From Astrocystis sublimbata (lineage: Eukaryota > Ascomycota > Sordariomycetes > Xylariales > Xylariaceae), in the NCBI GenBank assembly GCA_022453515.1, contig JAJNNY010000017.1, positions 372,001-436,000 on the forward strand: a stretch of 64,000 nucleotides of DNA. Reading direction: 5' to 3'. Position numbers and translations under genes: made by a program. Below are positions 1 to 64,000 of the stretch, piece after piece (the first letter of the stretch is position 1; every line of letters starts with the position of its first letter). The notes under the pieces are model-generated. The model ran no database searches, was not told where the DNA came from, and worked only from the letters and a program-made list of their open reading frames with translations.

Positions 1-988
1 AAGTCGGGGTCAACATCAACAACTGAGCTATAGCCTATGCCGACCTCGACATGAACAATACCTTGGCGATCCGTATAACTGCGGGATGATGGCTGGGAAA
101 TGAGGAGAAGTGTCTGGTTCGGAAACCAGGATTTAGCCGACGTGATCTTGTCTTGCCACACTTTCATCACGCAGTGGGCAGTGTCATCGTATATGCCCAC
201 CTCAATCATGGCTAGGGTTCCTTCTCTCTTCTTTGGTTGGATGGTTCGCCGCGGTCCGATACTTCGCACACAGACCAGTATCTTTCCCTCGCCAAGATCA
301 TGCCCGCTTGCTAGAAACGATTTCAACGTCATGAGACCAGGAAGATAGTCGTATTGGTCTGTATTCGCTTCTAGGGGGCGGCGTAGCGAACCGTCTTGGA
401 CGGACCCAGACTCATCTACGTGGAAATATATATGGGTGGCGCCATTCCGTGCTGGATATATCGTGGTGGCAGTAGAGCAGTACGGGATGTGGCCAATCTC
501 GGCTTGATTGCCTGCAGATATCGATGTCGCCCACACAGTGATTCGCTGGCCCAAGAGTGGCTGACACTCAGACGGGTTACAGTACAGCTTGATCTGGGCA
601 GAAACAATGTACACAGTTACTATTCAGGCGCCAACAGCTAGTTTGCGGCAGGCCTTACCGCTATGGCTGCCGTACCGTCACATATGACAAGAAAGTGGTA
701 GCCGTCGGCGTTAGTTGGCGTCGCGTGATGGCCGCTGGCAGAGAAATTGACTAGCCGTCCGGTGATTTCGTAGCGGTGCGGTCCTGTTTGGAGATCGGCA
801 ATGGAGCAGACATCATACGTCCTCGAGGGCTGGAAAGGCCGTGACAGCGGGTTGATGGTCGCCTTCACTTCAGACGATGTGAAGCCGTCGCCGGGTTCAG
901 TCGGTTGAGGAGGCGATGAACTGTGGCCTCCTTCCGAGGCTAGCTCTCTCGAATAGAAGGACTGAATGGAGGGGAAATGAGACGCCAT
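1..988 (-). CDS. OB-fold protein, MEIOB-like (3' end cut by window)
   Basis: Starts at ATG 988. Exon 1 is 988-659 (110 codons). A 65-bp intron 658-594 (GTAAGG donor, CCCAG acceptor) joins in phase 0 to an exon that stays open from 593 to the window edge, so at least about 307 residues are visible. The N-terminal 45 residues are Ser/Pro-rich. Then comes a beta-rich stretch with CSIADLQTGPHRYEITGRLVNFS, and later KILVCVRSIGPRR, EVGIYDDTAHCVMKVWQDKI and FPNQTLLLISQPSS. The D-D-T-A-x-C/L-x-x-W pattern followed by a loading segment is what I associate with tandem OB folds of the MEIOB/hold'em type, ssDNA-binding partners of RPA in meiotic recombination. Coding is clear; the family call is inference from remembered patterns. 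RPA1-like or another OB-fold protein is the main alternative. It is divergent from the reductase gene at 1981. Confidence 0.55.
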
Positions 989-1980
989 GCTGATCGATGG
1001 GTATGGCTAAACGAGAAACGAGGGCGCAGTTCTCTGTCCAAGGTCCCGCCTTCTTCAAGTTGTGGAGGCCGTATCCTCCATCGCAGAGGAGACGGAGCAG
1101 GGACAAAGTTGACCTGACCTACCTAAGGTAGGTACCCTAGTGGGATGCAAAGCAGACGCTTGTGCCTTCCATTTGGGCTTTCTATCTATCTGGGACTCGG
1201 GACTCGGGAGTTGGTGCGGGCTGACTGACAAGAGAGTCTGAGAGAGGCAGGCACGCTGGCTCTCACACTCCAGCGGCAGCCACGGCCACAGGTATCGACA
1301 ATCGTCCACACACTCATGCACCTTCCTCCTAGGTAGGTACATGTGTAACACCGAATGCTCCTGCGGATGCCCAGGCTCCCAGGTGGTTCCAAGGTTGGTT
1401 TCCACCTGTTCTTCCAAAACTTATTGGCTGTGTGATGTGCCGATTACTCAAACCTCAACGAGCAAAGAATCCCCTCCACCCCCTGAGCCTACCTGGGAAA
1501 CTGCGACTTTGGCGTTCAATCAAGCTCCGCAATGACGACCCGGCCGCTGCGGCTCGGACTGGGAGTGTTACTCCGAATTTGTCCGGAGAAGCGTGTGGCT
1601 TTAACGCAGTGCAGGGAACGGCACTGGCGTTGCAACGGCCACTTTGGCCGCTCGTCACTCATTCATGCTGCTCCCACAACCCTTCGTCTCCTTGTCATCG
1701 TCATGGTATCTATCGCCTCCCCGCACTGATGTGCATACCGCGCAACACTGGCCAGCGTCATGTTACCAACAATCTTCGCCGCCATGAGTCTGCTGTCGGC
1801 GGGCGAGCCACGGTGATAAACCTGGACCGGACTGTTTTGGTGGTGAGAGAGAGCATGGGGTCCTCGAGATATAAAGATGCGAGATGTCCGAGGGAATCTG
1901 CAGTTCCTGTAGGTCCATAAACCTTGAATCAATACCACCAGCTAAGTACCTATCAGATATTGACAATCTTACGATTTACA
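989..1980. other. Divergent intergenic region
   Basis: About 1 kb between two divergently transcribed genes, so it probably holds both promoters. Several overlapping short reading frames occur but none has family motifs or splice-supported extensions. Two copies of the recurring TAGGTA/TACCTA palindromic word lie near 1120-1136 and 1330-1340. Confidence 0.6.
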
Positions 1981-2921
1981 ATGTGTGCCCAAGCTCCGAA
2001 ACCCTTAGCCGGCAAAGTAGCCATAGGCAAGTCGTTCCATATGCAAATCGTTCTCTCTTCTCAAGAGTAATCCGGTCTAACATAGCAGCAGTAACCGGTT
2101 CCAGCCGCGGTATCGGGGCGGCCATCGCGCTGCGTCTCGCGAAGGGTGGAGCTGACGTGGTCATCAACTATGTTTCATCGGTATCGGCGGCCGAGGAAGT
2201 GGCAAAGAAGGCCCGCGACTTCGGCGCAAAGGCGACTGTCATCAGGGCCGATGTCTCCAACGCCAACGACATTGCCACGCTCTTCGCAAAGGCCAAAGAG
2301 GAGCTAGGACGCATCGATATCGTCATGAGCAACTCAGGCATCGAACATTTCGGAGACTTGGAGGGCGTCGCACAAGAGACTTTCGACCGTGTCTTCGCTG
2401 TCAACGTGCGTGGGCAATTTCTTGTTGCGCAACAGGCCCATAAGTATATTGAACAAGGCGGTCGATTGATCTTGATAGGATCTGTTTCTTCCAATTTTGT
2501 CAGTAGATTCTTCATCTCTGTTCTACCGATTTACATAAATTCGTACTATCCATAGGAATACTGACATGGCGCGCTACAGGGGCTCAAGCGTCATGCTCTC
2601 TACGCTTCCTCCAAAGCTGCGATCCAGGGAATGACTAAGTGTTTGGCGTGGGATTTTGCCGACAAGAAGGTTACCGTCAATATGCTCGCGCCCGGAGGTG
2701 TCCAGACGGACATGGCAGCCGAGGTCGCCAAGCACTATGTGCCTGGCTCCGAGAACATGACCCCGGAAGAGGTCATCGCGGGGGTCGGCTCTCAAAGCCC
2801 GTTCAACTGTATGGGGCTGCCTCATGACATCGCGAATACTGTCGCTCTTCTGTCCTCTCCGGACGCCGGTTGGATTACAGGCCAGACTATTAACTGTAAC
2901 GGGGGTGCGTTCATGTCATGA
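1981..2921 (+). CDS. Short-chain dehydrogenase/reductase
   Basis: Classical SDR of 264 residues in three exons: 1981-2026, 2092-2498 and 2580-2921. Exon 1 ends in KVAI and exon 2 resumes VTGSSRGIG, restoring the Rossmann TGxxxGIG motif (residues 17-24). The intron between them begins GCAAGT, a GC-AG intron. Exon 2 carries the DADVSNAND-like nucleotide-binding turn and NSGIEHFG in place of the usual NNAG. The catalytic triad reads S146, Y159 and K163 (Y-A-S-S-K). The C-terminus GWITGQTINCNGGAF is standard for the family. It resembles fungal tri/tetrahydroxynaphthalene or versicolorin reductases, but SDR substrates cannot be read from sequence. Probably cytosolic and NAD(P)H-dependent. No pigment or polyketide genes are adjacent. 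An upstream in-frame ATG at 1884 exists, but the 1981 start fits family length. Confidence 0.88.
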
Positions 2922-4330
2922 ACAAGACGACAAGACAGTCGTTTCCTGTTTTCAATTCGAGGAATGCACATCTTCTTGTTTGCTCTTATTCGTACCGCAT
3001 GTCGACTAGAGTCCAGCTAGGTATTGACAGCTTCAACGTAATCTTCAACAGCCACTACAGACAAGAGAACTACATCACCCTAAGTAGACTTCTCTCAGGT
3101 CGCGTGTGACTGATCCAATTTGCCAAGGCTGGTCCAGCGCTCCGCCTGTATCGTGACTAGATCTCAGTATGTGACCTTCACATTCTCAAATGCTGCCCCG
3201 CATCATCATCATCAGCAGCAGCAGCAGCAACCCGGCGCCAAATTCGAGGGGCATGACGTGTCGATCTACTTTGCCGGCCAGCTTGTCAGGGGAAGCTTCG
3301 ATGGCTTTCCGTTATTGCAATGCCGGTATCTCTGGCAGTCGCGCTTTAACATGATTCCTGAAAGATGAACACGTCGCCACTTTTGTTCTGACAACGCGTT
3401 GTCCCTCTGGCCTGATAAGCCTCAGATATTGAATGACTGTATCGTGTCCGCCGTGGGAATGGCAGGTTACCCCTCTTCCGCTACAGTTTCAGGGTTTTGC
3501 CATGCCTCTGCCTGCATGGATGGACCCATCTATGGGGCAGCAATGCAGCTATCCTCCGATTGCCACCTACCTAGTGACCTTACCTAGCTTGCTTTTTATA
3601 GTATACAAAGATCTCGGTGGACCGACCAGGCGACACCATGCTTGGACCGGACATGAGGCCAATCCCTTCACGCGGGGAAGAGGACATCAAACCAAGGTTG
3701 TCGATCACTTATATGGCTGAAGTGCTAGTATGACTTGCGTCGAAGGGACCTGGCTTTGCAAAGATCCCGATCCATAAACGTGATCTGGGAACCAAGCATA
3801 GCAGGAAATACCTACTTAGCTTAGTTTGGTAATGAGGAGCCAGGGAGTGATCGATCGTTAGGGGTAAACCCAACAAAATACACAGGATACGCGTCAACGT
3901 TTGTGAAGGAGCAACCAGCTGATAGGGGCGTGATGCACCCACGCGATCACGGGCGGGACGCGGGTATCTGGCACAGCTCGATCTAGCCGTGTGGGTCAAG
4001 ACACCGACCCACGCGTGACAGGGCAGCAGGGTTCATTTGTCCCCGCGACCAATGCTGCACGACCAGCTGGCATAAGGCGGTCAGGCCAGCGATCTCTAGC
4101 ACAAGCTGCAAGGGGTCAATGTCGTGGCATTGATGCCGCTTTCGGACGTGGGATGAGTCGTCTCATGAAGTGATAGATGAAGCTATAAGTTGCCCTCTTG
4201 TCACGCAATAGATATATGGGTTGCAATACTGCTCAGTCTGCCTTCACTCCAAAGCACTTATAAACTCGCCTCAAAACGAACAATACACACCACACATCTT
4301 GTGTAATCTGTATATAGCAGAATTGCAAGA
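2922..4330. other. Intergenic region, no supported gene
   Basis: About 1.4 kb. Short reading frames near 3120-3720 have no family motif. A trinucleotide run of CAT then CAG units lies at about 3203-3231. A partial inverted repeat built on ACCCACGCG lies around 3938-4018. I see no RNA gene. Confidence 0.5.
3203..3231 (+). repeat. CAT/CAG trinucleotide microsatellite
   Basis: About four CAT(C) units run directly into about five CAG units. It lies outside any supported coding sequence. Confidence 0.7.
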
Positions 4331-5366
4331 ATGGCTACCGCTTCCGTTCTCATCCCTTTCTCCGTCATCAACCAGAATGGAGGTGTGCTTCCACCTAGCG
4401 CACTCTCTCAGCAGACCCCCCGCCATGGTCGAAGCCGAGGCATGAGCGTGAATGGCAAAAGCGCGGGCGGGAAGGGATATCGCGTAGTTGAGAATGCTGA
4501 TGCCACTGTTGCCAAGGCAGTGACTTTCGTGTTGAAGCGCGCTGTCTCGCAGGATGAGCTTGACGAGGAAGCTGATATGGATGATTACTTGATCTCCGAC
4601 GCAGATGGATGGGTTGAAGTTGCAGATCTGGTACGTTCATCATTGTTGTGCGGTTTGAACGTGTAGCATCGCCACTAATACCGCAATGTAGTTGGAGCAA
4701 ACACGAACTAAGGATCTCGGGATAACACTCAACGATGTCCGCCATGCTGCGTCCTCATCCAAGGCGCGATTCACGCTCCGACAACAACCAGACTCCGATG
4801 CGGCGGACGCCGAGTCATACCAGATACGGAGAGACACAAAGCGCGACAGCTCATCTCAAGTACCTCTTATCCCAGAGGGTGAACCACTCAAGGCCGATTC
4901 CGAGAACTTGCCAGACTATATCGTTTATGAAACCACGTACCAGAGCTATCCGCTTGTGGTTGCCGCAGGCAACATTAAGCGGGCTGACGGTGCCACAAGT
5001 TTATCATTCTTGCCCGTCGCCGCTGCAACGGCAACAAGTCGTCCTAGCAAGGCAGATGTCAGCATCTGGATCCATCTTCGTACTGCGATGCAGCAAGCTC
5101 CTGAGTTAAAATGGCAATTCACGACAACGGGCAGAATTGTGACCACTGCTGAGGAGGTGCCGCAGAGTCTTTGGAAGAAGGCCGTTGCCCGTCGTCCGGA
5201 TATTGGGCTACTCTTCGAGGATGGTGTTGTACACAAGGAGATCCCAGAGGGTCTGAGAGGGAAAGGTGCGAAAGGAAAGGCCAAGAAGGGGAAAGGGATG
5301 TTGAAGCAAGAGGGTCAGGGTCGTGCTGACAGCGAGTCCGACAGTGTTGAGGAGGAGGACGAATAA
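4331..5366 (+). CDS. KptA/Tpt1-like protein with degenerate active site
   Basis: Two exons, 4331-4630 and 4692-5366, joined in phase 0 across a 61-bp intron; 324 residues. Residues about 50-150 follow the winged-helix half of tRNA 2'-phosphotransferase (Tpt1/KptA): VAKAVTFVLKRAV, DADGWVEVADLLEQ, GITLNDVRHAASSSKARFTL. The rest can be threaded on the ADP-ribosyltransferase half. Known catalytic signatures are altered: the LRH pair reads LKR, the IRAxQGHS segment reads IRRDTKRDSS without the His, HGT reads YET, and the RxHIH segment lacks its histidines. Family knowledge says Tpt1 removes the splice-junction 2'-phosphate from tRNA using NAD+; here activity looks lost or changed. The C-terminus is a Lys/Gly-rich then acidic tail. 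It is convergent with the rhomboid gene. Alternative: a fungus-specific protein with only the N-terminal similarity. Confidence 0.62.
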
Positions 5367-5647
5367 GACGATATATAATGTGTCGTGGTAATAGAATAGA
5401 CAGCTGTGATAGCGCCGAACATACCTAGAGGACCCTCCGACAGCAAGAATTGGAGAAGCGATACCCAATACACTTTTTGTTGAATCAAACACACCATGTG
5501 TTGCTCGATCCCCGCTCTTCCAGTGCCTTGTTGAAGTTACAGCCTGCCAAGTGCAATCTGTTCGAGGAGTGCCCCTGTTTGAGCATAAGTCCAGAGGCTC
5601 TTCGTGATGCGTTTGCGCTGACGGACTCCCAGATAAGCCCTTGCTCC

Positions 5648-6706
5648 TCAAATCACTCCCAAGGATCGCATTGCCGTGAAGGCCACTCTGCGACCTGGAC
5701 GCCAGACCTTTTTGCCGCCATTTGCTTTCGCGTATGCAACACCGAGCATAAGTCCACTTAAATGCGCTGCGTGGCCGAGGTTGAGAAAGGGGTACTTGTA
5801 AAACATGCCAATTGCATCGAAGAGCGCCAGACAAACCATAGCTTCACCGATGGGAAGAGAGCCAGGCACGAAGAGTAGGCCCAGCTGCGTATTGGGAAAT
5901 GAGATACCAACGACGCCTAACATGGCAAAAAGTGCGCCACTGGCCCCAAGGCTTGCCGTATACGCCGAGCGTCCGGGCCAGACGGCTGTGGCGTGGTGTG
6001 CGAGCGAGCTGAGAATGCCAGCAGAGGTGAAGAAGGCTGCAAGATGCGGACCACTCCACCCCAAGGATGCAGACGCTGCAGCGGCGGGCATGAACATATA
6101 CATGCCATACATGTTAACGCCCAAGTGTATCAATCCGGTGTGGGAAAAGACAGACGTGAGGAGGGTGTAGTTGGGCGACATGGCGGGGATATGCAGGAAG
6201 TGGTACTGCATGGACGGTACCAAGCTCGAGGCAAGGTGAAGGGCTGCAGTTACGGCCATGGTGGTCTTGGTCACGTCTCCCGGGTCGTCAAATGAAGATA
6301 GTTCGTGGCTGGGGCGAGGGAATCGGTCCAGAGCCGGGCTCTGCAGCTCCTCGAAAGTCAGAGGGGAGCTGTGGTCGGCTTGAGGCCACCCTCTCTCGCC
6401 TCTCCTCTTAGCACGTTGCGCATCCTGGTATACTTCGTAGGTGGCACTTCCAAGATAGATGGTGCTGCAAGCAGCGATACTCCACAAGGCAGGGCTCAGC
6501 AAGCGGACACGGGGTGGGCTGTCGGCGGTGCCAAATGCTCGTCGCAATTGTCTAGGTTTGGCGACGAGAAGGCCGATGGGGTTTGCTCGTGCGCGAAACA
6601 TCTTCTCTTGGAAGATTGGCCTGCGAGCTGGATACGGTGGAATTTCGAAAGCTGGGCGTAGTCCACGGTGGCCAGAGGCTCGAGAGGGAAGGGAAGGATA
6701 CCTCAT
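5648..6706 (-). CDS. Rhomboid intramembrane protease, PARL/Pcp1-like
   Basis: Single-exon 352-residue protein. The N-terminus is Arg/Pro/Ala-rich, with a second Met at residue 36, and looks like a mitochondrial presequence. A first hydrophobic helix lies near residues 70-88, with six more after residue 150. Rhomboid landmarks are present: H194-x3-N198 in TLLTSVFSHTGLIHLGVNMY, nucleophile S256 in SLGASGALF, and catalytic His H315 in GHAAHLSG. The 1+6 topology with a matrix-facing extension matches mitochondrial rhomboids (Pcp1/Rbd1/PARL), which process inner-membrane proteins such as the Mgm1/OPA1 dynamin. The start at 6706 gives the longest presequence; the Met at residue 36 is a plausible alternative. 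Its 3' end faces the KptA-like gene 280 bp away. Confidence 0.87.
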   Translation of the reverse strand: MRYPSLPSRASGHRGLRPAFEIPPYPARRPIFQEKMFRARANPIGLLVAKPRQLRRAFGTADSPPRVRLLSPALWSIAACSTIYLGSATYEVYQDAQRAKRRGERGWPQADHSSPLTFEELQSPALDRFPRPSHELSSFDDPGDVTKTTMAVTAALHLASSLVPSMQYHFLHIPAMSPNYTLLTSVFSHTGLIHLGVNMYGMYMFMPAAAASASLGWSGPHLAAFFTSAGILSSLAHHATAVWPGRSAYTASLGASGALFAMLGVVGISFPNTQLGLLFVPGSLPIGEAMVCLALFDAIGMFYKYPFLNLGHAAHLSGLMLGVAYAKANGGKKVWRPGRRVAFTAMRSLGVI

Positions 6707-6895
6707 GTAGGTAGGTACTTACCCAGGTGAGTGCCTACATAGACCCCCAGGTACCTACTCCTTAGTACCTAAAGGGCCGAGGAATCTATATCATATATGT
6801 CTTGTAGTTGGATGAATTTCTAAGATTGCACCTGCCAAAGTATTTCCTATTCCTATCTATGAACATGTTTGACTAACACCAGAAGAGGATCGGAA
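6707..6895. repeat. TAGGTA/TACCTA word cluster
   Basis: The region upstream of the rhomboid start carries at least four copies of the TAGGTA/TACCTA word (about 6708-6770), including AGGTACCTACT and AGTACCTAAAG. These recur in most intergenic regions of the window. Confidence 0.55.
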
Positions 6896-9144
6896 TTAAA
6901 AAGCATCGAAGTACAGCTGGCTTACGGTTGAGCGTATCTCCTCGTCGCTTTCTCCTGTATACCCATGCTTTGCGTAGAAGTTCCCATCCCTGGCTCGGAT
7001 GTAGGATCGCAGAGTATCTACTAGATCTCCCGCTGTTGGTCGGTCTGAATAATGGGTACCAAGACACGCACAAATCAGGTCACGCAACATTGGGTCCAAT
7101 CCCGGATATGGGTCGTTCCCCTCATACGGGAGGATGATGCCCCCGTCGGTCATCAGTTCCCGATCTGCGAATCTGAACGTTACGGCGTCATCTTCTGTGA
7201 AAGCGAGCTTTTGATCCGCACCCACATCAAGTGTCACAAGCTCGACCATGGTCTAGAGTGAAACCGTTAGTTCATATCTATGTCACGACTCTCCAAGAAT
7301 TGGGCAGCTCACTGTTCCTATGTCGTAAAGATTTTTATATACAGCCTCGTATAATTCGTCACTAGATCGAACGGATCAGCCACTGAACTCAATATATATC
7401 AGTCAAATTCTAGAGCATGTCTCACCTATCTCCCACGATCTTTTGCATACTGCCAAGGTCAATTAACACCACTGCAACCGCTAGAGTCAGTCATTGCGTT
7501 TCCAAAAAAGAGACTGCTTATCATGAGACTAGGGCTCGCAGGTGTCTCGGGGGCATAGTTACCTGTTAAGGTAATTTATGCCTCTGAGACTTGCCAGATG
7601 GGGGGGTCGATGACTCCAGGGAATGCTCACTGATTGGGGTTATTGCGTGTTCTTCATCAGGGTCATTTGGGATGAATGCCCCAAACATCACTAGCCACAA
7701 GTAAGTCGTCAAGATGTGAGATTCGGTCAGCATTGCTAACTGACAGTTTTCACTGTGCATATCGTCATGTGTAAGTGCGTGACGCTGTGGTCCGTCGACG
7801 ATCTCCGTCACTGGCTCCTGAGCCTCAGGAGGCCAGCCCATGGCTACACACATCCTGGCCACTATCGACACTCTGGTCAGGCGACACGTTCTGGACATTG
7901 GAAGGCGTTTGAGACCTACGACATAAGAAAAATCTCCAAAGAATGCGGTTCGGTAACTTTATTTCTAGTTGTAACGCTCGGTCTATCAATCTAGCAACAG
8001 TCCCACTGCGGCGGTGTCAGCTTAGGTTTATTATAGAATACGAGAGTCGGCCTATGCGCACTAACTTGGGCAGCCATTCGAGATATATCCAGGATTCAGG
8101 GTCCACTAGCAAATACATGTCAGCAGCTGTAGGCTTTGGTGGATGTGCAGTAGGTGTGTACATTGTCATAGTCCACAAGGCATGGCTGACAGATAATTAT
8201 CCCAATCCCCTTCAGATACGAGGACAGAGTTGATTTCCTTCCTTATGATATATCATCAAGACTACTTACTGTGATGCGACTTAATGCCGGGAGATTCTCG
8301 AGCGAGGGGGTCGTTAATGGGTATGATTGCCCTGATTATGTGCTTACTCCATCGTAGAGTCTGACGCCTCGTCAGTCACGAATTAACAAGGAATATCACA
8401 CACTAGAAAGAAAGGATTAAGGGCACCAGAGACCTCTAGCCATATTTTCTCATTCTCTGTCGCCCGATGTGCCTCGCCGTGATCGTCGGTTTCCATATCA
8501 TCATCATCGTCGCCTTCCATATTCTGCTCGCTGCTCCCCCCAGGGCTAGTATCGTCCTCCGAACCGACTAAGTCCCTTCGATCTATCTTTACTGAATCAC
8601 TACATTAGCATATCATGATCTAATCAGGAGTCTTTTCGTTGCGCATTCAGTGTCAAAGAAGGCGGCGGCAAACTTGACTCACAGGCTATAGTTTGAGAAA
8701 TGGGCTCTGTAATACTGGCGTCCGGATTCGGTAATGTATACTTCAGCTTCCATATCAACCCGGTCGCTCCACCTCCAATGGCGCCCTCCATGCGGAAACG
8801 TTTCTCGTCATCTTTTTCGAAATATTCTGCGAGGATGGCCTCGGTTCGGCCGATCTCGTCGATCTCGTCACTGCAATACCTCGATCAACGATTTTTCCAC
8901 GTTCATCTCGTGCTGTAATAAGCAAGAAGTGCTGGAGTGACGGAGAAGAAAATATACGGCTGCGGTGCAGTCGTCAAATGTCAAAAACATGTGATGCATA
9001 ACCTAGAAAAAACCTACCCGAGAGATATAGGAGCCATAGCTTTGCCTTCGACCAGGTCACCGTCTCAGGTGCATTTATCCTGTTTTTCGCGCGTGGTGAA
9101 GGAGTCGAATCAAGCACGGGGTTATCAGCCAAAGTCGCATCCAT
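6896..9144 (-). CDS. Protein kinase-like gene, 11 exons, frame ambiguity near 5' end
   Basis: Exons (5'->3'): 9144-9018, 8912-8683, 8591-8434, 8360-8266, 8185-8066, 8005-7916, 7872-7745, 7690-7631, 7471-7426, 7361-7313, 7252-6896. Phases close from the third exon to the stop. Kinase landmarks: Gly-rich loop GAIGGGATGLIWKLKY, beta-3 Lys in IALKI, catalytic loop THDDMHSEN (the HRDxKxxN Lys is His), DLG in VLIDLGSM, and a C-lobe end RDLICACLGTHYSDRPTAGDLV. An acidic insert with five Asp follows the glycine loop. This is a divergent, fungus-type kinase of unknown substrate. Problem: exon 2 changes frame near 8870 between KIVDRGIAV and DEIDEIGRTE. Either there is a one-base lesion, or exon 1 runs to 9014 and exon 2 starts at 8870, giving an intact 473-residue product with a weak donor. 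One intron is an introner-like element (7630-7472). Confidence 0.6.
7472..7630 (-). mobile_element. Introner-like intron, copy B (kinase-like gene)
   Basis: 159-bp phase-1 intron, GTGAGC...GCAG. It contains the shared 5' block (CCCTGGAGTC about 10 bases after the donor), the hairpin arms AAGTCTCAGAGGCATA and TATGCCCCCGAGAC separated by a short loop, and the 3' block GACTGACTCTAGCGG before the acceptor. Removing it joins HAITPI to VLIDLGSM, the kinase DFG region, so it behaves as a real intron. Closest to copy D. Confidence 0.78.
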
Positions 9145-10068
9145 TTTGTCGCAGGTCTCTATAGGTAGAACTGAAAAGGTAGGCTTGTCACAGGTTGATT
9201 AGGAGATTTAGGACAAAGCAACATTATAATGTGAACAATGCCCTAGAGGACAGGCTTTAAGTCAACATCAGCTCTTTAACGGGCGTTTGCGGCAATAAGG
9301 ACTTGATGTTATGCTTTTGGGGATTCAGCCTGGATGCGAAGTCGCTGCTGTTTTAATTGCCATGAGCATCCAATTGGGACCATCATATGGAGTCGCCCAC
9401 CATGTACCTGATGGTATACAGTCTTGTTGACATGGTCACGACTGACAAGGGCAGTAATGTCGTCGCAGTTGTAGAGATCAGAAATTGCAAACACCTCATA
9501 TTGAATCCGACATGCTGTTGCTTATCCAGTTATTACCTAGGTACCTAATGTGTTGTGGATGTCGAGACTGCCATCAGCCCTAAGGCAAGGGGTCCAATGT
9601 TGGTTGGTGTAGAGGCGAGTCTGAATCATAGAACCTTTGGAGACACAAGTACTTAAGATATCTGCCTACATAGTCCCCCTCGAGCCCTAGGCTAGGTACT
9701 GCTTTGCTCGCTTAAATTGCAAGGCGCTGGCGTTGTAAGCAGATGAGCGTCCATTGGTCACTCTTCTGTATCAGTGGAGCCAGACCCTGAAGGGCTGGCT
9801 GACTTGGCTCATGCCAACGTGCGATGTGGGTCTGGTTGCCATGTCAACAAGACGCAGTGGATGACAACCGGCCACTTGTGCCTGTGCACCTTATTTACAT
9901 TAGATAGTACCTAAAGGAACTTCCAAGTTTTATCATGACGCAGCATTCAACCCAACCACTAACCACCAACCTATATACAGTTGCTTCCCGAACTCCAACA
10001 GCACCATTGGTCTCCCTATCTAGCTAGCATTTGCTTCCATAGATTTACAGCCCTCATTACCGTTACGG
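9145..10068. other. Intergenic region upstream of TACC-type gene
   Basis: No supported gene. The word CCTAGGTACCTA occurs near 9536-9548. Pyrimidine-rich sequence precedes the next gene. Confidence 0.5.
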
Positions 10069-12225
10069 ATGGCGACAGGGCCGCCGACCGCTACCCCCCT
10101 TACACCACTCTCCTTTGCACACAGCGCAGCGCTGAATGCTACCACCATGGCAACGCCTACGCCCACGATCCAGCGCTTCTTCGACGCCCAAGCCGACAGC
10201 CCTGCCCGTGAAGAGGAGAGCCCCAGTCATGCCGCACCTCGTGAAGTACTACCCCAGAACAGCGTGAAAGGTGCGATGGAGCAGGACCAGGACCAGGAGA
10301 ATGCGTCGCCTGCGAAGGCACGCCACAGCCGCATCTTGTCTGGCAGCGGCCCCGCTCCTCTCAAGATTCTTGCTGCCTCGCAAGATCTCCCCGCCGGCGA
10401 CGCGCGATCACCAGACAAGACATCCACCATGAAGAGCCCGCGAAAATGGTCACCCGAGAAGCGCTTTCCCGTCAAGGTCAACGTCGACACATCGCCAGAG
10501 AAGGCCGAGGCACCGGTGCAACACCGCGAGATAACACTAGACGAGGCCATGGCCGACAACAAGGACCTTGCGCAGGCGATACGCATATTCGAAGATGAAG
10601 ATACCATGATGGAGAATGCGGACGACGAGGGCAACAGCACCCTCATCTCGCCTGCACGGGGACAGGAACAGGTTGAGGACGAGGACCCGATCGGCCCAGA
10701 TGATACCATGGTCAGCACATTCAGCACCTTCTCAGCCGTGCCGAATCTGACCATGTTTGCGCGCATCGGACACACCCCTACCAAGTTCGCCAACGTCAGC
10801 TCGACGCCTAACACCCGCCGGCGCCTGGACCTGTCGTCGGAAGAAACACCTCGGGCCACATCCAGGCGCGATTCCGAAAACACCGTCAACCTTCTTGACT
10901 TCACAGACCAGATACAGGGCTTCTCCTCCAGGTACGCCGAGCAGCTATCGAACCTTCGGAGAGGCTCGCCAGCAAAGTCATCGGCCGGTACCGTCGCTTC
11001 TACTCCTCAGAAACGGCAAACCAACCTCCTGGACTTCGACATCCCTCCCCTTCCCACACCCCGCAGCATCCCCACCGTCACTCCTAGGGAACTAGAATCC
11101 CTCAAGTCCGGCTTCCTCTCCGAGATCAGCAGTCTCAAAGCTTCCCTCAAAGGCAAGGAGGCAGAGGTCTTATCGCTGAAATCGGCTGTCGGGGATGCCG
11201 AGAAGCGCGTCGGCGAGTGCATGGAGGAGCTGCGCGAAGTCAGAGCTGTCAAGGAGGCTTTGGCCGACCAGCAGGACGACTGGCAGAGGCGTGGCCAGGA
11301 GATGGAGTCAATGCTGTGTAAAGTCCGAGAAGAGATTGTTCGCAGCCATTGTGAGCGAGATGAGCTCGAGTCCAAATTCGAGGAGAGCGAGAAGCGTCGC
11401 GAAGCGGCCGAGATCATGGCCCAGGAGGCGGAGAGCAAGATGGCGGCCATGCGTGCTGGTAAAGCCAACACAGATGCCCAACCAGATGCCGCCTGCAAGT
11501 CGCCCGAGAAGAACAGGGCCCCGGGGTCTCGCGAGATCGAGATCGCCGTCGAGAAGGTGTCCCGTGAGCTGCATTCCCTGTATAAGAGCAAGCACGAGAG
11601 CAAGATCACTGCGTTGAAGAAGAGTTACGAGAATCGGTGGTCTAAGAAAGTTCACGAGCTCGAAGACAAGGTGAATGAGCTCCAAGAGGCGAACGAGAGG
11701 CTCCACGATACCACCATCACGAGGGTGGACCCTAACATGTCCATCGTCGATGACGAGCGGAAAGCTCAGGCCGTCAAGGACTCGACGCAGATCAGGGAGT
11801 TGAACGCGGAGATCCAGCAGCTCGGTGCTGTCGTAGGCAGTGTCAAGGCTGATAACCAGGAGCTACGAGTCCTACTGGAGAAAGAGCGCGTCGAAAAGGG
11901 TGAGCTGGTGCAACTAGCTGAGGAGATGATGTCAATGCAGAGCTTCATTCAAGCAGAGGCACCTCCTCCGCCTACCCCGGTTGCCAAGTCCAAGCCGGTG
12001 CCGCCACCCACGACTGTCGAGAAACCTCGGAGTAGTGTTTCACGCATGTCCGGCCTGCGTGCCCCTGGCTCTGTGAAGAAGCCCAAAGAGAGCAGGATAG
12101 GTGCCCTCGGAACTGAGCGTAAAATCGGGGGCGGTCTTCCCCGCCCTGGTAGTGGCATGGGCGGTCGAAGCGGTATAATGAGTTCTATCGAAAAGATGGG
12201 CAATTACCGCGGGCGCGGCGACTAA
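10069..12225 (+). CDS. Fungal TACC-domain coiled-coil protein (Alp7/Slk19-like)
   Basis: Single open frame of 718 codons. ATG 10147 has a much stronger context (ACCACCATGG) than ATG 10069 and gives 692 residues starting MATPTPTIQRFF, so 10147 is the preferred start. The first 280 residues are low-complexity with many S/T-P sites (SPAK, SPDK, SPRK, SPEK), typical of CDK substrates. Residues about 345-630 are long heptad-rich coiled coil. Residues about 487-545 (from 10069) read VSRELHSLYKSKHESKITALKKSYENRW, the segment I recognise as the fungal TACC domain of Alp7/Slk19-type spindle-pole and microtubule proteins. The basic, Gly/Arg-rich tail ends GIMSSIEKMGNYRGRGD. Likely role: spindle or microtubule organisation, cell-cycle phosphorylated. 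The specific orthologue is inference. Confidence 0.75.
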   Translation: MATGPPTATPLTPLSFAHSAALNATTMATPTPTIQRFFDAQADSPAREEESPSHAAPREVLPQNSVKGAMEQDQDQENASPAKARHSRILSGSGPAPLKILAASQDLPAGDARSPDKTSTMKSPRKWSPEKRFPVKVNVDTSPEKAEAPVQHREITLDEAMADNKDLAQAIRIFEDEDTMMENADDEGNSTLISPARGQEQVEDEDPIGPDDTMVSTFSTFSAVPNLTMFARIGHTPTKFANVSSTPNTRRRLDLSSEETPRATSRRDSENTVNLLDFTDQIQGFSSRYAEQLSNLRRGSPAKSSAGTVASTPQKRQTNLLDFDIPPLPTPRSIPTVTPRELESLKSGFLSEISSLKASLKGKEAEVLSLKSAVGDAEKRVGECMEELREVRAVKEALADQQDDWQRRGQEMESMLCKVREEIVRSHCERDELESKFEESEKRREAAEIMAQEAESKMAAMRAGKANTDAQPDAACKSPEKNRAPGSREIEIAVEKVSRELHSLYKSKHESKITALKKSYENRWSKKVHELEDKVNELQEANERLHDTTITRVDPNMSIVDDERKAQAVKDSTQIRELNAEIQQLGAVVGSVKADNQELRVLLEKERVEKGELVQLAEEMMSMQSFIQAEAPPPPTPVAKSKPVPPPTTVEKPRSSVSRMSGLRAPGSVKKPKESRIGALGTERKIGGGLPRPGSGMGGRSGIMSSIEKMGNYRGRGD

Positions 12226-12721
12226 ATTTATCGATTTCAACACCGCCACCTTCGACTACCAGCGCGCTTCATCAATGATCACTCATGGGCAATGTTGTGA
12301 AGTTGAGAAATGCTGGCTTTGAGGATCTCAACCGGAAGATCTTCCCTATGCTTTGAATGCTGCAATTGCTGGAGTCCTGGCTGGGTTTTGTTAACGATGG
12401 AATGCCCTTAGAGATACTCAAATTTTTCAATGAGAAAATGACATGAGAAATGTGTTTTGCGTGTTTGGTATTGATTGATAATGTGAGCGGATGGAAACTG
12501 TAAGTCTAGCATCAAAATTGTTGCCTCTGTTTCGCACGATGTCCCGACGCGTCAACACAAAAAGCCAGTACCGTAGATCCACAATGAATAGGTCCTGAAC
12601 TCCAATTTCCCACGGTTATCTGAGGCGTGCCTTTTCTATAGGTGCTGACCATACAACCACACTAGAGCAATATCTCCCTTCTCAAGGTAGTGCAAAGACC
12701 AAGCCTCCACGAGACGGGACT
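12226..12721. other. Convergent intergenic region
   Basis: About 0.5 kb between the 3' ends of the TACC-type gene (+) and the RRM gene (-). It is A+T-richer than the flanking coding sequence. Nothing else seen. Confidence 0.5.
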
Positions 12722-13880
12722 CTAGGCACTGTTAATTCGATCACAGGGATCTGGCCCATAACGAACTGTGACATGTATCCAAAAGGATTTCAGAGTCCCT
12801 TCGATATGTGCTCTTTGGAATGCCTGGATCTTAGCCAACACTCGCTCTGCCTGGCAGCGAAAGCTGCCGAAAGTCCACACCATTGTCACAGTCCCCAGTG
12901 GACTGAGATTGGGCCAAGTCTGAAGGTCTTCCAAATCGAATGTGCACCAAAATTGGAACCAAGGCATCAGGACGTCCTTATTGACGAATTGTGGCAGACC
13001 ACAGATTTGCAAGACGCGCGACTCGGGTCCAAAGGGCTGGGCCGAAGTCAAGATGCGGTTGAGGCGCACCTGTGGAGTCTAAAGATCCCACGGTTAGTCA
13101 TTGCTATCAAGCCTATCGTGGTCGAGGTGTCACGGTTCACCGGGCTTCTCGGGGCGATCTTTCCCAAGTAGAGGGAAACACAAGACGAGACGACAATTCA
13201 GGGGAACTCACATAAGAGCCTACAGTAAACTCGCCTCTGTCGGCGCTCCTTTCCAAGCGCTTTCGGCCCTCAACATCAAAGAAGACGATCTTGGCCGCCG
13301 ATGTTAGGAAAGGATGCTGCGGCTTGTTGATCACTGACGCGTAGATCTTCCCCGTGTCTCGGATCTTGCGCAAAACGTCGGCGTGTGTGCAGATGGGCGG
13401 CAAGTTCGTGATCCATACGCTGGTGCTCTCTTCTAGTCCTATAAGGGCGCACTGGTTGCGTAGCGCATGGCGATTGCCTTGGTAGTTCTGAGATACTGGC
13501 TGGAGGGCAGTGGGCTGTTGAGTACCTTGGTGGTCGTGTTGGGCGATGAGCGGCCCGGGATGGGCTACAATATTTGGTGGGGGCACCCAAGCTGTATGCG
13601 TTGCGTAGTATTGGGGGTTGCCAAATTGATTGTACATTCGAGGAATGTTGCCGCTATTCAACACGGTTCTCGATAAGATACTCCGAAGCATGCGATCATG
13701 TAAATCCTCTTGGCTCGAGCCTGCTGTTCGCGGGGTCTGGATCTCCGTAGTATTGGTAGTCGAAGGTGTGTGCGGGAGTGGCACAGAGCTATTGTACCAG
13801 AAGGGGTTCGCCTGGCTCGCCCCGGGGCTTGTTCCATACAAGTAGGGCGACATGTGGGAATTATTGCTTATTGATTCCAA
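12722..13880 (-). CDS. Two-RRM RNA-binding protein
   Basis: Two exons, 13880-13212 and 13078-12722, separated by a 133-bp intron (GTGAGT donor, CTAAC branch, TTTAG acceptor), phase 0; 341 residues. The N-terminal 145 residues are Ser/Asn/Pro/Gln-rich and probably disordered. RRM1 spans about residues 150-225, with RNP2-like VWITNLPP and RNP1-like AAKIVFFDV. The second exon gives a more divergent RRM-like fold beginning SRVLQICGLP and ending near SFWIHVTVRYG. Fungal proteins with this layout bind RNA, but the target cannot be told. Start is ATG 13880, the first Met of the open frame. I do not recognise an orthologue with a known name. Confidence 0.72.
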
Positions 13881-14733
13881 TTCTTGACTCTGGCCGAACC
13901 TTTTGCTTCTTAGATGTATTTGGGATGGTATTGCGGGGGTTGAATGATAGAGCGTGAGCTGGACTGGACTTGTTTTGGGAAAGAGATAAACTATTCAGGT
14001 AAAGTGAGCAAGCAAGCATATATACATGAGCCGAGACAAGGATGCCTCAGTTCATTTTATTAAAAGAGGTACTCAGGCAGCGGTCTTAGGCAGCTATAAC
14101 AACATCTCGGTTTCTCAACCTTATCAAAGACATGGCATCAAAGACAAATGGGATAGTCAACAATGTTCGCTACACAGCTAGAAGGGTGGCGAGTGCTTTC
14201 GTCTTCCACGCTTTTCTCGACTAGTTAGATGGAAAAACAGGGACAAATGAATTACGTTGAACAGAGGTGATTCAGTCGAAGATGTACACGTGATATATCG
14301 ATGATATTTTCTGTACACTATTCGGTCTCATAAAATGCGTGAGATTGGTCTTTGATTTCAACATCCTACTTCGATTATCTGGGGATATGTATCCTTCAGT
14401 AAATTAGGGACTCGCATGGCCAAGATGTATTACATTGTATGACATGACTTCGGAGCCTCTGCAAAATCCCACAAGGTCGGCAGTATTCCGCAGATATTAG
14501 TCGTACAAAGGAGTTAGACCTCCCGTTAATAGGTGATTAAAAATACTCCATGGCAGAGATCAATACGTCAAAAGATGAAATCAGGTGTGTACTATTACTC
14601 AATGGGAAGGTTTTGTAGCGACTCATTGTGTGTGTGTGTGTGTATTCGGTGATGGCTCGAATGTACAAGAACTCGTTTGTCTAGTCGCACAGATAGTACC
14701 GAGTTGCTCTCAACGACTATGCTTGCCAAACAA
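13881..14733. other. Intergenic region with TG microsatellite
   Basis: No gene recognised. It is A+T-rich around 14270-14580 and has a short (TG)n run at about 14625-14643. Confidence 0.5.
14625..14643 (+). repeat. (TG)n microsatellite
   Basis: Roughly nine TG units, just downstream of the PARP-like gene's stop. Confidence 0.75.
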
Positions 14734-15899
14734 TCATGGCATCTGAAAAGTGCCCCTGTGAATCTTCTGGTATACGTGCTCCATTGATGCTCTTGCCCGA
14801 GAACCATGAGGAATGATAGTTTCTCTTTCTCCCTGTCGATGCTTCCGAACACTACTATCGAGCACGCATTGTGGCATCACAAAAAGATGTCTGACGATAA
14901 CATTTTCTTGAGAGCATTTACCTCTGAAATATCGGTCAAATGGGATCCAGTGGATAACTTTAGTGGCGATTTCGACACCGATCACAACCGCAACGTTTTT
15001 GAACGCGCTGTTTCTCCAACCTTCCATGGTACCCGAAGATAAACCATCATTATACGCGCCTTTGAGGTGGATATACTCTGGGTATGAAGTGAACATTAGC
15101 AGAAGTTTTGTAACCTTGAAACAAAGGCAGAAAACTTACGCATAGCTAGTTCAGGATGCGATGCATAAGAGACAGTGTCACCCTGTGACTGAAGCCCTCT
15201 GTACAGTATGTTGATCAGGTTAATTGCAGGAGTTCCATGGAATCCAGCTAGGCCGGCCTGTAGGTGCTCTCTTTGAATCGAGTCCATGAACGCAATTTGG
15301 TGCGAATTCCCTGAACCTAGTTGGATGAATTGGCTTGAGCATGGAATTTCCGGCACGCGCAAATCAGCCCCAACGGAAACGATGTGTGATCCAAAATGCC
15401 GATTCAACCAATCAAGAACTTTGAAGCGCTCGTCTTGCAAGTAGTCGCCACCCATGAGCTCCGCAAACGTGCTCGTATGGTCAAGGTTTGGGAAGGAGTC
15501 TATCACCTGATGGACTCTAAACGGCTGCAGTGGGAATGTTTCTGGTAGCTTGTACCAAATTGTCCGAGCGTCATCACTTTGTTCACGTTTGTCGACTTGG
15601 ACGGCGGCATGAATACAAGCAAGTAGGAAGTCGAGAGTCTCCGGACTGGGTAGTGTCAAGGTGATTTGTTGCCAGCTCGTAAGCTTAGAACGCTGTTCGC
15701 AACCATGTAACCAGTCATGCTGTTGAGAGTTGCGCGAATCACACTGTTTGCGGCTACTGGCTTTGCGATGGATTCCACCGGAAATCTGGCTTAGAATGAT
15801 TCCAACCACTAGGCAAATGAAACCGCAGGTTATAGCAACGATCATTTCAACCGACGTTATAGTCGGGAAACTGATCGCATATTCATCGGTGGGATGCAT
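14734..15899 (-). CDS. Membrane-anchored PARP/ADP-ribosyltransferase-like protein
   Basis: Two exons, 15899-15140 and 15077-14734, joined in phase 1 across a 62-bp intron; 367 residues. One transmembrane segment lies at residues about 17-40 (MIVAITCGFICLVVGIIL), followed by a basic linker, so the bulk probably faces one side of a membrane. The C-terminal third has the PARP-type signature: H221 in LAGFHGTPAINLINILYRGL (HG[T/S]...N..IL..GL), a short strand YASHPELAMQY, then KNVAVVIGVEIAT and finally QENVIVRHLFVMP, where E311 sits where the PARP catalytic Glu lies. These match the fold of fungal PARP6/8-like proteins (for example the E2-ubiquitin-conjugating/PARP fusions). Inferred role: NAD+-dependent ADP-ribosylation. 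Acceptors and activity are unknown. No macrodomain gene is adjacent. Confidence 0.6.
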
Positions 15900-16656
15900 T
15901 TCTCCACGCAGATGTTGGTACGGAGTAGTGCGTCAAACAGCTATCGTTTAGCGGTCTGTTGACTGTTAGAGGCCAGTGACAGTGTTTGTTAGCTCAGATA
16001 GCAAGAAGAATCTCTAATGGAAGTGCAGAGTAGAATGACGAGCTGGCTAGATGCTTGTCATCGCTTACCTGTTAGGCATGAATTGAGACAACCTAAATTG
16101 CGACTCATGATCAGACTGGTAGGTAATTGTTTAGCGGAAGCCTTTTGAGCATTTAGTTTCGTGACAATGACACCGTAGGGTTGTGTCTGGCTTTGTTTCA
16201 ATATAAAGAGAAAGGGGTTCCTCTGATCGAGGTTTTCATATCAATAGGCACCTAAATTACTTAGTTTGATAAAATTAAACAAATATAATTCCTAGGCAAC
16301 AGCACGCTATTATCAAGTTCTCCCTAAAACATAGTTACAATATTCTATTGGTGTTCGAATGCAACAATGAGTGACATTGCAACGAGGGAATTCTAACCAG
16401 ACCTTCATTTATGTCCTGGCACTTTGCAACGTCTGCTGGCCCACATGCTGAGACTTACCGCACAATGGCAAATTTGTATGATCTCATTAACAACATCAAC
16501 TTGTAGATTTGAAAATCTGTAAACCATTCGCCCTTCTCGGTGGAATGGGCGGCCAACACCTAAATCATCGATTTCATAGTCTATTATATAGTTCACCACT
16601 CCTTGGGCTTGTTAATCGCCGACTGAAAATTGAATCCTGTTCGATTGAATCGTTTT
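15900..16656. other. Intergenic region
   Basis: About 0.75 kb between two minus-strand genes. A 64-codon frame at 16405-16599 has no family signature. A+T-rich around 16200-16370. Nothing else seen. Confidence 0.45.
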
Positions 16657-18863
16657 TCATCCCACCTTCAGCAAGGCCTGAATGAAGTAAGTAAAATCCC
16701 ACTGTGGACTCTGAGGACCAAAATGAACACAGTCCATTGTTGTTGTTTTTGTTGTTGCTATTTCGCCATGGCCAGCATGTTCTAGCTCCGTTTCGCTCAA
16801 GACAAGATTATCATAATCATCCAGCCAGATTCGGATACTTTCGATCAAATCTACGAAGGCATGAAATCTTCCTTTTTTCTCCTCGTCATCGCCGTCGGCG
16901 ATAAAGCTCGATGGATAGCCCGTTGCGGCTGTCGCGATTTTCGCGGCCTTGACCTGAGCTCCTATCCTGTACTTTTTGAGCAACTCATCAACTGCAATTT
17001 TCAAGTTAAGACTTTGCCGAACGTCTTGTAGGTCCCATCCGTCTATCTCCACCATTGATAAACGCGATGCCGCGATAAGCATACTAATGGTGTCGACAAG
17101 TCTGGTGAAAGCAGCGTATAAAAAAGAATCTGGGCTGAGCGATTTGACAAGATCCACGTACTTCCGGCTTGCTTGCAAACAGCGTTGTAAACAATCCAGC
17201 TGCAACCTCTCAGCCTTTTCGCTGTCGGGAACAGCGTAGGTCATAGGTAATTGCAATTGAATGAATGCGCTGTGGTATAAGCTCCGAAGTAGCACTACAG
17301 TGGTGTCAGCCGGGAATTCGAACTCAAGGCGGTAAAGGGTATGTGTCCTTACGGAATTTTGGGTGCTTATAAGCTACGTCACTCATAAGTTCATCGAGCT
17401 CCTTTCTGATTCGGTCCAGCTGCTCAGAAGCATCCTCGGAAATTTCCCGGTACCACTTGCCTTCAAAGCTTCCGTAAATGCGTGGAACTCGTTCGAGAAT
17501 TTGTCTGAACTTGACTAACTTGACAAGGAGGAAGTCCGTTGGGAACTCGGAGGACGTCTCAAGCGAATCAACACAGTATTGAACGTGGGATGATGATAGT
17601 GGATTACCCCGACTAAATTGAAACGCATTACTGAACATCAGTCAGTTATAAATTTGATGGAAGAATCTAATGACGCAACTTATGGACATACAAGGATACA
17701 ACATAATAGCACGCTAGAAACGCACGATATTCTTCGTTGAGCTCGGCTTCTTGTTTGACTTGCGGTTTCTGGAAAGGCTGCCTGATGGAATTTTTTCAGC
17801 GCCAAGCAAGACTTGATAATGGCTGTAAGAGTTAATACCTGGTAATACCAAGACTATGCGCGACACCAACCGCGAGATATATCAGCTGCGTAACCCTGTG
17901 GTCTACGAAGAAATCAGATGTGGCCCTGAATAAGGAATTAGCGAGGTTGATTTGTAAATCAAGATTAGTATTACCAGATGATGTAAACCAGAAGGCCCTG
18001 GAGGGCGCCTAAGGTTTGCTCCTCCATCGCCAACAAGTAGTGCCCGATCCAGGCGTCAATACTCTTCTGAATCTCACGACTCTTAGTAACTGTCAAGTCG
18101 AGTCCGATCATGAGTATCGCTCGGAACAATAAGGGTTTCTTCAAAGATAGCCGGCGGGCCGTAATATCGTGATCTAGTATCACGAATGGAAATTGAGAGA
18201 TGACCAATAGAGAGAAATTTTGAACGGCTTCTTCGGCCTGGTCCCAATTTATGCCAAAACCAGGGCCGTCGGACAAATCGCGCAGGGCCAACAAGTTGAT
18301 ATGAGGTGGGCTACTATCATGCGATTGAGAATCATCTGCTGTTGCTGATGTATCAATTGCCCCAGACTCGCTGACTGTGGTCTGACGACATGCTTGCTCG
18401 CCAATTGGCACAAGATCGAAATTGCCCCTACTTGCCTGTTAGCGTGACTTGGCTGGAATAAGATGGACTTGGACGTGTTGGATTGAGAAGTGTTTACTCT
18501 ATACTATGCGATTTAATCTGCCTTGGTCTCCTAATGATCCTAGTAGTCTGAGGATTGCACCCGAGTTTTAATCGTTGGCATCTATGAATTTCTGGTTAGC
18601 AGCGAAGTCGGTCAGATTGGAAGGATATCAGGGCTGTTGGAGTTACTTCGTTTTCTATCTTTTCTAGAGAGAGGACGCACACACCTGGTACACGCGTTGG
18701 TGGATTCGTTGTTTTCGTAATGACATCGGGCTTTGGCCTTCGTACATGGCAAACACGCCCTTCGGCGACGGGGCGGACTCTGGGGCCGCTTCTCGATTGC
18801 TTCGTGTCCAGGCATCCTAGCCCAAAGCCCTCTTGATGTGCATTGATTGTGTATCGACTGCAA
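16657..18863 (-). CDS. Zn2Cys6-type transcription factor, sixth Cys unclear
   Basis: Six exons: 18863-18681, 18435-17975, 17925-17839, 17781-17692, 17630-17353 and 17294-16657. All phases close; 578 residues. The N-terminal cluster reads ACLPCTKAKARC...NACTRC, preceded by an Arg run (PPRRRR) as in fungal binuclear zinc clusters. The expected sixth Cys about six residues after CTRC is not seen: the spliced frame continues ASRGNFDL, and the next Cys is EQACRQ. The rest matches a fungal transcription-factor middle homology region (INLLALRDLSD, FPFVILD, LGALQGLLVYIIW, LIYLAVGVAHSLGI, YRAFLACYYVVSF). Likely a nuclear regulator; targets are unknown. The first intron (245 bp) is long for this gene, so a missed micro-exon carrying the last Cys is possible. 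Confidence 0.72.
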
Positions 18864-20916
18864 CAGTACCTACCTTTTCATAACCCTTGGTGGTAACTGG
18901 AGTAGGAGTAAGCTTATGAATGGTATTACTACAAGTAGGAAGTAGACAGGAGGGGTGGGGATGGGCTTCGGCTTTAATCCAGTTGACTGTAGGCGGGTTT
19001 AGCGGACATTGGCCTATGGTCCGGGATTAGAGGTACTTCCACCTAGCCCGCGTTTTACAGCAGAATTGATGTACATCGCTAACCCGTACTACCAAAGATG
19101 ATTTTGAGATATAGCAACCTGGTATATGGGTATTTTATGACTTCCCACTTCGGTCGTTTGGTTGCGAATTCCATCTTACATGATCATATCCCACATTCAA
19201 GCAACTAATTATGTGCCTCTTGAAAATGCACTAGCTAAGATGCAATTGCTTTCTCCGGCATTGCCTTTTATCTTTGGTGTCCCAGTTGTGACTGTGCTAC
19301 AATTCTAGTTCAATACTATCATGAATGAGATTCTGCTAACATAGTAATTGGTAACAATGCTATTGGGACAATCAAGTAGTTGTGTAAAGCTCGTTGGCCT
19401 CCAAAATAAGTAATTTGCCATCTTCTACTTGCACCAAGTGAGGAAACAAGAGATGATTTTCATATTATAAACAATACCATCTTACAGCTTATAACCCTTA
19501 GAAATATTTGCCCTTTATACTTTATTGTCTGTATAGCTATTCATATTAATGCGTTAGCTAATATTCTAGATAATCTTAATCTAATACTAATAGCATTCAC
19601 TTTATAGACCTTCCGTGAGCACTGAAGAGAGAGAAGAAAACTATACCAAATGAGAATTAAAAGAAAATAAGTACAAACGATATACACGTGAAAAATAAGA
19701 CATACGGTCCCCTGGATTGACCATTTTCAATATAGGTACACATGTGGGTTTGCTATTCTTGGGTAACGGCTCTTGTCAAATGGTCAACTGCAGCTACCAC
19801 ATAGGCACCATTGATTGACATCTAGTACACAAAGCTGATATTATGACACCACTGTGAGTAGCAGTTAATCATTGTGTTCTGTTACAAATGAAATGAAGAG
19901 TCGCACTACTTCCATGATCTTATTTGATCGCAACAGATGCTCTTAACATGGTAATTAGTTAACTAACTGCACAATATCAAATTATCCGTCAGTCTTACGA
20001 TGATGCATTGCAGGTGTCTCGCCACAGGAGTGATCTTCATCTTCATCGTCAGTGTAAGTTCTCAATATGATTCAGTGAACGATTAAAAGTGCCCAAGCAG
20101 CATTTTTGTGCACAAGAGAGCTTGAGGACCATTTCAGGGCCATGACCCTTTGGGTTATGGTCATGTTGATCTGGTATATTCCTATCGCATGTTTAAGATT
20201 CAATTAGTTCCCTTGCGCTTCCTGCCTATTGATGGCGCCGAGCCTCAACCTCCCAATTGAGGATGAACACTGCTCTCGCACAGCCACGCTTAATTGTGAT
20301 GACATTGTTAGCCCACATATGCGGCTGTTCAAGTTTTGAAGCCGCATTGCTGCTGTACCTATGTACGTTTTGCGCCTTCCACTTGTCAGGAAAGGGCAGG
20401 CGAGGGCAGCAGAAGAAACAAACACACAACCCAGGCTCGCCGGCTTCTCAGACACCCACAAACTTTCCCACCTCGTCCACCAAATCGTCTCTGCCGGGAA
20501 TACCTATCAATTTCCTGCAATACAACAGACCAACAAGATCAGCTCCATCACCTGCACTTCGCCTGCCTTATGGGCAACCAGAAGCAGGACCCAATTGCAT
20601 CTTCAATTTCTACCTTACTCATAATCTGCCGGACCTTGTTGTGTTCGACCTTATCTCCTTTAACTTACGATTCAATCACAGATTGGTGTCATGCCCACCT
20701 CCTCCAACCCGACAGTATCACTTAGTTCTATTGGCATCTACGATTACAACTTGTGCAAGTCGGACATTGCTGAGGAGTCATTGCATCCTCGGCTCTACAT
20801 TATCGATTGAACGAGGTGTGAGTTACACTTACCACAGATCAGATACCATAGACATGCCACTGATACTTACTATAGGTAGATATATAATCCCAGTCTCAGC
20901 TCATCATCAAGTCACA
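18864..20916. other. Long A+T-rich intergenic region
   Basis: About 2 kb with no supported gene. From about 19060 to 20000 the sequence is strongly A+T-rich, with stretches of TAAT/ATTA words (densest about 19440-19680) and no long frames, unlike the flanks. This could be RIP-degraded repeat DNA, but no parent repeat can be named. The open frame from 20257 into the next gene is judged leader sequence. Confidence 0.5.
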
Positions 20917-21786
20917 ATGGAGCGTGGAAGAAAGACCAAAAGCTGGCGCGCTGATCTTCGCGCCATGGAAGAAGACCACTTGGAAGCTAGTGAAGCTCAC
21001 ACGAAGTTCAGAGACTCGCAGCCTCCCCCAAACACCCCAAGTGACTATGGCAGCATCGAGGTGCGATCCAAGTCGCCTCCCGAGTGGACCAGGCACTGGT
21101 CGGAGTTCATCCCTCACGGGCCCATGCCGATCCCCAATGCCATCCCAAAGGAGCGCCTTCCCGTCAGTATGTATTTTCTAGAGTTATTTATTACCCCTTC
21201 TGACAAGTCTCGGAAGCATAGATTACCCTAATAGTTATCTATGCTCCCGAGACACCTGCAAACCCCGAGAAATAGTCTTACGATATGAGGCAATTACTGA
21301 CTCCAGCGGGCTGAAGTGACTCCCAGAGGCCACCTCTTCAAGACTGCAGCATATGCTCCCCGCGACGAGAAAGAGATCGAGGCGATGAAGAAACGCGACG
21401 AAGAGGAGCGAGTGCTGGACGAGCGGTACCGACGCCTGAAGCAAGGCGCGATCAGGTATGCCGCATACCATCCCGAGATCAAGAATAAAGATTTCGTTGC
21501 GTACCAGTACCGCGAGGAGCCGCCAGAGGAGTCAGATCATGAGGAGCCATACCCGCCCTATCACAGACATGTCATGAAGCAGTTCGCGCACCAGTATGGC
21601 CACACGACTACCAGTCTCGGCTACGAGGAAGGTATCGAGTACGGCAGAGCCAGAGTCAAGGAGGAGAAGGAGGAGTATGTGAAGAACAAGGCAAAGAAAG
21701 ATTGTAAGTCTCCTGAGATGTTCGCTAGTCAACATTTATTGCACTCTCCACTAATACCACGTTATAGAAAGCAAGTTTCTTCGTAA
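20917..21786 (+). CDS. Small charged protein of unknown function
   Basis: Start ATG 20917 (context CACAATGG). Exon 1 is 20917-21166. A 150-bp introner-like intron (21167-21316) joins in phase 1 to an exon starting 21317. The exon either splices at 21703 (GTAAGT), so that the stop codon is split across the next intron (212 residues), or reads through to the stop at 21784-21786. The protein is hydrophilic: a basic start (MERGRKTKSWRADL), a Pro-rich segment with PSDYGS and PEWTRHWSEF, a Lys/Glu/Arg helix (DEKEIEAMKKRDEEERVLDERYRRLKQ), Glu/Pro and Tyr/His patches, and a second charged helix. I do not recognise a family. No signal peptide or membrane segment. The frame is open upstream to 20257, but that part is Ser/Thr/Cys-rich and unlike the rest. 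Confidence 0.6.
21167..21316 (+). mobile_element. Introner-like intron, copy D (small charged protein)
   Basis: 150-bp phase-1 intron, GTATGT...GAAG. Hairpin arms are AAGTCTCGGAAGCATA and TATGCTCCCGAGAC, and the downstream arm is followed by ACCTGC exactly as in copy B. The 3' block is TACTGACTCCAGCGG before the acceptor. The 5' block is degenerate (TTCTAGAGTT). It lies on the opposite strand to the other copies but has the same polarity relative to transcription. Confidence 0.8.
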
Positions 21787-22916
21787 AAATGCGAAGCAAT
21801 CTGTCAGCTTACCTCGCTAGCTTTCCATTCCATGGAAGTTTGTGCAATGTTCGATGGCAACCCGGAGTTTCATGCCCGAAATCGCGATGTTTTATGCCAG
21901 ATGGTGAGGGGTACGCCCGCAAATGTCATTGAGAGTGGAAAAAGAAAAAGAATGGAGAAGATGAAGAAACCAAGAAGGAACAGGTGACTCTTTTCACCTC
22001 TGGGTGTCAATCGCCAGCATCGTGGCATTATCTTGGTGCTGCGGACTGTGCCTGTACACTAGCTTCCATTATTAGGAATGACATCCGAAGAAGAACGGGA
22101 TGTCTAGGACGAGTGAATCAATACGACTCAAGTCCAATTCGATGATCTACACGACTTAGCTGAGTTGATGTGTTGATGTAGCGCCGAAGGAGGCAATTAC
22201 GCGTTGCGTCACACATGAAGCCTCTGGGGCGGGTGTGCAGCGCCTGTTTGAGTGAACTTGCCAAAGCCATGCCCTCAGTAGTACGTAGTAAAGCCAAAGG
22301 CAGATGGATGCACCCGACATGGAGGTAAAAGGTCAATGATTTCCAAAATCAGAGTATCTGAAATTGGAATGCATACTTATGCTTGAGCAGAGGTGACGGC
22401 AAGGCTCTCTTGGAAGATGTCGCTTCCCACACACTCATGACTCTGAACAAGAGGCTGTCATGATTCGGATGTATGATACCCGCCGCGTGTCGGCAACATA
22501 CTAAAAAGGAGGGTCAATTGAAAGAACCATCTCCTTACAGTCTGAGTACAGACTTTCCTCTCCTTGCCGATCCGACGCTTCTGTTAAGGTGGGACTGGCA
22601 GGACTGGCAGCTGGCAAAGCTGCCTTGATCCGGCTCCCCAGAGACCCCACTAAACCCCACCACCAACTAAGTACCTAGGTACCTTAGGTACCCAAGTAAC
22701 ACGTATGGATCTCGGGGTAGGTGCGTGCCTACCAAGATCCCGAACGGAGGCATGTCACTCACTAATTGTACAACGAACTCGAAGCTGCCCAGTGATATCT
22801 GATATCCTGACAGGCCGGGAGCTCCCCCATACAGAATATTGCAACAAAACAATCCCGATCCCGATCCCGATCCCGCATAACCCCCAGCCCAACACCGACA
22901 ACCCGATCCGCCCACC
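21787..22916. other. Intergenic region upstream of epsilon-COP
   Basis: No gene recognised. TACCTAGGTACCTTAGGTACC-type palindromic words lie at about 22671-22691, and a CCCGAT repeat lies just before the start codon. Confidence 0.5.
22850..22875 (+). repeat. CCCGAT hexamer repeat in 5' leader
   Basis: Four tandem CCCGAT units about 45-65 bp upstream of the epsilon-COP start codon, within the probable 5' UTR. Confidence 0.7.
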
Positions 22917-24104
22917 ATGGCTGGCATTGATCCCTATTCAGCAGAGGGCGAGCTGATCAACATCCACAGCCACTTCCACCAGGGCCAGTACCAGGAAGTC
23001 GTCGACTTCGACACCTCGAACCTGTCGCCCGAGAACGAGCTGCCCGCCCGCGTCCTGGCCCTGAGGGCGAGGGTTGCGCTCGGCCACGCCGACGACGTCC
23101 TGGCCGACGTCAAGGGGGATACCGAGGAGCCCGAACTCGCCGCCGTCGCCGCCCTGGCCCAATCCGCCCTTGGAAAGACAGATGACGCCGTGAAGGCCAT
23201 AGAGGAGCTCGCGCAGTCGGCTGGCGACAACCAGACGGTCCAGGTACTGGGTGGTCTGGTCTTGCAGGCCGCCGGCAAGTCGGACGACGCGCTCGAGCTT
23301 CTGTCCAAGCACTCCGGGAGTCGTGAGTACGCCCTGCATGGTCGCGCCCATTCGAATGCGCCGAGGCTCGGGGTCGGGAGCGAGACAGCTTTGATGATGA
23401 TGGCACGGACCACACCTCTACACAAGGATTCACAATGAGCTGACACCTGCTTTGTGCGCAGTCGATGCCATCGCCATCATCACACAGATCCACCTCCAGC
23501 AGAACCGGACAGACCTCGCCGTGAAGGAGGTAGCAGCAGCGCGGAGATGGGCACAGGACAGTCTCTTGGTGAACATAGCAGAATCCTGGGTTGGTTTGCG
23601 CCTGGTACGACTGACCACCGCCACACTCCTCAGCCCTCGACCCTGAACCCAGCCCTGACTGATTATATCCTCACCGCAGGGCGGCGATAAGTACCAACAA
23701 GCCTTCTACGTGTTCGAGGAGCTCGCCCAGGCACCCGCTACATCATCGATCGTGACCCTCGTCTCACAAGCCGTCTGCGAGCTCCACCTCGGCCGTGTCG
23801 AGGAGGCCCAGGCCGCCCTCGAACAGGCGCTGCAGAAGCAGCCAGACAACGCGGATGCCATAGCAAACTTACTGCTATTGACGCTGATCACAGGCAAGGA
23901 TGCTACGGAGCTCACCAGGTACGCGGATACCCTACCCCTCGTCTTTCGCACCCGATGCTGTTACTGAGAGTGAGTGGCTGACATTGCATGCTCAGCTCGT
24001 TGAAGAAGAGCGCGCCCCGACACGCCATGATCACAGATCTCGAGGAGAAGAGTGACTTGTTCGACAAGGCGGCCTCCAAATTCAGCGCCAAGGTCGCGGC
24101 GTAA
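22917..24104 (+). CDS. Coatomer epsilon subunit
   Basis: Four exons, 22917-23322, 23462-23604, 23680-23918 and 23996-24104, all phases consistent; 298 residues. Starts MAGIDPYSAEGELINIHSHFHQGQYQ. It is built of TPR-like helical repeats (VVDFDTSNLSPENELPARVL, LQQNRTDLAVKEVAAARRWA, LGRVEEAQAALEQALQKQPDNADAIANL) and ends ITDLEEKSDLFDKAASKFSAKV. This arrangement and length match epsilon-COP (Sec28), which stabilises alpha-COP in the COPI coat for Golgi-to-ER transport. Context CACCATGG supports the start. Coding sequence is markedly G+C-rich. Its 3' end converges with the GGPP synthase gene. Confidence 0.9.
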
Positions 24105-24786
24105 AACCCACCAGGTACTGGACGATTAGAAAAAAAATAGCAAAGTCATGACAACGCCCTCATGATGAAGGCAGGCGTTGTTGGAACCCACAATGCCGCA
24201 GCGGGGGCTATATAGTGGACATGTTTAAATTGCTGTGAGCCAGGTCGGCAAAAGAACGACAGCTTATTTTTATGATACACAATCTCATAAGAGGAGAGTG
24301 AAAAGGCACAGTAACCATAAAAGAACACAAGACGGTCAATAGAAATGATAAACATCTTGAGATCGACATGATATATTCTGTTGGTCTGCGACGAATTAAG
24401 GGGTGCCGGACTTGCTCAGTGAGGGACGATGTATGCTGATGCCATGATGATGGTGCTGATTGCCAATTCGCTTAGTATTATTGATTGTCAAGGTCGACTA
24501 GACCTTAAACAAGAACAGCTAAGCAACATAGTCGCTATAGCCGCTTAAGCTACCTACGCATAGTCGCTTTCCTGTCGTATCCAACCACACCTGTGTCATT
24601 AATAAAACAGGTATATGTGACAAGTATGTAGGTAGCATTACCATGCTTCTCAAAATTGCGACACGGTGTAGATATTTGTTTCGTAGAGAGAGGTCAACCG
24701 AGGGATTGATTTGAACCTCGACTGAGTACACTTTGACCCATCCTTTGATCGTGGCGTGTGAGACTGCACGTCATTGCAATTGGAAC
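24105..24786. other. Convergent intergenic region
   Basis: About 0.7 kb between the 3' ends of epsilon-COP (+) and GGPP synthase (-). Probably both 3' UTRs. No RNA gene or repeat seen. Confidence 0.5.
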
Positions 24787-26091
24787 TCATACGACGAGCT
24801 TATCGAGGATCTTGTGGATGCCGATACTCTTCTGCGGATCGCCGTCGAGGGCATCAGCCGTCTTCCTGGCGCGCTCGATGAGGACGTCGAGGACCTTTTT
24901 GGTGTACTCGAAGGAGCCGGTGTCCTTCATCAGCTCGACGGCCAGGCGCTTGACGTGGTCGTTGGTGGTCTTCTGGTTCAGGATCTGGCGCAGCTTCAGG
25001 TCGCGCGGGTTGGCGTGCAGGCTGTGGATGATGATGAAGGAGAACTTGCCCTCGGTCAGGTCCTCGCAGAAGCCCTTGTTGTCGCCGTAGGCCGGGCTCG
25101 CGAGGTTGCGGTAGTCGTCCTGGATCTGGAAGATGATGCCGAGGATGTTGACGAGCGGGACGCAGTCGACGGGGGGCAGGGCGGGGGACTCGGCCTGCAT
25201 CAGCTTGATGCCGAGGCGGAACAGGCCGCCGGTCTTGTTGCCGACCATCTCGAGGTAGTCGTCCTCGGAGGGGCAGTCGTGGTGGTCGCGCCAGTACAGG
25301 TCCATGCCCTGGCCGCGGTGCAGGTTCACCATCTCGTCGACGTAGATGGCCATGGCGCGGGGGTTGCGCAGCTTCTGCAGCTCCTGCATGGCGCAGAAGT
25401 AGTAGTAGTTGGCCGAGTTGATGGTCTGGGCGGTGCCGTAGATGCTGTGGGCGACGGGCAGGCCGCGGCGCAGCTGCGAGTTGTCCTCGACGTCGTCGAC
25501 GAGCAGCGAGGCCGTGTGCAGCATGGCGACGACGTTGGCGATGATGTCGAGGGTCTCGGGCGGGACCTGGAGCCAGACGTTGAAGGCGCTGATGAGGCTG
25601 GTGCGGAAGTCCTTGCCCGGCTGGGCCGACAGGTAGGTGTACGGGCCCGAGACGGCGTCTTCCTTCTGCTCGTTCCACGTCTGGCGGGCGACGTAGTCGA
25701 AGTCCTCGGACGCATAGCGCGCGGGGTCCGGGGCGCTGTTGCTGGTGGAAGCCATGCCGTTTGCCATGTTGTTGTTCGCCATGATGCCGTCGAGGTAGTG
25801 CTGGGAAGCCGATGCAGAGAGCGTCTTGCGATGGGTATGCACGCTTTGGCCGAGCCACTTGGACTCGGACACGGGCCGGAGCACGGATTTGACCGGGGTT
25901 GCGAGGGGCGACGATGCGGCTGTGCTGCCGGTGGACGAGGTCCTGGGCGGGATGGCGTTGGGGGACTGGAGATATATGCTACTAAAGGACGAGTTGGCAC
26001 TGCAGTCCCCGAGGCTGGCTGCGTTGGGAGGCTCGGGAGGCTCGTTGGTGTCGCCGCTGGTGTTTTGGTTGGTGCTCGTGGCCATGGTCAT
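24787..26091 (-). CDS. Geranylgeranyl diphosphate synthase
   Basis: Uninterrupted 434-codon frame from ATG 26091 (ATGACCATGG; a second Met two codons in). The N-terminal 125 residues are Ser/Thr/Asn-rich, as in housekeeping fungal GGPP synthases of the Neurospora al-3 type. The catalytic trans-prenyltransferase domain follows: first Asp-rich motif DDVED at about 199-203, second motif DDYRN at about 325-329, plus [28 protein letters not shown] and [10 protein letters not shown]. It condenses FPP with IPP to GGPP for protein prenylation, carotenoids and diterpenes. No terpene cyclase is nearby, so a housekeeping role is likelier than a cluster role. The frame is open upstream to 26301, but that part encodes the translation of a tandem repeat and is probably leader. 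Very G+C-rich, so large shadow frames occur on both strands. Confidence 0.93.
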
Positions 26092-26094
26092 CCC

Positions 26095-26156
26095 TGGTTG
26101 CAGCGTTGCCTGATTGCAGCGTTGCCTGGTTGCAGCGTTGCCTGGTTGCAGCGTTC
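26095..26156 (+). repeat. 16-bp tandem repeat in GGPPS leader
   Basis: About four copies of a 16-bp unit (GGTTGCAGCGTTGCCT) lie immediately upstream of the GGPP synthase start; the last copy is partial and one copy has a G-to-A change. A short GTGTA repeat follows at about 26185-26202. Confidence 0.8.
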
Positions 26157-26159
26157 GGC

Positions 26160-27122
26160 TTACATGTGAAGATTGACTGTACACTGTAGTGTAGTGTAGT
26201 GTAGGTAGGTACGTGCCTGGACAGGATTCCCGGGCTTCCACGTTGTTGTTGTGAATGTACCTTGAGTATTTAAGTGCATCAAGGTAGGTACGGTGGAGCA
26301 CCCTTTCTCACCTGTAACTTACATATGCCAGGTACCTAAGGTAAGGTAGGTAGGTCAAACAACATTCTGGATGCACCCTGGTATTGGGTATACCCAATCC
26401 TATGAACATGTATGTCGAGCTTGGCTCGTAGATCGTGGCAGCACAGGCAGGTCAATAACTTGAAACTACCTGAGCGCCCACTTCTGCATACCTACACATA
26501 ATTATCACGATAGCCTCGAACTACCTACATGTAGGTATTTTAAATTTATCAGCTGGTTCCGGGATTACCTACCTTAACCTTAGATAGGTAGGTACGTTGT
26601 AGGTGTATAAGCAAAAATAGTGATGAGGTCACCACGACTGTGCGTCAGTTCGGCAAGACCCGCGCCCCGTGTTCGCTACTACGGCCCATGGTGGGGTTTC
26701 CGAGATTCCCAGAGCTAAAAACACCTGCAGTAGTGGGGGTTTGGGGGCTTCATTCCAATCCCTGTAAGCCCCAAGCACCCGTCGCGCTACCTTAGGTACA
26801 GTACTAGACACATAATGCCTGGTCCTTTGGAATTGGAACTGATTGGGTTGGTCTTATGTTTTATTTTATAAATTCTATATGATCAACCCACAAAAGGAAC
26901 GAAAAACCTTGGACTTATGCGACTCCTTCATCCTACAACCTTGCAAAATTGTGCGCACTAGGTAGCAAATATATCATACTGATATCTACCCCTTCTATAT
27001 GAATTAGTAAAAACCATTCTTTGTTTCCCAGGGTACCTGTTCGAGCTCTAGCTGTCCTGACAGCCCACTATAAGAAAGAAGCAGTCAGTAACGGTCACAT
27101 AGTATCAGAGAAGCAACAGGTG
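26160..27122. repeat. Intergenic region dense in TAGGTA/TACCTA words
   Basis: About 1 kb, probably the GGPP synthase promoter. At least seven copies of TAGGTA/TACCTA-type words occur (about 26202, 26283, 26332-26354, 26520, 26568-26595 and 26790), some as palindromes such as GGTACCTAAGGTA and CTACATGTAGG. No gene recognised. Confidence 0.6.
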
Positions 27123-27935
27123 TTACGCACGCAAGCCTAGAGATCCTAGACTACCGAGGACGCCATTCACACCTCCCGCAATCGCTGCTCCCGCGCCCAG
27201 GATCAAAGAGCACAAGCCATCGGTATCGTCATATTTCTTTTGTGTGAACTCAAGCGCCAGCGACGCAACAATCGCCTTGTCCCAGATCGAATCGGCATCC
27301 TCGTTCTCCTCGCGAATCTCGATCACAATTTGGTGGGGGCCCTTGGTATGTTCGTATTTTAGGTCTGGGAGTAGATTGCATCAGCAGCAAATCACTAAGA
27401 CACTCGAACTCTTGAGATAACTAAAAGGAAAGGACATACCGGGAGTTCCTGAACACCCAGACGCGCCACAGGTGGTTGATCCCTGCTTCTCGTCCACCTT
27501 GAAGTCCTTCAGACGGTCCAGCGAGTACTGCAGAGAATCAAGCATGCCGTCTAAGTGCTTTGGATCAGTGATGGCCGTGGTGATCAGGACGTCTATCTCG
27601 CCTTCTTCGAAACCCTTGTCACTCTCGTCGCCATCCGGATTCGTAATCCACTTGCTAGGAAGGGACCACCCCATCCCTTCACACACAGCGTTCGAGCAGT
27701 GGTCTCGAACAGAGCCGATAAGGTCGCCCGGGTTGACGGTGCCATAGTCTGTCTTCTTGTCCGAGATACGGACATCGACGTTATCGGCCTGGACGCCGCT
27801 GCACCAGTCCTTGTCGGTAAAGTCCCCTTTATTGGGACAGGATGTTTCGCGACTCGAGATGCTTGGGGCGGCAATGGCTGTTGTAGCCATTACCATAAGT
27901 ATTGAAAGGCCGAGAAAGTGCATGATGATGACCAT
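27123..27935 (-). CDS. Secreted Cys-containing protein, candidate effector
   Basis: Two exons, 27935-27440 and 27364-27123, phase 1; 245 residues from ATG 27935, or 241 from the Met at residue 5. The N-terminus MHFLGLSILMVMATTAIAAPS is a clear signal peptide with a probable cut after AIA. The mature part has seven or more Cys (SCPNKGDF, DWCSG, HCSNAVCEGMGW, TCGASGCSG, GLCSLIL), acidic segments and a hydrophobic Gly/Ala-rich C-terminus (LILGAGAAIAGGVNGVLGSLGSLGL). No catalytic motif is recognised. Small size, secretion and even Cys spacing fit an apoplastic protein or effector, but that is inference. The C-terminal hydrophobic stretch could instead be a membrane or GPI-type tail. Confidence 0.7.
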
Positions 27936-28484
27936 GAGATGCTGCTAATAGATTCTATCAAAAAGACGGCGACGTGCGAGATAGACTTAGAAGGGCAAAT
28001 AATGTTTGTTTTTATCGTAATTACTTGTAGGAGCGATTGTAGCTGGTCGATAGAGAGAAAACCTAAGACAATGCGCGTCAAACTCTTCCTTGTTTTATAC
28101 TCTTATCGGATTTTATATGTTGCATTGTTCTACTAGAGTATCAAACTGAGGTTCAGGCAGCTTCAGGCATCATCGTGAGATGACCTCATCGTCATGTAAA
28201 GATGGGCCGATGCGGCGCAAATTTATAAATAGATGATCACCATCCCATTTAGCCTAGTAATATTTGTGCAACCCAACACTCGCTCCTTTAGACACATCAT
28301 TCTGTTACGAACACAGCCTTGTGGTGTTTTGTGACATAATAGCCAAGTCCTCACATTGCATCAGTGGCAGACTTGAACCGGCAGTGCAGTGGCTGCGTAG
28401 CCGCGAACCCCCGCCACGGGCTGATAGGATGGTGGCAAATTGGGGTCGTTTGAACTACTATAGCCATGCTATGTACTTAAGTAT
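27936..28484. other. Intergenic region
   Basis: About 0.55 kb between two minus-strand genes. A tRNA-like B-box at about 28370 was examined and rejected. Nothing else seen. Confidence 0.45.
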
Positions 28485-29338
28485 CTAAGGAAGCACATCC
28501 TCGCCTGGCTGGATCTCACCCTTGAGGGCAGCATCGCGATGTGCGCGGGCGACCATGCCAATGGCCGGAACGTAGCGGTCAAGCAGCGGGTACAGCTCAG
28601 CGGCGCCGGGAGTATTACGCCAATCGCGCATCAGCTCGCAAACGATGGCAAAGTAGGACAAAATCTGGACCCCAGCGTCACGCATCCTGTTGTTGGCGTG
28701 TTCGCGGATGTCGACAGTCATGGTTCCAGACGCTTCATGGTTTGCGAAGACGGAGTAGCCGGCGTCACGGAGAGATAAGGCGAGAAATGCGGTACCTAAA
28801 TTTCAAGCATGTCAGCGAAATGACCCATGCCACAAAATCTCCCAAGCTATGAGATAATGTAGACTTACAAACATCAGTGACAATTCCAGCCAAGATGAAC
28901 TGGGTCTTGCCAGTGGCTTCGATCGCCTTTCTGAAGTCCTCGTTGTCCCAGGCGTTCACCTCGCCTTGGCGTCTGACCACTGAGACGTCCGGGTACATGT
29001 CCAGGAATTCCTTAGGGAAAGGTCCGTTGGGACCTTGTGAGGTAGAAATCAGCGTTGAGAATTTCAAGACGAGCTGCTAGGATTGTATTACCTGTCTCAG
29101 CCGACGTAGACATGACAACGGGGAGGTTGAACGCCTTGCCTAGCTCAGCATGGGCAAAGATGGCATTGCGATATTGGGTTGCATCGTAGTCTCGTGCCAA
29201 CTGGAAGAGACCTTCCTGGATGTCAAGTATGATGAGGGCCTTTGAGGAAAATGTCAGTCAATGGGGACTGATACGAAACTTGGTAATTAGACCAACTGCA
29301 TTGTTTTTGTCGAGCCTTTCGTACTTGAAGGAGCCCAT
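28485..29338 (-). CDS. Isochorismatase-family cysteine hydrolase
   Basis: Four exons, 29338-29297, 29239-29092, 29033-28869 and 28795-28485; all phases close; 221 residues. Starts MGSFKYERLDKNNA, then ALIILDIQEGLFQLARDY with the family Asp at D20. VVMSTSAETGPNGPFPKEF is the substrate-loop region, and LAGIVTDVCTAFLALSLRDAGY carries the nucleophile C119. The C-terminal helices contain HANNRMRDAGVQILSYFAIVCEL. This is the YcaC-like branch of isochorismatase-like hydrolases, whose members act on amides, carbamates or related small molecules; the true substrate is usually unknown. Probably cytosolic. No pathway genes adjoin it. The first exon is only 42 bp; its splice uses a GTTGGT donor that restores the NNA|ALIILD junction. 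Confidence 0.87.
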
Positions 29339-30960
29339 CTTGACGATGTATTCAACGACTTGTTGAAAAAGTGCGTAGTTATCAAAACAGAATCTGAGAG
29401 TCTTTGAGGCTGGAAAAGGTGTTTGGCTAATGGTAGGAAAACTGTTGATCGTGAGAGGACTACACGGTCCTACTTATATTGTTCTGCCTGGTTGTATGCT
29501 ATAATCAAATAACAAAGATGCTAACCCCCATTGATATCTCACGCCCTTGAATAGAACTACCTTCTAGCCATCTAAACTCAGCAATATTTGAATACGTAGA
29601 CACTATTCATGTCGGTGAGTGCATATTGGCATTCAGCTACATCAATTCGCTACTACTACTGCAACGTGGGAGCTTACACAAGTTCCACTTCTGACCATTG
29701 TCAAAAAATGTTGGCGATGGAGTACCGTGCCAAAAGAGTAAAGGTACCTACGGACTCAGAATATGTCGAATTGGCAATTAATGAACATATACATGAACGA
29801 GGATGTGTGTGCAAGTGATGCAATAATGTACAGTCCCACCCATTGCTCTTGCGACCAATCGGACTTACGCGACCCTAATGTGTGGCTTTCAAGTGCAGTG
29901 CTTTGTAAGTCGCTGACTGATGCAGTTATCCTTAATCCGAAGCCGTGAATCGCGATTAACTCTTTGATAATTGTTCGACATCTTATCATGATACGTGTCA
30001 TACTGATTTTCGCGATTGAATATATTGATATTGATTCTGTGACAAACGAGGTTGTCCTTCGTGAGTCGTGACGATGATGGATGACTAAATCAAAGGCTTT
30101 TCTGCAGTGGAGGCTTGGGAGGATTGGGAGGATTGGAAATGCTATAGTGTCTTCTTGGCGTCCCACACAGCTGGACCCAACTTGAAATGCTGCCAAGAAA
30201 TATGACGATCAACGACACCCAATGAACAATACGACGTGGTGTATTTCTAAAAGATGACTTAAGCTAGCTAATCAAGCTAATCACAACTCTACATTCTTCA
30301 CTTCCACTTGATATCGCTGACGATATGTATTACCAAAACACATTAGAAGTTGACCAATGCAGATTAATGATGATTTCCAAACAACGAGAGTTCTGTTTCC
30401 AGCTTTCGAAGAAACGAAGAAAATTTGACTATATATGGCAATCTGATCCTCCCTCTTTCATAAGGAAAAAAAGGGCAGAGACAGCAACCATTCAACGAAT
30501 AGCAGCCTCTTGGAAACATTTTCTGATCCCTTTGTTGCATATTGGCCAGTTCCAACTTCTACTCCAATTCTGGCTGACCCGGCGGGCCTTCCATGATTTT
30601 CGACCGAGGACTCAAACATTTAACTCATAGCGTCCCACTAAATGCTCATTCAAATGCCTCGAATGGTGTCAAATAGCATGCGCACGGCTTTGGCGAAGAT
30701 GGCAGTCTTGTGTTAGCATCTTGTCAGCTCTGCATATGGCCAGACCTTCCGCATCAAGGATTATGTTGACCTTGGGAGGACCACAGTTATCAAGTATAAA
30801 ACATTCTCGCTAATTGGCCTCGTGGAATTGTCACTGACATCCGCTCAGCTGAAAGTGGTGATAACTCCGCGGTCTAGTGCTTTGCTTCTTCTCAGCCTCC
30901 TCGACGAAGACACGAAAGAGGTTGATTCTCACGGTCTTGCCAGCGTAGCCAGCTCGTCAG
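29339..30960. other. Gene-poor region
   Basis: About 1.6 kb without recognised genes. Frames at 29756-30196 (-) and 30325-30630 (+) have no motif, signal or splice support. A+T-rich around 29900-30060. Confidence 0.45.
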
Positions 30961-30964
30961 CTAC

Positions 30965-32045
30965 ATAACGAGATACCATGTCTTACCAGGCGCCCAGTGT
31001 GGGAGTTGGCGGTCTATTAAATCGGCCTTGGACTATAGAGGCCACGACTATTCCTTGAGTGCGGATGTGAGATTCTCGTCGTGGTTGACGAATCTCAGCA
31101 TCTATAAGGTGGAGCCGTACGTCTACTCCTTCCTAATCAACTACTGAGAACATCAAGCTAATGCTAGTGAGACAGCAGATGCACATAGTGCGAGAGACAA
31201 AGTATTGTCCAGCGTCGAATCAAGCTACATCAGTTCCCTCCTGGCTCCTCATTGTATGATTCAACCACCCCTGAAGCATCAGAGCTGCTAGTCTTGTTGG
31301 TCACGAAGCACTTTGATAGGATGAAATTCAGAGACGACGACTCGGACAAAGTGCTAAGGTACTAGAGTATGCACGAATCAACTGTTCATATGCATCATTT
31401 CAGCTTCGGGGGCCTAGATCCTCATCGGAATCTAAGAGTATCTTCTTGGTTCTATAGACGGTCAAATCTTGACTGCAAGAGAATTATCCTGCTGACTCGC
31501 TTATGCAGATGGTTATCTGGACAGAAGAAACGAAAACTCTGTTCCGAAAGTGGCCCATTGGTTTGTGCGTGAGCATTTCATCATTGTTCGAACACTCAAA
31601 CATATTTCTCTCGTTTGCGACCTACCCCTTTGAGCATGATGGTGACCGGAAATCAAAGTTGCCCCTGTCCCATCCCCCCTCTCCAGTACATGACCTGGAA
31701 ACACCATCAGCACGTACAAATCTTATCTTGGGGAGAATATCCACCTTTCCACAGGCGGAGTCGCCTATTATCAGGCTCGAACAACTTCCAGATAGCCCTG
31801 GGATTCCAGTCTCCTGCTTCATGTTTCACACAAGATCTATCTATCCTTCATCCATGGCGTCAGCGCCAAAATCGATAGATTGCATGCCAGCATCAGCGTC
31901 ATGCAGATGAACCACTACTATCGAATTGACCCCTTGATCACGGACGGTGTGGTCTATTCTAATCCCGTTGGCTTTGAAGCTCATGCACGACGACCCACGT
32001 TCATGTTGCCACTTCGAACACCGAAAACGGGCTGTCAATTTTAAC
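30965..32045 (+). CDS. Probable uncharacterised multi-exon gene, possibly decayed
   Basis: Several plus-strand segments read as protein in order: about 30965-31145 (GAQCGSWRSIKSALDYRGHDY, then RFSSWLTNLSIYKVEPYVYSF), about 31210-31357 (IKLHQFPPGSSLYDSTTPEA, then LLVLLVTKHFDRMKFRDDDS), an exon from about 31403 (SFGGLDPHRNLRVSSWFYRR), the longest frame 31503-31910 (MVIWTEETKTLFRKWPIGLC, then SKLPLSHPPSPVHDLETPSA) and a final segment about 31812-32045 (MNHYYRIDPLITDGVVYSNP, ending PLRTPKTGCQF and a stop). GTACTA at 31358 with CAG before 31403 gives one in-phase junction. Other junctions are unresolved, and no start codon is certain. I do not recognise the family. It may be a functional gene or a relic. 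Confidence 0.38.
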
Positions 32046-33804
32046 AAAGACTCCGATGTCCACATCAGCTACCGTAAAAGTATGCATTGTGCAATACATT
32101 CTTGTATTTCAAGGCAACAATTTGTTTTCATCTAAGAATAATCACAACAATGGTGTGGACCACAAAGAAAAAGGGGCAAGCATAAGTACGATTATGAGCG
32201 GCGAACTCCTAACACCGGAATAATCTCGCGCCTTTCCTAATCTGCTAAAGACATTCGGAATGCTACAAACTCGGACATGCCATCTGAGTATTGGTCACTA
32301 TCCCGCCAGAAGCCACACACTTATTTATGCACGTTCCGTAAGAACCCATGCCATCTGTACCCTGGCGTCGGCTCGCTGACGCGGAAAGTATAATATATGA
32401 ATACTTAGGTAGTGTGAGTGTCTGATCAGATTAGGTGACTATTTTCGATCAGTGACTAAGTAGCTATTCATACTAGATACGAACGGGTAGACATAGATGG
32501 ATATATCTTCGCCTTGGCTGGTAAGAATGACAAACCCTGTGCCCCTATAGTAATAGTTCGTATTAAGGGATAGACCAATCTCCACATCCACTGTCGTCTG
32601 CTGCTAGCTGCAGGAAGCTGCTGCTTGTCAGTACATCATTAGCCCGGTGACTTGCCCATACCCAAGTGAAAATTCTTTCATCAATATGGTGCCTGTAGCC
32701 CTCCCTGGACGTCCTGAACCTAAAGCAAAAAGGGGTAAGCCGCAAGCCACCGATAAATCGTACGAGGCATCGTCTTTTCATATATTGTTTTTAGTGATTG
32801 GTTGAATTCTTTATCGCTACAACAGCTGTGATCGAAATTCCTGTTCGTGGGATATTCTTCCTCCTCAGTCGTGCAGTCGCCATGTAACAAAGTAATTAGC
32901 GTAGTGGAAGATGGCACCCATTAGCACTATAAATCATGACCTGCTTCATTAAAGATTCAAGCAGATAAATTAGAGCTAGAAGTTCTTTCGTTCCACATCT
33001 CAGAAACTCTGTTACATTGGTCTGGCGACTTGAAGTCACGATTGGAGTGCTCCAGCGACCTGCATAACAGGTTGGAGGTTCATTGCCCTTTTGCATGACG
33101 CATCAGGTCCTGACCGTCCTGGTCAAGGCCGCCCAGACTGAGACCGGGCATCCATTTATTTTTTATTTTTGTATTTTCTTTGCTGTGTCATAGATTTCCG
33201 GCCACACATAAGTATCTATCCACCTGAACACTGATAAGCAATTCAGATTGACTTGCTCACGAAGGAGTGGAAGTATGAAAGTTTGAAACTGCGTTGCAGT
33301 AGGTACTTAGATAGGAAGGTACCTACAGATGCTTCGAGCGTACTGAGCAGTACCGAGGTACACTGGCTCGACTGGCTCGACTGGCAACTCTATGACTGGA
33401 GCAATCCCGATAAGATAAGAAGATCCACTTTGTCTACCTACAATACTACCTAAAGGTACGTACTTCAAGGTTGCTGTGTCAACAATCCGGCTCGCTGGTT
33501 TGTACTGTGTAAACTTAAAGTGTGCCCACTGCCAATGCAACAACCCTTTGGGTTGGGCTAAGAAGCAACTGGGCCTAGGTACGGTAGGTAGTAGGTATTC
33601 AATTCACATGATATGCCGGTCCATCTGGCATCTGGGGTCCTCCTCATCTGCTTCAATCATGCTCAGTCTTTTTATCCCGTTCTAGTTGTATTACCATATT
33701 TGCCAGCACCTTGTGCTGTTGCCCACGTCGGCGTTCTGTGTTTGTATTCATTTCTTCGCCATTGTTACATTTCACCCGATACGCAGACCTAAAGCAGAAG
33801 CAAG
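32046..33804. other. Gene-poor region upstream of Cdc14
   Basis: No supported gene in about 1.75 kb. TAGGTA/TACCTA-type words cluster at 33299-33325, 33440-33465 and 33575-33600. A short CTGGCTCGA tandem occurs at about 33362-33382. Confidence 0.5.
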
Positions 33805-34780
33805 ATGGAGAACCTGCTATCCCTCGCTTTTGACAACCTTTCGTCGTACGACGGCGGCAAGATCCGGAAAGGCCTGCGCCAGGTCGAGAGCCTGCTGGCC
33901 AACATCTGCCTCTCCCGCCAGGACACCAGCAGCAGAGACCGTCGAGCCTCCGTCGCGCAACCGCAGGACTCGCACCCGAACAGCAAGGATCTGAGCGAGC
34001 TCACCGACGACCCGGCCTTTTACGAGTTCTTCAAGCTGCAAGAGGGATTCGAGTGGAATGTCGCTGTGCGCCTCGTCACCACGCTCGATCGGCTGCTGGC
34101 CAAGGGCGGCGACGGATCCAACGATCTCCTCATCCTGAATGCTCTGGACCTGATCCAGGGGGTCATGCTGCTCCACCCGCCCAGCAAGGCCCTCTTCTCG
34201 CGCGAGATGTACATGAATGTATGGAAAGCCCCGCCTTGGTTCCGCGCTTCTTCGTCTTTGCGGGCTCTCGTTTGGGCTAACAGTGAGCGTGTTGTCACGA
34301 TAGCTTCTCCTCGACCTCATAGAGCCCGACTTCTGTCCCGCGATCCAGTCAGCGACTCTTCTCACGCTCGTCACCGCCCTCATCGACACCCCACAGAACA
34401 CGCGGACCTTCGAAAGCCTCGACGGCCTGCTCGCCGTGACCTCGCTCTTCCGCTCGCGAGGCACGAGCCGCGACGTCAAGCTCAAGCTCATCGAGTTCCT
34501 CTACTTCTACCTGATGCCCGAAGTCCCATCGATCCCGAGCGCCACGCCCCGCGACTCCCTACCGGGGTTATTGCAACGCAGTCCCAGCAAACTCGCCAAG
34601 GCTTTCTCATCCTCGGCCGGCGGTGCCAGGGACGAAAATGGTCGGCCGCGATCCGCCGGCGAGACTGCCATCCGCAGCCAGGCAGAGAAACAAGCCCTAC
34701 TGGGCCGGCACCTGAATAGTGTTGAGGAACTCGTCAAGGATCTGCAGCAAAACACCTTGTTCAACGGTGTCGTTTCGTAA
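33805..34780 (+). CDS. Cdc14-type SIN component
   Basis: Two exons, 33805-34218 and 34304-34780, phase 0; 296 residues. Starts MENLLSLAFDNLSSYDGGKIRKGLRQVE. Recognisable family stretches: DDPAFYEFFKLQEGFEWNVAVR, NALDLIQGVMLLHPPSKALF, LLLDLIEPDFCPAIQSATLL, NTRTFESLDGLLAVTSLF and LKLIEFLYFYLMPE. This is the cell division control protein 14 family of the fission-yeast septation initiation network (the Sid1 kinase partner), not the budding-yeast Cdc14 phosphatase: no CX5R phosphatase motif is present. It is expected to act at the spindle pole body to trigger septum formation. The C-terminal 90 residues are Ser/Pro-rich then helical (LNSVEELVKDLQQNTLF). Confidence 0.88.
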
Positions 34781-35163
34781 CGAGCGACTGACTCGTCTAC
34801 GCGGCCCTGAAATTGCGTCTCTGACTGCATCGTTGTGCCTTGCTTCGCTATCTTTTCCAGCTTTTTATTGGTCTCATATCGTTGCAAATGGAGCGGCACC
34901 TGCCTGTATTGACACAGGCTGGATCTGGGAATATTTGTTTGTAGCGATGATCATTGTACATATCCTCTCTTGCGAGAGAAATCAAGGAGTTTCTGGTGTT
35001 GCGGCGCATTGGGCGCATATAGCACTGATTGGATGGAGGATACATTGCAGTTAGGGAAACAGCAGTACAGTCGGATGCAATAGCTACAAGACATTGGGCT
35101 AATACTGAGAAATTTCGTCGCGCTCCCCCCTATCGAGAATTCCACCATATGCCCAGTCATCTA

Positions 35164-36639
35164 TCACATCCTCGGAGACCACGACCCCTTTTCTGTCGGG
35201 TGCCCTAGCTCATCAGACTTCAAGGACGAGGGAGTTCCGAGGCTACCCATCAATTCAAAGCGACCCTCGGTGGAATCCTCCACCCGAGTCGGTGGCTCAG
35301 CCGTATGAGCCGCTAGTTCATTCTTCCTTGGCCCGTCGCCATCTTCCTGCGCCTCACTCTCGCCCATTTCGACCGGCCTCAGTATGTGGTCTGGGTGGTA
35401 TGGCGTGACACCCGCCGTGGGTGGTGTCGCATCGTGAATGGGATTGTACGACGCATGCCCGTTCTCTTCCCGGTCAGTGTACGGGCCGTCTATCGCGTCG
35501 GGCCCGATGTAGCCATATTCGTGCGGGTAGGAGCTTCCGTTGCCGTCCGAGAAGCCAGACCGGGGTGTGTACGGCGATGTCGGGCCGTTATAAAGAGAAT
35601 CGCCAGCGTCCGGGTCTCCTACGCCCGACTCGGCCGCTAGCTCGGTCGTCGTGTTGCGCCGCATCTCGGGCGCCGCCACGCTGGCGGTGCCTCTGGTTGG
35701 CGGCCGCTGCTGCTTCCGCCGGCGGATGCACAGCCAAGTGACAGCAGCGATGATGATGGCGGCGCCGAGGGCCACACCCACGCCGATGCCCGCCTTCGCG
35801 CCACTCGAGAGGGCGTGGGACGAGCTGCCGTTGTCGAAGATCGACGGGTCCGGCGCGCACACGGCCATGGAGGAGGCCGTGGCGACGCTCTGGAAGGTGC
35901 AGATGGAGCCGGTATTGCAGCAGCCTCCCCCTTCCGTCTGCGCGCACGTAATCTGCGAGATGGTGCATCCCGATGGTATCTCGGGGATGATGCTCGAGAT
36001 GGAGGTGGTGGATGGGGTTGGGTCGGCGATGCAGTTGTTCCCCAGCGCGCATTTGAAATTGTACGGACAGCATTGCCCGCCAAACGCCATCTCGCACGAG
36101 AAGGACGCCTCGTTGCAGGCGCGGTTGCAGCATGCCGCGTAGGTGGATCTCGACATGACCGAGGTCACCACCATATCGCTCTGTGGCTTCCCAGCCGAGG
36201 TCGTCGTACCAGCAGGCACCAAAGCCGTCGTCGTCCGGTTGCAGTACAGCTCGTTGGGTCCGCATTGCGAGTCCGGGCATTTCACCCCCAGCTGGCAGCA
36301 TCTTGGCTCCCAATGCTCGTTCAGGTAGCAGTACCGGTCGTTGTCGCAGCAGGTGTTCGGCGAGTCTACCTCGATGCAGCTGTGCTGCCCTGCCGGACAC
36401 AAGTTCTCCTGGCGCGGGCTGAGGGCGCCGCCGAGCATGTATTCGGGGTTGGGACTCAGGAGTTGGGCCGGTAGCGCTGGTGTGCCCTGGTACCAGCGCG
36501 GCGCGAAGCCGTTGCCCGCATCGACGGGGAGCCGCGTCGCATTATCCAGAGCGTTGGGGCGGGGCACTGCGCCGAGGGCGAGATGGATTTGCGGGTTGAA
36601 GAAGAGAAAGAGGAATGTTGAAAAGGAAGACGCCGCCAT
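35164..36639 (-). CDS. Cys-rich single-pass membrane protein
   Basis: Uninterrupted frame of 491 residues. Signal peptide at residues 1-23 (FSTFLFLFFNPQIHLALGA). The ectodomain, about 24-285, has more than 20 Cys in pairs (CPAGQHSC, NTCCDNDRYC, RCCQLGVKC, AACCNRAC, QCCPYNFKC, GGCCNTGSIC), suggesting several disulfide-bonded modules. Ser/Gly linker, then a transmembrane helix at about 290-312 (GIGVGVALGAAIIIAAVTWLCI) followed by RRRK as stop-transfer. The cytoplasmic tail of about 175 residues is Pro/Gly/Ser/Tyr-rich and acidic. The layout resembles fungal surface sensors or adhesins, but I recognise no named family. Transcribed away from the gene-poor intergenic at 36.7 kb; its 3' end converges with Cdc14. 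Confidence 0.75.
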   Translation of the reverse strand: MAASSFSTFLFLFFNPQIHLALGAVPRPNALDNATRLPVDAGNGFAPRWYQGTPALPAQLLSPNPEYMLGGALSPRQENLCPAGQHSCIEVDSPNTCCDNDRYCYLNEHWEPRCCQLGVKCPDSQCGPNELYCNRTTTALVPAGTTTSAGKPQSDMVVTSVMSRSTYAACCNRACNEASFSCEMAFGGQCCPYNFKCALGNNCIADPTPSTTSISSIIPEIPSGCTISQITCAQTEGGGCCNTGSICTFQSVATASSMAVCAPDPSIFDNGSSSHALSSGAKAGIGVGVALGAAIIIAAVTWLCIRRRKQQRPPTRGTASVAAPEMRRNTTTELAAESGVGDPDAGDSLYNGPTSPYTPRSGFSDGNGSSYPHEYGYIGPDAIDGPYTDREENGHASYNPIHDATPPTAGVTPYHPDHILRPVEMGESEAQEDGDGPRKNELAAHTAEPPTRVEDSTEGRFELMGSLGTPSSLKSDELGHPTEKGSWSPRM

Positions 36640-37480
36640 TTGATGGGGGCAAGGGGACCTTGCCCAGCATATACTACAAGACCCTGGGCCTTATAATTGA
36701 CGGCACTTGCATGAGAGTCAAGACCCCAAGGACAGATAGAAGATGCTAAGGGATCAGGCGATTCGAGGATATTCCATCAAGTGAAGCTCGCAGAACGGTA
36801 AGCCGGGCATCTAAATATAGTCTGCGCCTTTGATGTTGATTGAGGGGTTTGGATCTTTTATTGTGTTAAGACAAAGCCGAAAGAAGGCTGCCATTGAGAG
36901 AAGCAGTATGCCCATCGCCACGCAAGGCGCTTCACTTATTTTATCTGCAGCCTGGCTGACCCCGGCGGCGAGGACCAACACGAAGGCAGCCCGCGGGCGG
37001 GAAGGGGTGGTGGGTAAGTAACTTGCTGACAATGTGGATGGTGTGGTAGGTAGGTAGTATCCAGCATCCACCAGTACGTGGTCGGTCGCCGATAGGTCGG
37101 CGTCGTGAGAGGCCACGGCATTGTATTACCACGCTGGATCACTATAAGCGATGCAGACCATGCTTGCTTGAATTGTTTCTCATTGGTTCCGCCCGCATAC
37201 CTACCTACCTACCTATTACTGCTCTTGGTTACGCTTCAATTGGAACCTGGCAAGGTTGGAGTTCTGATGGGATTACAACACTGGGCATCCAGGCCCGCCA
37301 GGTTAGCCTATGCTATACAGACCTGGTAGTTATGTTGACTATTTGCAAGTTCCATGTTCGTTATAACAATAAAGGGGGGAGAGGCGAGTTGTTTATTCAG
37401 GACTGTATGTACACTTGCGCTGTGGCGGCGCAAGTGTAGGTTGGCCCAGGCTTCCCAGTAACTACTTACTTAGTATCTTC
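36640..37480. other. Intergenic region with TACC repeat
   Basis: No gene recognised. A (TACC)n run at about 37198-37214 and GTAGGTAGGTAG at about 37046 belong to the recurring TAGGTA word family. Confidence 0.5.
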
Positions 37481-39408
37481 CTAGATACTCCAGTCTCCAT
37501 TGCTCATAAGCTGCGATATTATACCCGCAGCTTGTTCCTTCAGTTCGCTTTCGACATTCCAGTCTTCATATATATGCCCCTTTGGCAAGTTGGTATTCTC
37601 AAACGGTTTACCCTCCTGCAGATGGCCCAGCGCGGCTGCGAAGTTCTCGCGGGCATAATCCTCCGGTTTGTGTTGCCACATCCACCGGCCAAGTTGCCAA
37701 ACTCCCTCGAATGGATTCTTGCCCTCGTCGAGCAAGCTCATGTCAATGTGATGAATCTTTTGACGGCTCACGATGCCGAATCGTTGAATCACTGAAACTC
37801 GCTGGTATCGCAGCTTCGTATGTACCTTGACTGCCCAAGACACACGCGCACTTCCGCCTTGGTATAGGCACTCAGCTAACGAGATGCCATCCTCCATCGC
37901 CTGTGTCGCACCATTTCCCGATGATGGTAGGAACGCATGTGCGCTATCACCCAGCTGGACGATGCGTCCGCCCTTCGATGCCCATACAGGCTGCGGATCA
38001 CGCCAGGTAAGCTTCCAGTCGATGAGCGCGTCTGAGGGCACCTGTTTGACCTATACCGCTGGGGTCAGTAAATCCCTCTTATAGATGCTCATGAGGGCAA
38101 TTTATGCCTCCATGAGCTGCCACAAACGGGAATAAATGGCTCCATGGAGATACATACAAAGTCCATGATCTGCTCGCCCCAGTTGGTATGCTCCGACAAC
38201 ATCGCAACAAGCTCTTCGGCTGGGATCGTGTTGGCCCACGACTCCTTCGCACTGCCGTCTTCCTTATGCGTGAATGCAACACCGATTTTATCGTGCGTGA
38301 GCAGGACGAGAAGATGCATATTTTCACTGTATGGCGTGTCAGAAATCGATTATACGAAGACCAAGTGTTCACGGCACTAACCCAGCATAAGTGCGAACTT
38401 CGGGAGTTTGGCCAGGCCTCAATAGTAGCTCGGCACCTCGCGATCCGGGAGCAATACACTCAGGGCTGAATGCCCCCCTGATTACCGCGTAACCGCTGCC
38501 CACAAAGGGCAGGTGATGGCCTGTTATGATCTCATGAGACTTGGTGCCAATGCCTTCAGCGGCAACAACAACGTCACCCGTGAAGACTTCGCCTTTGGTG
38601 GTGATAACGCGGGCCTTGCCAGAGTGACCATCTTCCTCGTAGTTTGCAACTTTGTGGCCGTACAAGATTGGAATGCTCAACCCTATGACCTGTGAAGTTA
38701 GCGAACCATGGCTCTAGGGTGTTCTCGGAACTCCTACATAACCCTGTAGAGCTTGAGACTATTCACTAGTCTGTTTGAACGACTTGTTTGCTACCCGTCA
38801 GAAACAAGCAGGCGTCCATCAAAGTGACTTACGTTTGATCTGGTCTTCCAGCATTTTCATGACCTGAGAGCGCAGCTTCATAAAGCCGACAATGGGAACG
38901 TCTTTGGCAGCATGTGGCGCCGCACCAACACTTCAACCGCCGGAGTCAGTACTCGCCATGGCCATCCAGATTTCAAGATTTTCTTATAAATTGCGTGAGT
39001 GCAAATGTCTCAGGGGCACATACATAGCCCTGAGACTTGCCGGGAACAAAAGACTCCAGGGATTACACACCGATTCCACTCAGGTAGTTCGCTGACCACT
39101 TTTCGACCATCCGGGCTGCACCACCAGATTGGCGAGTTCCAGGTTGTCTTGTTGTATTCCGCAAGCATAGTCGGATAATAGTGCAGCGTTGAAAGGGCAG
39201 AAGGGCCGATGGCAAAGAAGTCGCCGAGACTCGACAAGGCATCGTTCTGCTCTAGAATCTCGACATCGATGCCCTTACGCCAACACTCCAGGGCGGCGAA
39301 CATGCCACCAATGCCAGCGCCAGATATCACGATCTTGATACCTGTACGAGGTTGACGCTGAACGCCGTCGGTGACTTCGACGGGTCGCGATGGTAGTGAC
39401 TGGGCCAT
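37481..39408 (-). CDS. FAD-dependent monooxygenase (salicylate hydroxylase-like)
   Basis: Five exons, 39408-39071, 38930-38833, 38682-38382, 38326-38158 and 38050-37481; all phases close; 491 residues. Group A flavoprotein hydroxylase features: GAGIGG dinucleotide fold at 30-35 followed by EILEQND, DVVVAAEGIGTKSH (the DG-like motif), and GRIVQLGDSAHAFLPSSGNGATQAMED with the FAD-phosphate GD pair at 336-337. These NAD(P)H-dependent enzymes hydroxylate or epoxidise aromatics and secondary metabolites; fungal salicylate-hydroxylase-like members are often in degradative or biosynthetic loci. The substrate cannot be read here. Two of its four introns are introner-like elements (copies A and C). 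Divergent from the zinc-finger regulator at 40291 across 0.9 kb, so co-regulation is conceivable but unproven. Confidence 0.87.
38051..38157 (-). mobile_element. Introner-like intron, copy C (monooxygenase intron 4)
   Basis: 107-bp phase-0 intron, GTATGT...ATAG. Hairpin arms are GCTCATGGAGGCA and TGCCCTCATGAGC: both arms differ from copies A/B/D, yet they still pair, a sign that pairing is conserved. The loop keeps the TAAATT word of copy B. 3' block: TACTGACCCCAGCGG. Shortest copy. Confidence 0.72.
38931..39070 (-). mobile_element. Introner-like intron, copy A (monooxygenase intron 1)
   Basis: 140-bp phase-2 intron, GTGTGT...GAAG. 5' block AATCCCTGGAGTC, hairpin arms GCAAGTCTCAGGG and CCCCTGAGAC with a short loop, and 3' block TACTGACTCCGGCGG before the acceptor. 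Removing it joins LPEWN-R to VGAAPHAAKD in frame. Confidence 0.78.
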
Positions 39409-40290
39409 ATTGAGGCGATACTGCGTGATTTACAGAATGAGAATAACTAGTAAGAGAACAGCTGTTCCTCGTTGTAAGCGTAGATGATAATGTAAATGCA
39501 AGTAGATGTTGAGGTTTGCATGCTACCTCTTATACCCAGCAGCAGCTTGCCAGCCCAGCCATCTTGTCTGTTCGGGATGCTTAATCAAGCCGTCTTTGCA
39601 ATCTACTGCGCCTCGCTTTGCAGAACGGCACCCGATATTCTGCCCCATTTTCGAGACCTTCCAGAAATACTCGTGAAAAATTAGAGTAAATGCTTGAAGC
39701 ATTCAAGAGTGAAAATGTAGATGACTAAAGAAGTAACCAAGCTAATGATCTCCCTGGTTCCCAGGCAAATGTCTCCATCTTTAAGGCTATTCAACTTATT
39801 CTAATTGGGTGAATAAGCCTAGCCCCTGCTGATATGCCAAGCCAGGCTCCTACATATAGCCGTAAAGGGTAGGGAGAGATATGTACATAGTAGATATACC
39901 TATTGCTAGGCATTAAGATGATTAATAATAGATCTCTAGAGCAAGGTTTTAAAAATCGAAAAAAGAACATTGAGAATGAAAGAAAATATCAATGCTTGAC
40001 TACTTTAACATATAGCTTAGCGGCTCCTTCTTCAAACTCGGGCATGGAATTGGATTGTTATATGCTTGTAGAGAGTACTTAGAGATGGGTCGCATTTGTT
40101 ACCTTAACTTGTAATCCGAGAACGCGAGCTGCAGTAAGAGGCATACAAGTTAGGTCTAGCGGAACTGGGGGTGTTGTTCCATGTACTGGACTGTAGAGCG
40201 TACTCGTAAACTCACACACGCACTGAGAGCCTTCATACCACAATACCACCCCCTGGGCATTCATTCTCGTTCCATATCCGAGTTGCAACT
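39409..40290. other. Divergent promoter region
   Basis: About 0.9 kb between the monooxygenase (-) and zinc-finger (+) starts. A+T-rich at about 39770-40020. No gene recognised. Confidence 0.5.
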
Positions 40291-41853
40291 GTGTTGTTCG
40301 TCCAAGGCATGACTCGAACCGTCAAACCACCACTGAAAAGCTCGAGTTCCATTCTCGGCGGGCTGCTAATCCATCTGCCAGATTACGGAGTTGTGATTTG
40401 CAAGGGCTGCCGCTTTGCCATTCAGCCCACCGCCTTTTCTAGTCATCTCCAAAATCACCATATTCTACGCTCCGAGCGTCGCAGCATCCTGAACCAATTA
40501 GACACCCTACGCTTACTGCAACCGGACCGTGTTGGAGTTCCGACTTCCGACTCTCCTCGCGTCTCGGGGTTGCCGGTACTGTCCGGCTGCAGGTGTGCCG
40601 CCTCCAAATGCAAATATGCTTGCACGTCTGTAAAACGCATGTGCCAGCACTGGAGCGATGTCCATGACGAGCCTAACTCGAAATTGATCAAGTATCGTGA
40701 AGCTAAGCTGCAGACGTTCTTCAGAGGCAACAAGATCCGCTATTTTGAGGTCGAGGGGCCCAAGGAACCCCAATGCTACGAGCAGAAAGAGAGCCAATCG
40801 GCGATTGATGATGCCAGCTCCTTGTCACCGGGTGACGCGGCGGGCGAGTCGCTTCGTGCAATACAAGTGCCACCCATAGACACTCAATCTTTGCTCTACA
40901 TGCATCACTTCACAAGTCACTCGTCCAGACTCCTCAATAGGGGCAACGAGAGCTCGGACTACTGGTCAGACACAGTAGTCAACTCCGATGCTCAAAAGCA
41001 CCCTTTTCTGATGTATAGCATACTATGCACCTCCGCTGCCGATAAGGCTCGCAAAACCATCGATAGCAAGGAGAGACACAAGCACTTGCAAGCATCCATC
41101 TCGTATTGTGCTGGCGCAATATCAGGTTACCGTGCTGCTGTCGCACGCCCTACAAGAGACAATAGTACCGCATTGATAGTATCTAGCCGCCTTCTTGGGC
41201 AGCAGGAGGTGACTCATGATCTGATCAAGAGCCAGGACACCGATCATCACTTCACAATCGAAGATGTTATAGAACATCTAGTCCTTCTCCGCGGTTGCAC
41301 CGACTTGATGATACAACTCCAACCTGTCCTGCCCCCGAACTCGCCTTTCCGCTTACCGAGAGAGACCAGACTCGGGCTGATGAGGATTGAGGAAAACGAC
41401 AACACTGACATGCCCTCAGATCCAGGGTGCGTTCCGGCCGATATTTGGCTGATTCTCGAAATACTTGCACCTAAAATGGAAGCTGCAGGTCTTCTGCCAG
41501 AATGCGAGGCTCCCCTGATCAAACGCGTCATCAACGCGCTTGCCTGTGCAGTATCACATGTGTATGATGCCAAAGAAGACGAGTTCGGCTGGGCAGGCTG
41601 GAACGCTGTCGAAGGTTGGCTACGCTCGCCGCTCGTCTCGGAGGAGCTTATTCCTGCATTGAGGACAGCGCGTCCCGCTGCGCTTGTTGTGTTCGCTTCC
41701 TGGGCAATACTCCTTCTCAGAAGACTAGAGCGTGTGTATGATTGGATGACGGGTCTGTCAGAGTGGTTTGTCCGAGTGGCGATCACGGCAGGACAAAGTA
41801 CTCAGTTGAATCATCTTGTGAGAGATCTCTACGATATTGAATGTACCTTGTAA
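40291..41853 (+). CDS. C2H2-type (OrsD/DUF3505-like) protein with regulator-like C-terminus
   Basis: Uninterrupted frame of 520 residues; the Met at residue 7 (MTRTVKPP) is an alternative start. Residues about 28-60 read GVVICKGCRFAIQPTAFSSHLQNHH, a C2H2-like unit typical of the fungal OrsD/DUF3505 family. A second unit at about 98-125 is CRCAASKCKYACTSVKRMCQHWSDVH. From about residue 195 it resembles the C-terminal region of fungal transcription factors of the Upc2 type (DTQSLLYMHHFTSHSSRLL, then HPFLMYSILCTSAADKAR). The C-terminal half is helical with conserved Trp residues (DEFGWAGWNAVEGWL, VYDWMTGLSEW). Probably a nuclear DNA-binding regulator; target genes are unknown, the divergent monooxygenase being a candidate by position only. 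Confidence 0.68.
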   Translation: MLFVQGMTRTVKPPLKSSSSILGGLLIHLPDYGVVICKGCRFAIQPTAFSSHLQNHHILRSERRSILNQLDTLRLLQPDRVGVPTSDSPRVSGLPVLSGCRCAASKCKYACTSVKRMCQHWSDVHDEPNSKLIKYREAKLQTFFRGNKIRYFEVEGPKEPQCYEQKESQSAIDDASSLSPGDAAGESLRAIQVPPIDTQSLLYMHHFTSHSSRLLNRGNESSDYWSDTVVNSDAQKHPFLMYSILCTSAADKARKTIDSKERHKHLQASISYCAGAISGYRAAVARPTRDNSTALIVSSRLLGQQEVTHDLIKSQDTDHHFTIEDVIEHLVLLRGCTDLMIQLQPVLPPNSPFRLPRETRLGLMRIEENDNTDMPSDPGCVPADIWLILEILAPKMEAAGLLPECEAPLIKRVINALACAVSHVYDAKEDEFGWAGWNAVEGWLRSPLVSEELIPALRTARPAALVVFASWAILLLRRLERVYDWMTGLSEWFVRVAITAGQSTQLNHLVRDLYDIECTL

Positions 41854-42409
41854 CGTCAACAATATTTCTCTCATCAGCTGTGTCTCTCTATTCGAGACTG
41901 GAAGCATCTCCACTGGCATCACTGTTGATGCGCCTGGTATATTCACAATAGTACAGCTCAAGTTGCAAGTCAGTCATGGTATGTCGTACATGACCATGAT
42001 CGCGTGTGGCCTCAAGTATGCTTCAGGTGTACAATTTGATAGCATGATGGATGTACATGGCAGTGCACGGGCCTTGGATAAGTGGGTGGGCTGAGAGTAG
42101 TCGAAAACAAAACGCAGGCAATACCCGCGCAAGCGTAGCTACGAAAAGGAAGGCATCGAACAGAGATGTTTGATTTAGTATATGAGGTGATGCATGAGTC
42201 GGTTGCTTCCTTCTGTCCCATTCCCTCACGCAGCCGAATGTAACTTCTCCTCCGATCATCAGACTATTTGAAGAAAGCACGAGGCTTATCGAGGTCGGCA
42301 TGCGTTTTTGCAAACAGCTAGATAGTCACAACATTAACAACACCTACAACATCGGAAATCCAACAAGAACCAATTCAAAAGTTTCGTTATCTCAGTATCA
42401 ACCATCACC
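41854..42409. other. Intergenic region
   Basis: About 0.55 kb between two plus-strand genes. No gene, repeat or RNA recognised. Confidence 0.45.
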
Positions 42410-44246
42410 ATGACGCTCAGCACGGAGATAATCCATCGGATCTGCAATCTGCTGGTTTTAGGCCTACCTCCGAAGCGGCCTTGCCGAACGTCTATACGCT
42501 TTAACAGAGCAGAGCATTTTCGCCGTACTCTATGGAGTCTGTGCCTGGTTTCGCGACGAATTGGCGCTATTGCAACCGAGTATTTGTACAAAGCTGTGAT
42601 ATTTGAGTCAACCGAGCAGCGGGAACGTTTCAAGCGAACCATGACCAAGAAACCAGACTTTCGTGGTTATCCGCAATGCATGTTGCTCGAGGACAACATT
42701 CCACTGGCGAGAGTTATGAAAGATCTCGAATACTATTTCACCCTACTTCACTCGATCTGCTCCATTCCAACTGAGTCTTACGACCGAGAACTATCTGGAT
42801 TGAAGTTGCCGGCCTTGGTCTCGAGAGACGCGTTATCGTCACACCACTTTCTTCGCCAGATGCGTTAGTTACACTGCAAATTATATCTCCAGTAGATGCC
42901 ATTCATGGTGATACCACTAACCCATGGTGTTTTCCAGATGCTATGCTACCTCGATTGCAGGACACCTTGATTATATATACGTTCTCCAGCTATCCCCACC
43001 CCATCCCCCTATACCCTAATATCGAGTTCTTTGCCAAGATCGCAAGTCCCCCATCTTTCTTGGGAAGGAAACGACTGTTCCGAATATGTTTGGGAAGAGA
43101 CATGTTGTGGGTGAAGAGTTCCAGTGGGTTGAGGTTGTGTTTTCAAATACGTATCACCTCCTTCGTCGCAAGCAAACCTCGGTTCCAGGACCTCAGGTAT
43201 TTGAATATGGAGAATGTGGTACTATATGAATTCAGCAGTCAGCGCTATGCCCTCACAGAAGCTTTTGACGAATACGGTTGGTGGGAGTGGCGGGGACCTG
43301 AAAATAAGCTTCAAAGCTGGATATATCGCCTCAAAGCACTACACATAAAATCTGCAAAGGTCGGCTCCAAAAGACTCCCGGCCATCAAGCATCTCGGCGT
43401 ACTACGTCAGCTTCTCTCTGGTTGTAAAAATTTGGTAGAACTCGTGTGGGTGTCTGTAAGTGGTTCCCCGAGTCATCATTGATAACCCTTCCAGATCGAG
43501 AACAAGGAAAGTTCCTATAGACACGGTGTCAGCGAGTTTCGATAACACATGAATATCGTCGAATCTTCGGGTTGAATTACGACTGATATTGAGTCCTACA
43601 GGGGGATTTTCAACTACCTCCCCATGAAGATCCAGCGAGTGCTCTGATGGGACTTCTTCGGCCACTCGCCAGTCGGCTACGGCACCTCGCGATCATACTG
43701 TCGGGCAGCTTGCATGGGCCGCTCAATTTGTCCAATTTTGTATCGCTGGTGTATCTCTGGGCTGGCATCGAGGTGTTCACAGCTCAGCCGCGATACTCCA
43801 CAACCATCGCCGTTCAGTGGGGGCACCAACTGTGTCTCTTGCTTCCCTCGAATATCAGACACCTGCATTTGGTATACTGGGACTATACACGTCTCATACC
43901 ATTATATACTAGATCAGAATGGCTACGTTCTACTGTCAATGTGAAAAGATTCAATCGGTTTCAAGCCGGCGTCCTCCGACACATTGCGGCCTGCGGATGT
44001 TGCATATGGGGCGCTCAGCTACTTCCGCCGTGGTTTTCTTCCGGCTTGCAGTACATTGCAACCGAGGGGTGCCGCTCTGTACCCAAATTGATGTCAATCA
44101 ACATTGTGCAACCGTGCCCTGGCATTTTACCGTCGGGTCGCAGAGGGCAATTGATTGAAGTTCAAGGTCTGGCGGATGCATTCGCCTCTATTAATGTGAC
44201 CTTCAGAGCGATGATCACAGAAGATGTTGACGGATTTAGATATTGA
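42410..44246 (+). CDS. F-box-like protein
   Basis: Three exons, 42410-42863, 42938-43455 and 43602-44246; all phases close; 538 residues. The N-terminus TLSTEIIHRICNLLVLG...LCLVSRRIGAIATEYLYKAV matches the F-box pattern (LPxEI..I...L....L..LxxVSR.....A...LY). The remainder has leucine-rich strand-helix alternation without regular LRR spacing (RFQDLRYLNMENVVLYEF, VLRQLLSGCKNLVELVWVSV, LRHLAIILSG, IRHLHLVYWD), as in many rapidly evolving fungal F-box proteins that recruit substrates to SCF ubiquitin ligases. Substrate unknown. The last intron (146 bp) is long but shows none of the introner signatures. Confidence 0.7.
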
Positions 44247-44546
44247 TAACCGAGTTTTTAGGGGCGTTTCTGTGCCTGTTTCTTTGCAAACCCATCTGTC
44301 AAGTTCCTCAACGGATGGCATCATGGCTCCAAGAATCTGGGGCGGAACGAAGCAAGATGGGTAACAAAGGCCACCTATGCTTGCGACTCTCTAGGGATGT
44401 ACTGCTGCTTAGAGGCCATTTGCTCTATAGCGTCTACGGCGTCTACAGCTTTTTCTTTTTCGTTTTCTTGATTGATGGTTTCTTAGACCAAGTAATTATC
44501 GACTACCTACATAGCAATAAATTGAGTATCTTGTAATTAATCTTCG
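44247..44546. other. Convergent intergenic region
   Basis: About 0.3 kb between the F-box-like gene (+) and the HD hydrolase (-). Contains a T-rich stretch at about 44447-44470. Nothing else seen. Confidence 0.45.
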
Positions 44547-45206
44547 CTAGAGAGGTACCGCATCTACACCGGAAAAGGCTGCTTCCTCGCTCCACCACTT
44601 GAGAAATTCTTTCATTCTCAGCGTTCTCTCCTCCGCAAGCTGCCGCCCAATGTCTGTCTTCATCATGCTCTGTAACTTTAGGAGCTTGTCATGAAAATGC
44701 TGTATAGACTCAGCCATGGAGGCTTGGGTCCTCGCGCCAGTGAAGGTGAAGACCCTGCCTATGCCGATGCTGCCAATGGCATCAAGACGATCGGCGTCCT
44801 GGACGACGGCGAGCTCTGGGAACGACTTGACGAGTTCCTGGACGTGAGCGGGATCCTTGATCTCGCTCGAGTAGCTCACGCCAAGGCAGATTGCCTGCAC
44901 CTTGTTGGCTAGCTCCTCGGCGGCACCATATGAGATAAGAAGATCTTTCACCATGGATGAGGCATCTTGCCCAGGCTGCAAGTATTTCTTGTCGCCTACA
45001 TCATGAAGAAGGGCGGAAAGAACGACTACTAACGGGTCTCTCTCAGATGCACCGGTGGCATGGGCGTGGATGTGTTTAGCGAGGCCGAGCACACGCTGGA
45101 TGTGGAAGAAGTCGTGGGAACCATCATAGTTTGCCATGTAAGCTTCTACGTACCCAGCAACCGTCTTGACAAGGCCCTCATTCGGAGACGCGTCTAATGA
45201 AGCCAT
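44547..45206 (-). CDS. HD-domain phosphohydrolase
   Basis: Frame open from 45293, but ATG 45206 (MASLDASPNEGLVKTVAGYV) is the likelier start, giving 219 residues, the family's usual size. HD signatures: H in SHDFFHIQRVLGLAKHI, the HD pair in VLSALLHDVGDKKYL, and the distal Asp in VVQDADRLDAIGSIGI. This set coordinates a divalent metal. The protein matches the YedJ/uncharacterised HD hydrolase group acting on nucleotides or phosphoesters. Cytosolic, no signal. Substrate unknown. The 29 codons upstream of 45206 contain two Cys-rich words and no HD homology. Confidence 0.82.
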   Translation of the reverse strand: MASLDASPNEGLVKTVAGYVEAYMANYDGSHDFFHIQRVLGLAKHIHAHATGASERDPLVVVLSALLHDVGDKKYLQPGQDASSMVKDLLISYGAAEELANKVQAICLGVSYSSEIKDPAHVQELVKSFPELAVVQDADRLDAIGSIGIGRVFTFTGARTQASMAESIQHFHDKLLKLQSMMKTDIGRQLAEERTLRMKEFLKWWSEEAAFSGVDAVPL

Positions 45207-47588
45207 GGTGATCCACTTGCTGAGACTATAGAGTGAGTGCATGTTAGTGTCAAGAAATAAGCGCTCACAACATCCTGGCTGAGTGATTATCAAAGCTCAC
45301 GGGACCAGGATCGATGGGTGATATAACGCAACCACCACACTAGAACATACCGGATCCGGAAAGTGGAAGAAGGGATAGACGCGGCAGACGCAATGAGGGG
45401 CACGCAGGTCCACACAAAGATGCTGACAAGTTTGCTCAAGAAGATATCAATCAAGGCACACCCGACTTAAGACGGAAGACAGGAGACAGGAGACAAGAGA
45501 GAAAGCTCGCGCTGGCTAGCACTTAGATTAGAAAAAAGAACACCAATGAATGGATGACGGCTTCAGTCTACCTAGCCTTGCCAGATCTACAATGTAAGAT
45601 CGGATCGTCAGCTCCAGCTTGCTGCAGGCTAGCGGTGCAGGCGTGCTTGGTGGAAAAGTCGGACGATGCACCAAAGGGCGAATGTCACCTAAGGACAGAC
45701 AGGGAGGGAGGTATGCAGAAGAATAGGTACTATAGTATAGACAGCTCCACGCAGACAACGTGCAGAACAGACATGGATGATGGATGATGGAAGCGAGGAC
45801 ATGCGCTTAGGGCGCCATAATACAGTCTCTACACAGTAGCAGAACTGTATAGGAGTGGGACCACTGTTGCCTGCCCTCGGAGGTGGATCAATCCAATGTG
45901 ACGTACCTGGAGCCATCGCCCAATCAGCCCGTCAAGGTGTTTCGCCAAGCCCACGCAGCTGTCGCATACCCGCCGGAGCTAAGGACATTGGCTGCAAACT
46001 GCATCAATCCGCACCCCTCTCTCGCCATTGTCGTGCACACCGTCAATCTGGAATACTCGTCTTGACTCGCCAGAGCACCTAGTGGGAAGCACCAGGGCCA
46101 AGACACGACGAGCACCTTCAAGCGTACAACCCAGGAAGACCTTGTTCATATCGTGTTGTTAAAGGCTTGTTCAGGGTTGGTCATGGTCAGTCGCAGCCGC
46201 CCCTAAGTAGTTGACCATATTACCAGATAACGTGCAATGCCATAGTAGCGAGAGGTTTGAGGGGGTTGGGTGCGTGGTGCAGGTAGGCATGTCGCGACAG
46301 TGTTGTCGATACTGCAATTGGAGCAAAGTGCTCTTTCACACCCCAGTACACGGGATTGCTTCTCTTTCAAGGTGGAAATGCCTTTGGCTCACCAACCGAG
46401 TTGTCGTCGCGACCTTCATGCCCAGGTCCGATTGATTGCATCTAGAGCGGCCATAGTACGCATCGAGAGCTGGCAAGGTGACCCTCACACCGGATGATGG
46501 CAGCCCTTGTCGCATGCTGCATCTGGTCGCCCGAAAAAGTTTGCATGGCGAATCCCGTTCGTCATTCAGAGCACTGGCTTGGTTGTCATGCAGCCACGGA
46601 CCCGAGCATCGATGCTGACAGCCGTCATTGGTGGGCGCAATGCCGTCGCTGTGTGATGGGTGATGATAAGCTGCTGCTGGTATTGGTCCTATGCAGATCG
46701 TCCACGGCCAATCACTGTGCGCGTCTAGACGCCCAATCACCACCTCCCGGCTCGCCCGCCCTGGTCGCGCCAAGCTGCCCGTCGTCGAGCCCTAGGACCT
46801 GGCATGCCTGGAAGCTTCCCTTTGCTGCTATTTCCGACACCCTTGCTAGTCCTGGTCCTGCTGATGTTTACCAGGCCCGTCGGCGAGCGGGCTGTTCAAT
46901 CCCTGGTCAAGATCCCACCCCTCACCTCACGTTGCTTAACCGCCCAGCTTGCAGTAGACTGCACTAATGCTGACCTCATTTGCAAATCTCCTGCCCGTTT
47001 GCGGGTTCTTGTATCCCCAGAAAAATGGTTGGGTGGTACCGTTATGTCTTGGCTGGGTGTGTACAGCAGTAGCTCGTCAGTGAATGGACCAAAGAGATAC
47101 CAGATCTATTCCACCGCGATTGGAACTTCCTAGCCTGGCCATTAGCATCAATCCAGCTATGGCTGGGAGGCTGGCTGTACCTGTGCCGACTTGGGATATG
47201 CTGTTACTACCGGGCCTCTGGTCAGCGGCCAGTGGCCTCCGGCCCTGACCATATAATAGAGCTTCCATCCCCCTTCTGCTGTTTGGTTTCCTCTCTTTCT
47301 TTCCTCGGCAAGCATTCAACCACACAAAGCTAGTTTCTTGTTTCTTCTCTTTCCCCGTTTCTCTTTCTCTTTGCGCTTGATCGAGCTGCGCTCATCTTGC
47401 ATCATAATATTCTAATTTTTACCAACCAAGAAAATCCAAATTCACCACAAGCAGTTGCCGGTCAACTAAACCCCCTAATCATTCCGAAGACCCCTAATAG
47501 AAACTAGAAACTAGCTTTCCTTGCTCAAGCGAGTCCTTTGAAAATAATTAAGCGACAAAATTCGCGATAACAACAGTAATAATCAAAA
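45207..47588. other. Long intergenic region with pyrimidine-rich leader
   Basis: About 2.4 kb without supported genes. Several short overlapping frames at 45500-47100 lack motifs. From about 47290 to 47400 the plus strand is rich in TTTCTC/TCTTTC, likely the promoter and 5' UTR of the EsdC-like gene, whose leader (to 47588) is A-rich next to the start codon. Confidence 0.5.
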
Positions 47589-48470
47589 ATGGCGACCATC
47601 CAGCTGTCTTTCTCGCTTCGCGTTTCTTCCGGCGTCAAGTCCGTCCACCTACTAGGTTCATGGGACAACTATGTTGGTCAGATCCCCCTTTCCAAGGACA
47701 AGTCATCTTCCAAATCTGGATCATGGAAAGGTACCTTCCGATTCCAGGGTAACCTCGCTCCTGGCCAACGATACTGGTACTACTACATCATTGACGGCTA
47801 CCATGTCTCGCACAACCCCAGTGAGGCTTCAACTGTTGAGCCCACCACTGGCCGGGAACTGAACATCCTTGACGTTCCCAAGGACAAGTCCAGCAAATCA
47901 TCGTCCAAGTCTTCTCACAGCTCCAGCAAGAGCTCCTCGCGACACCACTCCTCATCTTCCTCGTCCCGCGAGAAGCACAGATCTTCATCAAAGCGCGCCT
48001 CTCTATCCGTTGATATTCCCAAGGGCCGCCCACTATCTGTCTCGCAAATCGTAGCTCCCAAGCCTGTCTCGCCTCACGCCACACGTAACATCCTTGATGC
48101 GGACTACTACGACCAAGAGCAGATGGACGAGCTGACAGCCCGCTTTGGAAGCGCCGACCTCGACGAAGACGACTACATCACCGACTTCAGCACCTCTCCC
48201 GTGTCTTCGTCGGGCTCGACCTTCTCGTCCCGCTCGGGCAGCTCTTCACCATCATCTTCACTCTCAGGCTACAGCACTCCCGCCTCGGACTGCAGCAGCT
48301 GCACTTGCGAACGCTACGGTATCACGCGCAAGGGTGACCGTGTCAAGATCGACTGTGGTGGCTCTCGCTGCGGCTACAGTGAAGACGACAGCTCGTGCGA
48401 GAGCTCCGGCGACGAGGAAGAATACGTATCACGCTCCTCGCGCCGCAACGGCATGGTCGTTCGCTCGTGA
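47589..48470 (+). CDS. EsdC-like glycogen-binding-domain protein
   Basis: Uninterrupted frame of 293 residues; context AAAAATGGC. Residues about 1-95 form an AMPK-beta/CBM48-type glycogen-binding module: IQLSFSLRVSSGVKSVHLLG, SWDNYVGQIPL, WKGTFRF, GQRYWYYYIIDGYHVSHNPS, VEPTTGRELNIL. A Ser/Lys/His tract (about 100-135) follows, then a Ser-rich linker and a C-terminal Cys segment SSCTCERYGITRKGDRVKID...CGYSEDDSSCES. This layout matches Aspergillus EsdC, required for early sexual development, and its Pezizomycotina relatives. No kinase-binding C-terminal beta domain is evident, so it is not a full AMPK-beta subunit. Likely cytosolic; role linked to carbohydrate sensing or development by family. 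Confidence 0.82.
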   Translation: MATIQLSFSLRVSSGVKSVHLLGSWDNYVGQIPLSKDKSSSKSGSWKGTFRFQGNLAPGQRYWYYYIIDGYHVSHNPSEASTVEPTTGRELNILDVPKDKSSKSSSKSSHSSSKSSSRHHSSSSSSREKHRSSSKRASLSVDIPKGRPLSVSQIVAPKPVSPHATRNILDADYYDQEQMDELTARFGSADLDEDDYITDFSTSPVSSSGSTFSSRSGSSSPSSSLSGYSTPASDCSSCTCERYGITRKGDRVKIDCGGSRCGYSEDDSSCESSGDEEEYVSRSSRRNGMVVRS

Positions 48471-50607
48471 ATGAAGCCCCAATAGGAGGAGACGAGTTAA
48501 AATCCATCGAGGAAAGACTTAATGATAATTATGCACCAATTTTGGGAGAAAGGGAAACACATTTCCTGCAGCAGCCGGAAAATGTCGACGACGACAGCAA
48601 TTGACTGCTTGGCCGTTCGCTCTTTTTGTTACGAAAGAGGGGGATTCTTTTTCTAGGTCTCCCCCCATCGTCCTGTTGTTCCATTGCGATCTGCGCAGTT
48701 TGGTATCGACACAGGTCCAGTGATCGGAATCCCCACGAAGACGCAAGCCGGCCTTGTCGTCTTTGCGGCCCCGACCTGCCAAATCAGACAAACCATGACC
48801 TGTCGTGCCACAACTTCGCGCGTTCCACCCACCTGGGTCGATGCTGCGACCCCACGGTCGGACAACGAAACCCCGTTCCCGTTCCAACGCAGCGGTTTAG
48901 CAATGTCTTCAAAGGACATATGTCTTGCCTTGCCTTGCCTTGCTATCAGTGTGCAAGAGGAAGCGCGGATCGTCCGTGCCGCGTGCTCGTTTCGTATGTT
49001 TTGACAAACTGCTGTCTCGAGTACCCTCGGTCTTTGGAGTGCCCTACTTTATTGTACATATATGATTTTTGGGCCTCAAACCGAGTCAAACCCCGGCTGC
49101 CCCGGCAAATGGGAGAGAAGATACCACCAGTTCGAGCGCATTCCGCTCCTGGTGATGTCTTACGAATCAAATCAACATGTGAACTCGGATTCTATAATCC
49201 GGACCAGTCACATACTTCTACTCGATAGTCTTGCGTGTTCCGCAGACTATCTTGTTGTCAAGAAAGGATGGAGGGTTCAAACGACACACGGGATGGATGC
49301 GCAAAAACACGAACAATGAACAGGGGAAACCCATCAACACAAACTCGAAACGAGAAGAAAAAAAGAGGGAAAATACAGAAAAGCTAGCATCTTGATGTGT
49401 CGTTTGCTTTCACTTAGCCTAATTAGATAAACTACCGTAGAGATGACGCTTGAGTCTATACGTAATGAATGAGAAAAAATATCAAAACCTCGGTTTCATG
49501 ACCCTTCTTCCTTGCCTCTAGTCGTACATACCTACCCAAGTAGTCACTCAACATATATTGGTAGCGAGATATGTAGGTAAGTATGAGCATTACGAGCAAG
49601 CGCGTGAGCTATGTAGAAGGGGGTTGGTAAGGTTGTGGATCCCTCAGTGCTTTACCCGAACTTTGGGAGCTTGGCCTGCTTGGAAGGTTGGTTTCTGCCT
49701 AGTATGCGCAGGCGCTCATGCATGCATACATGGGTGCTTACTCGTGTGCGTGCGGGGTTGAGCGAGTTTCTTTACCTACCTACTGGGCGGGTGTGAAGCA
49801 GTATGAACTGTGAGAGGGAGAGGCAAACGTGAGAGGCGCTGCCTTCACTGCAAACTTGCAGTCCCCTCCTCCTAGGTAAACATTAGGTATCTAATAGAAC
49901 AGAGGTGCCTCGAAAGCCTCTGGATAATCTAGCGGAAAACGTTTACCACTGTCACTCATCATTGCATTTGTTAGACACGAGAAGTCGCTGAGTCTTGTTC
50001 AAATTGAGCAAGAGCTGAAAACCAAGCTCAACAGTCACGATTTTAGATGGGTACTTAGATAGCATCTCACCTGAAATTACATCACATCAAAGATAAGAGG
50101 ATGAGACTGAATCAATATCAGAATCAGGTGTGTGGAGCGAGTATGCTGTGTAGGTATGTAGGGAGTTAAACAGGCAAGGATCAGTCAAAGTCAAACCTCA
50201 GTGGAACATCACGAGTGGAAAGTCATCAAAACTGGTGGCAGCATCATTCATGATCGTATTGCTATAGGAAAACCATAGCAACCCTCCGCACCTTCTTTTT
50301 CCTTCAACATTGGGCCATGGTATTCGTGTATCCGAACCATCCCATATCCTTCAACATGTTAAAACAAATAGACCGCACCCCAAAGCGATTCCATCCCCAT
50401 GCCCGGAGCTTTGGGAGTCTGGATAGTCAGGACTTCTCTCTCAAACGCCAAACGCCATCTTCATTATGGTTTTCGCCCAACTAAGGGCTGTTTTCAGTCC
50501 TTTGCTGCCCAAACGCCGACTTGTGCTCGTTGATAGTAATATAATACAGTAGAATGAGAGTGCAGTGTTCACGGTCGGGGCGACATGTATACATGGAGAA
50601 TAGCTGA
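48471..50607. other. Intergenic region with CCTTG repeat
   Basis: About 2.1 kb. A (CCTTG)n run lies at about 48927-48942. No supported gene; probably long UTRs of the flanking genes. TACCTACC words occur at about 49529 and 49775. Confidence 0.5.
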
Positions 50608-52549
50608 TTATAGCTCTCTGTAGTCGCTGGGCCGAACCCTGCGCTGTCGATTTTGGTGTCGTCCGGGATTCACCGGCTTGCGAAAGTAGGCCTCATCATC
50701 ATCGTTGGGTGTTGTGAAGTTGGTCCTCGAATGTTGTTGGTGGTGATTGGTGCTGTTCAGATTGTTGTTGGCAAAGCCGTTTCCGCCGCCGTTCATATTC
50801 ATAAAACCCATATTACCCATTCCGCCACCATTCATGCCGAAATTGCCACCGAACATGCCATTCATCATGGCTGGGTTAAAAGCGCCGTTCATACCCATCA
50901 TGGGGTTCATCATTGGAGGCATGCCCATCATACCCATGTTCATATTGGGTTGGCCGAATCCATTCATGTTCATAGGGAATGGCATCATATTGGCCATCCC
51001 CATACCATTCATCCCAGGCATCATATTTTGCATATCTTTGGCTTCTTGAGCACGCTGCATGACTTTCGGGGCTTTAGGGGCTTTCGGGACCTTAGGGTTC
51101 TCCATTAATTCATCTGCAGGCCGTTTCTTGTTTGTAGGATCCACCGGGTTGGATACATCACGAGGCTCAGCAGAGGAGCTAGGCGTGGCCGAGGACCTCG
51201 ATAGTTTCGGTGAGGAGGTTTTTACTTTAGCAGTTGTTGGTGCAGGTGAGCTCGGCTTCTCCGGAGCCTCGGGCAACTCCGTCTTGACGGGGTTTGGTGG
51301 CACTGCTTCCTTCCTCTCTGAAGGTGACTGTGACTTTGTCTCCACCGGCAGACTAGGCGATCGTTCTTTGACCTTAATGGTCTCTCTTTCCTTGAGAAAC
51401 GCCTGGATATTTGCAGACGCTTCGTCATCAGACTTCAGATCATCAATGAGCACTCCATCAGTCTGACACCCTGGACAGACGAAATCGCTCTCGATAAGGG
51501 CATTAGTTATGCATTCATTGCAATATGTCTTCTCACAACATGGTGTCTTCATTGGATCTATGAACATCCTGTTGTCGATGGAGCACAGCAATCCCTTCTC
51601 TTCAAGCTCCTTATCCTCAGCAGAGGCCGCTTTCTGTGCCGCTGCCGATGACTTAGTCTTTGCTTGGAATTGCTCCCAGCTTGCTTTGTCAGGTTCCGCA
51701 ATCACAAATTCACCATCTGCGTTAACCATAAGACCAGAGGGGGGCTTCACTTCCTCGCCATCGGCGCCCGTTTGCTGCAGAGCTGACTTGTCCACAGTCT
51801 TGAGGAACGACCGAGGAATGCCTGTGGTACGTTTGACCCGGGGTCGGTTGTCAAACTCAGGATTGTCGTTCGTTGGACATAACTGTATCCAGTGTCCCTT
51901 TTGTCCGCAGCGATAGCAAATGTAGCCGTTGGGAGGCTCATGATCAGGAACATTGGCCTGTTTCTTGGCACCTGGTTTATATACGGCGGTTTTACTATAT
52001 TGGTGGTTAGTGCAAGGAAACAAGAACACCTGATCGCGCACTTACTGTGACATTTCTTCTTGTTGAGCAGTCCATTGATCGGACTCTGCCTGAAACATGG
52101 CCAACATCTTCTCTTCCTCTGTCATCGCTGTGCTCGTCTGCGCCAAGCCCGTTGTGGCCGGCTTGGTCACTTTAGATGGGGCTTCTTTCCGACTCGAGTT
52201 TTTGGCGTTGGAAGGCATTTTGCCTGACACATAGCGAGCCGCGCGGCCAGCGCCAGGTTTCTGGGGGGGGAGGCGGCGAGCCACGACCGTCGTGGATCGC
52301 GCAATAATGGAAGTATCATCATCGTACTCTGGAAGACTGTTAGGACACGGTTGTGGGTATAGTTGGGGCGGTCTTACCTTCACTGCCGTCGTCGGTATAA
52401 ATAGCAAGATCAAAGTCTGTGCCATCACCCAGACCGCTCTTAATGATTATGTCACGCTTCAGTTCAAACACTGAGATGCCGGTACCATCGAATTCGACCC
52501 TCGTAGGCTCCTTCTGTGACTTGAACTTGAAGAACACGGAGGAGGCCAT
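50608..52549 (-). CDS. mpe1: Mpe1/RBBP6-like 3'-end processing factor
   Basis: Three exons, 52549-52378, 52328-52046 and 51994-50608; all phases close; 613 residues. Order: DWNN ubiquitin-like domain at about 1-75 (SSVFFKFKSQKEPTRVEFDG, then ISVFELKRDIIIKSGLG), helical EEEKMLAMFQAESDQW, zinc knuckle CYRCGQKGHWIQLC, and a RING/U-box (LLCSIDNRMFIDPMKTPCCE, then CNECITNALIESDFVCPGC). A Ser/Pro/Lys-rich linker and a striking Met/Asn/Gly/Pro-rich tail follow. This matches Mpe1/RBBP6, the subunit of the cleavage and polyadenylation factor that senses the poly(A) signal and activates cleavage. The tail (plus-strand coordinates about 50790-51050) is low-complexity, with many MNG/GMG/NMM words and few other residues. 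Nuclear. Confidence 0.9.
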
Positions 52550-53921
52550 GATGAATTATCGTGAGATTGCGATATTAAACTACTGTTGATCGTGTGGGTG
52601 GCAGAGAAGGCACCCTGATCCTCAAAGGGGGAGGAGCTAGAAGATGGGATAGCTAGAATGTTCAACTCGGACGATCAAATATGGTGGCACTTGTACAGGG
52701 TGAGTGAGTTTGCGAGCTAGTTAGTCTTGATTGTATTGTGGGGTGGTTCGTGAATGTGCGAATGAAGAGCCAAGTCCTGTGCGGTATTTGTTTTTGTTTT
52801 TTTAAGAGCGAGCTGGCAACATGAGGGGACGGGTATCAATTTCTGATTGTACTTCACGAACAATGACAGATCAAGCTCTCGAATAGAAGAGAAAGGAGGA
52901 ATGTACAAAGCCTCGGATGGTCACTCCCACCAAGTCAGCTCGATCAAACGAGAGAAGAAAAAGGCAAAAGTCCCCCAATACCAAGCCACAACAACAACAT
53001 GCACGAGAGTCGAGTATCGCAAGAATCTCGTCTTCTACTTAGACCAAGACCGCCCACCGTACCCTTTGGATACTATCACGTCAAGATGCTGGAGCACAAT
53101 GGCGATGCGTTGGCCGAGGCGATGATCGATGCTTGGTTGTAACTGGGGGCGGAGGTGCGAGGACGTGGAGATACGTCTTGACACGAATGCAGCTGTCAAT
53201 CGTGATCAGGTCGATCGAGTGGAAGCGCAGTATGCCTGGAAAGAGCGCGCACTACCCCGGGAGCAGTGACATAGAAGGTGTGGAGGTGGCACAACGCGGA
53301 ACGCAACGATGCAACAAGGCGACAATCGATGGAACGAAATGTCGAGGATGAGGTTGAATTGATGTTGGGAGAGAGTTGGAGATGGGAGAGTGAGAAGGGA
53401 GAGGAAAGGTGGCTAGGGGTGATAACGAAGAGCGAGACAGCCTAGGCTACCAGCACAGGCAGGCCCTAGGAGGCTTAGTCAGAGATGGGGACGCGCTACC
53501 CAGCCGGCCAGGACCCGAAGGAGCCCATCACGTGACCGAAAGCTTGTTGTCCAGAAGCTTCCCCACTCTCTTGCCCTGTCGACCCCGCCTGAGCAGCTGG
53601 CAAAGCCTGGCTGTACTGTATCAGGCCACAAAGAGGAAGGTACCAAGCACTGGGCACTGGGCAGTAGCTGTTTAGGTACAAGATGGAATCGATCTAGGTA
53701 GGGTACTTATATATGAAATATCGTCAAGGGTAGAGAGCTATCTACAAGTATTCTATATTTCCATGTTCACCTTTGCTGGTACTTGCTACTTGTTTTCAAA
53801 ATACATCCTTTGGCAACGCCGGCCTTCGCAAGTAAAGCAACACCCCCCACCCCCAATTTCAATGAGAATCCTAATTAAGATGCACCAAAATAATGACCAT
53901 TAAAGATATCGTCTTCTGCAA
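52550..53921. other. Intergenic region
   Basis: About 1.4 kb upstream of mpe1. Short frames at 52847-53351 lack motifs. A TAGGTA-type word lies at about 53694-53708. Nothing else seen. Confidence 0.45.
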
Positions 53922-54971
53922 CTAGGGCTCAGGTGTCCCGTGTGTTTCTGCCCTCGAGCTCTCGTCCTGCAGGTTCCTGCCCCCCTTGCGCCCAGTTCGC
54001 ATGTCTCGTCTTGATGTACAACAGCAGCCCAGCCCAGCATGTATTGTGAATGCCAACATGGTTAGCCCGGCCGCTGTCCACTCGAAAGCCAGCATCTTCG
54101 TGCCGACCGAGGCGCTCACGCCGAGGTCAGGCTGGGAATTCAGTGCAGCTTGGAATACATACGAGATAGCCGTCCCCAGGCCAGCCGCAACGATCAGCAC
54201 CACGGAAGAAATGCCGGATATGATGCCAGCCGGAAGGCTCCACCACCTCGAGTAAAGCACGACGACCGAACTGACGAGCAGAATCGCATTCAAGAGGATT
54301 CCACCCAAGAAGAACCCGAACATGACTCGTGACGCAATGCGGAGGATGTTCAGGATGTCGTTGACCTCGGATGGGAGCGCAATCGAGGCGCCCGACAGAA
54401 GCTCGCTGAGGAGGATCTTGACTGGGTTGAACCAGAAGGATGCATCTGGTTTGGTGCAATGGGTGATTCCCCTTTCGTCAATGTCAGCGAATGGTCATGT
54501 TCCATGAGCTTAGGTATGCCACGGTCCAAACACATACTCATATTGATAGCCCTCGCAGAAGTTCCACAAGCCTACTTGGTAAAAGTCGTGCAATCCCAGC
54601 GTCCGCGCAATCGAGTTTTGTAGGGACAGCGAGGTCGGAGCTGACTTAACAAGGACGTTTGTGAGGTCGAGTTTGAAGAAGTACATGTCTCCTAAGATCG
54701 CGTTGTTCCTTGTGTTCCCAATCTCGACCTACAACAGCATTTGCGGTCAGTTCAACAGCCCACACATTGGGCAGGTGCCGCAACTTACCAAGATCAGGAA
54801 AATTATAGATACGAGGTACAAGAAGATCAATACGAAGATAGCATTGCGCCGTGTTGTAGTCCCTTTCTTGAGGATGGCTCTGTCCCCAGCATTCGAGGTG
54901 CCGCCGCTCTCCTTCTCTGCTTCTGTATCGTTAGGCGCATCTTGACGTTTGCGAAAGCGAGGTAGAGCCAT
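53922..54971 (-). CDS. SUR7/PalI-like four-span membrane protein
   Basis: Three exons, 54971-54789, 54728-54538 and 54471-53922; all phases close; 307 residues. A basic, Glu-rich N-terminus leads to TM1 (AIFVLIFLYLVSIIFLILV). The extracellular loop holds the claudin/SUR7-type motif in LGLHDFYQVGLWNFCEGY (G-L-W-x2-C). Three further membrane spans follow (VMFGFFLGGILLNAILLVSSVVVL, AGIISGISSVVLIVAAGLGTAI, MLAFEWTAAGLTMLAFTIHAG), then a Cys/Arg-rich cytoplasmic tail (CCCTSRRDMRTGRKGG). This is the SUR7/PalI family of cortical (eisosome/MCC) or pH-sensing tetraspanners. Sub-family is uncertain. The divergent neighbour is the PLC-like gene. Confidence 0.82.
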
Positions 54972-56866
54972 GCTGTGGATAGAACTGATCGGTCTCTCGT
55001 TCTGAACACACCAGTGCCGAGAAGAGACGTTCGAGTTGACTTTGGCAACCTGTGTTTGCAGGTGTCGAGACAGCCGACTTCCCTTCGTGGCAGCTACTCG
55101 ATTTTGTGATGCCGCTCAGTCACTGCTCCTACCTTCGACGTAGGTCTTGGGAGGAAACGAATGTGGGTTGCAGATGAGCTAACGTTGTTGGACGATTCAA
55201 GGTCTACCTAGGTAATCGCTGATCTGCAAGGTAGCTGAGGTTGATGACATGAGGTAGGTACCTAGAGTGGACTAATACCCTAATTGCAAGCAGGTATCAT
55301 CGAGGTACACGAAACTTTTCCTTTTTCCTAGTAGAAGTATCGAAGCCGTATGCATGGACTCTGACGTGGGCCAACGGGGCAAGGCGGAGAAACCCTCGAG
55401 TGTTGTCTTCCTGGGAACGACGGCGGCGCCGACCATCGTCATTCCATGTAGCGGATCATCAACCACTCACTCCCCGGCATCTAGGCAGAAGTTTAACAGT
55501 CAAAGCTAATTTAGGTTTGCACTCATGCAGCAGCCCCGCCAAACTTCGTACCTGTGGGCAGGTATAAACGCGACCCTTACCTGCATCCTACTGTACTGTA
55601 CAATCCTATCCTTGTACCTACCTACTCAGTAGTAGGTATAAAGCGCGAATTCCCCAGCGTCGACAGGTGAAGAACGGGCAATGACAAGCTCGACAAGTAC
55701 CTCCCCAATCAGAGAGATCTGGTCGATCTCAGTACTCCGTATCCTGAACAGCAATCCTCGCATCGGATAGCATTATCGGTCTTGGCTTGCCTGGCGAGCT
55801 GGCACGGTCAGCATAAGAGTCAGTACTGCTCGAGTGGTAAAGTACTGGCCAAACGCCCTCGCTGGTGTGGCTGGCTAGTTGAAACGTACCAAGCAACTCA
55901 ATCTGAGCACTGCCGCCCTCGCCGGCCAAACACGAACAGGTCTTTTGAGCAACCACATGCGCACAGGGGTCCTGCAGGGATCCAAGGGGCTCGAAGGGGC
56001 TCTGCATAGGGGTAGATCGGAGCCCGGCAATGGCTGAACTGTCCCCGCCGAGCCCGCAGCCGTCGACGACCCACTGCAAAACCACTAGTGCTGGGCTTCT
56101 GGCTGCGGATTGACGTAAGTGGAAGCTGATCGTTGGTTCGCTGACGCGTTGTCGACCGACCCGTTGTTGTATGCAGTGACGATCTGCTAGTCATGGGCGG
56201 AGAACGGACAGAAGATGGCCCAGCAACCTGGCACCGGGAAAGCGAGCTTGGGCTGGGCGAGCCAATGCTTGCTTCTCTACACAATCATTAGGCGGAGGAG
56301 GGTTAGGCACCGAATTTTGCTGTCCATTATCTCCCCCCCCAAATGATTGCACCAGTCGACTCGTCCGCCAAGTGGCATGACTACGAGTAGACATGACTGC
56401 CATTCGTGCCCCAATAGTCGAGATGGAAAGCCCAACGGCGGCGGGCCCGGCTGGGATATGGAGTTGCCCGTGACATATTTATCTCCGTTGCAAGGTACTT
56501 GTACCAAGGTAAGGTAGGGGTCCGGCACCAGACAGATTCTTCATGCTACTAAGGTAGCTTAGCCCAGGCATCCAAGGCATCCATGATGTACTCAAGTATG
56601 TACGCATAAGTAGTGTCTACATAGTAGCCTGACCCTGGAGTACCCGGGCTGTACCCGGCTGGCAGTATGATTCCGTGCCCTAGGCTATGCGTACATTTCC
56701 ACCATATCTCCTACCTCTCGCTGTGGTGCTGCAGTTCTCAAGTTGGCGTTGAGCTGCATGGCGAGCCATACCCATACCCATAGCCTGCATTTCCCTACAT
56801 AATATCATAAAATAAGAGTCAAAAAGAGGTGACTTTTATCGCGACTGTTCGCCTTCTCTCAACTCG
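54972..56866. other. Divergent intergenic region with TAGGTA words
   Basis: About 1.9 kb between divergently transcribed genes. Dense TAGGTA/TACCTA words occur at about 55202-55265, 55612-55640 and 56493-56560. Frames at 55898-56284 (-) and 55729-56085 (-) overlap each other and lack motifs. Confidence 0.5.
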
Positions 56867-58273
56867 ATGGCTCTTCGTCGGGGGGCATGGCGGCTCCTCG
56901 CCAGCGCCAGCGTCATCACCGGCGTACTCGCTCTAGATAGCATTAGCGATGACAGAACAACGCAGATCGACTCGACCCTGACCCTCAGCGAGCTCGCTAC
57001 GCCTACCGGTCTCTATCAGACATTCACGTCCCAGATCACACAAGCGACGGATGGCCTTGCCACTCTGTCCGATGGCAGGGGCTCTACATTTGCCGACAAT
57101 GCCACCATGACCGCGAAAGCAACCTCCAGTACTTCGGTCACGATCCTGACTGGCGCAGGCAAGACGACAGCAACATTGGACGGCAACGCCACAACAACCT
57201 TCGCCCCGGCACCTGGTCCGACCAATACTCGAGCTTGCAACAACTACGTGGAATTTTGTACCCGTAAATACAGCAACATCACCGAGGTTGCCTGCCACAA
57301 CTCACCATTCATCACGCCGAACAACATTGCCGCAAACCAACAATACGATGTGAAACAGCAGTTGGACGACGGTGTTCGCTTTTTGCAGGCGCAGATCCAG
57401 TGGCCGAGTAACGCGACGGAGCCTCACTTTTGTCACACAAGATGTGACATTCTTGATGCCGGTCCAATAACCGACTGGCTGACAGACGTCAAGGACTGGG
57501 TAGCACAGCACCCCTTCGATGTAGTCACCATCTTGCTAGGTAATGGAAATTAGTAAGTCAGCTTCCTTGCTTCTTCAGCCCAAGAAGCTAAGCAGTCTCG
57601 TCTAACTGGTATCAGCTCGGTGCCTTCACTCTATGTTCCACACATCGAGAAGTCTGGCATCACCAAATATGTTTATACACCTCCGTATCAGCCGATGAAC
57701 CTCACTAGCTGGCCCACTCTGACCGAGATGATTCTCGGTGGTGAGAGAGTCGTCATGTTCATGGACTACATGGCCAATCAGACGGCGTATCCATGGCTTC
57801 TCGACCAGTTCTCCCAGGTGTGGGAATCGCCTTTTGACCCAGTCAACAAAAGTTTCCCCTGTGATGTCCAAAGACCGCCTGGGTTATCTGCACGTGATGC
57901 GAACAACCGCCTGAGTCTGATCAATCATAATCTTAACATCGAACTGAGCGCGCTAGGCAACGCACTGCTTGTGCCGGCTCGCACCGAGCTCAACATCACG
58001 AACAATGCCACAGGAGTCGGAAGTCTTGGGCTTTCAGCCGAGAAATGCCTCGCGCAATGGGGCCGCCCACCTAACTTTCTGAACGTGGACTACTACAACG
58101 CCGGCGGCTCTCCAGGTTCGGTTTTCGAAGTCGCTGCCAAGATGAACAATGTAACTTACACCCGGCCATGCTGTGGTGTTCCAGTTAACTCTGGTACAAC
58201 GACACTAGACACCTCTGGGTTATACATAAGACATACCATGGCAGCATTGGCTCTACTTTGGTTGTTAGCATAG
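56867..58273 (+). CDS. Secreted, GPI-type PLC-like phosphodiesterase
   Basis: Two exons, 56867-57552 and 57616-58273, phase 2; 447 residues. Signal peptide at about residues 1-22 (LLASASVITGVLAL). A Ser/Thr-rich, N-glycosylatable segment to about residue 120 is followed by a PI-PLC X-like TIM-barrel fold: ACNNYVEFCTRKYSNITEVACHNSPF, DDGVRFLQAQIQWP, HFCHTRCDILDAGPITDWL, DVVTILLGNGNYSVPSLY, ERVVMFMDYMA and FLNVDYYNAGG. Two His in AxHNSPF and HxCHTxC sit where the catalytic pair lies in PLC-like phosphodiesterases. The hydrophobic C-terminus (HTMAALALLWLLA) suggests GPI anchoring. Ca2+-dependent PI-PLC residues and EF/C2 domains are absent. The substrate of this fungal family is unproven. Confidence 0.84.
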
Positions 58274-59990
58274 TCGTTGAGTTTGTTCAGGATGAATGTG
58301 CAGCCAGAACAGCCGCCAGGGCTCAATCAACTTATAAATATCACCACAATTTAGCATTGTAGGGAGTATTATTGAAGACATGGAATAAAAAATTATAAGT
58401 TTGGAAATTGACCATACTATTATAGTGCCACCAAAGCTTGGGGCTCTACGTGGAACACTCTTATCTGTCAGGCACCAACGGGAGTTGCAGCTCTATCCTG
58501 CTTCTGCCCGGCTTCTGTCCGGCGAAGAACAGGTGTGGATTGCACGGAGCAGGTACTTCACACACTTACTTAAGCGCCTGCATCGAACCATGATGTTTTC
58601 CGGCTGCGCATCAATGAATGAATATGTCGCGTTACTTGAATGCCTTTGTTTTACTCAATCTTGACACCTCTAATATTCGGAGCATCGTCGCCACGACGTT
58701 GCCTTGAGAGAGAGCAGCGAGGTGGAATGGTGCTAACGCGTTTGGAGTCGCGACATCAGCACTAACAACTAGGTTTCCCACATCAACTGCGAAGCTAGCC
58801 ACAGTCATGAAACTCCTAGCAGTGCTACATAGCAATCTGCCGACCGATTCAAAGCAACTATGAACAGGGTGGTATTAGCAGTATTCGTGTTTCTCTCTAA
58901 TCTAGAAGCATATTTACTTTGGCCACTTTACAATATTACAATATCGAACACTCATGAGTACGATAGCCTCTGCTGACCAATCGTGGTACTGCGCAATCAA
59001 GCTTTTGAGTGCCGTTGTAATTGTTTCAAGACTGGTGATCTTCTTGGTTGTTGAATGATGTTTTAAAAAATATGTACAGTATCGCGGTTTCAATAACATG
59101 TTAGTCGATCTGTGTTAGACAATATTAACATATTGGCTACTGACATCCATTGGCTGCCAATTCAGCGCCAACGTATGTACTTAAATCACGGCTTGACAGT
59201 CGATAAAAACAGCAATGACCTACTGATACAGTATATACTTATATATGCAATTAGAAAAGGCGTACCTAGCTCGGATTTTACTTGATTAAGTCCCAATACG
59301 ACTAAGGCTAAGTTGTAATAATATATCGGCGAGGCGCTGATGGAAAATTGGTGATCGTATCCCCAAACACAATAAGTACTACTGCCGCCAACTGCCTTAA
59401 ACTGCCAAGAATTGCTGCTCATGGCGCCTGAGATGGAATACAGAAGTTGTCATGTGAAGCTCTAAGTCATATATCAGTATATACAGGCGGTTTGAAAGTT
59501 ATCTAGAGAGAGTTCATCTCCTTTGTTGTACACTGCGCTTTAGCTTCGATCAAATCCACGGACACATATAGCACTAGGATCTACGGGGTAGTGGGTCTAA
59601 GAATACGATCACTTATTTCCATCAGCGCCTCATCCCAGCTGGAATGGCGCTTTGAGGAATAGTACGGCCGGATTAATAGTTAAGCCATGTTCTCAATGCG
59701 GCTGCCCCTATTTTAATCTCGCACGGATGTCTTACAGGGATTTTTGGCAAGGATCACCATGCTACCTCGTATTCAGAAGTCGCCGCAGCAACGCATACAA
59801 TTATTATTAGTTTATGTCTTCCCCTTTATTTAGTCTGTGTCTTTCCCGCCCAATTGTGCTCACTCACCTCTTCCTTCTTCTTCTACACCACCCTTCCTCC
59901 TAACCAGCGTCTCTCGTTTCTTGGCTGCTCTTTATATCCTGTCCTCTACAGTTATTATACCTAATACCTAATACACTCAGAATCATCAAG
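58274..59990. other. Intergenic region
   Basis: About 1.7 kb between two plus-strand surface-protein genes. A+T-rich, with short frames only. The leader of the next gene (about 59820-59990) is pyrimidine-rich. No gene recognised. Confidence 0.5.
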
Positions 59991-60646
59991 ATGCGTTCCT
60001 TCGCTCTCCTCGCTGCCCCCCTGCTCGCTGGTGCTGCACTGGCAAAGGATGACAACCTTCACACCACGGTAGGTCTGACGCGATCCCTCCAGCATTTCAA
60101 TTTTTTGCTACGGTAACTAACGCCGTGCCATAACAGACCCTTACCATAGGATACAGCAACAGTGCTGGTGAAGCAGTCACCACCGTCACCACCTACACCT
60201 ACGAATACTCCAACCCCGCCACAACTCTGTTGACACAGACCAACTCCGACGGAATCATCACCGGTCTGCCAAGCGAGGGCCTCCCTGCCGAAACATCGCA
60301 GCCCGCCGTTGTGACGTCGCAACCTGCTGTGGTCACATCCATCCCAGCCGTTGCCACCATCCCAGCTGGCCTCCCCATCGGTACCACCACCATTGCGCAA
60401 GGAAACTCGTCCTTCGTCATCAGCGTTGGCTCGTCCACCACCGTTGTCCTCACCTCTACATCCACCACAAGCGACAAGGCATCTGGCACTGGCAAATCAA
60501 ACCCCACTGACGGATCCGACCCGTCTTCCACATCCGATGGTAGCAACGGTAGCGAGCCCAGTGAGACACCTGGTGCCGCTGCTGGTGTTGTTCCGGCCTC
60601 GTTCGGCCTTGTGTCCTTCTTCGCTCTGGTCGCTGCCATGCTCTAA
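59991..60646 (+). CDS. Small Ser/Thr-rich GPI-anchored surface protein
   Basis: Two exons, 59991-60068 and 60137-60646, phase 0; 195 residues. Signal peptide MRSFALLAAPLLAGAALA. The mature chain is short and dominated by Ser/Thr/Pro/Val (TTTVLTSTSTTSD-like words), with a repeated SQPAVVTS unit (two tandem copies plus a third SIPAV variant). The C-terminus PGAAAGVVPASFGLVSFFALVAAML is a classical GPI-anchor signal. Such proteins decorate fungal cell walls. No enzymatic motif. Context ATCAAGATG supports the start; it is the only intron-bounded start giving a signal peptide. Confidence 0.82.
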
Positions 60647-61394
60647 GTTCCGTTGAATATATACCCTGAGCAATTCACTTTGCTGAAAATGGATACGTGT
60701 ATTGAGAGACGACGACTACGTGGTCATTACTATATGTTTTAATCTACCCAGCCATATACTGAGCGATTTACAGTTGGGCTTATCAGTACCTCGACTTACG
60801 AGCAGTCTAGTGTTACTATAATTCAAATCAATTCACATGCTCGTATTACGATGGTATCAGATGTTCATAACAATATGTGTAGTAAACCTGAGACTGAAAG
60901 TGACCGGTTTTTCAATTTTGGAGGCCAAAACCTCTTGATCTTGTTGTCTCCTTGCCCCTATTTCAATATATGTATGCAATATATAGTATCACCTGACTGT
61001 CAGCAGTACTCCTATATAGATGCGATTTGAATTGTGCTAAATCCGCTGAATGATGTGCCAATAATTCTGCTGTCACAGTTATTTTGATCTGTTTGTCAAC
61101 GGGGCAGGTACAACCGCGTGTTGCATGCAACCTTACGTACTTCAAACCTCAAGTCGTCGCAAGCTCATGATGCCTTTCATGCAAAAGTATGGCCAGGGTC
61201 CAAACCTTCCAAGGTTATACCTGCTAAGGCACATAACACACAACTAGAAGCATCTTACGTACCAGATTGACTTCATGCCCTCTAGGAAACATTACCAATT
61301 GTCAGTTTCGGTATGCCAACGCGGCACTACCATAGCATGGTATCCCAAGAAATCCATCTCTACTATGCAGTGCTAGACCCGTGCCTCGATGATC

Positions 61395-61399
<5 letters not shown>

Positions 61400-61433
<34 letters not shown>

Positions 61434-61492
61434 CCTCCGCTCCTTCTCTCCTCTGCGCTTTATCCCCTCTTCTCTCCTTCTCCCCCCTATGA
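61400..61492 (+). repeat. (CT)n microsatellite and polypyrimidine tract
   Basis: About fourteen CT units from 61401, followed by CCCTCCCTCC and a nearly pure pyrimidine run to about 61490 on the plus strand. No supported coding sequence overlaps it. Confidence 0.85.
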
Positions 61493-61502
61493 CTGTTTCA
61501 TT

Positions 61503-62872
61503 CTATGTTCTAATGTCAGCGAGCAGTTGGCTATCATTGTCAAGTAACCATGAATTAAAGCACCTACTGTGCAATAAACCTGGAGATTCAAGGTCGTGAA
61601 ATAGAATTTCCTGTTCGACTTGCTTCTCCCACGCTAGCGCTTCGATGCAACAATAAACTTTACGATAGTCGTTAGTATGTGTAGCGAAAATATCAGCATC
61701 TAGGTAAAGGAAATAAGGGCGGTTCGGGCAAGGTTGTAGGACAGTCCTTACTATGATATCGAAGTCATCTGGACTGAGTAGAAGCTTCAAATACCAAAGC
61801 ACAACCCAGACAGCTCTGTCATCAGCGCTACCGCCGACTCAAGTTACTTGCTCAACTAGGATTACTCGGGTCAGAATTATGACCAGAATGGCTGAGCTTC
61901 TCGACGAATCATGAGGGCTATCGTTGCAGCCTCGCTATTACCATAGGCACTGTCCTCTAAACCACTATAACAACCTATGATACCGTGCCTGGCTCTCTAG
62001 TTGATATGAGGCTAGAGAGATTGACTGGCTTACGCACAGCTCTGGATTTGTAGCGTCAAGTATTTCTAGATCGTCTGCCGAAGTTCTGCCCTCTTTTAAA
62101 CCATTTCGCAACCACTTTAGCCTTTAGCACAAGGTAGCTAGCCAGATGTTATCGTATGTGCATAGGTATGTTTCCATGGTTGTCAGCTGGTGTATTCCCA
62201 CTTTACTGGCATACATAGTTCACATCATGTCGGACTAAACAGTCTACTGTGCTCAGATACCGAGCCTTCCAAAGCGAAGCTTGTAATAGCACTAGGTGAA
62301 TGTGCATAGTCCTTGTCACATTACCATATGTCACAAAAAGGCACCAAGTCGAATCAGTGATAGCAGAGCATCAAGACATGTGCTCTCACTACTTTGTACC
62401 AGGCCCCCAGGTTGCACAGACATACGTGTAACAACATTACGGTGGCCGTGTGACTTCATTACTCTATTTTCCCCAAGGTCAAGGGTAGTAAAGGACGGTC
62501 AACATACATTTTGCAATATGGTGTGGCCAGGCCGTGTGAACGATGTGTGAACAATGAGGGAATATTGGTAGACTGAGGCGAAGCAAAAGACTTGTTTAAG
62601 CATACCTGCGATCTACTAGTAATTGGTAGATTGATCGAGGCCAAGCGTGCATACAAGGCAGCAATCGGAAATCCAGACTCGCCTGTGCTAACCACTATTG
62701 GATCATCGCTCTCCGAGTTGAAATATGTATCCAGAGTCTCTCCACAAAAACCAAACATGTTGACTTTGACTTCCGGATTTGGATGCCAAGACACCCAAGC
62801 ACGAATCACAACCTCACACAATTGTTCAGGGTTGCTTGCCCACACCATCATCATCACATGGACAGAACACAC
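61503..62872 (-). pseudogene. Possible multi-exon gene or relic, unrecognised
   Basis: Three minus-strand segments read plausibly as protein in the same order: 62872 to about 62610 (HVMMMVWASNPEQLCEVVIR, then NPEVKVNMFGFCGETLDTYF), about 62100-62030 (RTSADDLEILDATNPELC) and 61800-61510 (YLKLLLSPDDFDIIVRTVLQ, then RPYFLYLDADIFATHTNDYR). A GTATGC donor could end the first. I cannot connect them with consistent splice phases, and the start and stop are uncertain. No family recognised. It could equally be chance open frames. Confidence 0.22.
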
Positions 62873-63711
62873 AGGTGTGGCTAAGTACCTAAACTATGCC
62901 AGGCAGCTGTTTAAAGAATCAAGATAGAAATCCGATCAGAGGAGGGATGCAGCCTTAGCTTTGAGGATTCTGTTGAGACTCTGTACTTACAAACGCGTGC
63001 GATTGTATAGCTCCTTTAGGCTGACATGTTCCATCCGCTTATTAGTAGTTACTGATCATAATTATACCTTCTGTGCTTGTTAATCAAGCCCCCACAAGAC
63101 TTCTCACCAATGCCCCTTTTGCAACACAGATCCAGGACAAAGAACCCCATTGCTACGCTAGAGTGATGCATGGCACGCCTAGTTGCATCATTAGGCCACA
63201 CGGCCAAAGATGTAATTAAGCTGCTGCCTGCCTACCAACCCTACCTACATGTAGGCATGCTGCATAGCGAACATGTTACATTGGCCATGAGAGTTGAAGT
63301 AGCGCCGGAGACCGGCATCCAAGAACTGGAGTGCACACATGTAAGCTAACGTAAGGACAACTCGATAGGTGAATCCGGTGCCATAATACCCCGGACAAGA
63401 TGAAGGCGGCGGTCTGCCAGGGGTGGCGGAGCCGAAGCTGAAAGAGCAAATGACGAAATCAAAAGCTTCGCAGGCTTAGCGGCGCATTCAGCCGCGCCGT
63501 AGCCAGGACTAGAACCTGGAGACCTGAGCTAGAATATCGCACTGCTCTTCCATGGAGTCTTAGCTCCGACGAGGAGGTGGGACGGACGACATCATGTCGA
63601 AAACCATCTATAAAAGCAACGCCACCCAGATCGGGTTGAACCTTTTGAAATAGCCTCATAAGCGCGATAGCAACTACTCGACCTTGAATCGTCCCGGCGC
63701 CACATCACAAA

Positions 63712-64000
63712 ATGCTTCAGTCCGTCTTGATCTCTCTCGGCCTTGCCATCGGAGCCAGAGCCCAACTCCTCGTCCCTGACCTAACCGGTCCTCACAAAGT
63801 CGGGACGACTGTCCTCGAGCTCATCGACCATGCCCGACAGGATCCCTTCTCCCCGAAGTCCGAGCCGCGCGATCTCGTCGTCTCCCTATTCTACCCCACG
63901 ACAAAGCACATTCACAACTGCACGCTCGCCCCCCAATTCCCCCCGATAACGGCAGCCACCCTCGACGCGCAGCTCAACGCCCCCGGGGTCGCAGAGACGG
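63712..64000 (+). CDS. Secreted PAF-acetylhydrolase-like lipase (3' end cut)
   Basis: Open from ATG 63712 to the window edge, 96 codons visible. The signal peptide MLQSVLISLGLAIGARA precedes QLLVPDLTGPHKVGTTVLEL and PRDLVVSLFYPT, the N-terminal beta-strand signature of plasma-type platelet-activating-factor acetylhydrolase-like alpha/beta hydrolases. The nucleophile elbow GxSxG lies beyond the window, so activity cannot be judged. Context AAAATGC. The upstream 300 bp contain no other frame of note. Confidence 0.72.
   Translation, partial: MLQSVLISLGLAIGARAQLLVPDLTGPHKVGTTVLELIDHARQDPFSPKSEPRDLVVSLFYPTTKHIHNCTLAPQFPPITAATLDAQLNAPGVAET

Follow-up and report, generated by a model that had tools for sequence, protein, structure and literature searches.

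The window analysed here is a stretch of 64,000 nucleotides from Astrocystis sublimbata, and in it lie four related introns, each beginning with GT and ending with AG, whose parts are given below on the strand of the intron. The first (positions 7472–7630, minus strand; 159 bp, phase 1, GTGAGC..TTGCAG|T) belongs to subfamily A and has a fold z of −4.25. Its near-terminal inverted-repeat blocks are TCCCTGGAGTC on the 5′ side (7612–7622, 0 mismatches) and ACTGACTCTAGCGG on the 3′ side (7478–7491), the latter holding a branch-site-like CTGAC, and its inner hairpin (GTCTCAGAGGCATA / TATGCCCCCGAGAC, 7544–7590) is nearly self-complementary. The reading of its host gene is the weakest of the four, because only 16 codons separate the intron from the stop. 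The second, on the plus strand (21167–21316; 150 bp, phase 1, A|TG), has the GCTGAAG tail of subfamily C, a degenerate 5′ block read from the sequence (CTAGAGTT, 21178–21185), the 3′ block ACTGACTCCAGCGG with a branch-like CTGAC (21296–21309) and an inner hairpin at 21207–21253. The remaining two are on the minus strand. That at 38051–38157 (107 bp, phase 0, F|V) is an internally shortened copy of subfamily B (TATAG|GT), with TCCATGGAGCC (38138–38148, 2 mismatches) and ACTGACCCCAGCGG (38056–38069, again with CTGAC) as its 5′ and 3′ blocks and an inner hairpin with arms GCTCATG and CATGAGC (38087–38117). That at 38931–39070 (140 bp, phase 2, CG|T) is of subfamily C (TTGAAG|T) and has the 5′ block TCCCTGGAGTC (39052–39062, 0 mismatches), the 3′ block ACTGACTCCGGCGG (38937–38950, with CTGAC) and the inner hairpin GTCTCAGGGC / GCCCCTGAGAC (39007–39036); in both of these copies the hairpin was read from the sequence.

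A covariance model (R1) trained on 19 copies, including those at 7472 (E = 5e-40) and 21167 (E = 9e-43), also recovered the two window copies outside its training set (E = 7e-18 for the 39070 copy and 2e-12 for the 38157 copy). It found exactly these four sense copies, and no fifth up to E = 10; two extra matches were the antisense side of the inner hairpins of the 7472 and 21167 copies. A search of the window against Rfam gave no matches. When 2–3 mismatches were allowed, the single blocks were not commoner than in a shuffled window (7 versus 5.8 for the 3′ block and 20 versus 18.6 for the 5′ block); the whole element is far above chance expectation. The original prediction that these introns align end to end was therefore borne out, as were the phases that it gave (0, 1, 1 and 2; here 1, 1, 0 and 2 in the order above) and, from the host peptides of the copies, the unrelatedness of the host genes. 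Its description of the parts needs some correction. The 3′ block is indeed close to the acceptor, at a measured distance of 5–7 bases, but not at the upper figure of 8; the shared 5′ block is exact at 7612 and 39052 and degenerate at 21178, as described, but has two mismatches at 38138; and the common hairpin is clear in three copies, but that of the 38157 copy has different arms.

Genome-wide, TACTGACTCCAGCGG (up to 1 mismatch) gave 108 matches compared with 5 for the reversed control, and CTGGAGTCATTTATTC (up to 2 mismatches) gave 131 compared with 10. Loci were drawn from the best 100 of the 108 and 100 of the 131 matches listed. For a second set, 80 stretches (83 of 102 further places) were searched with the model, which matched at E ≤ 0.01 in 72 and gave no such match in 8. 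One weak match (L136, 18–190) and those cut by the locus end (L105 and L117) were left out. In total 147 copies were examined (73 in the first set, 73 in the second and the window copy at 7472), with a typical length of about 157 bp, and a rough estimate of the family total is about 220 copies; as copies were found by sequence, broken or intergenic ones could be under-sampled. In eight of the 147 a donor or acceptor could not be assigned, and the flank counts cover the other 139 (A 64, B 22, C 38, D 15); a tree was made from 136 copies, each 100 bp or longer. Two copies, L013 and L014, are 100% identical over 157 bp and lie in unrelated genes with different flanks, which argues that the family was active very recently, and for 12 of the 139 the nearest copy is at least 95% identical. 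The four window introns are thus members of a large, recently active intron family of A. sublimbata. That this genome carries an introner-like family of its own, possibly still young, had been predicted, and the many further copies found, where few or none would have spoken against a family, support this.

In 139 of the 147 copies a GT donor and an AG acceptor could be assigned close to the ends given by the model, and a branch-like motif is present in 138 of these 139 (CTRAY in 116, TTGAC in 22). Where both flanks are strongly coding (27 copies), removal keeps the reading frame in every case, compared with 7 of 27 if the copy is left in. Codon usage was better in sense than in antisense for 118 of 139 copies, and the upstream and downstream frames agreed in 105; as this is a weak test of coding context, open spans were also counted. 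The open span reached 370 or more of a possible 380 nt in 62 of 139 copies when spliced in sense, in 13 in antisense and in 6 unspliced, and it was below 200 nt in 10. Judged in this way, the copies are mainly exonic and in sense orientation. The public gene model of one window gene splices both of its introners (38157 and 39070) at the predicted sites, and homologues, compared at protein level, show no gap at the junctions. Alignments to PDB entries were gap-free over five of six junctions; the sixth (L049), a distant alignment, has a 4-residue gap at the junction. In A-type copies, splicing to another AG, 9 nt before the acceptor, would preserve the frame while adding 3 residues, but gap-free homologue alignments in three hosts oppose its use.

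The 5′ and 3′ blocks are mutually inverted repeats in a near-terminal position, the outermost intron bases being unpaired; the original prediction had missed this, as it had the target-site preference described below. The 17-bp ends TGCAACYNCTGGAGTCA / TGACTCCAGCGGTTGCA have 165 matches genome-wide compared with 44 for the reversed control, and many of the matches listed are the two ends of one element of about 157 bp. The repeats decay in older copies, the terminal duplex being −19.9 kcal/mol in 25 young copies and −12.1 in 38 old ones. Fold z was below −2 in 56 of 64 copies of A, 14 of 22 of B, 13 of 38 of C and 9 of 15 of D (means −4.3, −2.7, −1.5 and −2.3, respectively). Conservation of the terminal pairing by compensation was considered and rejected, since a copy's own ends pair hardly better (−16.2) than ends taken from different copies (−15.7; −9.1 with shuffled 3′ ends). 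Nor did RNAalifold give clear covariation for RNA pairing in subfamilies A, B and D: compensatory cells numbered 3 in A against a shuffled mean of 3.8, 3 in B against 0.7 (largest of 200 shuffles, 3) and 2 in D against 0.9 (largest, 6). Together these values indicate that the terminal pairing is inherited and lend no support to its maintenance.

Only four bases of the exons carry the target signal, U−2 and U−1 upstream and D+1 and D+2 downstream, and it is strong at D+1 (z = −11.6, tree-based, 136 copies). In subfamily A the downstream base is T in 59 of 64 copies, whereas this is so in 8 of 22 introns found ab initio, a set that may include false ones (Fisher p 5e-7). Upstream, A is present in 32 and G in 9 of the 64, and the motif, (C)A^T(G), is near palindromic. 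Subfamily B has GT downstream in 18 of 22 copies, and its motif fits that of A at offset +1 only. The donor G of B may therefore be borrowed from the target, although this is formally ambiguous from the one-base shift and the GT count. Subfamily D prefers AG upstream (11 of 15, p 1e-10; A at −2 and G at −1 in 13 of 15 each). Each lineage thus prefers its own target bases, about two on either side of the insertion. That the downstream T arrives with the element was considered and rejected for L014: the ATG codon split there specifies a Met shared by 41 of 42 homologues, so this target T predates the insertion. The residue that follows the 39070 junction is V, whereas P stands there in 16 of 22 homologues, which suggests that insertion at this site may not have been perfectly clean.

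No excess of target-site duplication in a fixed register was found in the 139 copies, whether the repeats were sought abutting the intron, between exon end and intron end, between intron start and exon start or in exon bases only, and no pair of exon positions exceeded z 2.9 (137–156 pairs per subfamily). When the register was allowed to slide by 3 bases, flank matches of at least 4 nt were present in 40 of 139 copies against a mean of 31.7 (reached by 1 of 60 within-subfamily permutations), and of at least 5 nt in 12 against 7.1 (3 of 60); in exon bases only, matches of at least 4 nt numbered 10 against 7.9 (18 of 60).

In earlier descriptions, ascomycete introners bear no transposon marks and their sites are random or only mildly biased. 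The original prediction took Dothideomycetes and algae for comparison, whereas the host here is a sordariomycete of the family Xylariaceae. The introner-like elements of Fulvia fulva, Dothistroma, Zymoseptoria and relatives (Collemare et al. 2015, PMC4457414) are likewise canonical introns that occur as many similar copies across unrelated genes; a genome has several families, some of them with near-identical young copies, and degeneration is fast. Going by the published descriptions, the present family differs from them in its Sordariomycetes host and its subfamily-specific target preference. An AG/GY preference is attributed to van der Burgt et al. in PMC8469720; it is absent from A and B, and D resembles it on the AG side. 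The lineage-specific insertion site is new relative to the known fungal introner-like elements.

We favour, with a probability of roughly 0.65, the reading that these are U2 spliceosomal introner-like elements, of which whole-intron copies are inserted in sense into exons by way of the excised RNA, 3′ end first. The excised intron RNA would be copied into a preferred target (in subfamilies A and B, R^T[G/C]), its 3′ end being joined first and the inserted copy then fixed as DNA; the folded ends would serve mobility and not splicing, and in subfamily B the donor G would be supplied by the target. Against this reading stand the inverted repeats, a trait of DNA transposons, a lineage-specific target preference that is unexpected under plain spliceosomal reverse splicing, RNA pairing without clear covariation support and the small sliding-register excess of flank matches. 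The possible under-sampling of broken or intergenic copies, the eight copies without an assignable donor or acceptor, the ten with short open spans and the V at 39070 also weigh against it. It is conceivable, though we would not rely on it, that introner lineages carry their own specificity, with sequence near the intron's 3′ end picking the target, integration beginning with the joining of this 3′ end to the future first base of the downstream exon, and one subfamily doing without a donor G of its own and taking it from the target. If true, spliceosomal introns would be mobile RNAs guided by the element itself, comparable to group II introns in how they work and not in kinship. Lineage-specific target bases would provide a handle on how spliceosomal introns are gained; as A. 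sublimbata combines young copies (one pair identical), ends that are inverted repeats and a short target motif that is heritable and specific to each lineage, the choice between RNA and DNA becomes directly testable.

It is unlikely that the copies are instead non-autonomous, MITE-like DNA transposons doubling as introns, whose 17-bp ends are recognised by a host transposase. The excess of end matches over the reversed control, the near-palindromic motif of A, the variation of target choice by lineage and the slight excess of sliding flank matches would all fit such elements, but fixed-register duplication is absent, insertion is biased to exons and the sense strand, both splice sites are present in most copies and no longer, possibly autonomous, element with the same ends was recognised among the 100 matches listed of the 165. 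DNA-transposon introners were reportedly described by Huff et al. in 2016. Helitron-like rolling-circle elements have TC..CTRR ends and insert at A^T without duplication. The present family shares duplication-free insertion with them, and A|T flanks occur in 40 of 139 copies; unlike them, no copy starts with TC or ends with CTRR (0 of 139 each), and the upstream base is A in just half of the copies even in subfamily A. With the DNA-transposon introners of algae and other eukaryotes (Gozashti et al. 2022, PMC9860276), the family has in common the inverted repeats and a possibly target-borrowed splice-site base, whereas fixed-register duplication is missing and the sense exonic bias is distinct. 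According to Gozashti et al., ascomycete families lack both TIRs and TSDs; TIRs are present here.

That intron RNA or cDNA enters random breaks at end joining (the model of Fekete et al.), the base preference reflecting survival of well-spliced insertions, seems to us improbable. The model shares with the present family a seamless insertion that leaves no duplication, and symmetrical termini (PMC8469720, PMC12403724), and the AG|GTCAGT of subfamily D would suit a weak donor needing an upstream AG. However, it does not account for the one-base offset between A and B, nor for the scarcity in A of an upstream G, which should aid splicing, and it is opposed by the T at D+1 being so much commoner in A than in the ab initio introns, false ones possibly included. 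We know of no splicing reason for a T at this position. Descent from the sister stwintrons of the Xylariales, as cropped canonical forms, is very improbable. Sister stwintrons and cropped sister introns are known from Hypoxylaceae and Xylariaceae (PMC8469720, PMC12403724), thus from the same order, and share with the present copies near-terminal inverted repeats, seamless insertion without duplication and a symmetry that is most marked in young copies; they include cropped canonical introns (PMC8469720). They are, however, twin introns of the [D1,2] kind or derive from these, the near-identical clusters having GUAUAAAAAC ends, and their sites are reported as unbiased (PMC8469720, PMC12403724), whereas in Astrocystis each introner is a single intron, the ends are of the TGCAACYCCTGGAGTCA type and the sites show the strong biases given above for A, B and D. 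The published NTIRE-10 ends (GUAUAAAAAC / GUUUUUAU..) occur in 0 of 139 copies, and the copies leave in frame as a single GT..AG unit, with no donor split between G1 and U2 in evidence; a G directly precedes GT in 32 of 139. Finally, we give almost no credence to ordinary old introns made alike by segmental duplication, gene conversion or chance: the two copies of C11 lie in a likely inverted duplication, but the host genes are unrelated and the identical introns of L013 and L014 sit in unrelated flanks.

The four look-alike introns of the window (7472..7630, minus strand; 21167..21316, plus strand; 38051..38157 and 38931..39070, both minus strand and in one gene) proved to be genuine relatives, as the original prediction had it, and they belong to a real, large and young introner-like family of the sordariomycete Astrocystis sublimbata. 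On reading of the sequence all have GT..AG ends and common blocks, over lengths of 159, 150, 107 and 140 bp, and a covariance model trained on 19 genomic copies recovered all four, including two outside the training set (E=7e-18 and 2e-12), with no fifth sense copy in the window. With mismatches allowed, neither the 5' nor the 3' block taken singly is uncommon in the window, and only the complete element exceeds chance. The introns lie in phases 1, 1, 0 and 2, respectively, and that at 7472..7630, with 16 codons downstream of it, has the weakest host reading of the four. For the protein of the gene with two introners, non-self homologues were found at 80% identity or less, the first being labelled Lasiodiplodia mahajangana (80%) and the close ones after it coming nearly all from Xylaria and other Xylariales.

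The expectation of further copies elsewhere in the 42.6-Mb genome was borne out. The 3' block gave 108 matches against 5 for its reversed control and the 5' pattern 131 against 10, with about even strand splits (57/51 and 74/57), and BLAST with a single consensus returned 169 first-look candidates, 40 of which were scored. Two sets of fetched loci (73 copies from each) and the window copy at 7472 together provided 147 non-redundant copies, and a rough capture-recapture estimate based on both pattern lists puts the genome total at about 220. The repeats of CTGAAGTCATTTACTC, found in both orientations on contig G000 C9, with a single instance on C60 and another on C62, are probably an unrelated repeat that fits the 5' pattern.

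A typical copy reads GTATGCAACYCCTGGAGTCA, an inner hairpin of GTCTCGGGAGCATA and TATGCTCCCGAGAC, and then TACTGACTCCAGCGGTTGCAG. The 5' and 3' blocks are mutual inverted repeats, some 17 bases long apart from a two-base mismatch, and the 3' repeat contains a branch-like CTGAC; two mini-introners, L156:300-358 (59 nt) and L106:492-561 (70 nt), consist of scarcely more than these two ends. Copies were sorted by tail and head, leaving flanking exon bases out, into subfamilies A (tails ..GCAG, GTAG or ACAG; n=64), B (tail ..TATAG; n=22), D (head GTCAGTT..; n=15) and C, a mixed remainder (n=38).

That removal of the element restores the reading frame, also claimed originally, held in every copy where both flanks were strongly coding (27/27 with the copy removed, 7/27 with it left in place). 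A donor and an acceptor could be assigned close to the model ends in 139 of the 147 copies; upstream and downstream frames agreed in 105 of these 139, and a CTRAY or TTGAC motif lay inside the last 32 nt in all except one (138/139). Joined flanks were open for at least 370 of 380 nt in 62/139 copies in the sense direction compared with 13/139 in antisense, and by the same measure in 6/139 unspliced and in 23% with mismatched flanks. The window monooxygenase has a public gene model whose exons meet at the predicted sites at both introners, and homologue alignments showed no gap at either junction. Alignments of joined peptides to carbamoyl-phosphate synthase, 6-phosphogluconate dehydrogenase, GTP-binding protein 1, a fumarylacetoacetate-hydrolase-type enzyme and alcohol dehydrogenase were likewise gap-free across the introner junction, the exception being a distant agmatinase alignment with a 4-residue gap there. 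A-type copies, for example at window positions 7472-7491, carry an extra AG nine bases upstream of the acceptor used (CCAG in many, CTAG in the window copy); splicing there would leave the frame intact and lengthen the product by three residues, which makes it a possible source of alternative splicing.

The exon bases flanking the copies are far from random and differ by element lineage. In A the downstream base is T in 59/64 copies, followed by G or C in 50/64, and the upstream base is A in 32/64; B has GT downstream in 18/22, with G or C next in all 18, and D has AG upstream in 11/15. In a 136-copy tree the exon base directly downstream changed 25 times, compared with 46 for shuffled labels (z=-11.6), with further signal at the second downstream base (z=-5.6) and at the first (z=-5.2) and second (z=-3.3) upstream bases; each remaining exon position from ten upstream to twelve downstream gave |z| <2. 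The bias in A is alike in young (17/18) and old (16/19) copies, and T follows 8/22 ordinary-looking ab initio introns, where it is not dominant. A one-base shift is needed for B sites to match the A motif (mean score +1.64, against -0.43 at the next best offset and 2.21 for A sites on their own motif, left-one-out), and so A and B seem, from sequence comparison, to share the target site R^T[G/C]. The G of the B donor could then be supplied by the target, the sequence fitting either placement of that G.

At one site, locus L014, the target T is shown to predate insertion, because the copy splits an ATG codon whose residue is Met in 41/42 homologues. At the junction of the window B copy (38051..38157), 15/22 homologues have V (GTN). 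The residue following the 38931..39070 copy is V where 16/22 homologues have P, possibly a trace of imprecise insertion, and this counts against clean insertion everywhere.

No duplication of target bases was found in any fixed register of the flanks of the 139 copies; when the register was allowed to slide by 3 bases, matches of at least 4 nt showed a small excess (40/139 against 31.7 expected). The sense exonic bias, together with the lack of a clear duplication, favours an RNA intermediate. Spread as a DNA transposon keeps some weight because of the inverted repeats at the element ends, but we consider it unlikely; the family departs from the DNA-transposon introners (PMC9860276) in showing no target duplication in a fixed register, and Gozashti et al. 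describe ascomycete introners as outliers with neither TIRs nor TSDs. For the RNA route, the strongest target signal falls on the base joined to the intron 3' end, which suggests that the bond between this end and the first downstream exon base may be made first, as in reversed exon ligation. Some part of the element, through pairing or a bound protein, would also have to help in picking the target, since a lineage-specific site is unexpected if the spliceosome alone chooses.

Membership among the fungal introner-like elements (PMC4457414) is well supported on features other than absence in relatives. The sister stwintrons (PMC8469720, PMC12403724), the only kind reported from Xylariaceae in the literature covered here, share with our family the order Xylariales, terminal symmetry and seamless insertion. 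However, they have their own end sequences, matched by 0/139 of our copies, a donor that is split, and integration reportedly free of bias, and because ends, donor and site bias all differ the A. sublimbata family is not one of them. Among largely open-access papers listed for fungal introners, the species, target and splice sites and Xylariaceae intron gain, no prior report of the family was found; its lineage-specific target preference appears to be new.

The suggestion that the family is still young was upheld by the copies at L013 and L014, identical across 157 bp on different contigs with unrelated flanks, and by 12/139 copies having a neighbour of at least 95% identity (median nearest identity 0.83). 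The terminal duplex stands at -19.9 kcal/mol in young copies (neighbour at least 90%; n=25) and -12.1 kcal/mol where the nearest neighbour is below 75% (n=38), and nothing clear was seen by way of covariation supporting maintenance of the fold. Read most simply, this suggests that folding of the ends may serve spreading and is lost gradually after a copy becomes fixed; the same difference would arise in any inherited inverted repeat through random mutation.

Several loci (L028, L031, L037, L040, L051, L057, L059, L063 and L046/L049) hold two or three copies inside 1.5 kb, often of mixed subfamilies. Two opposite-orientation copies with matching end sequences on one 61-kb contig (G000 C11:39256-39407 and 53723-53874) are probably an inverted segmental duplication or an assembly feature. 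At L028:1016-1318 (minus strand) two introners abut with zero exon bases between them (..GGTTGCAG|GTATGCATTCC..) and a third lies 182 bp away in that locus; the second appears to have entered precisely at the 3' splice junction of the first, itself AG^TGG.
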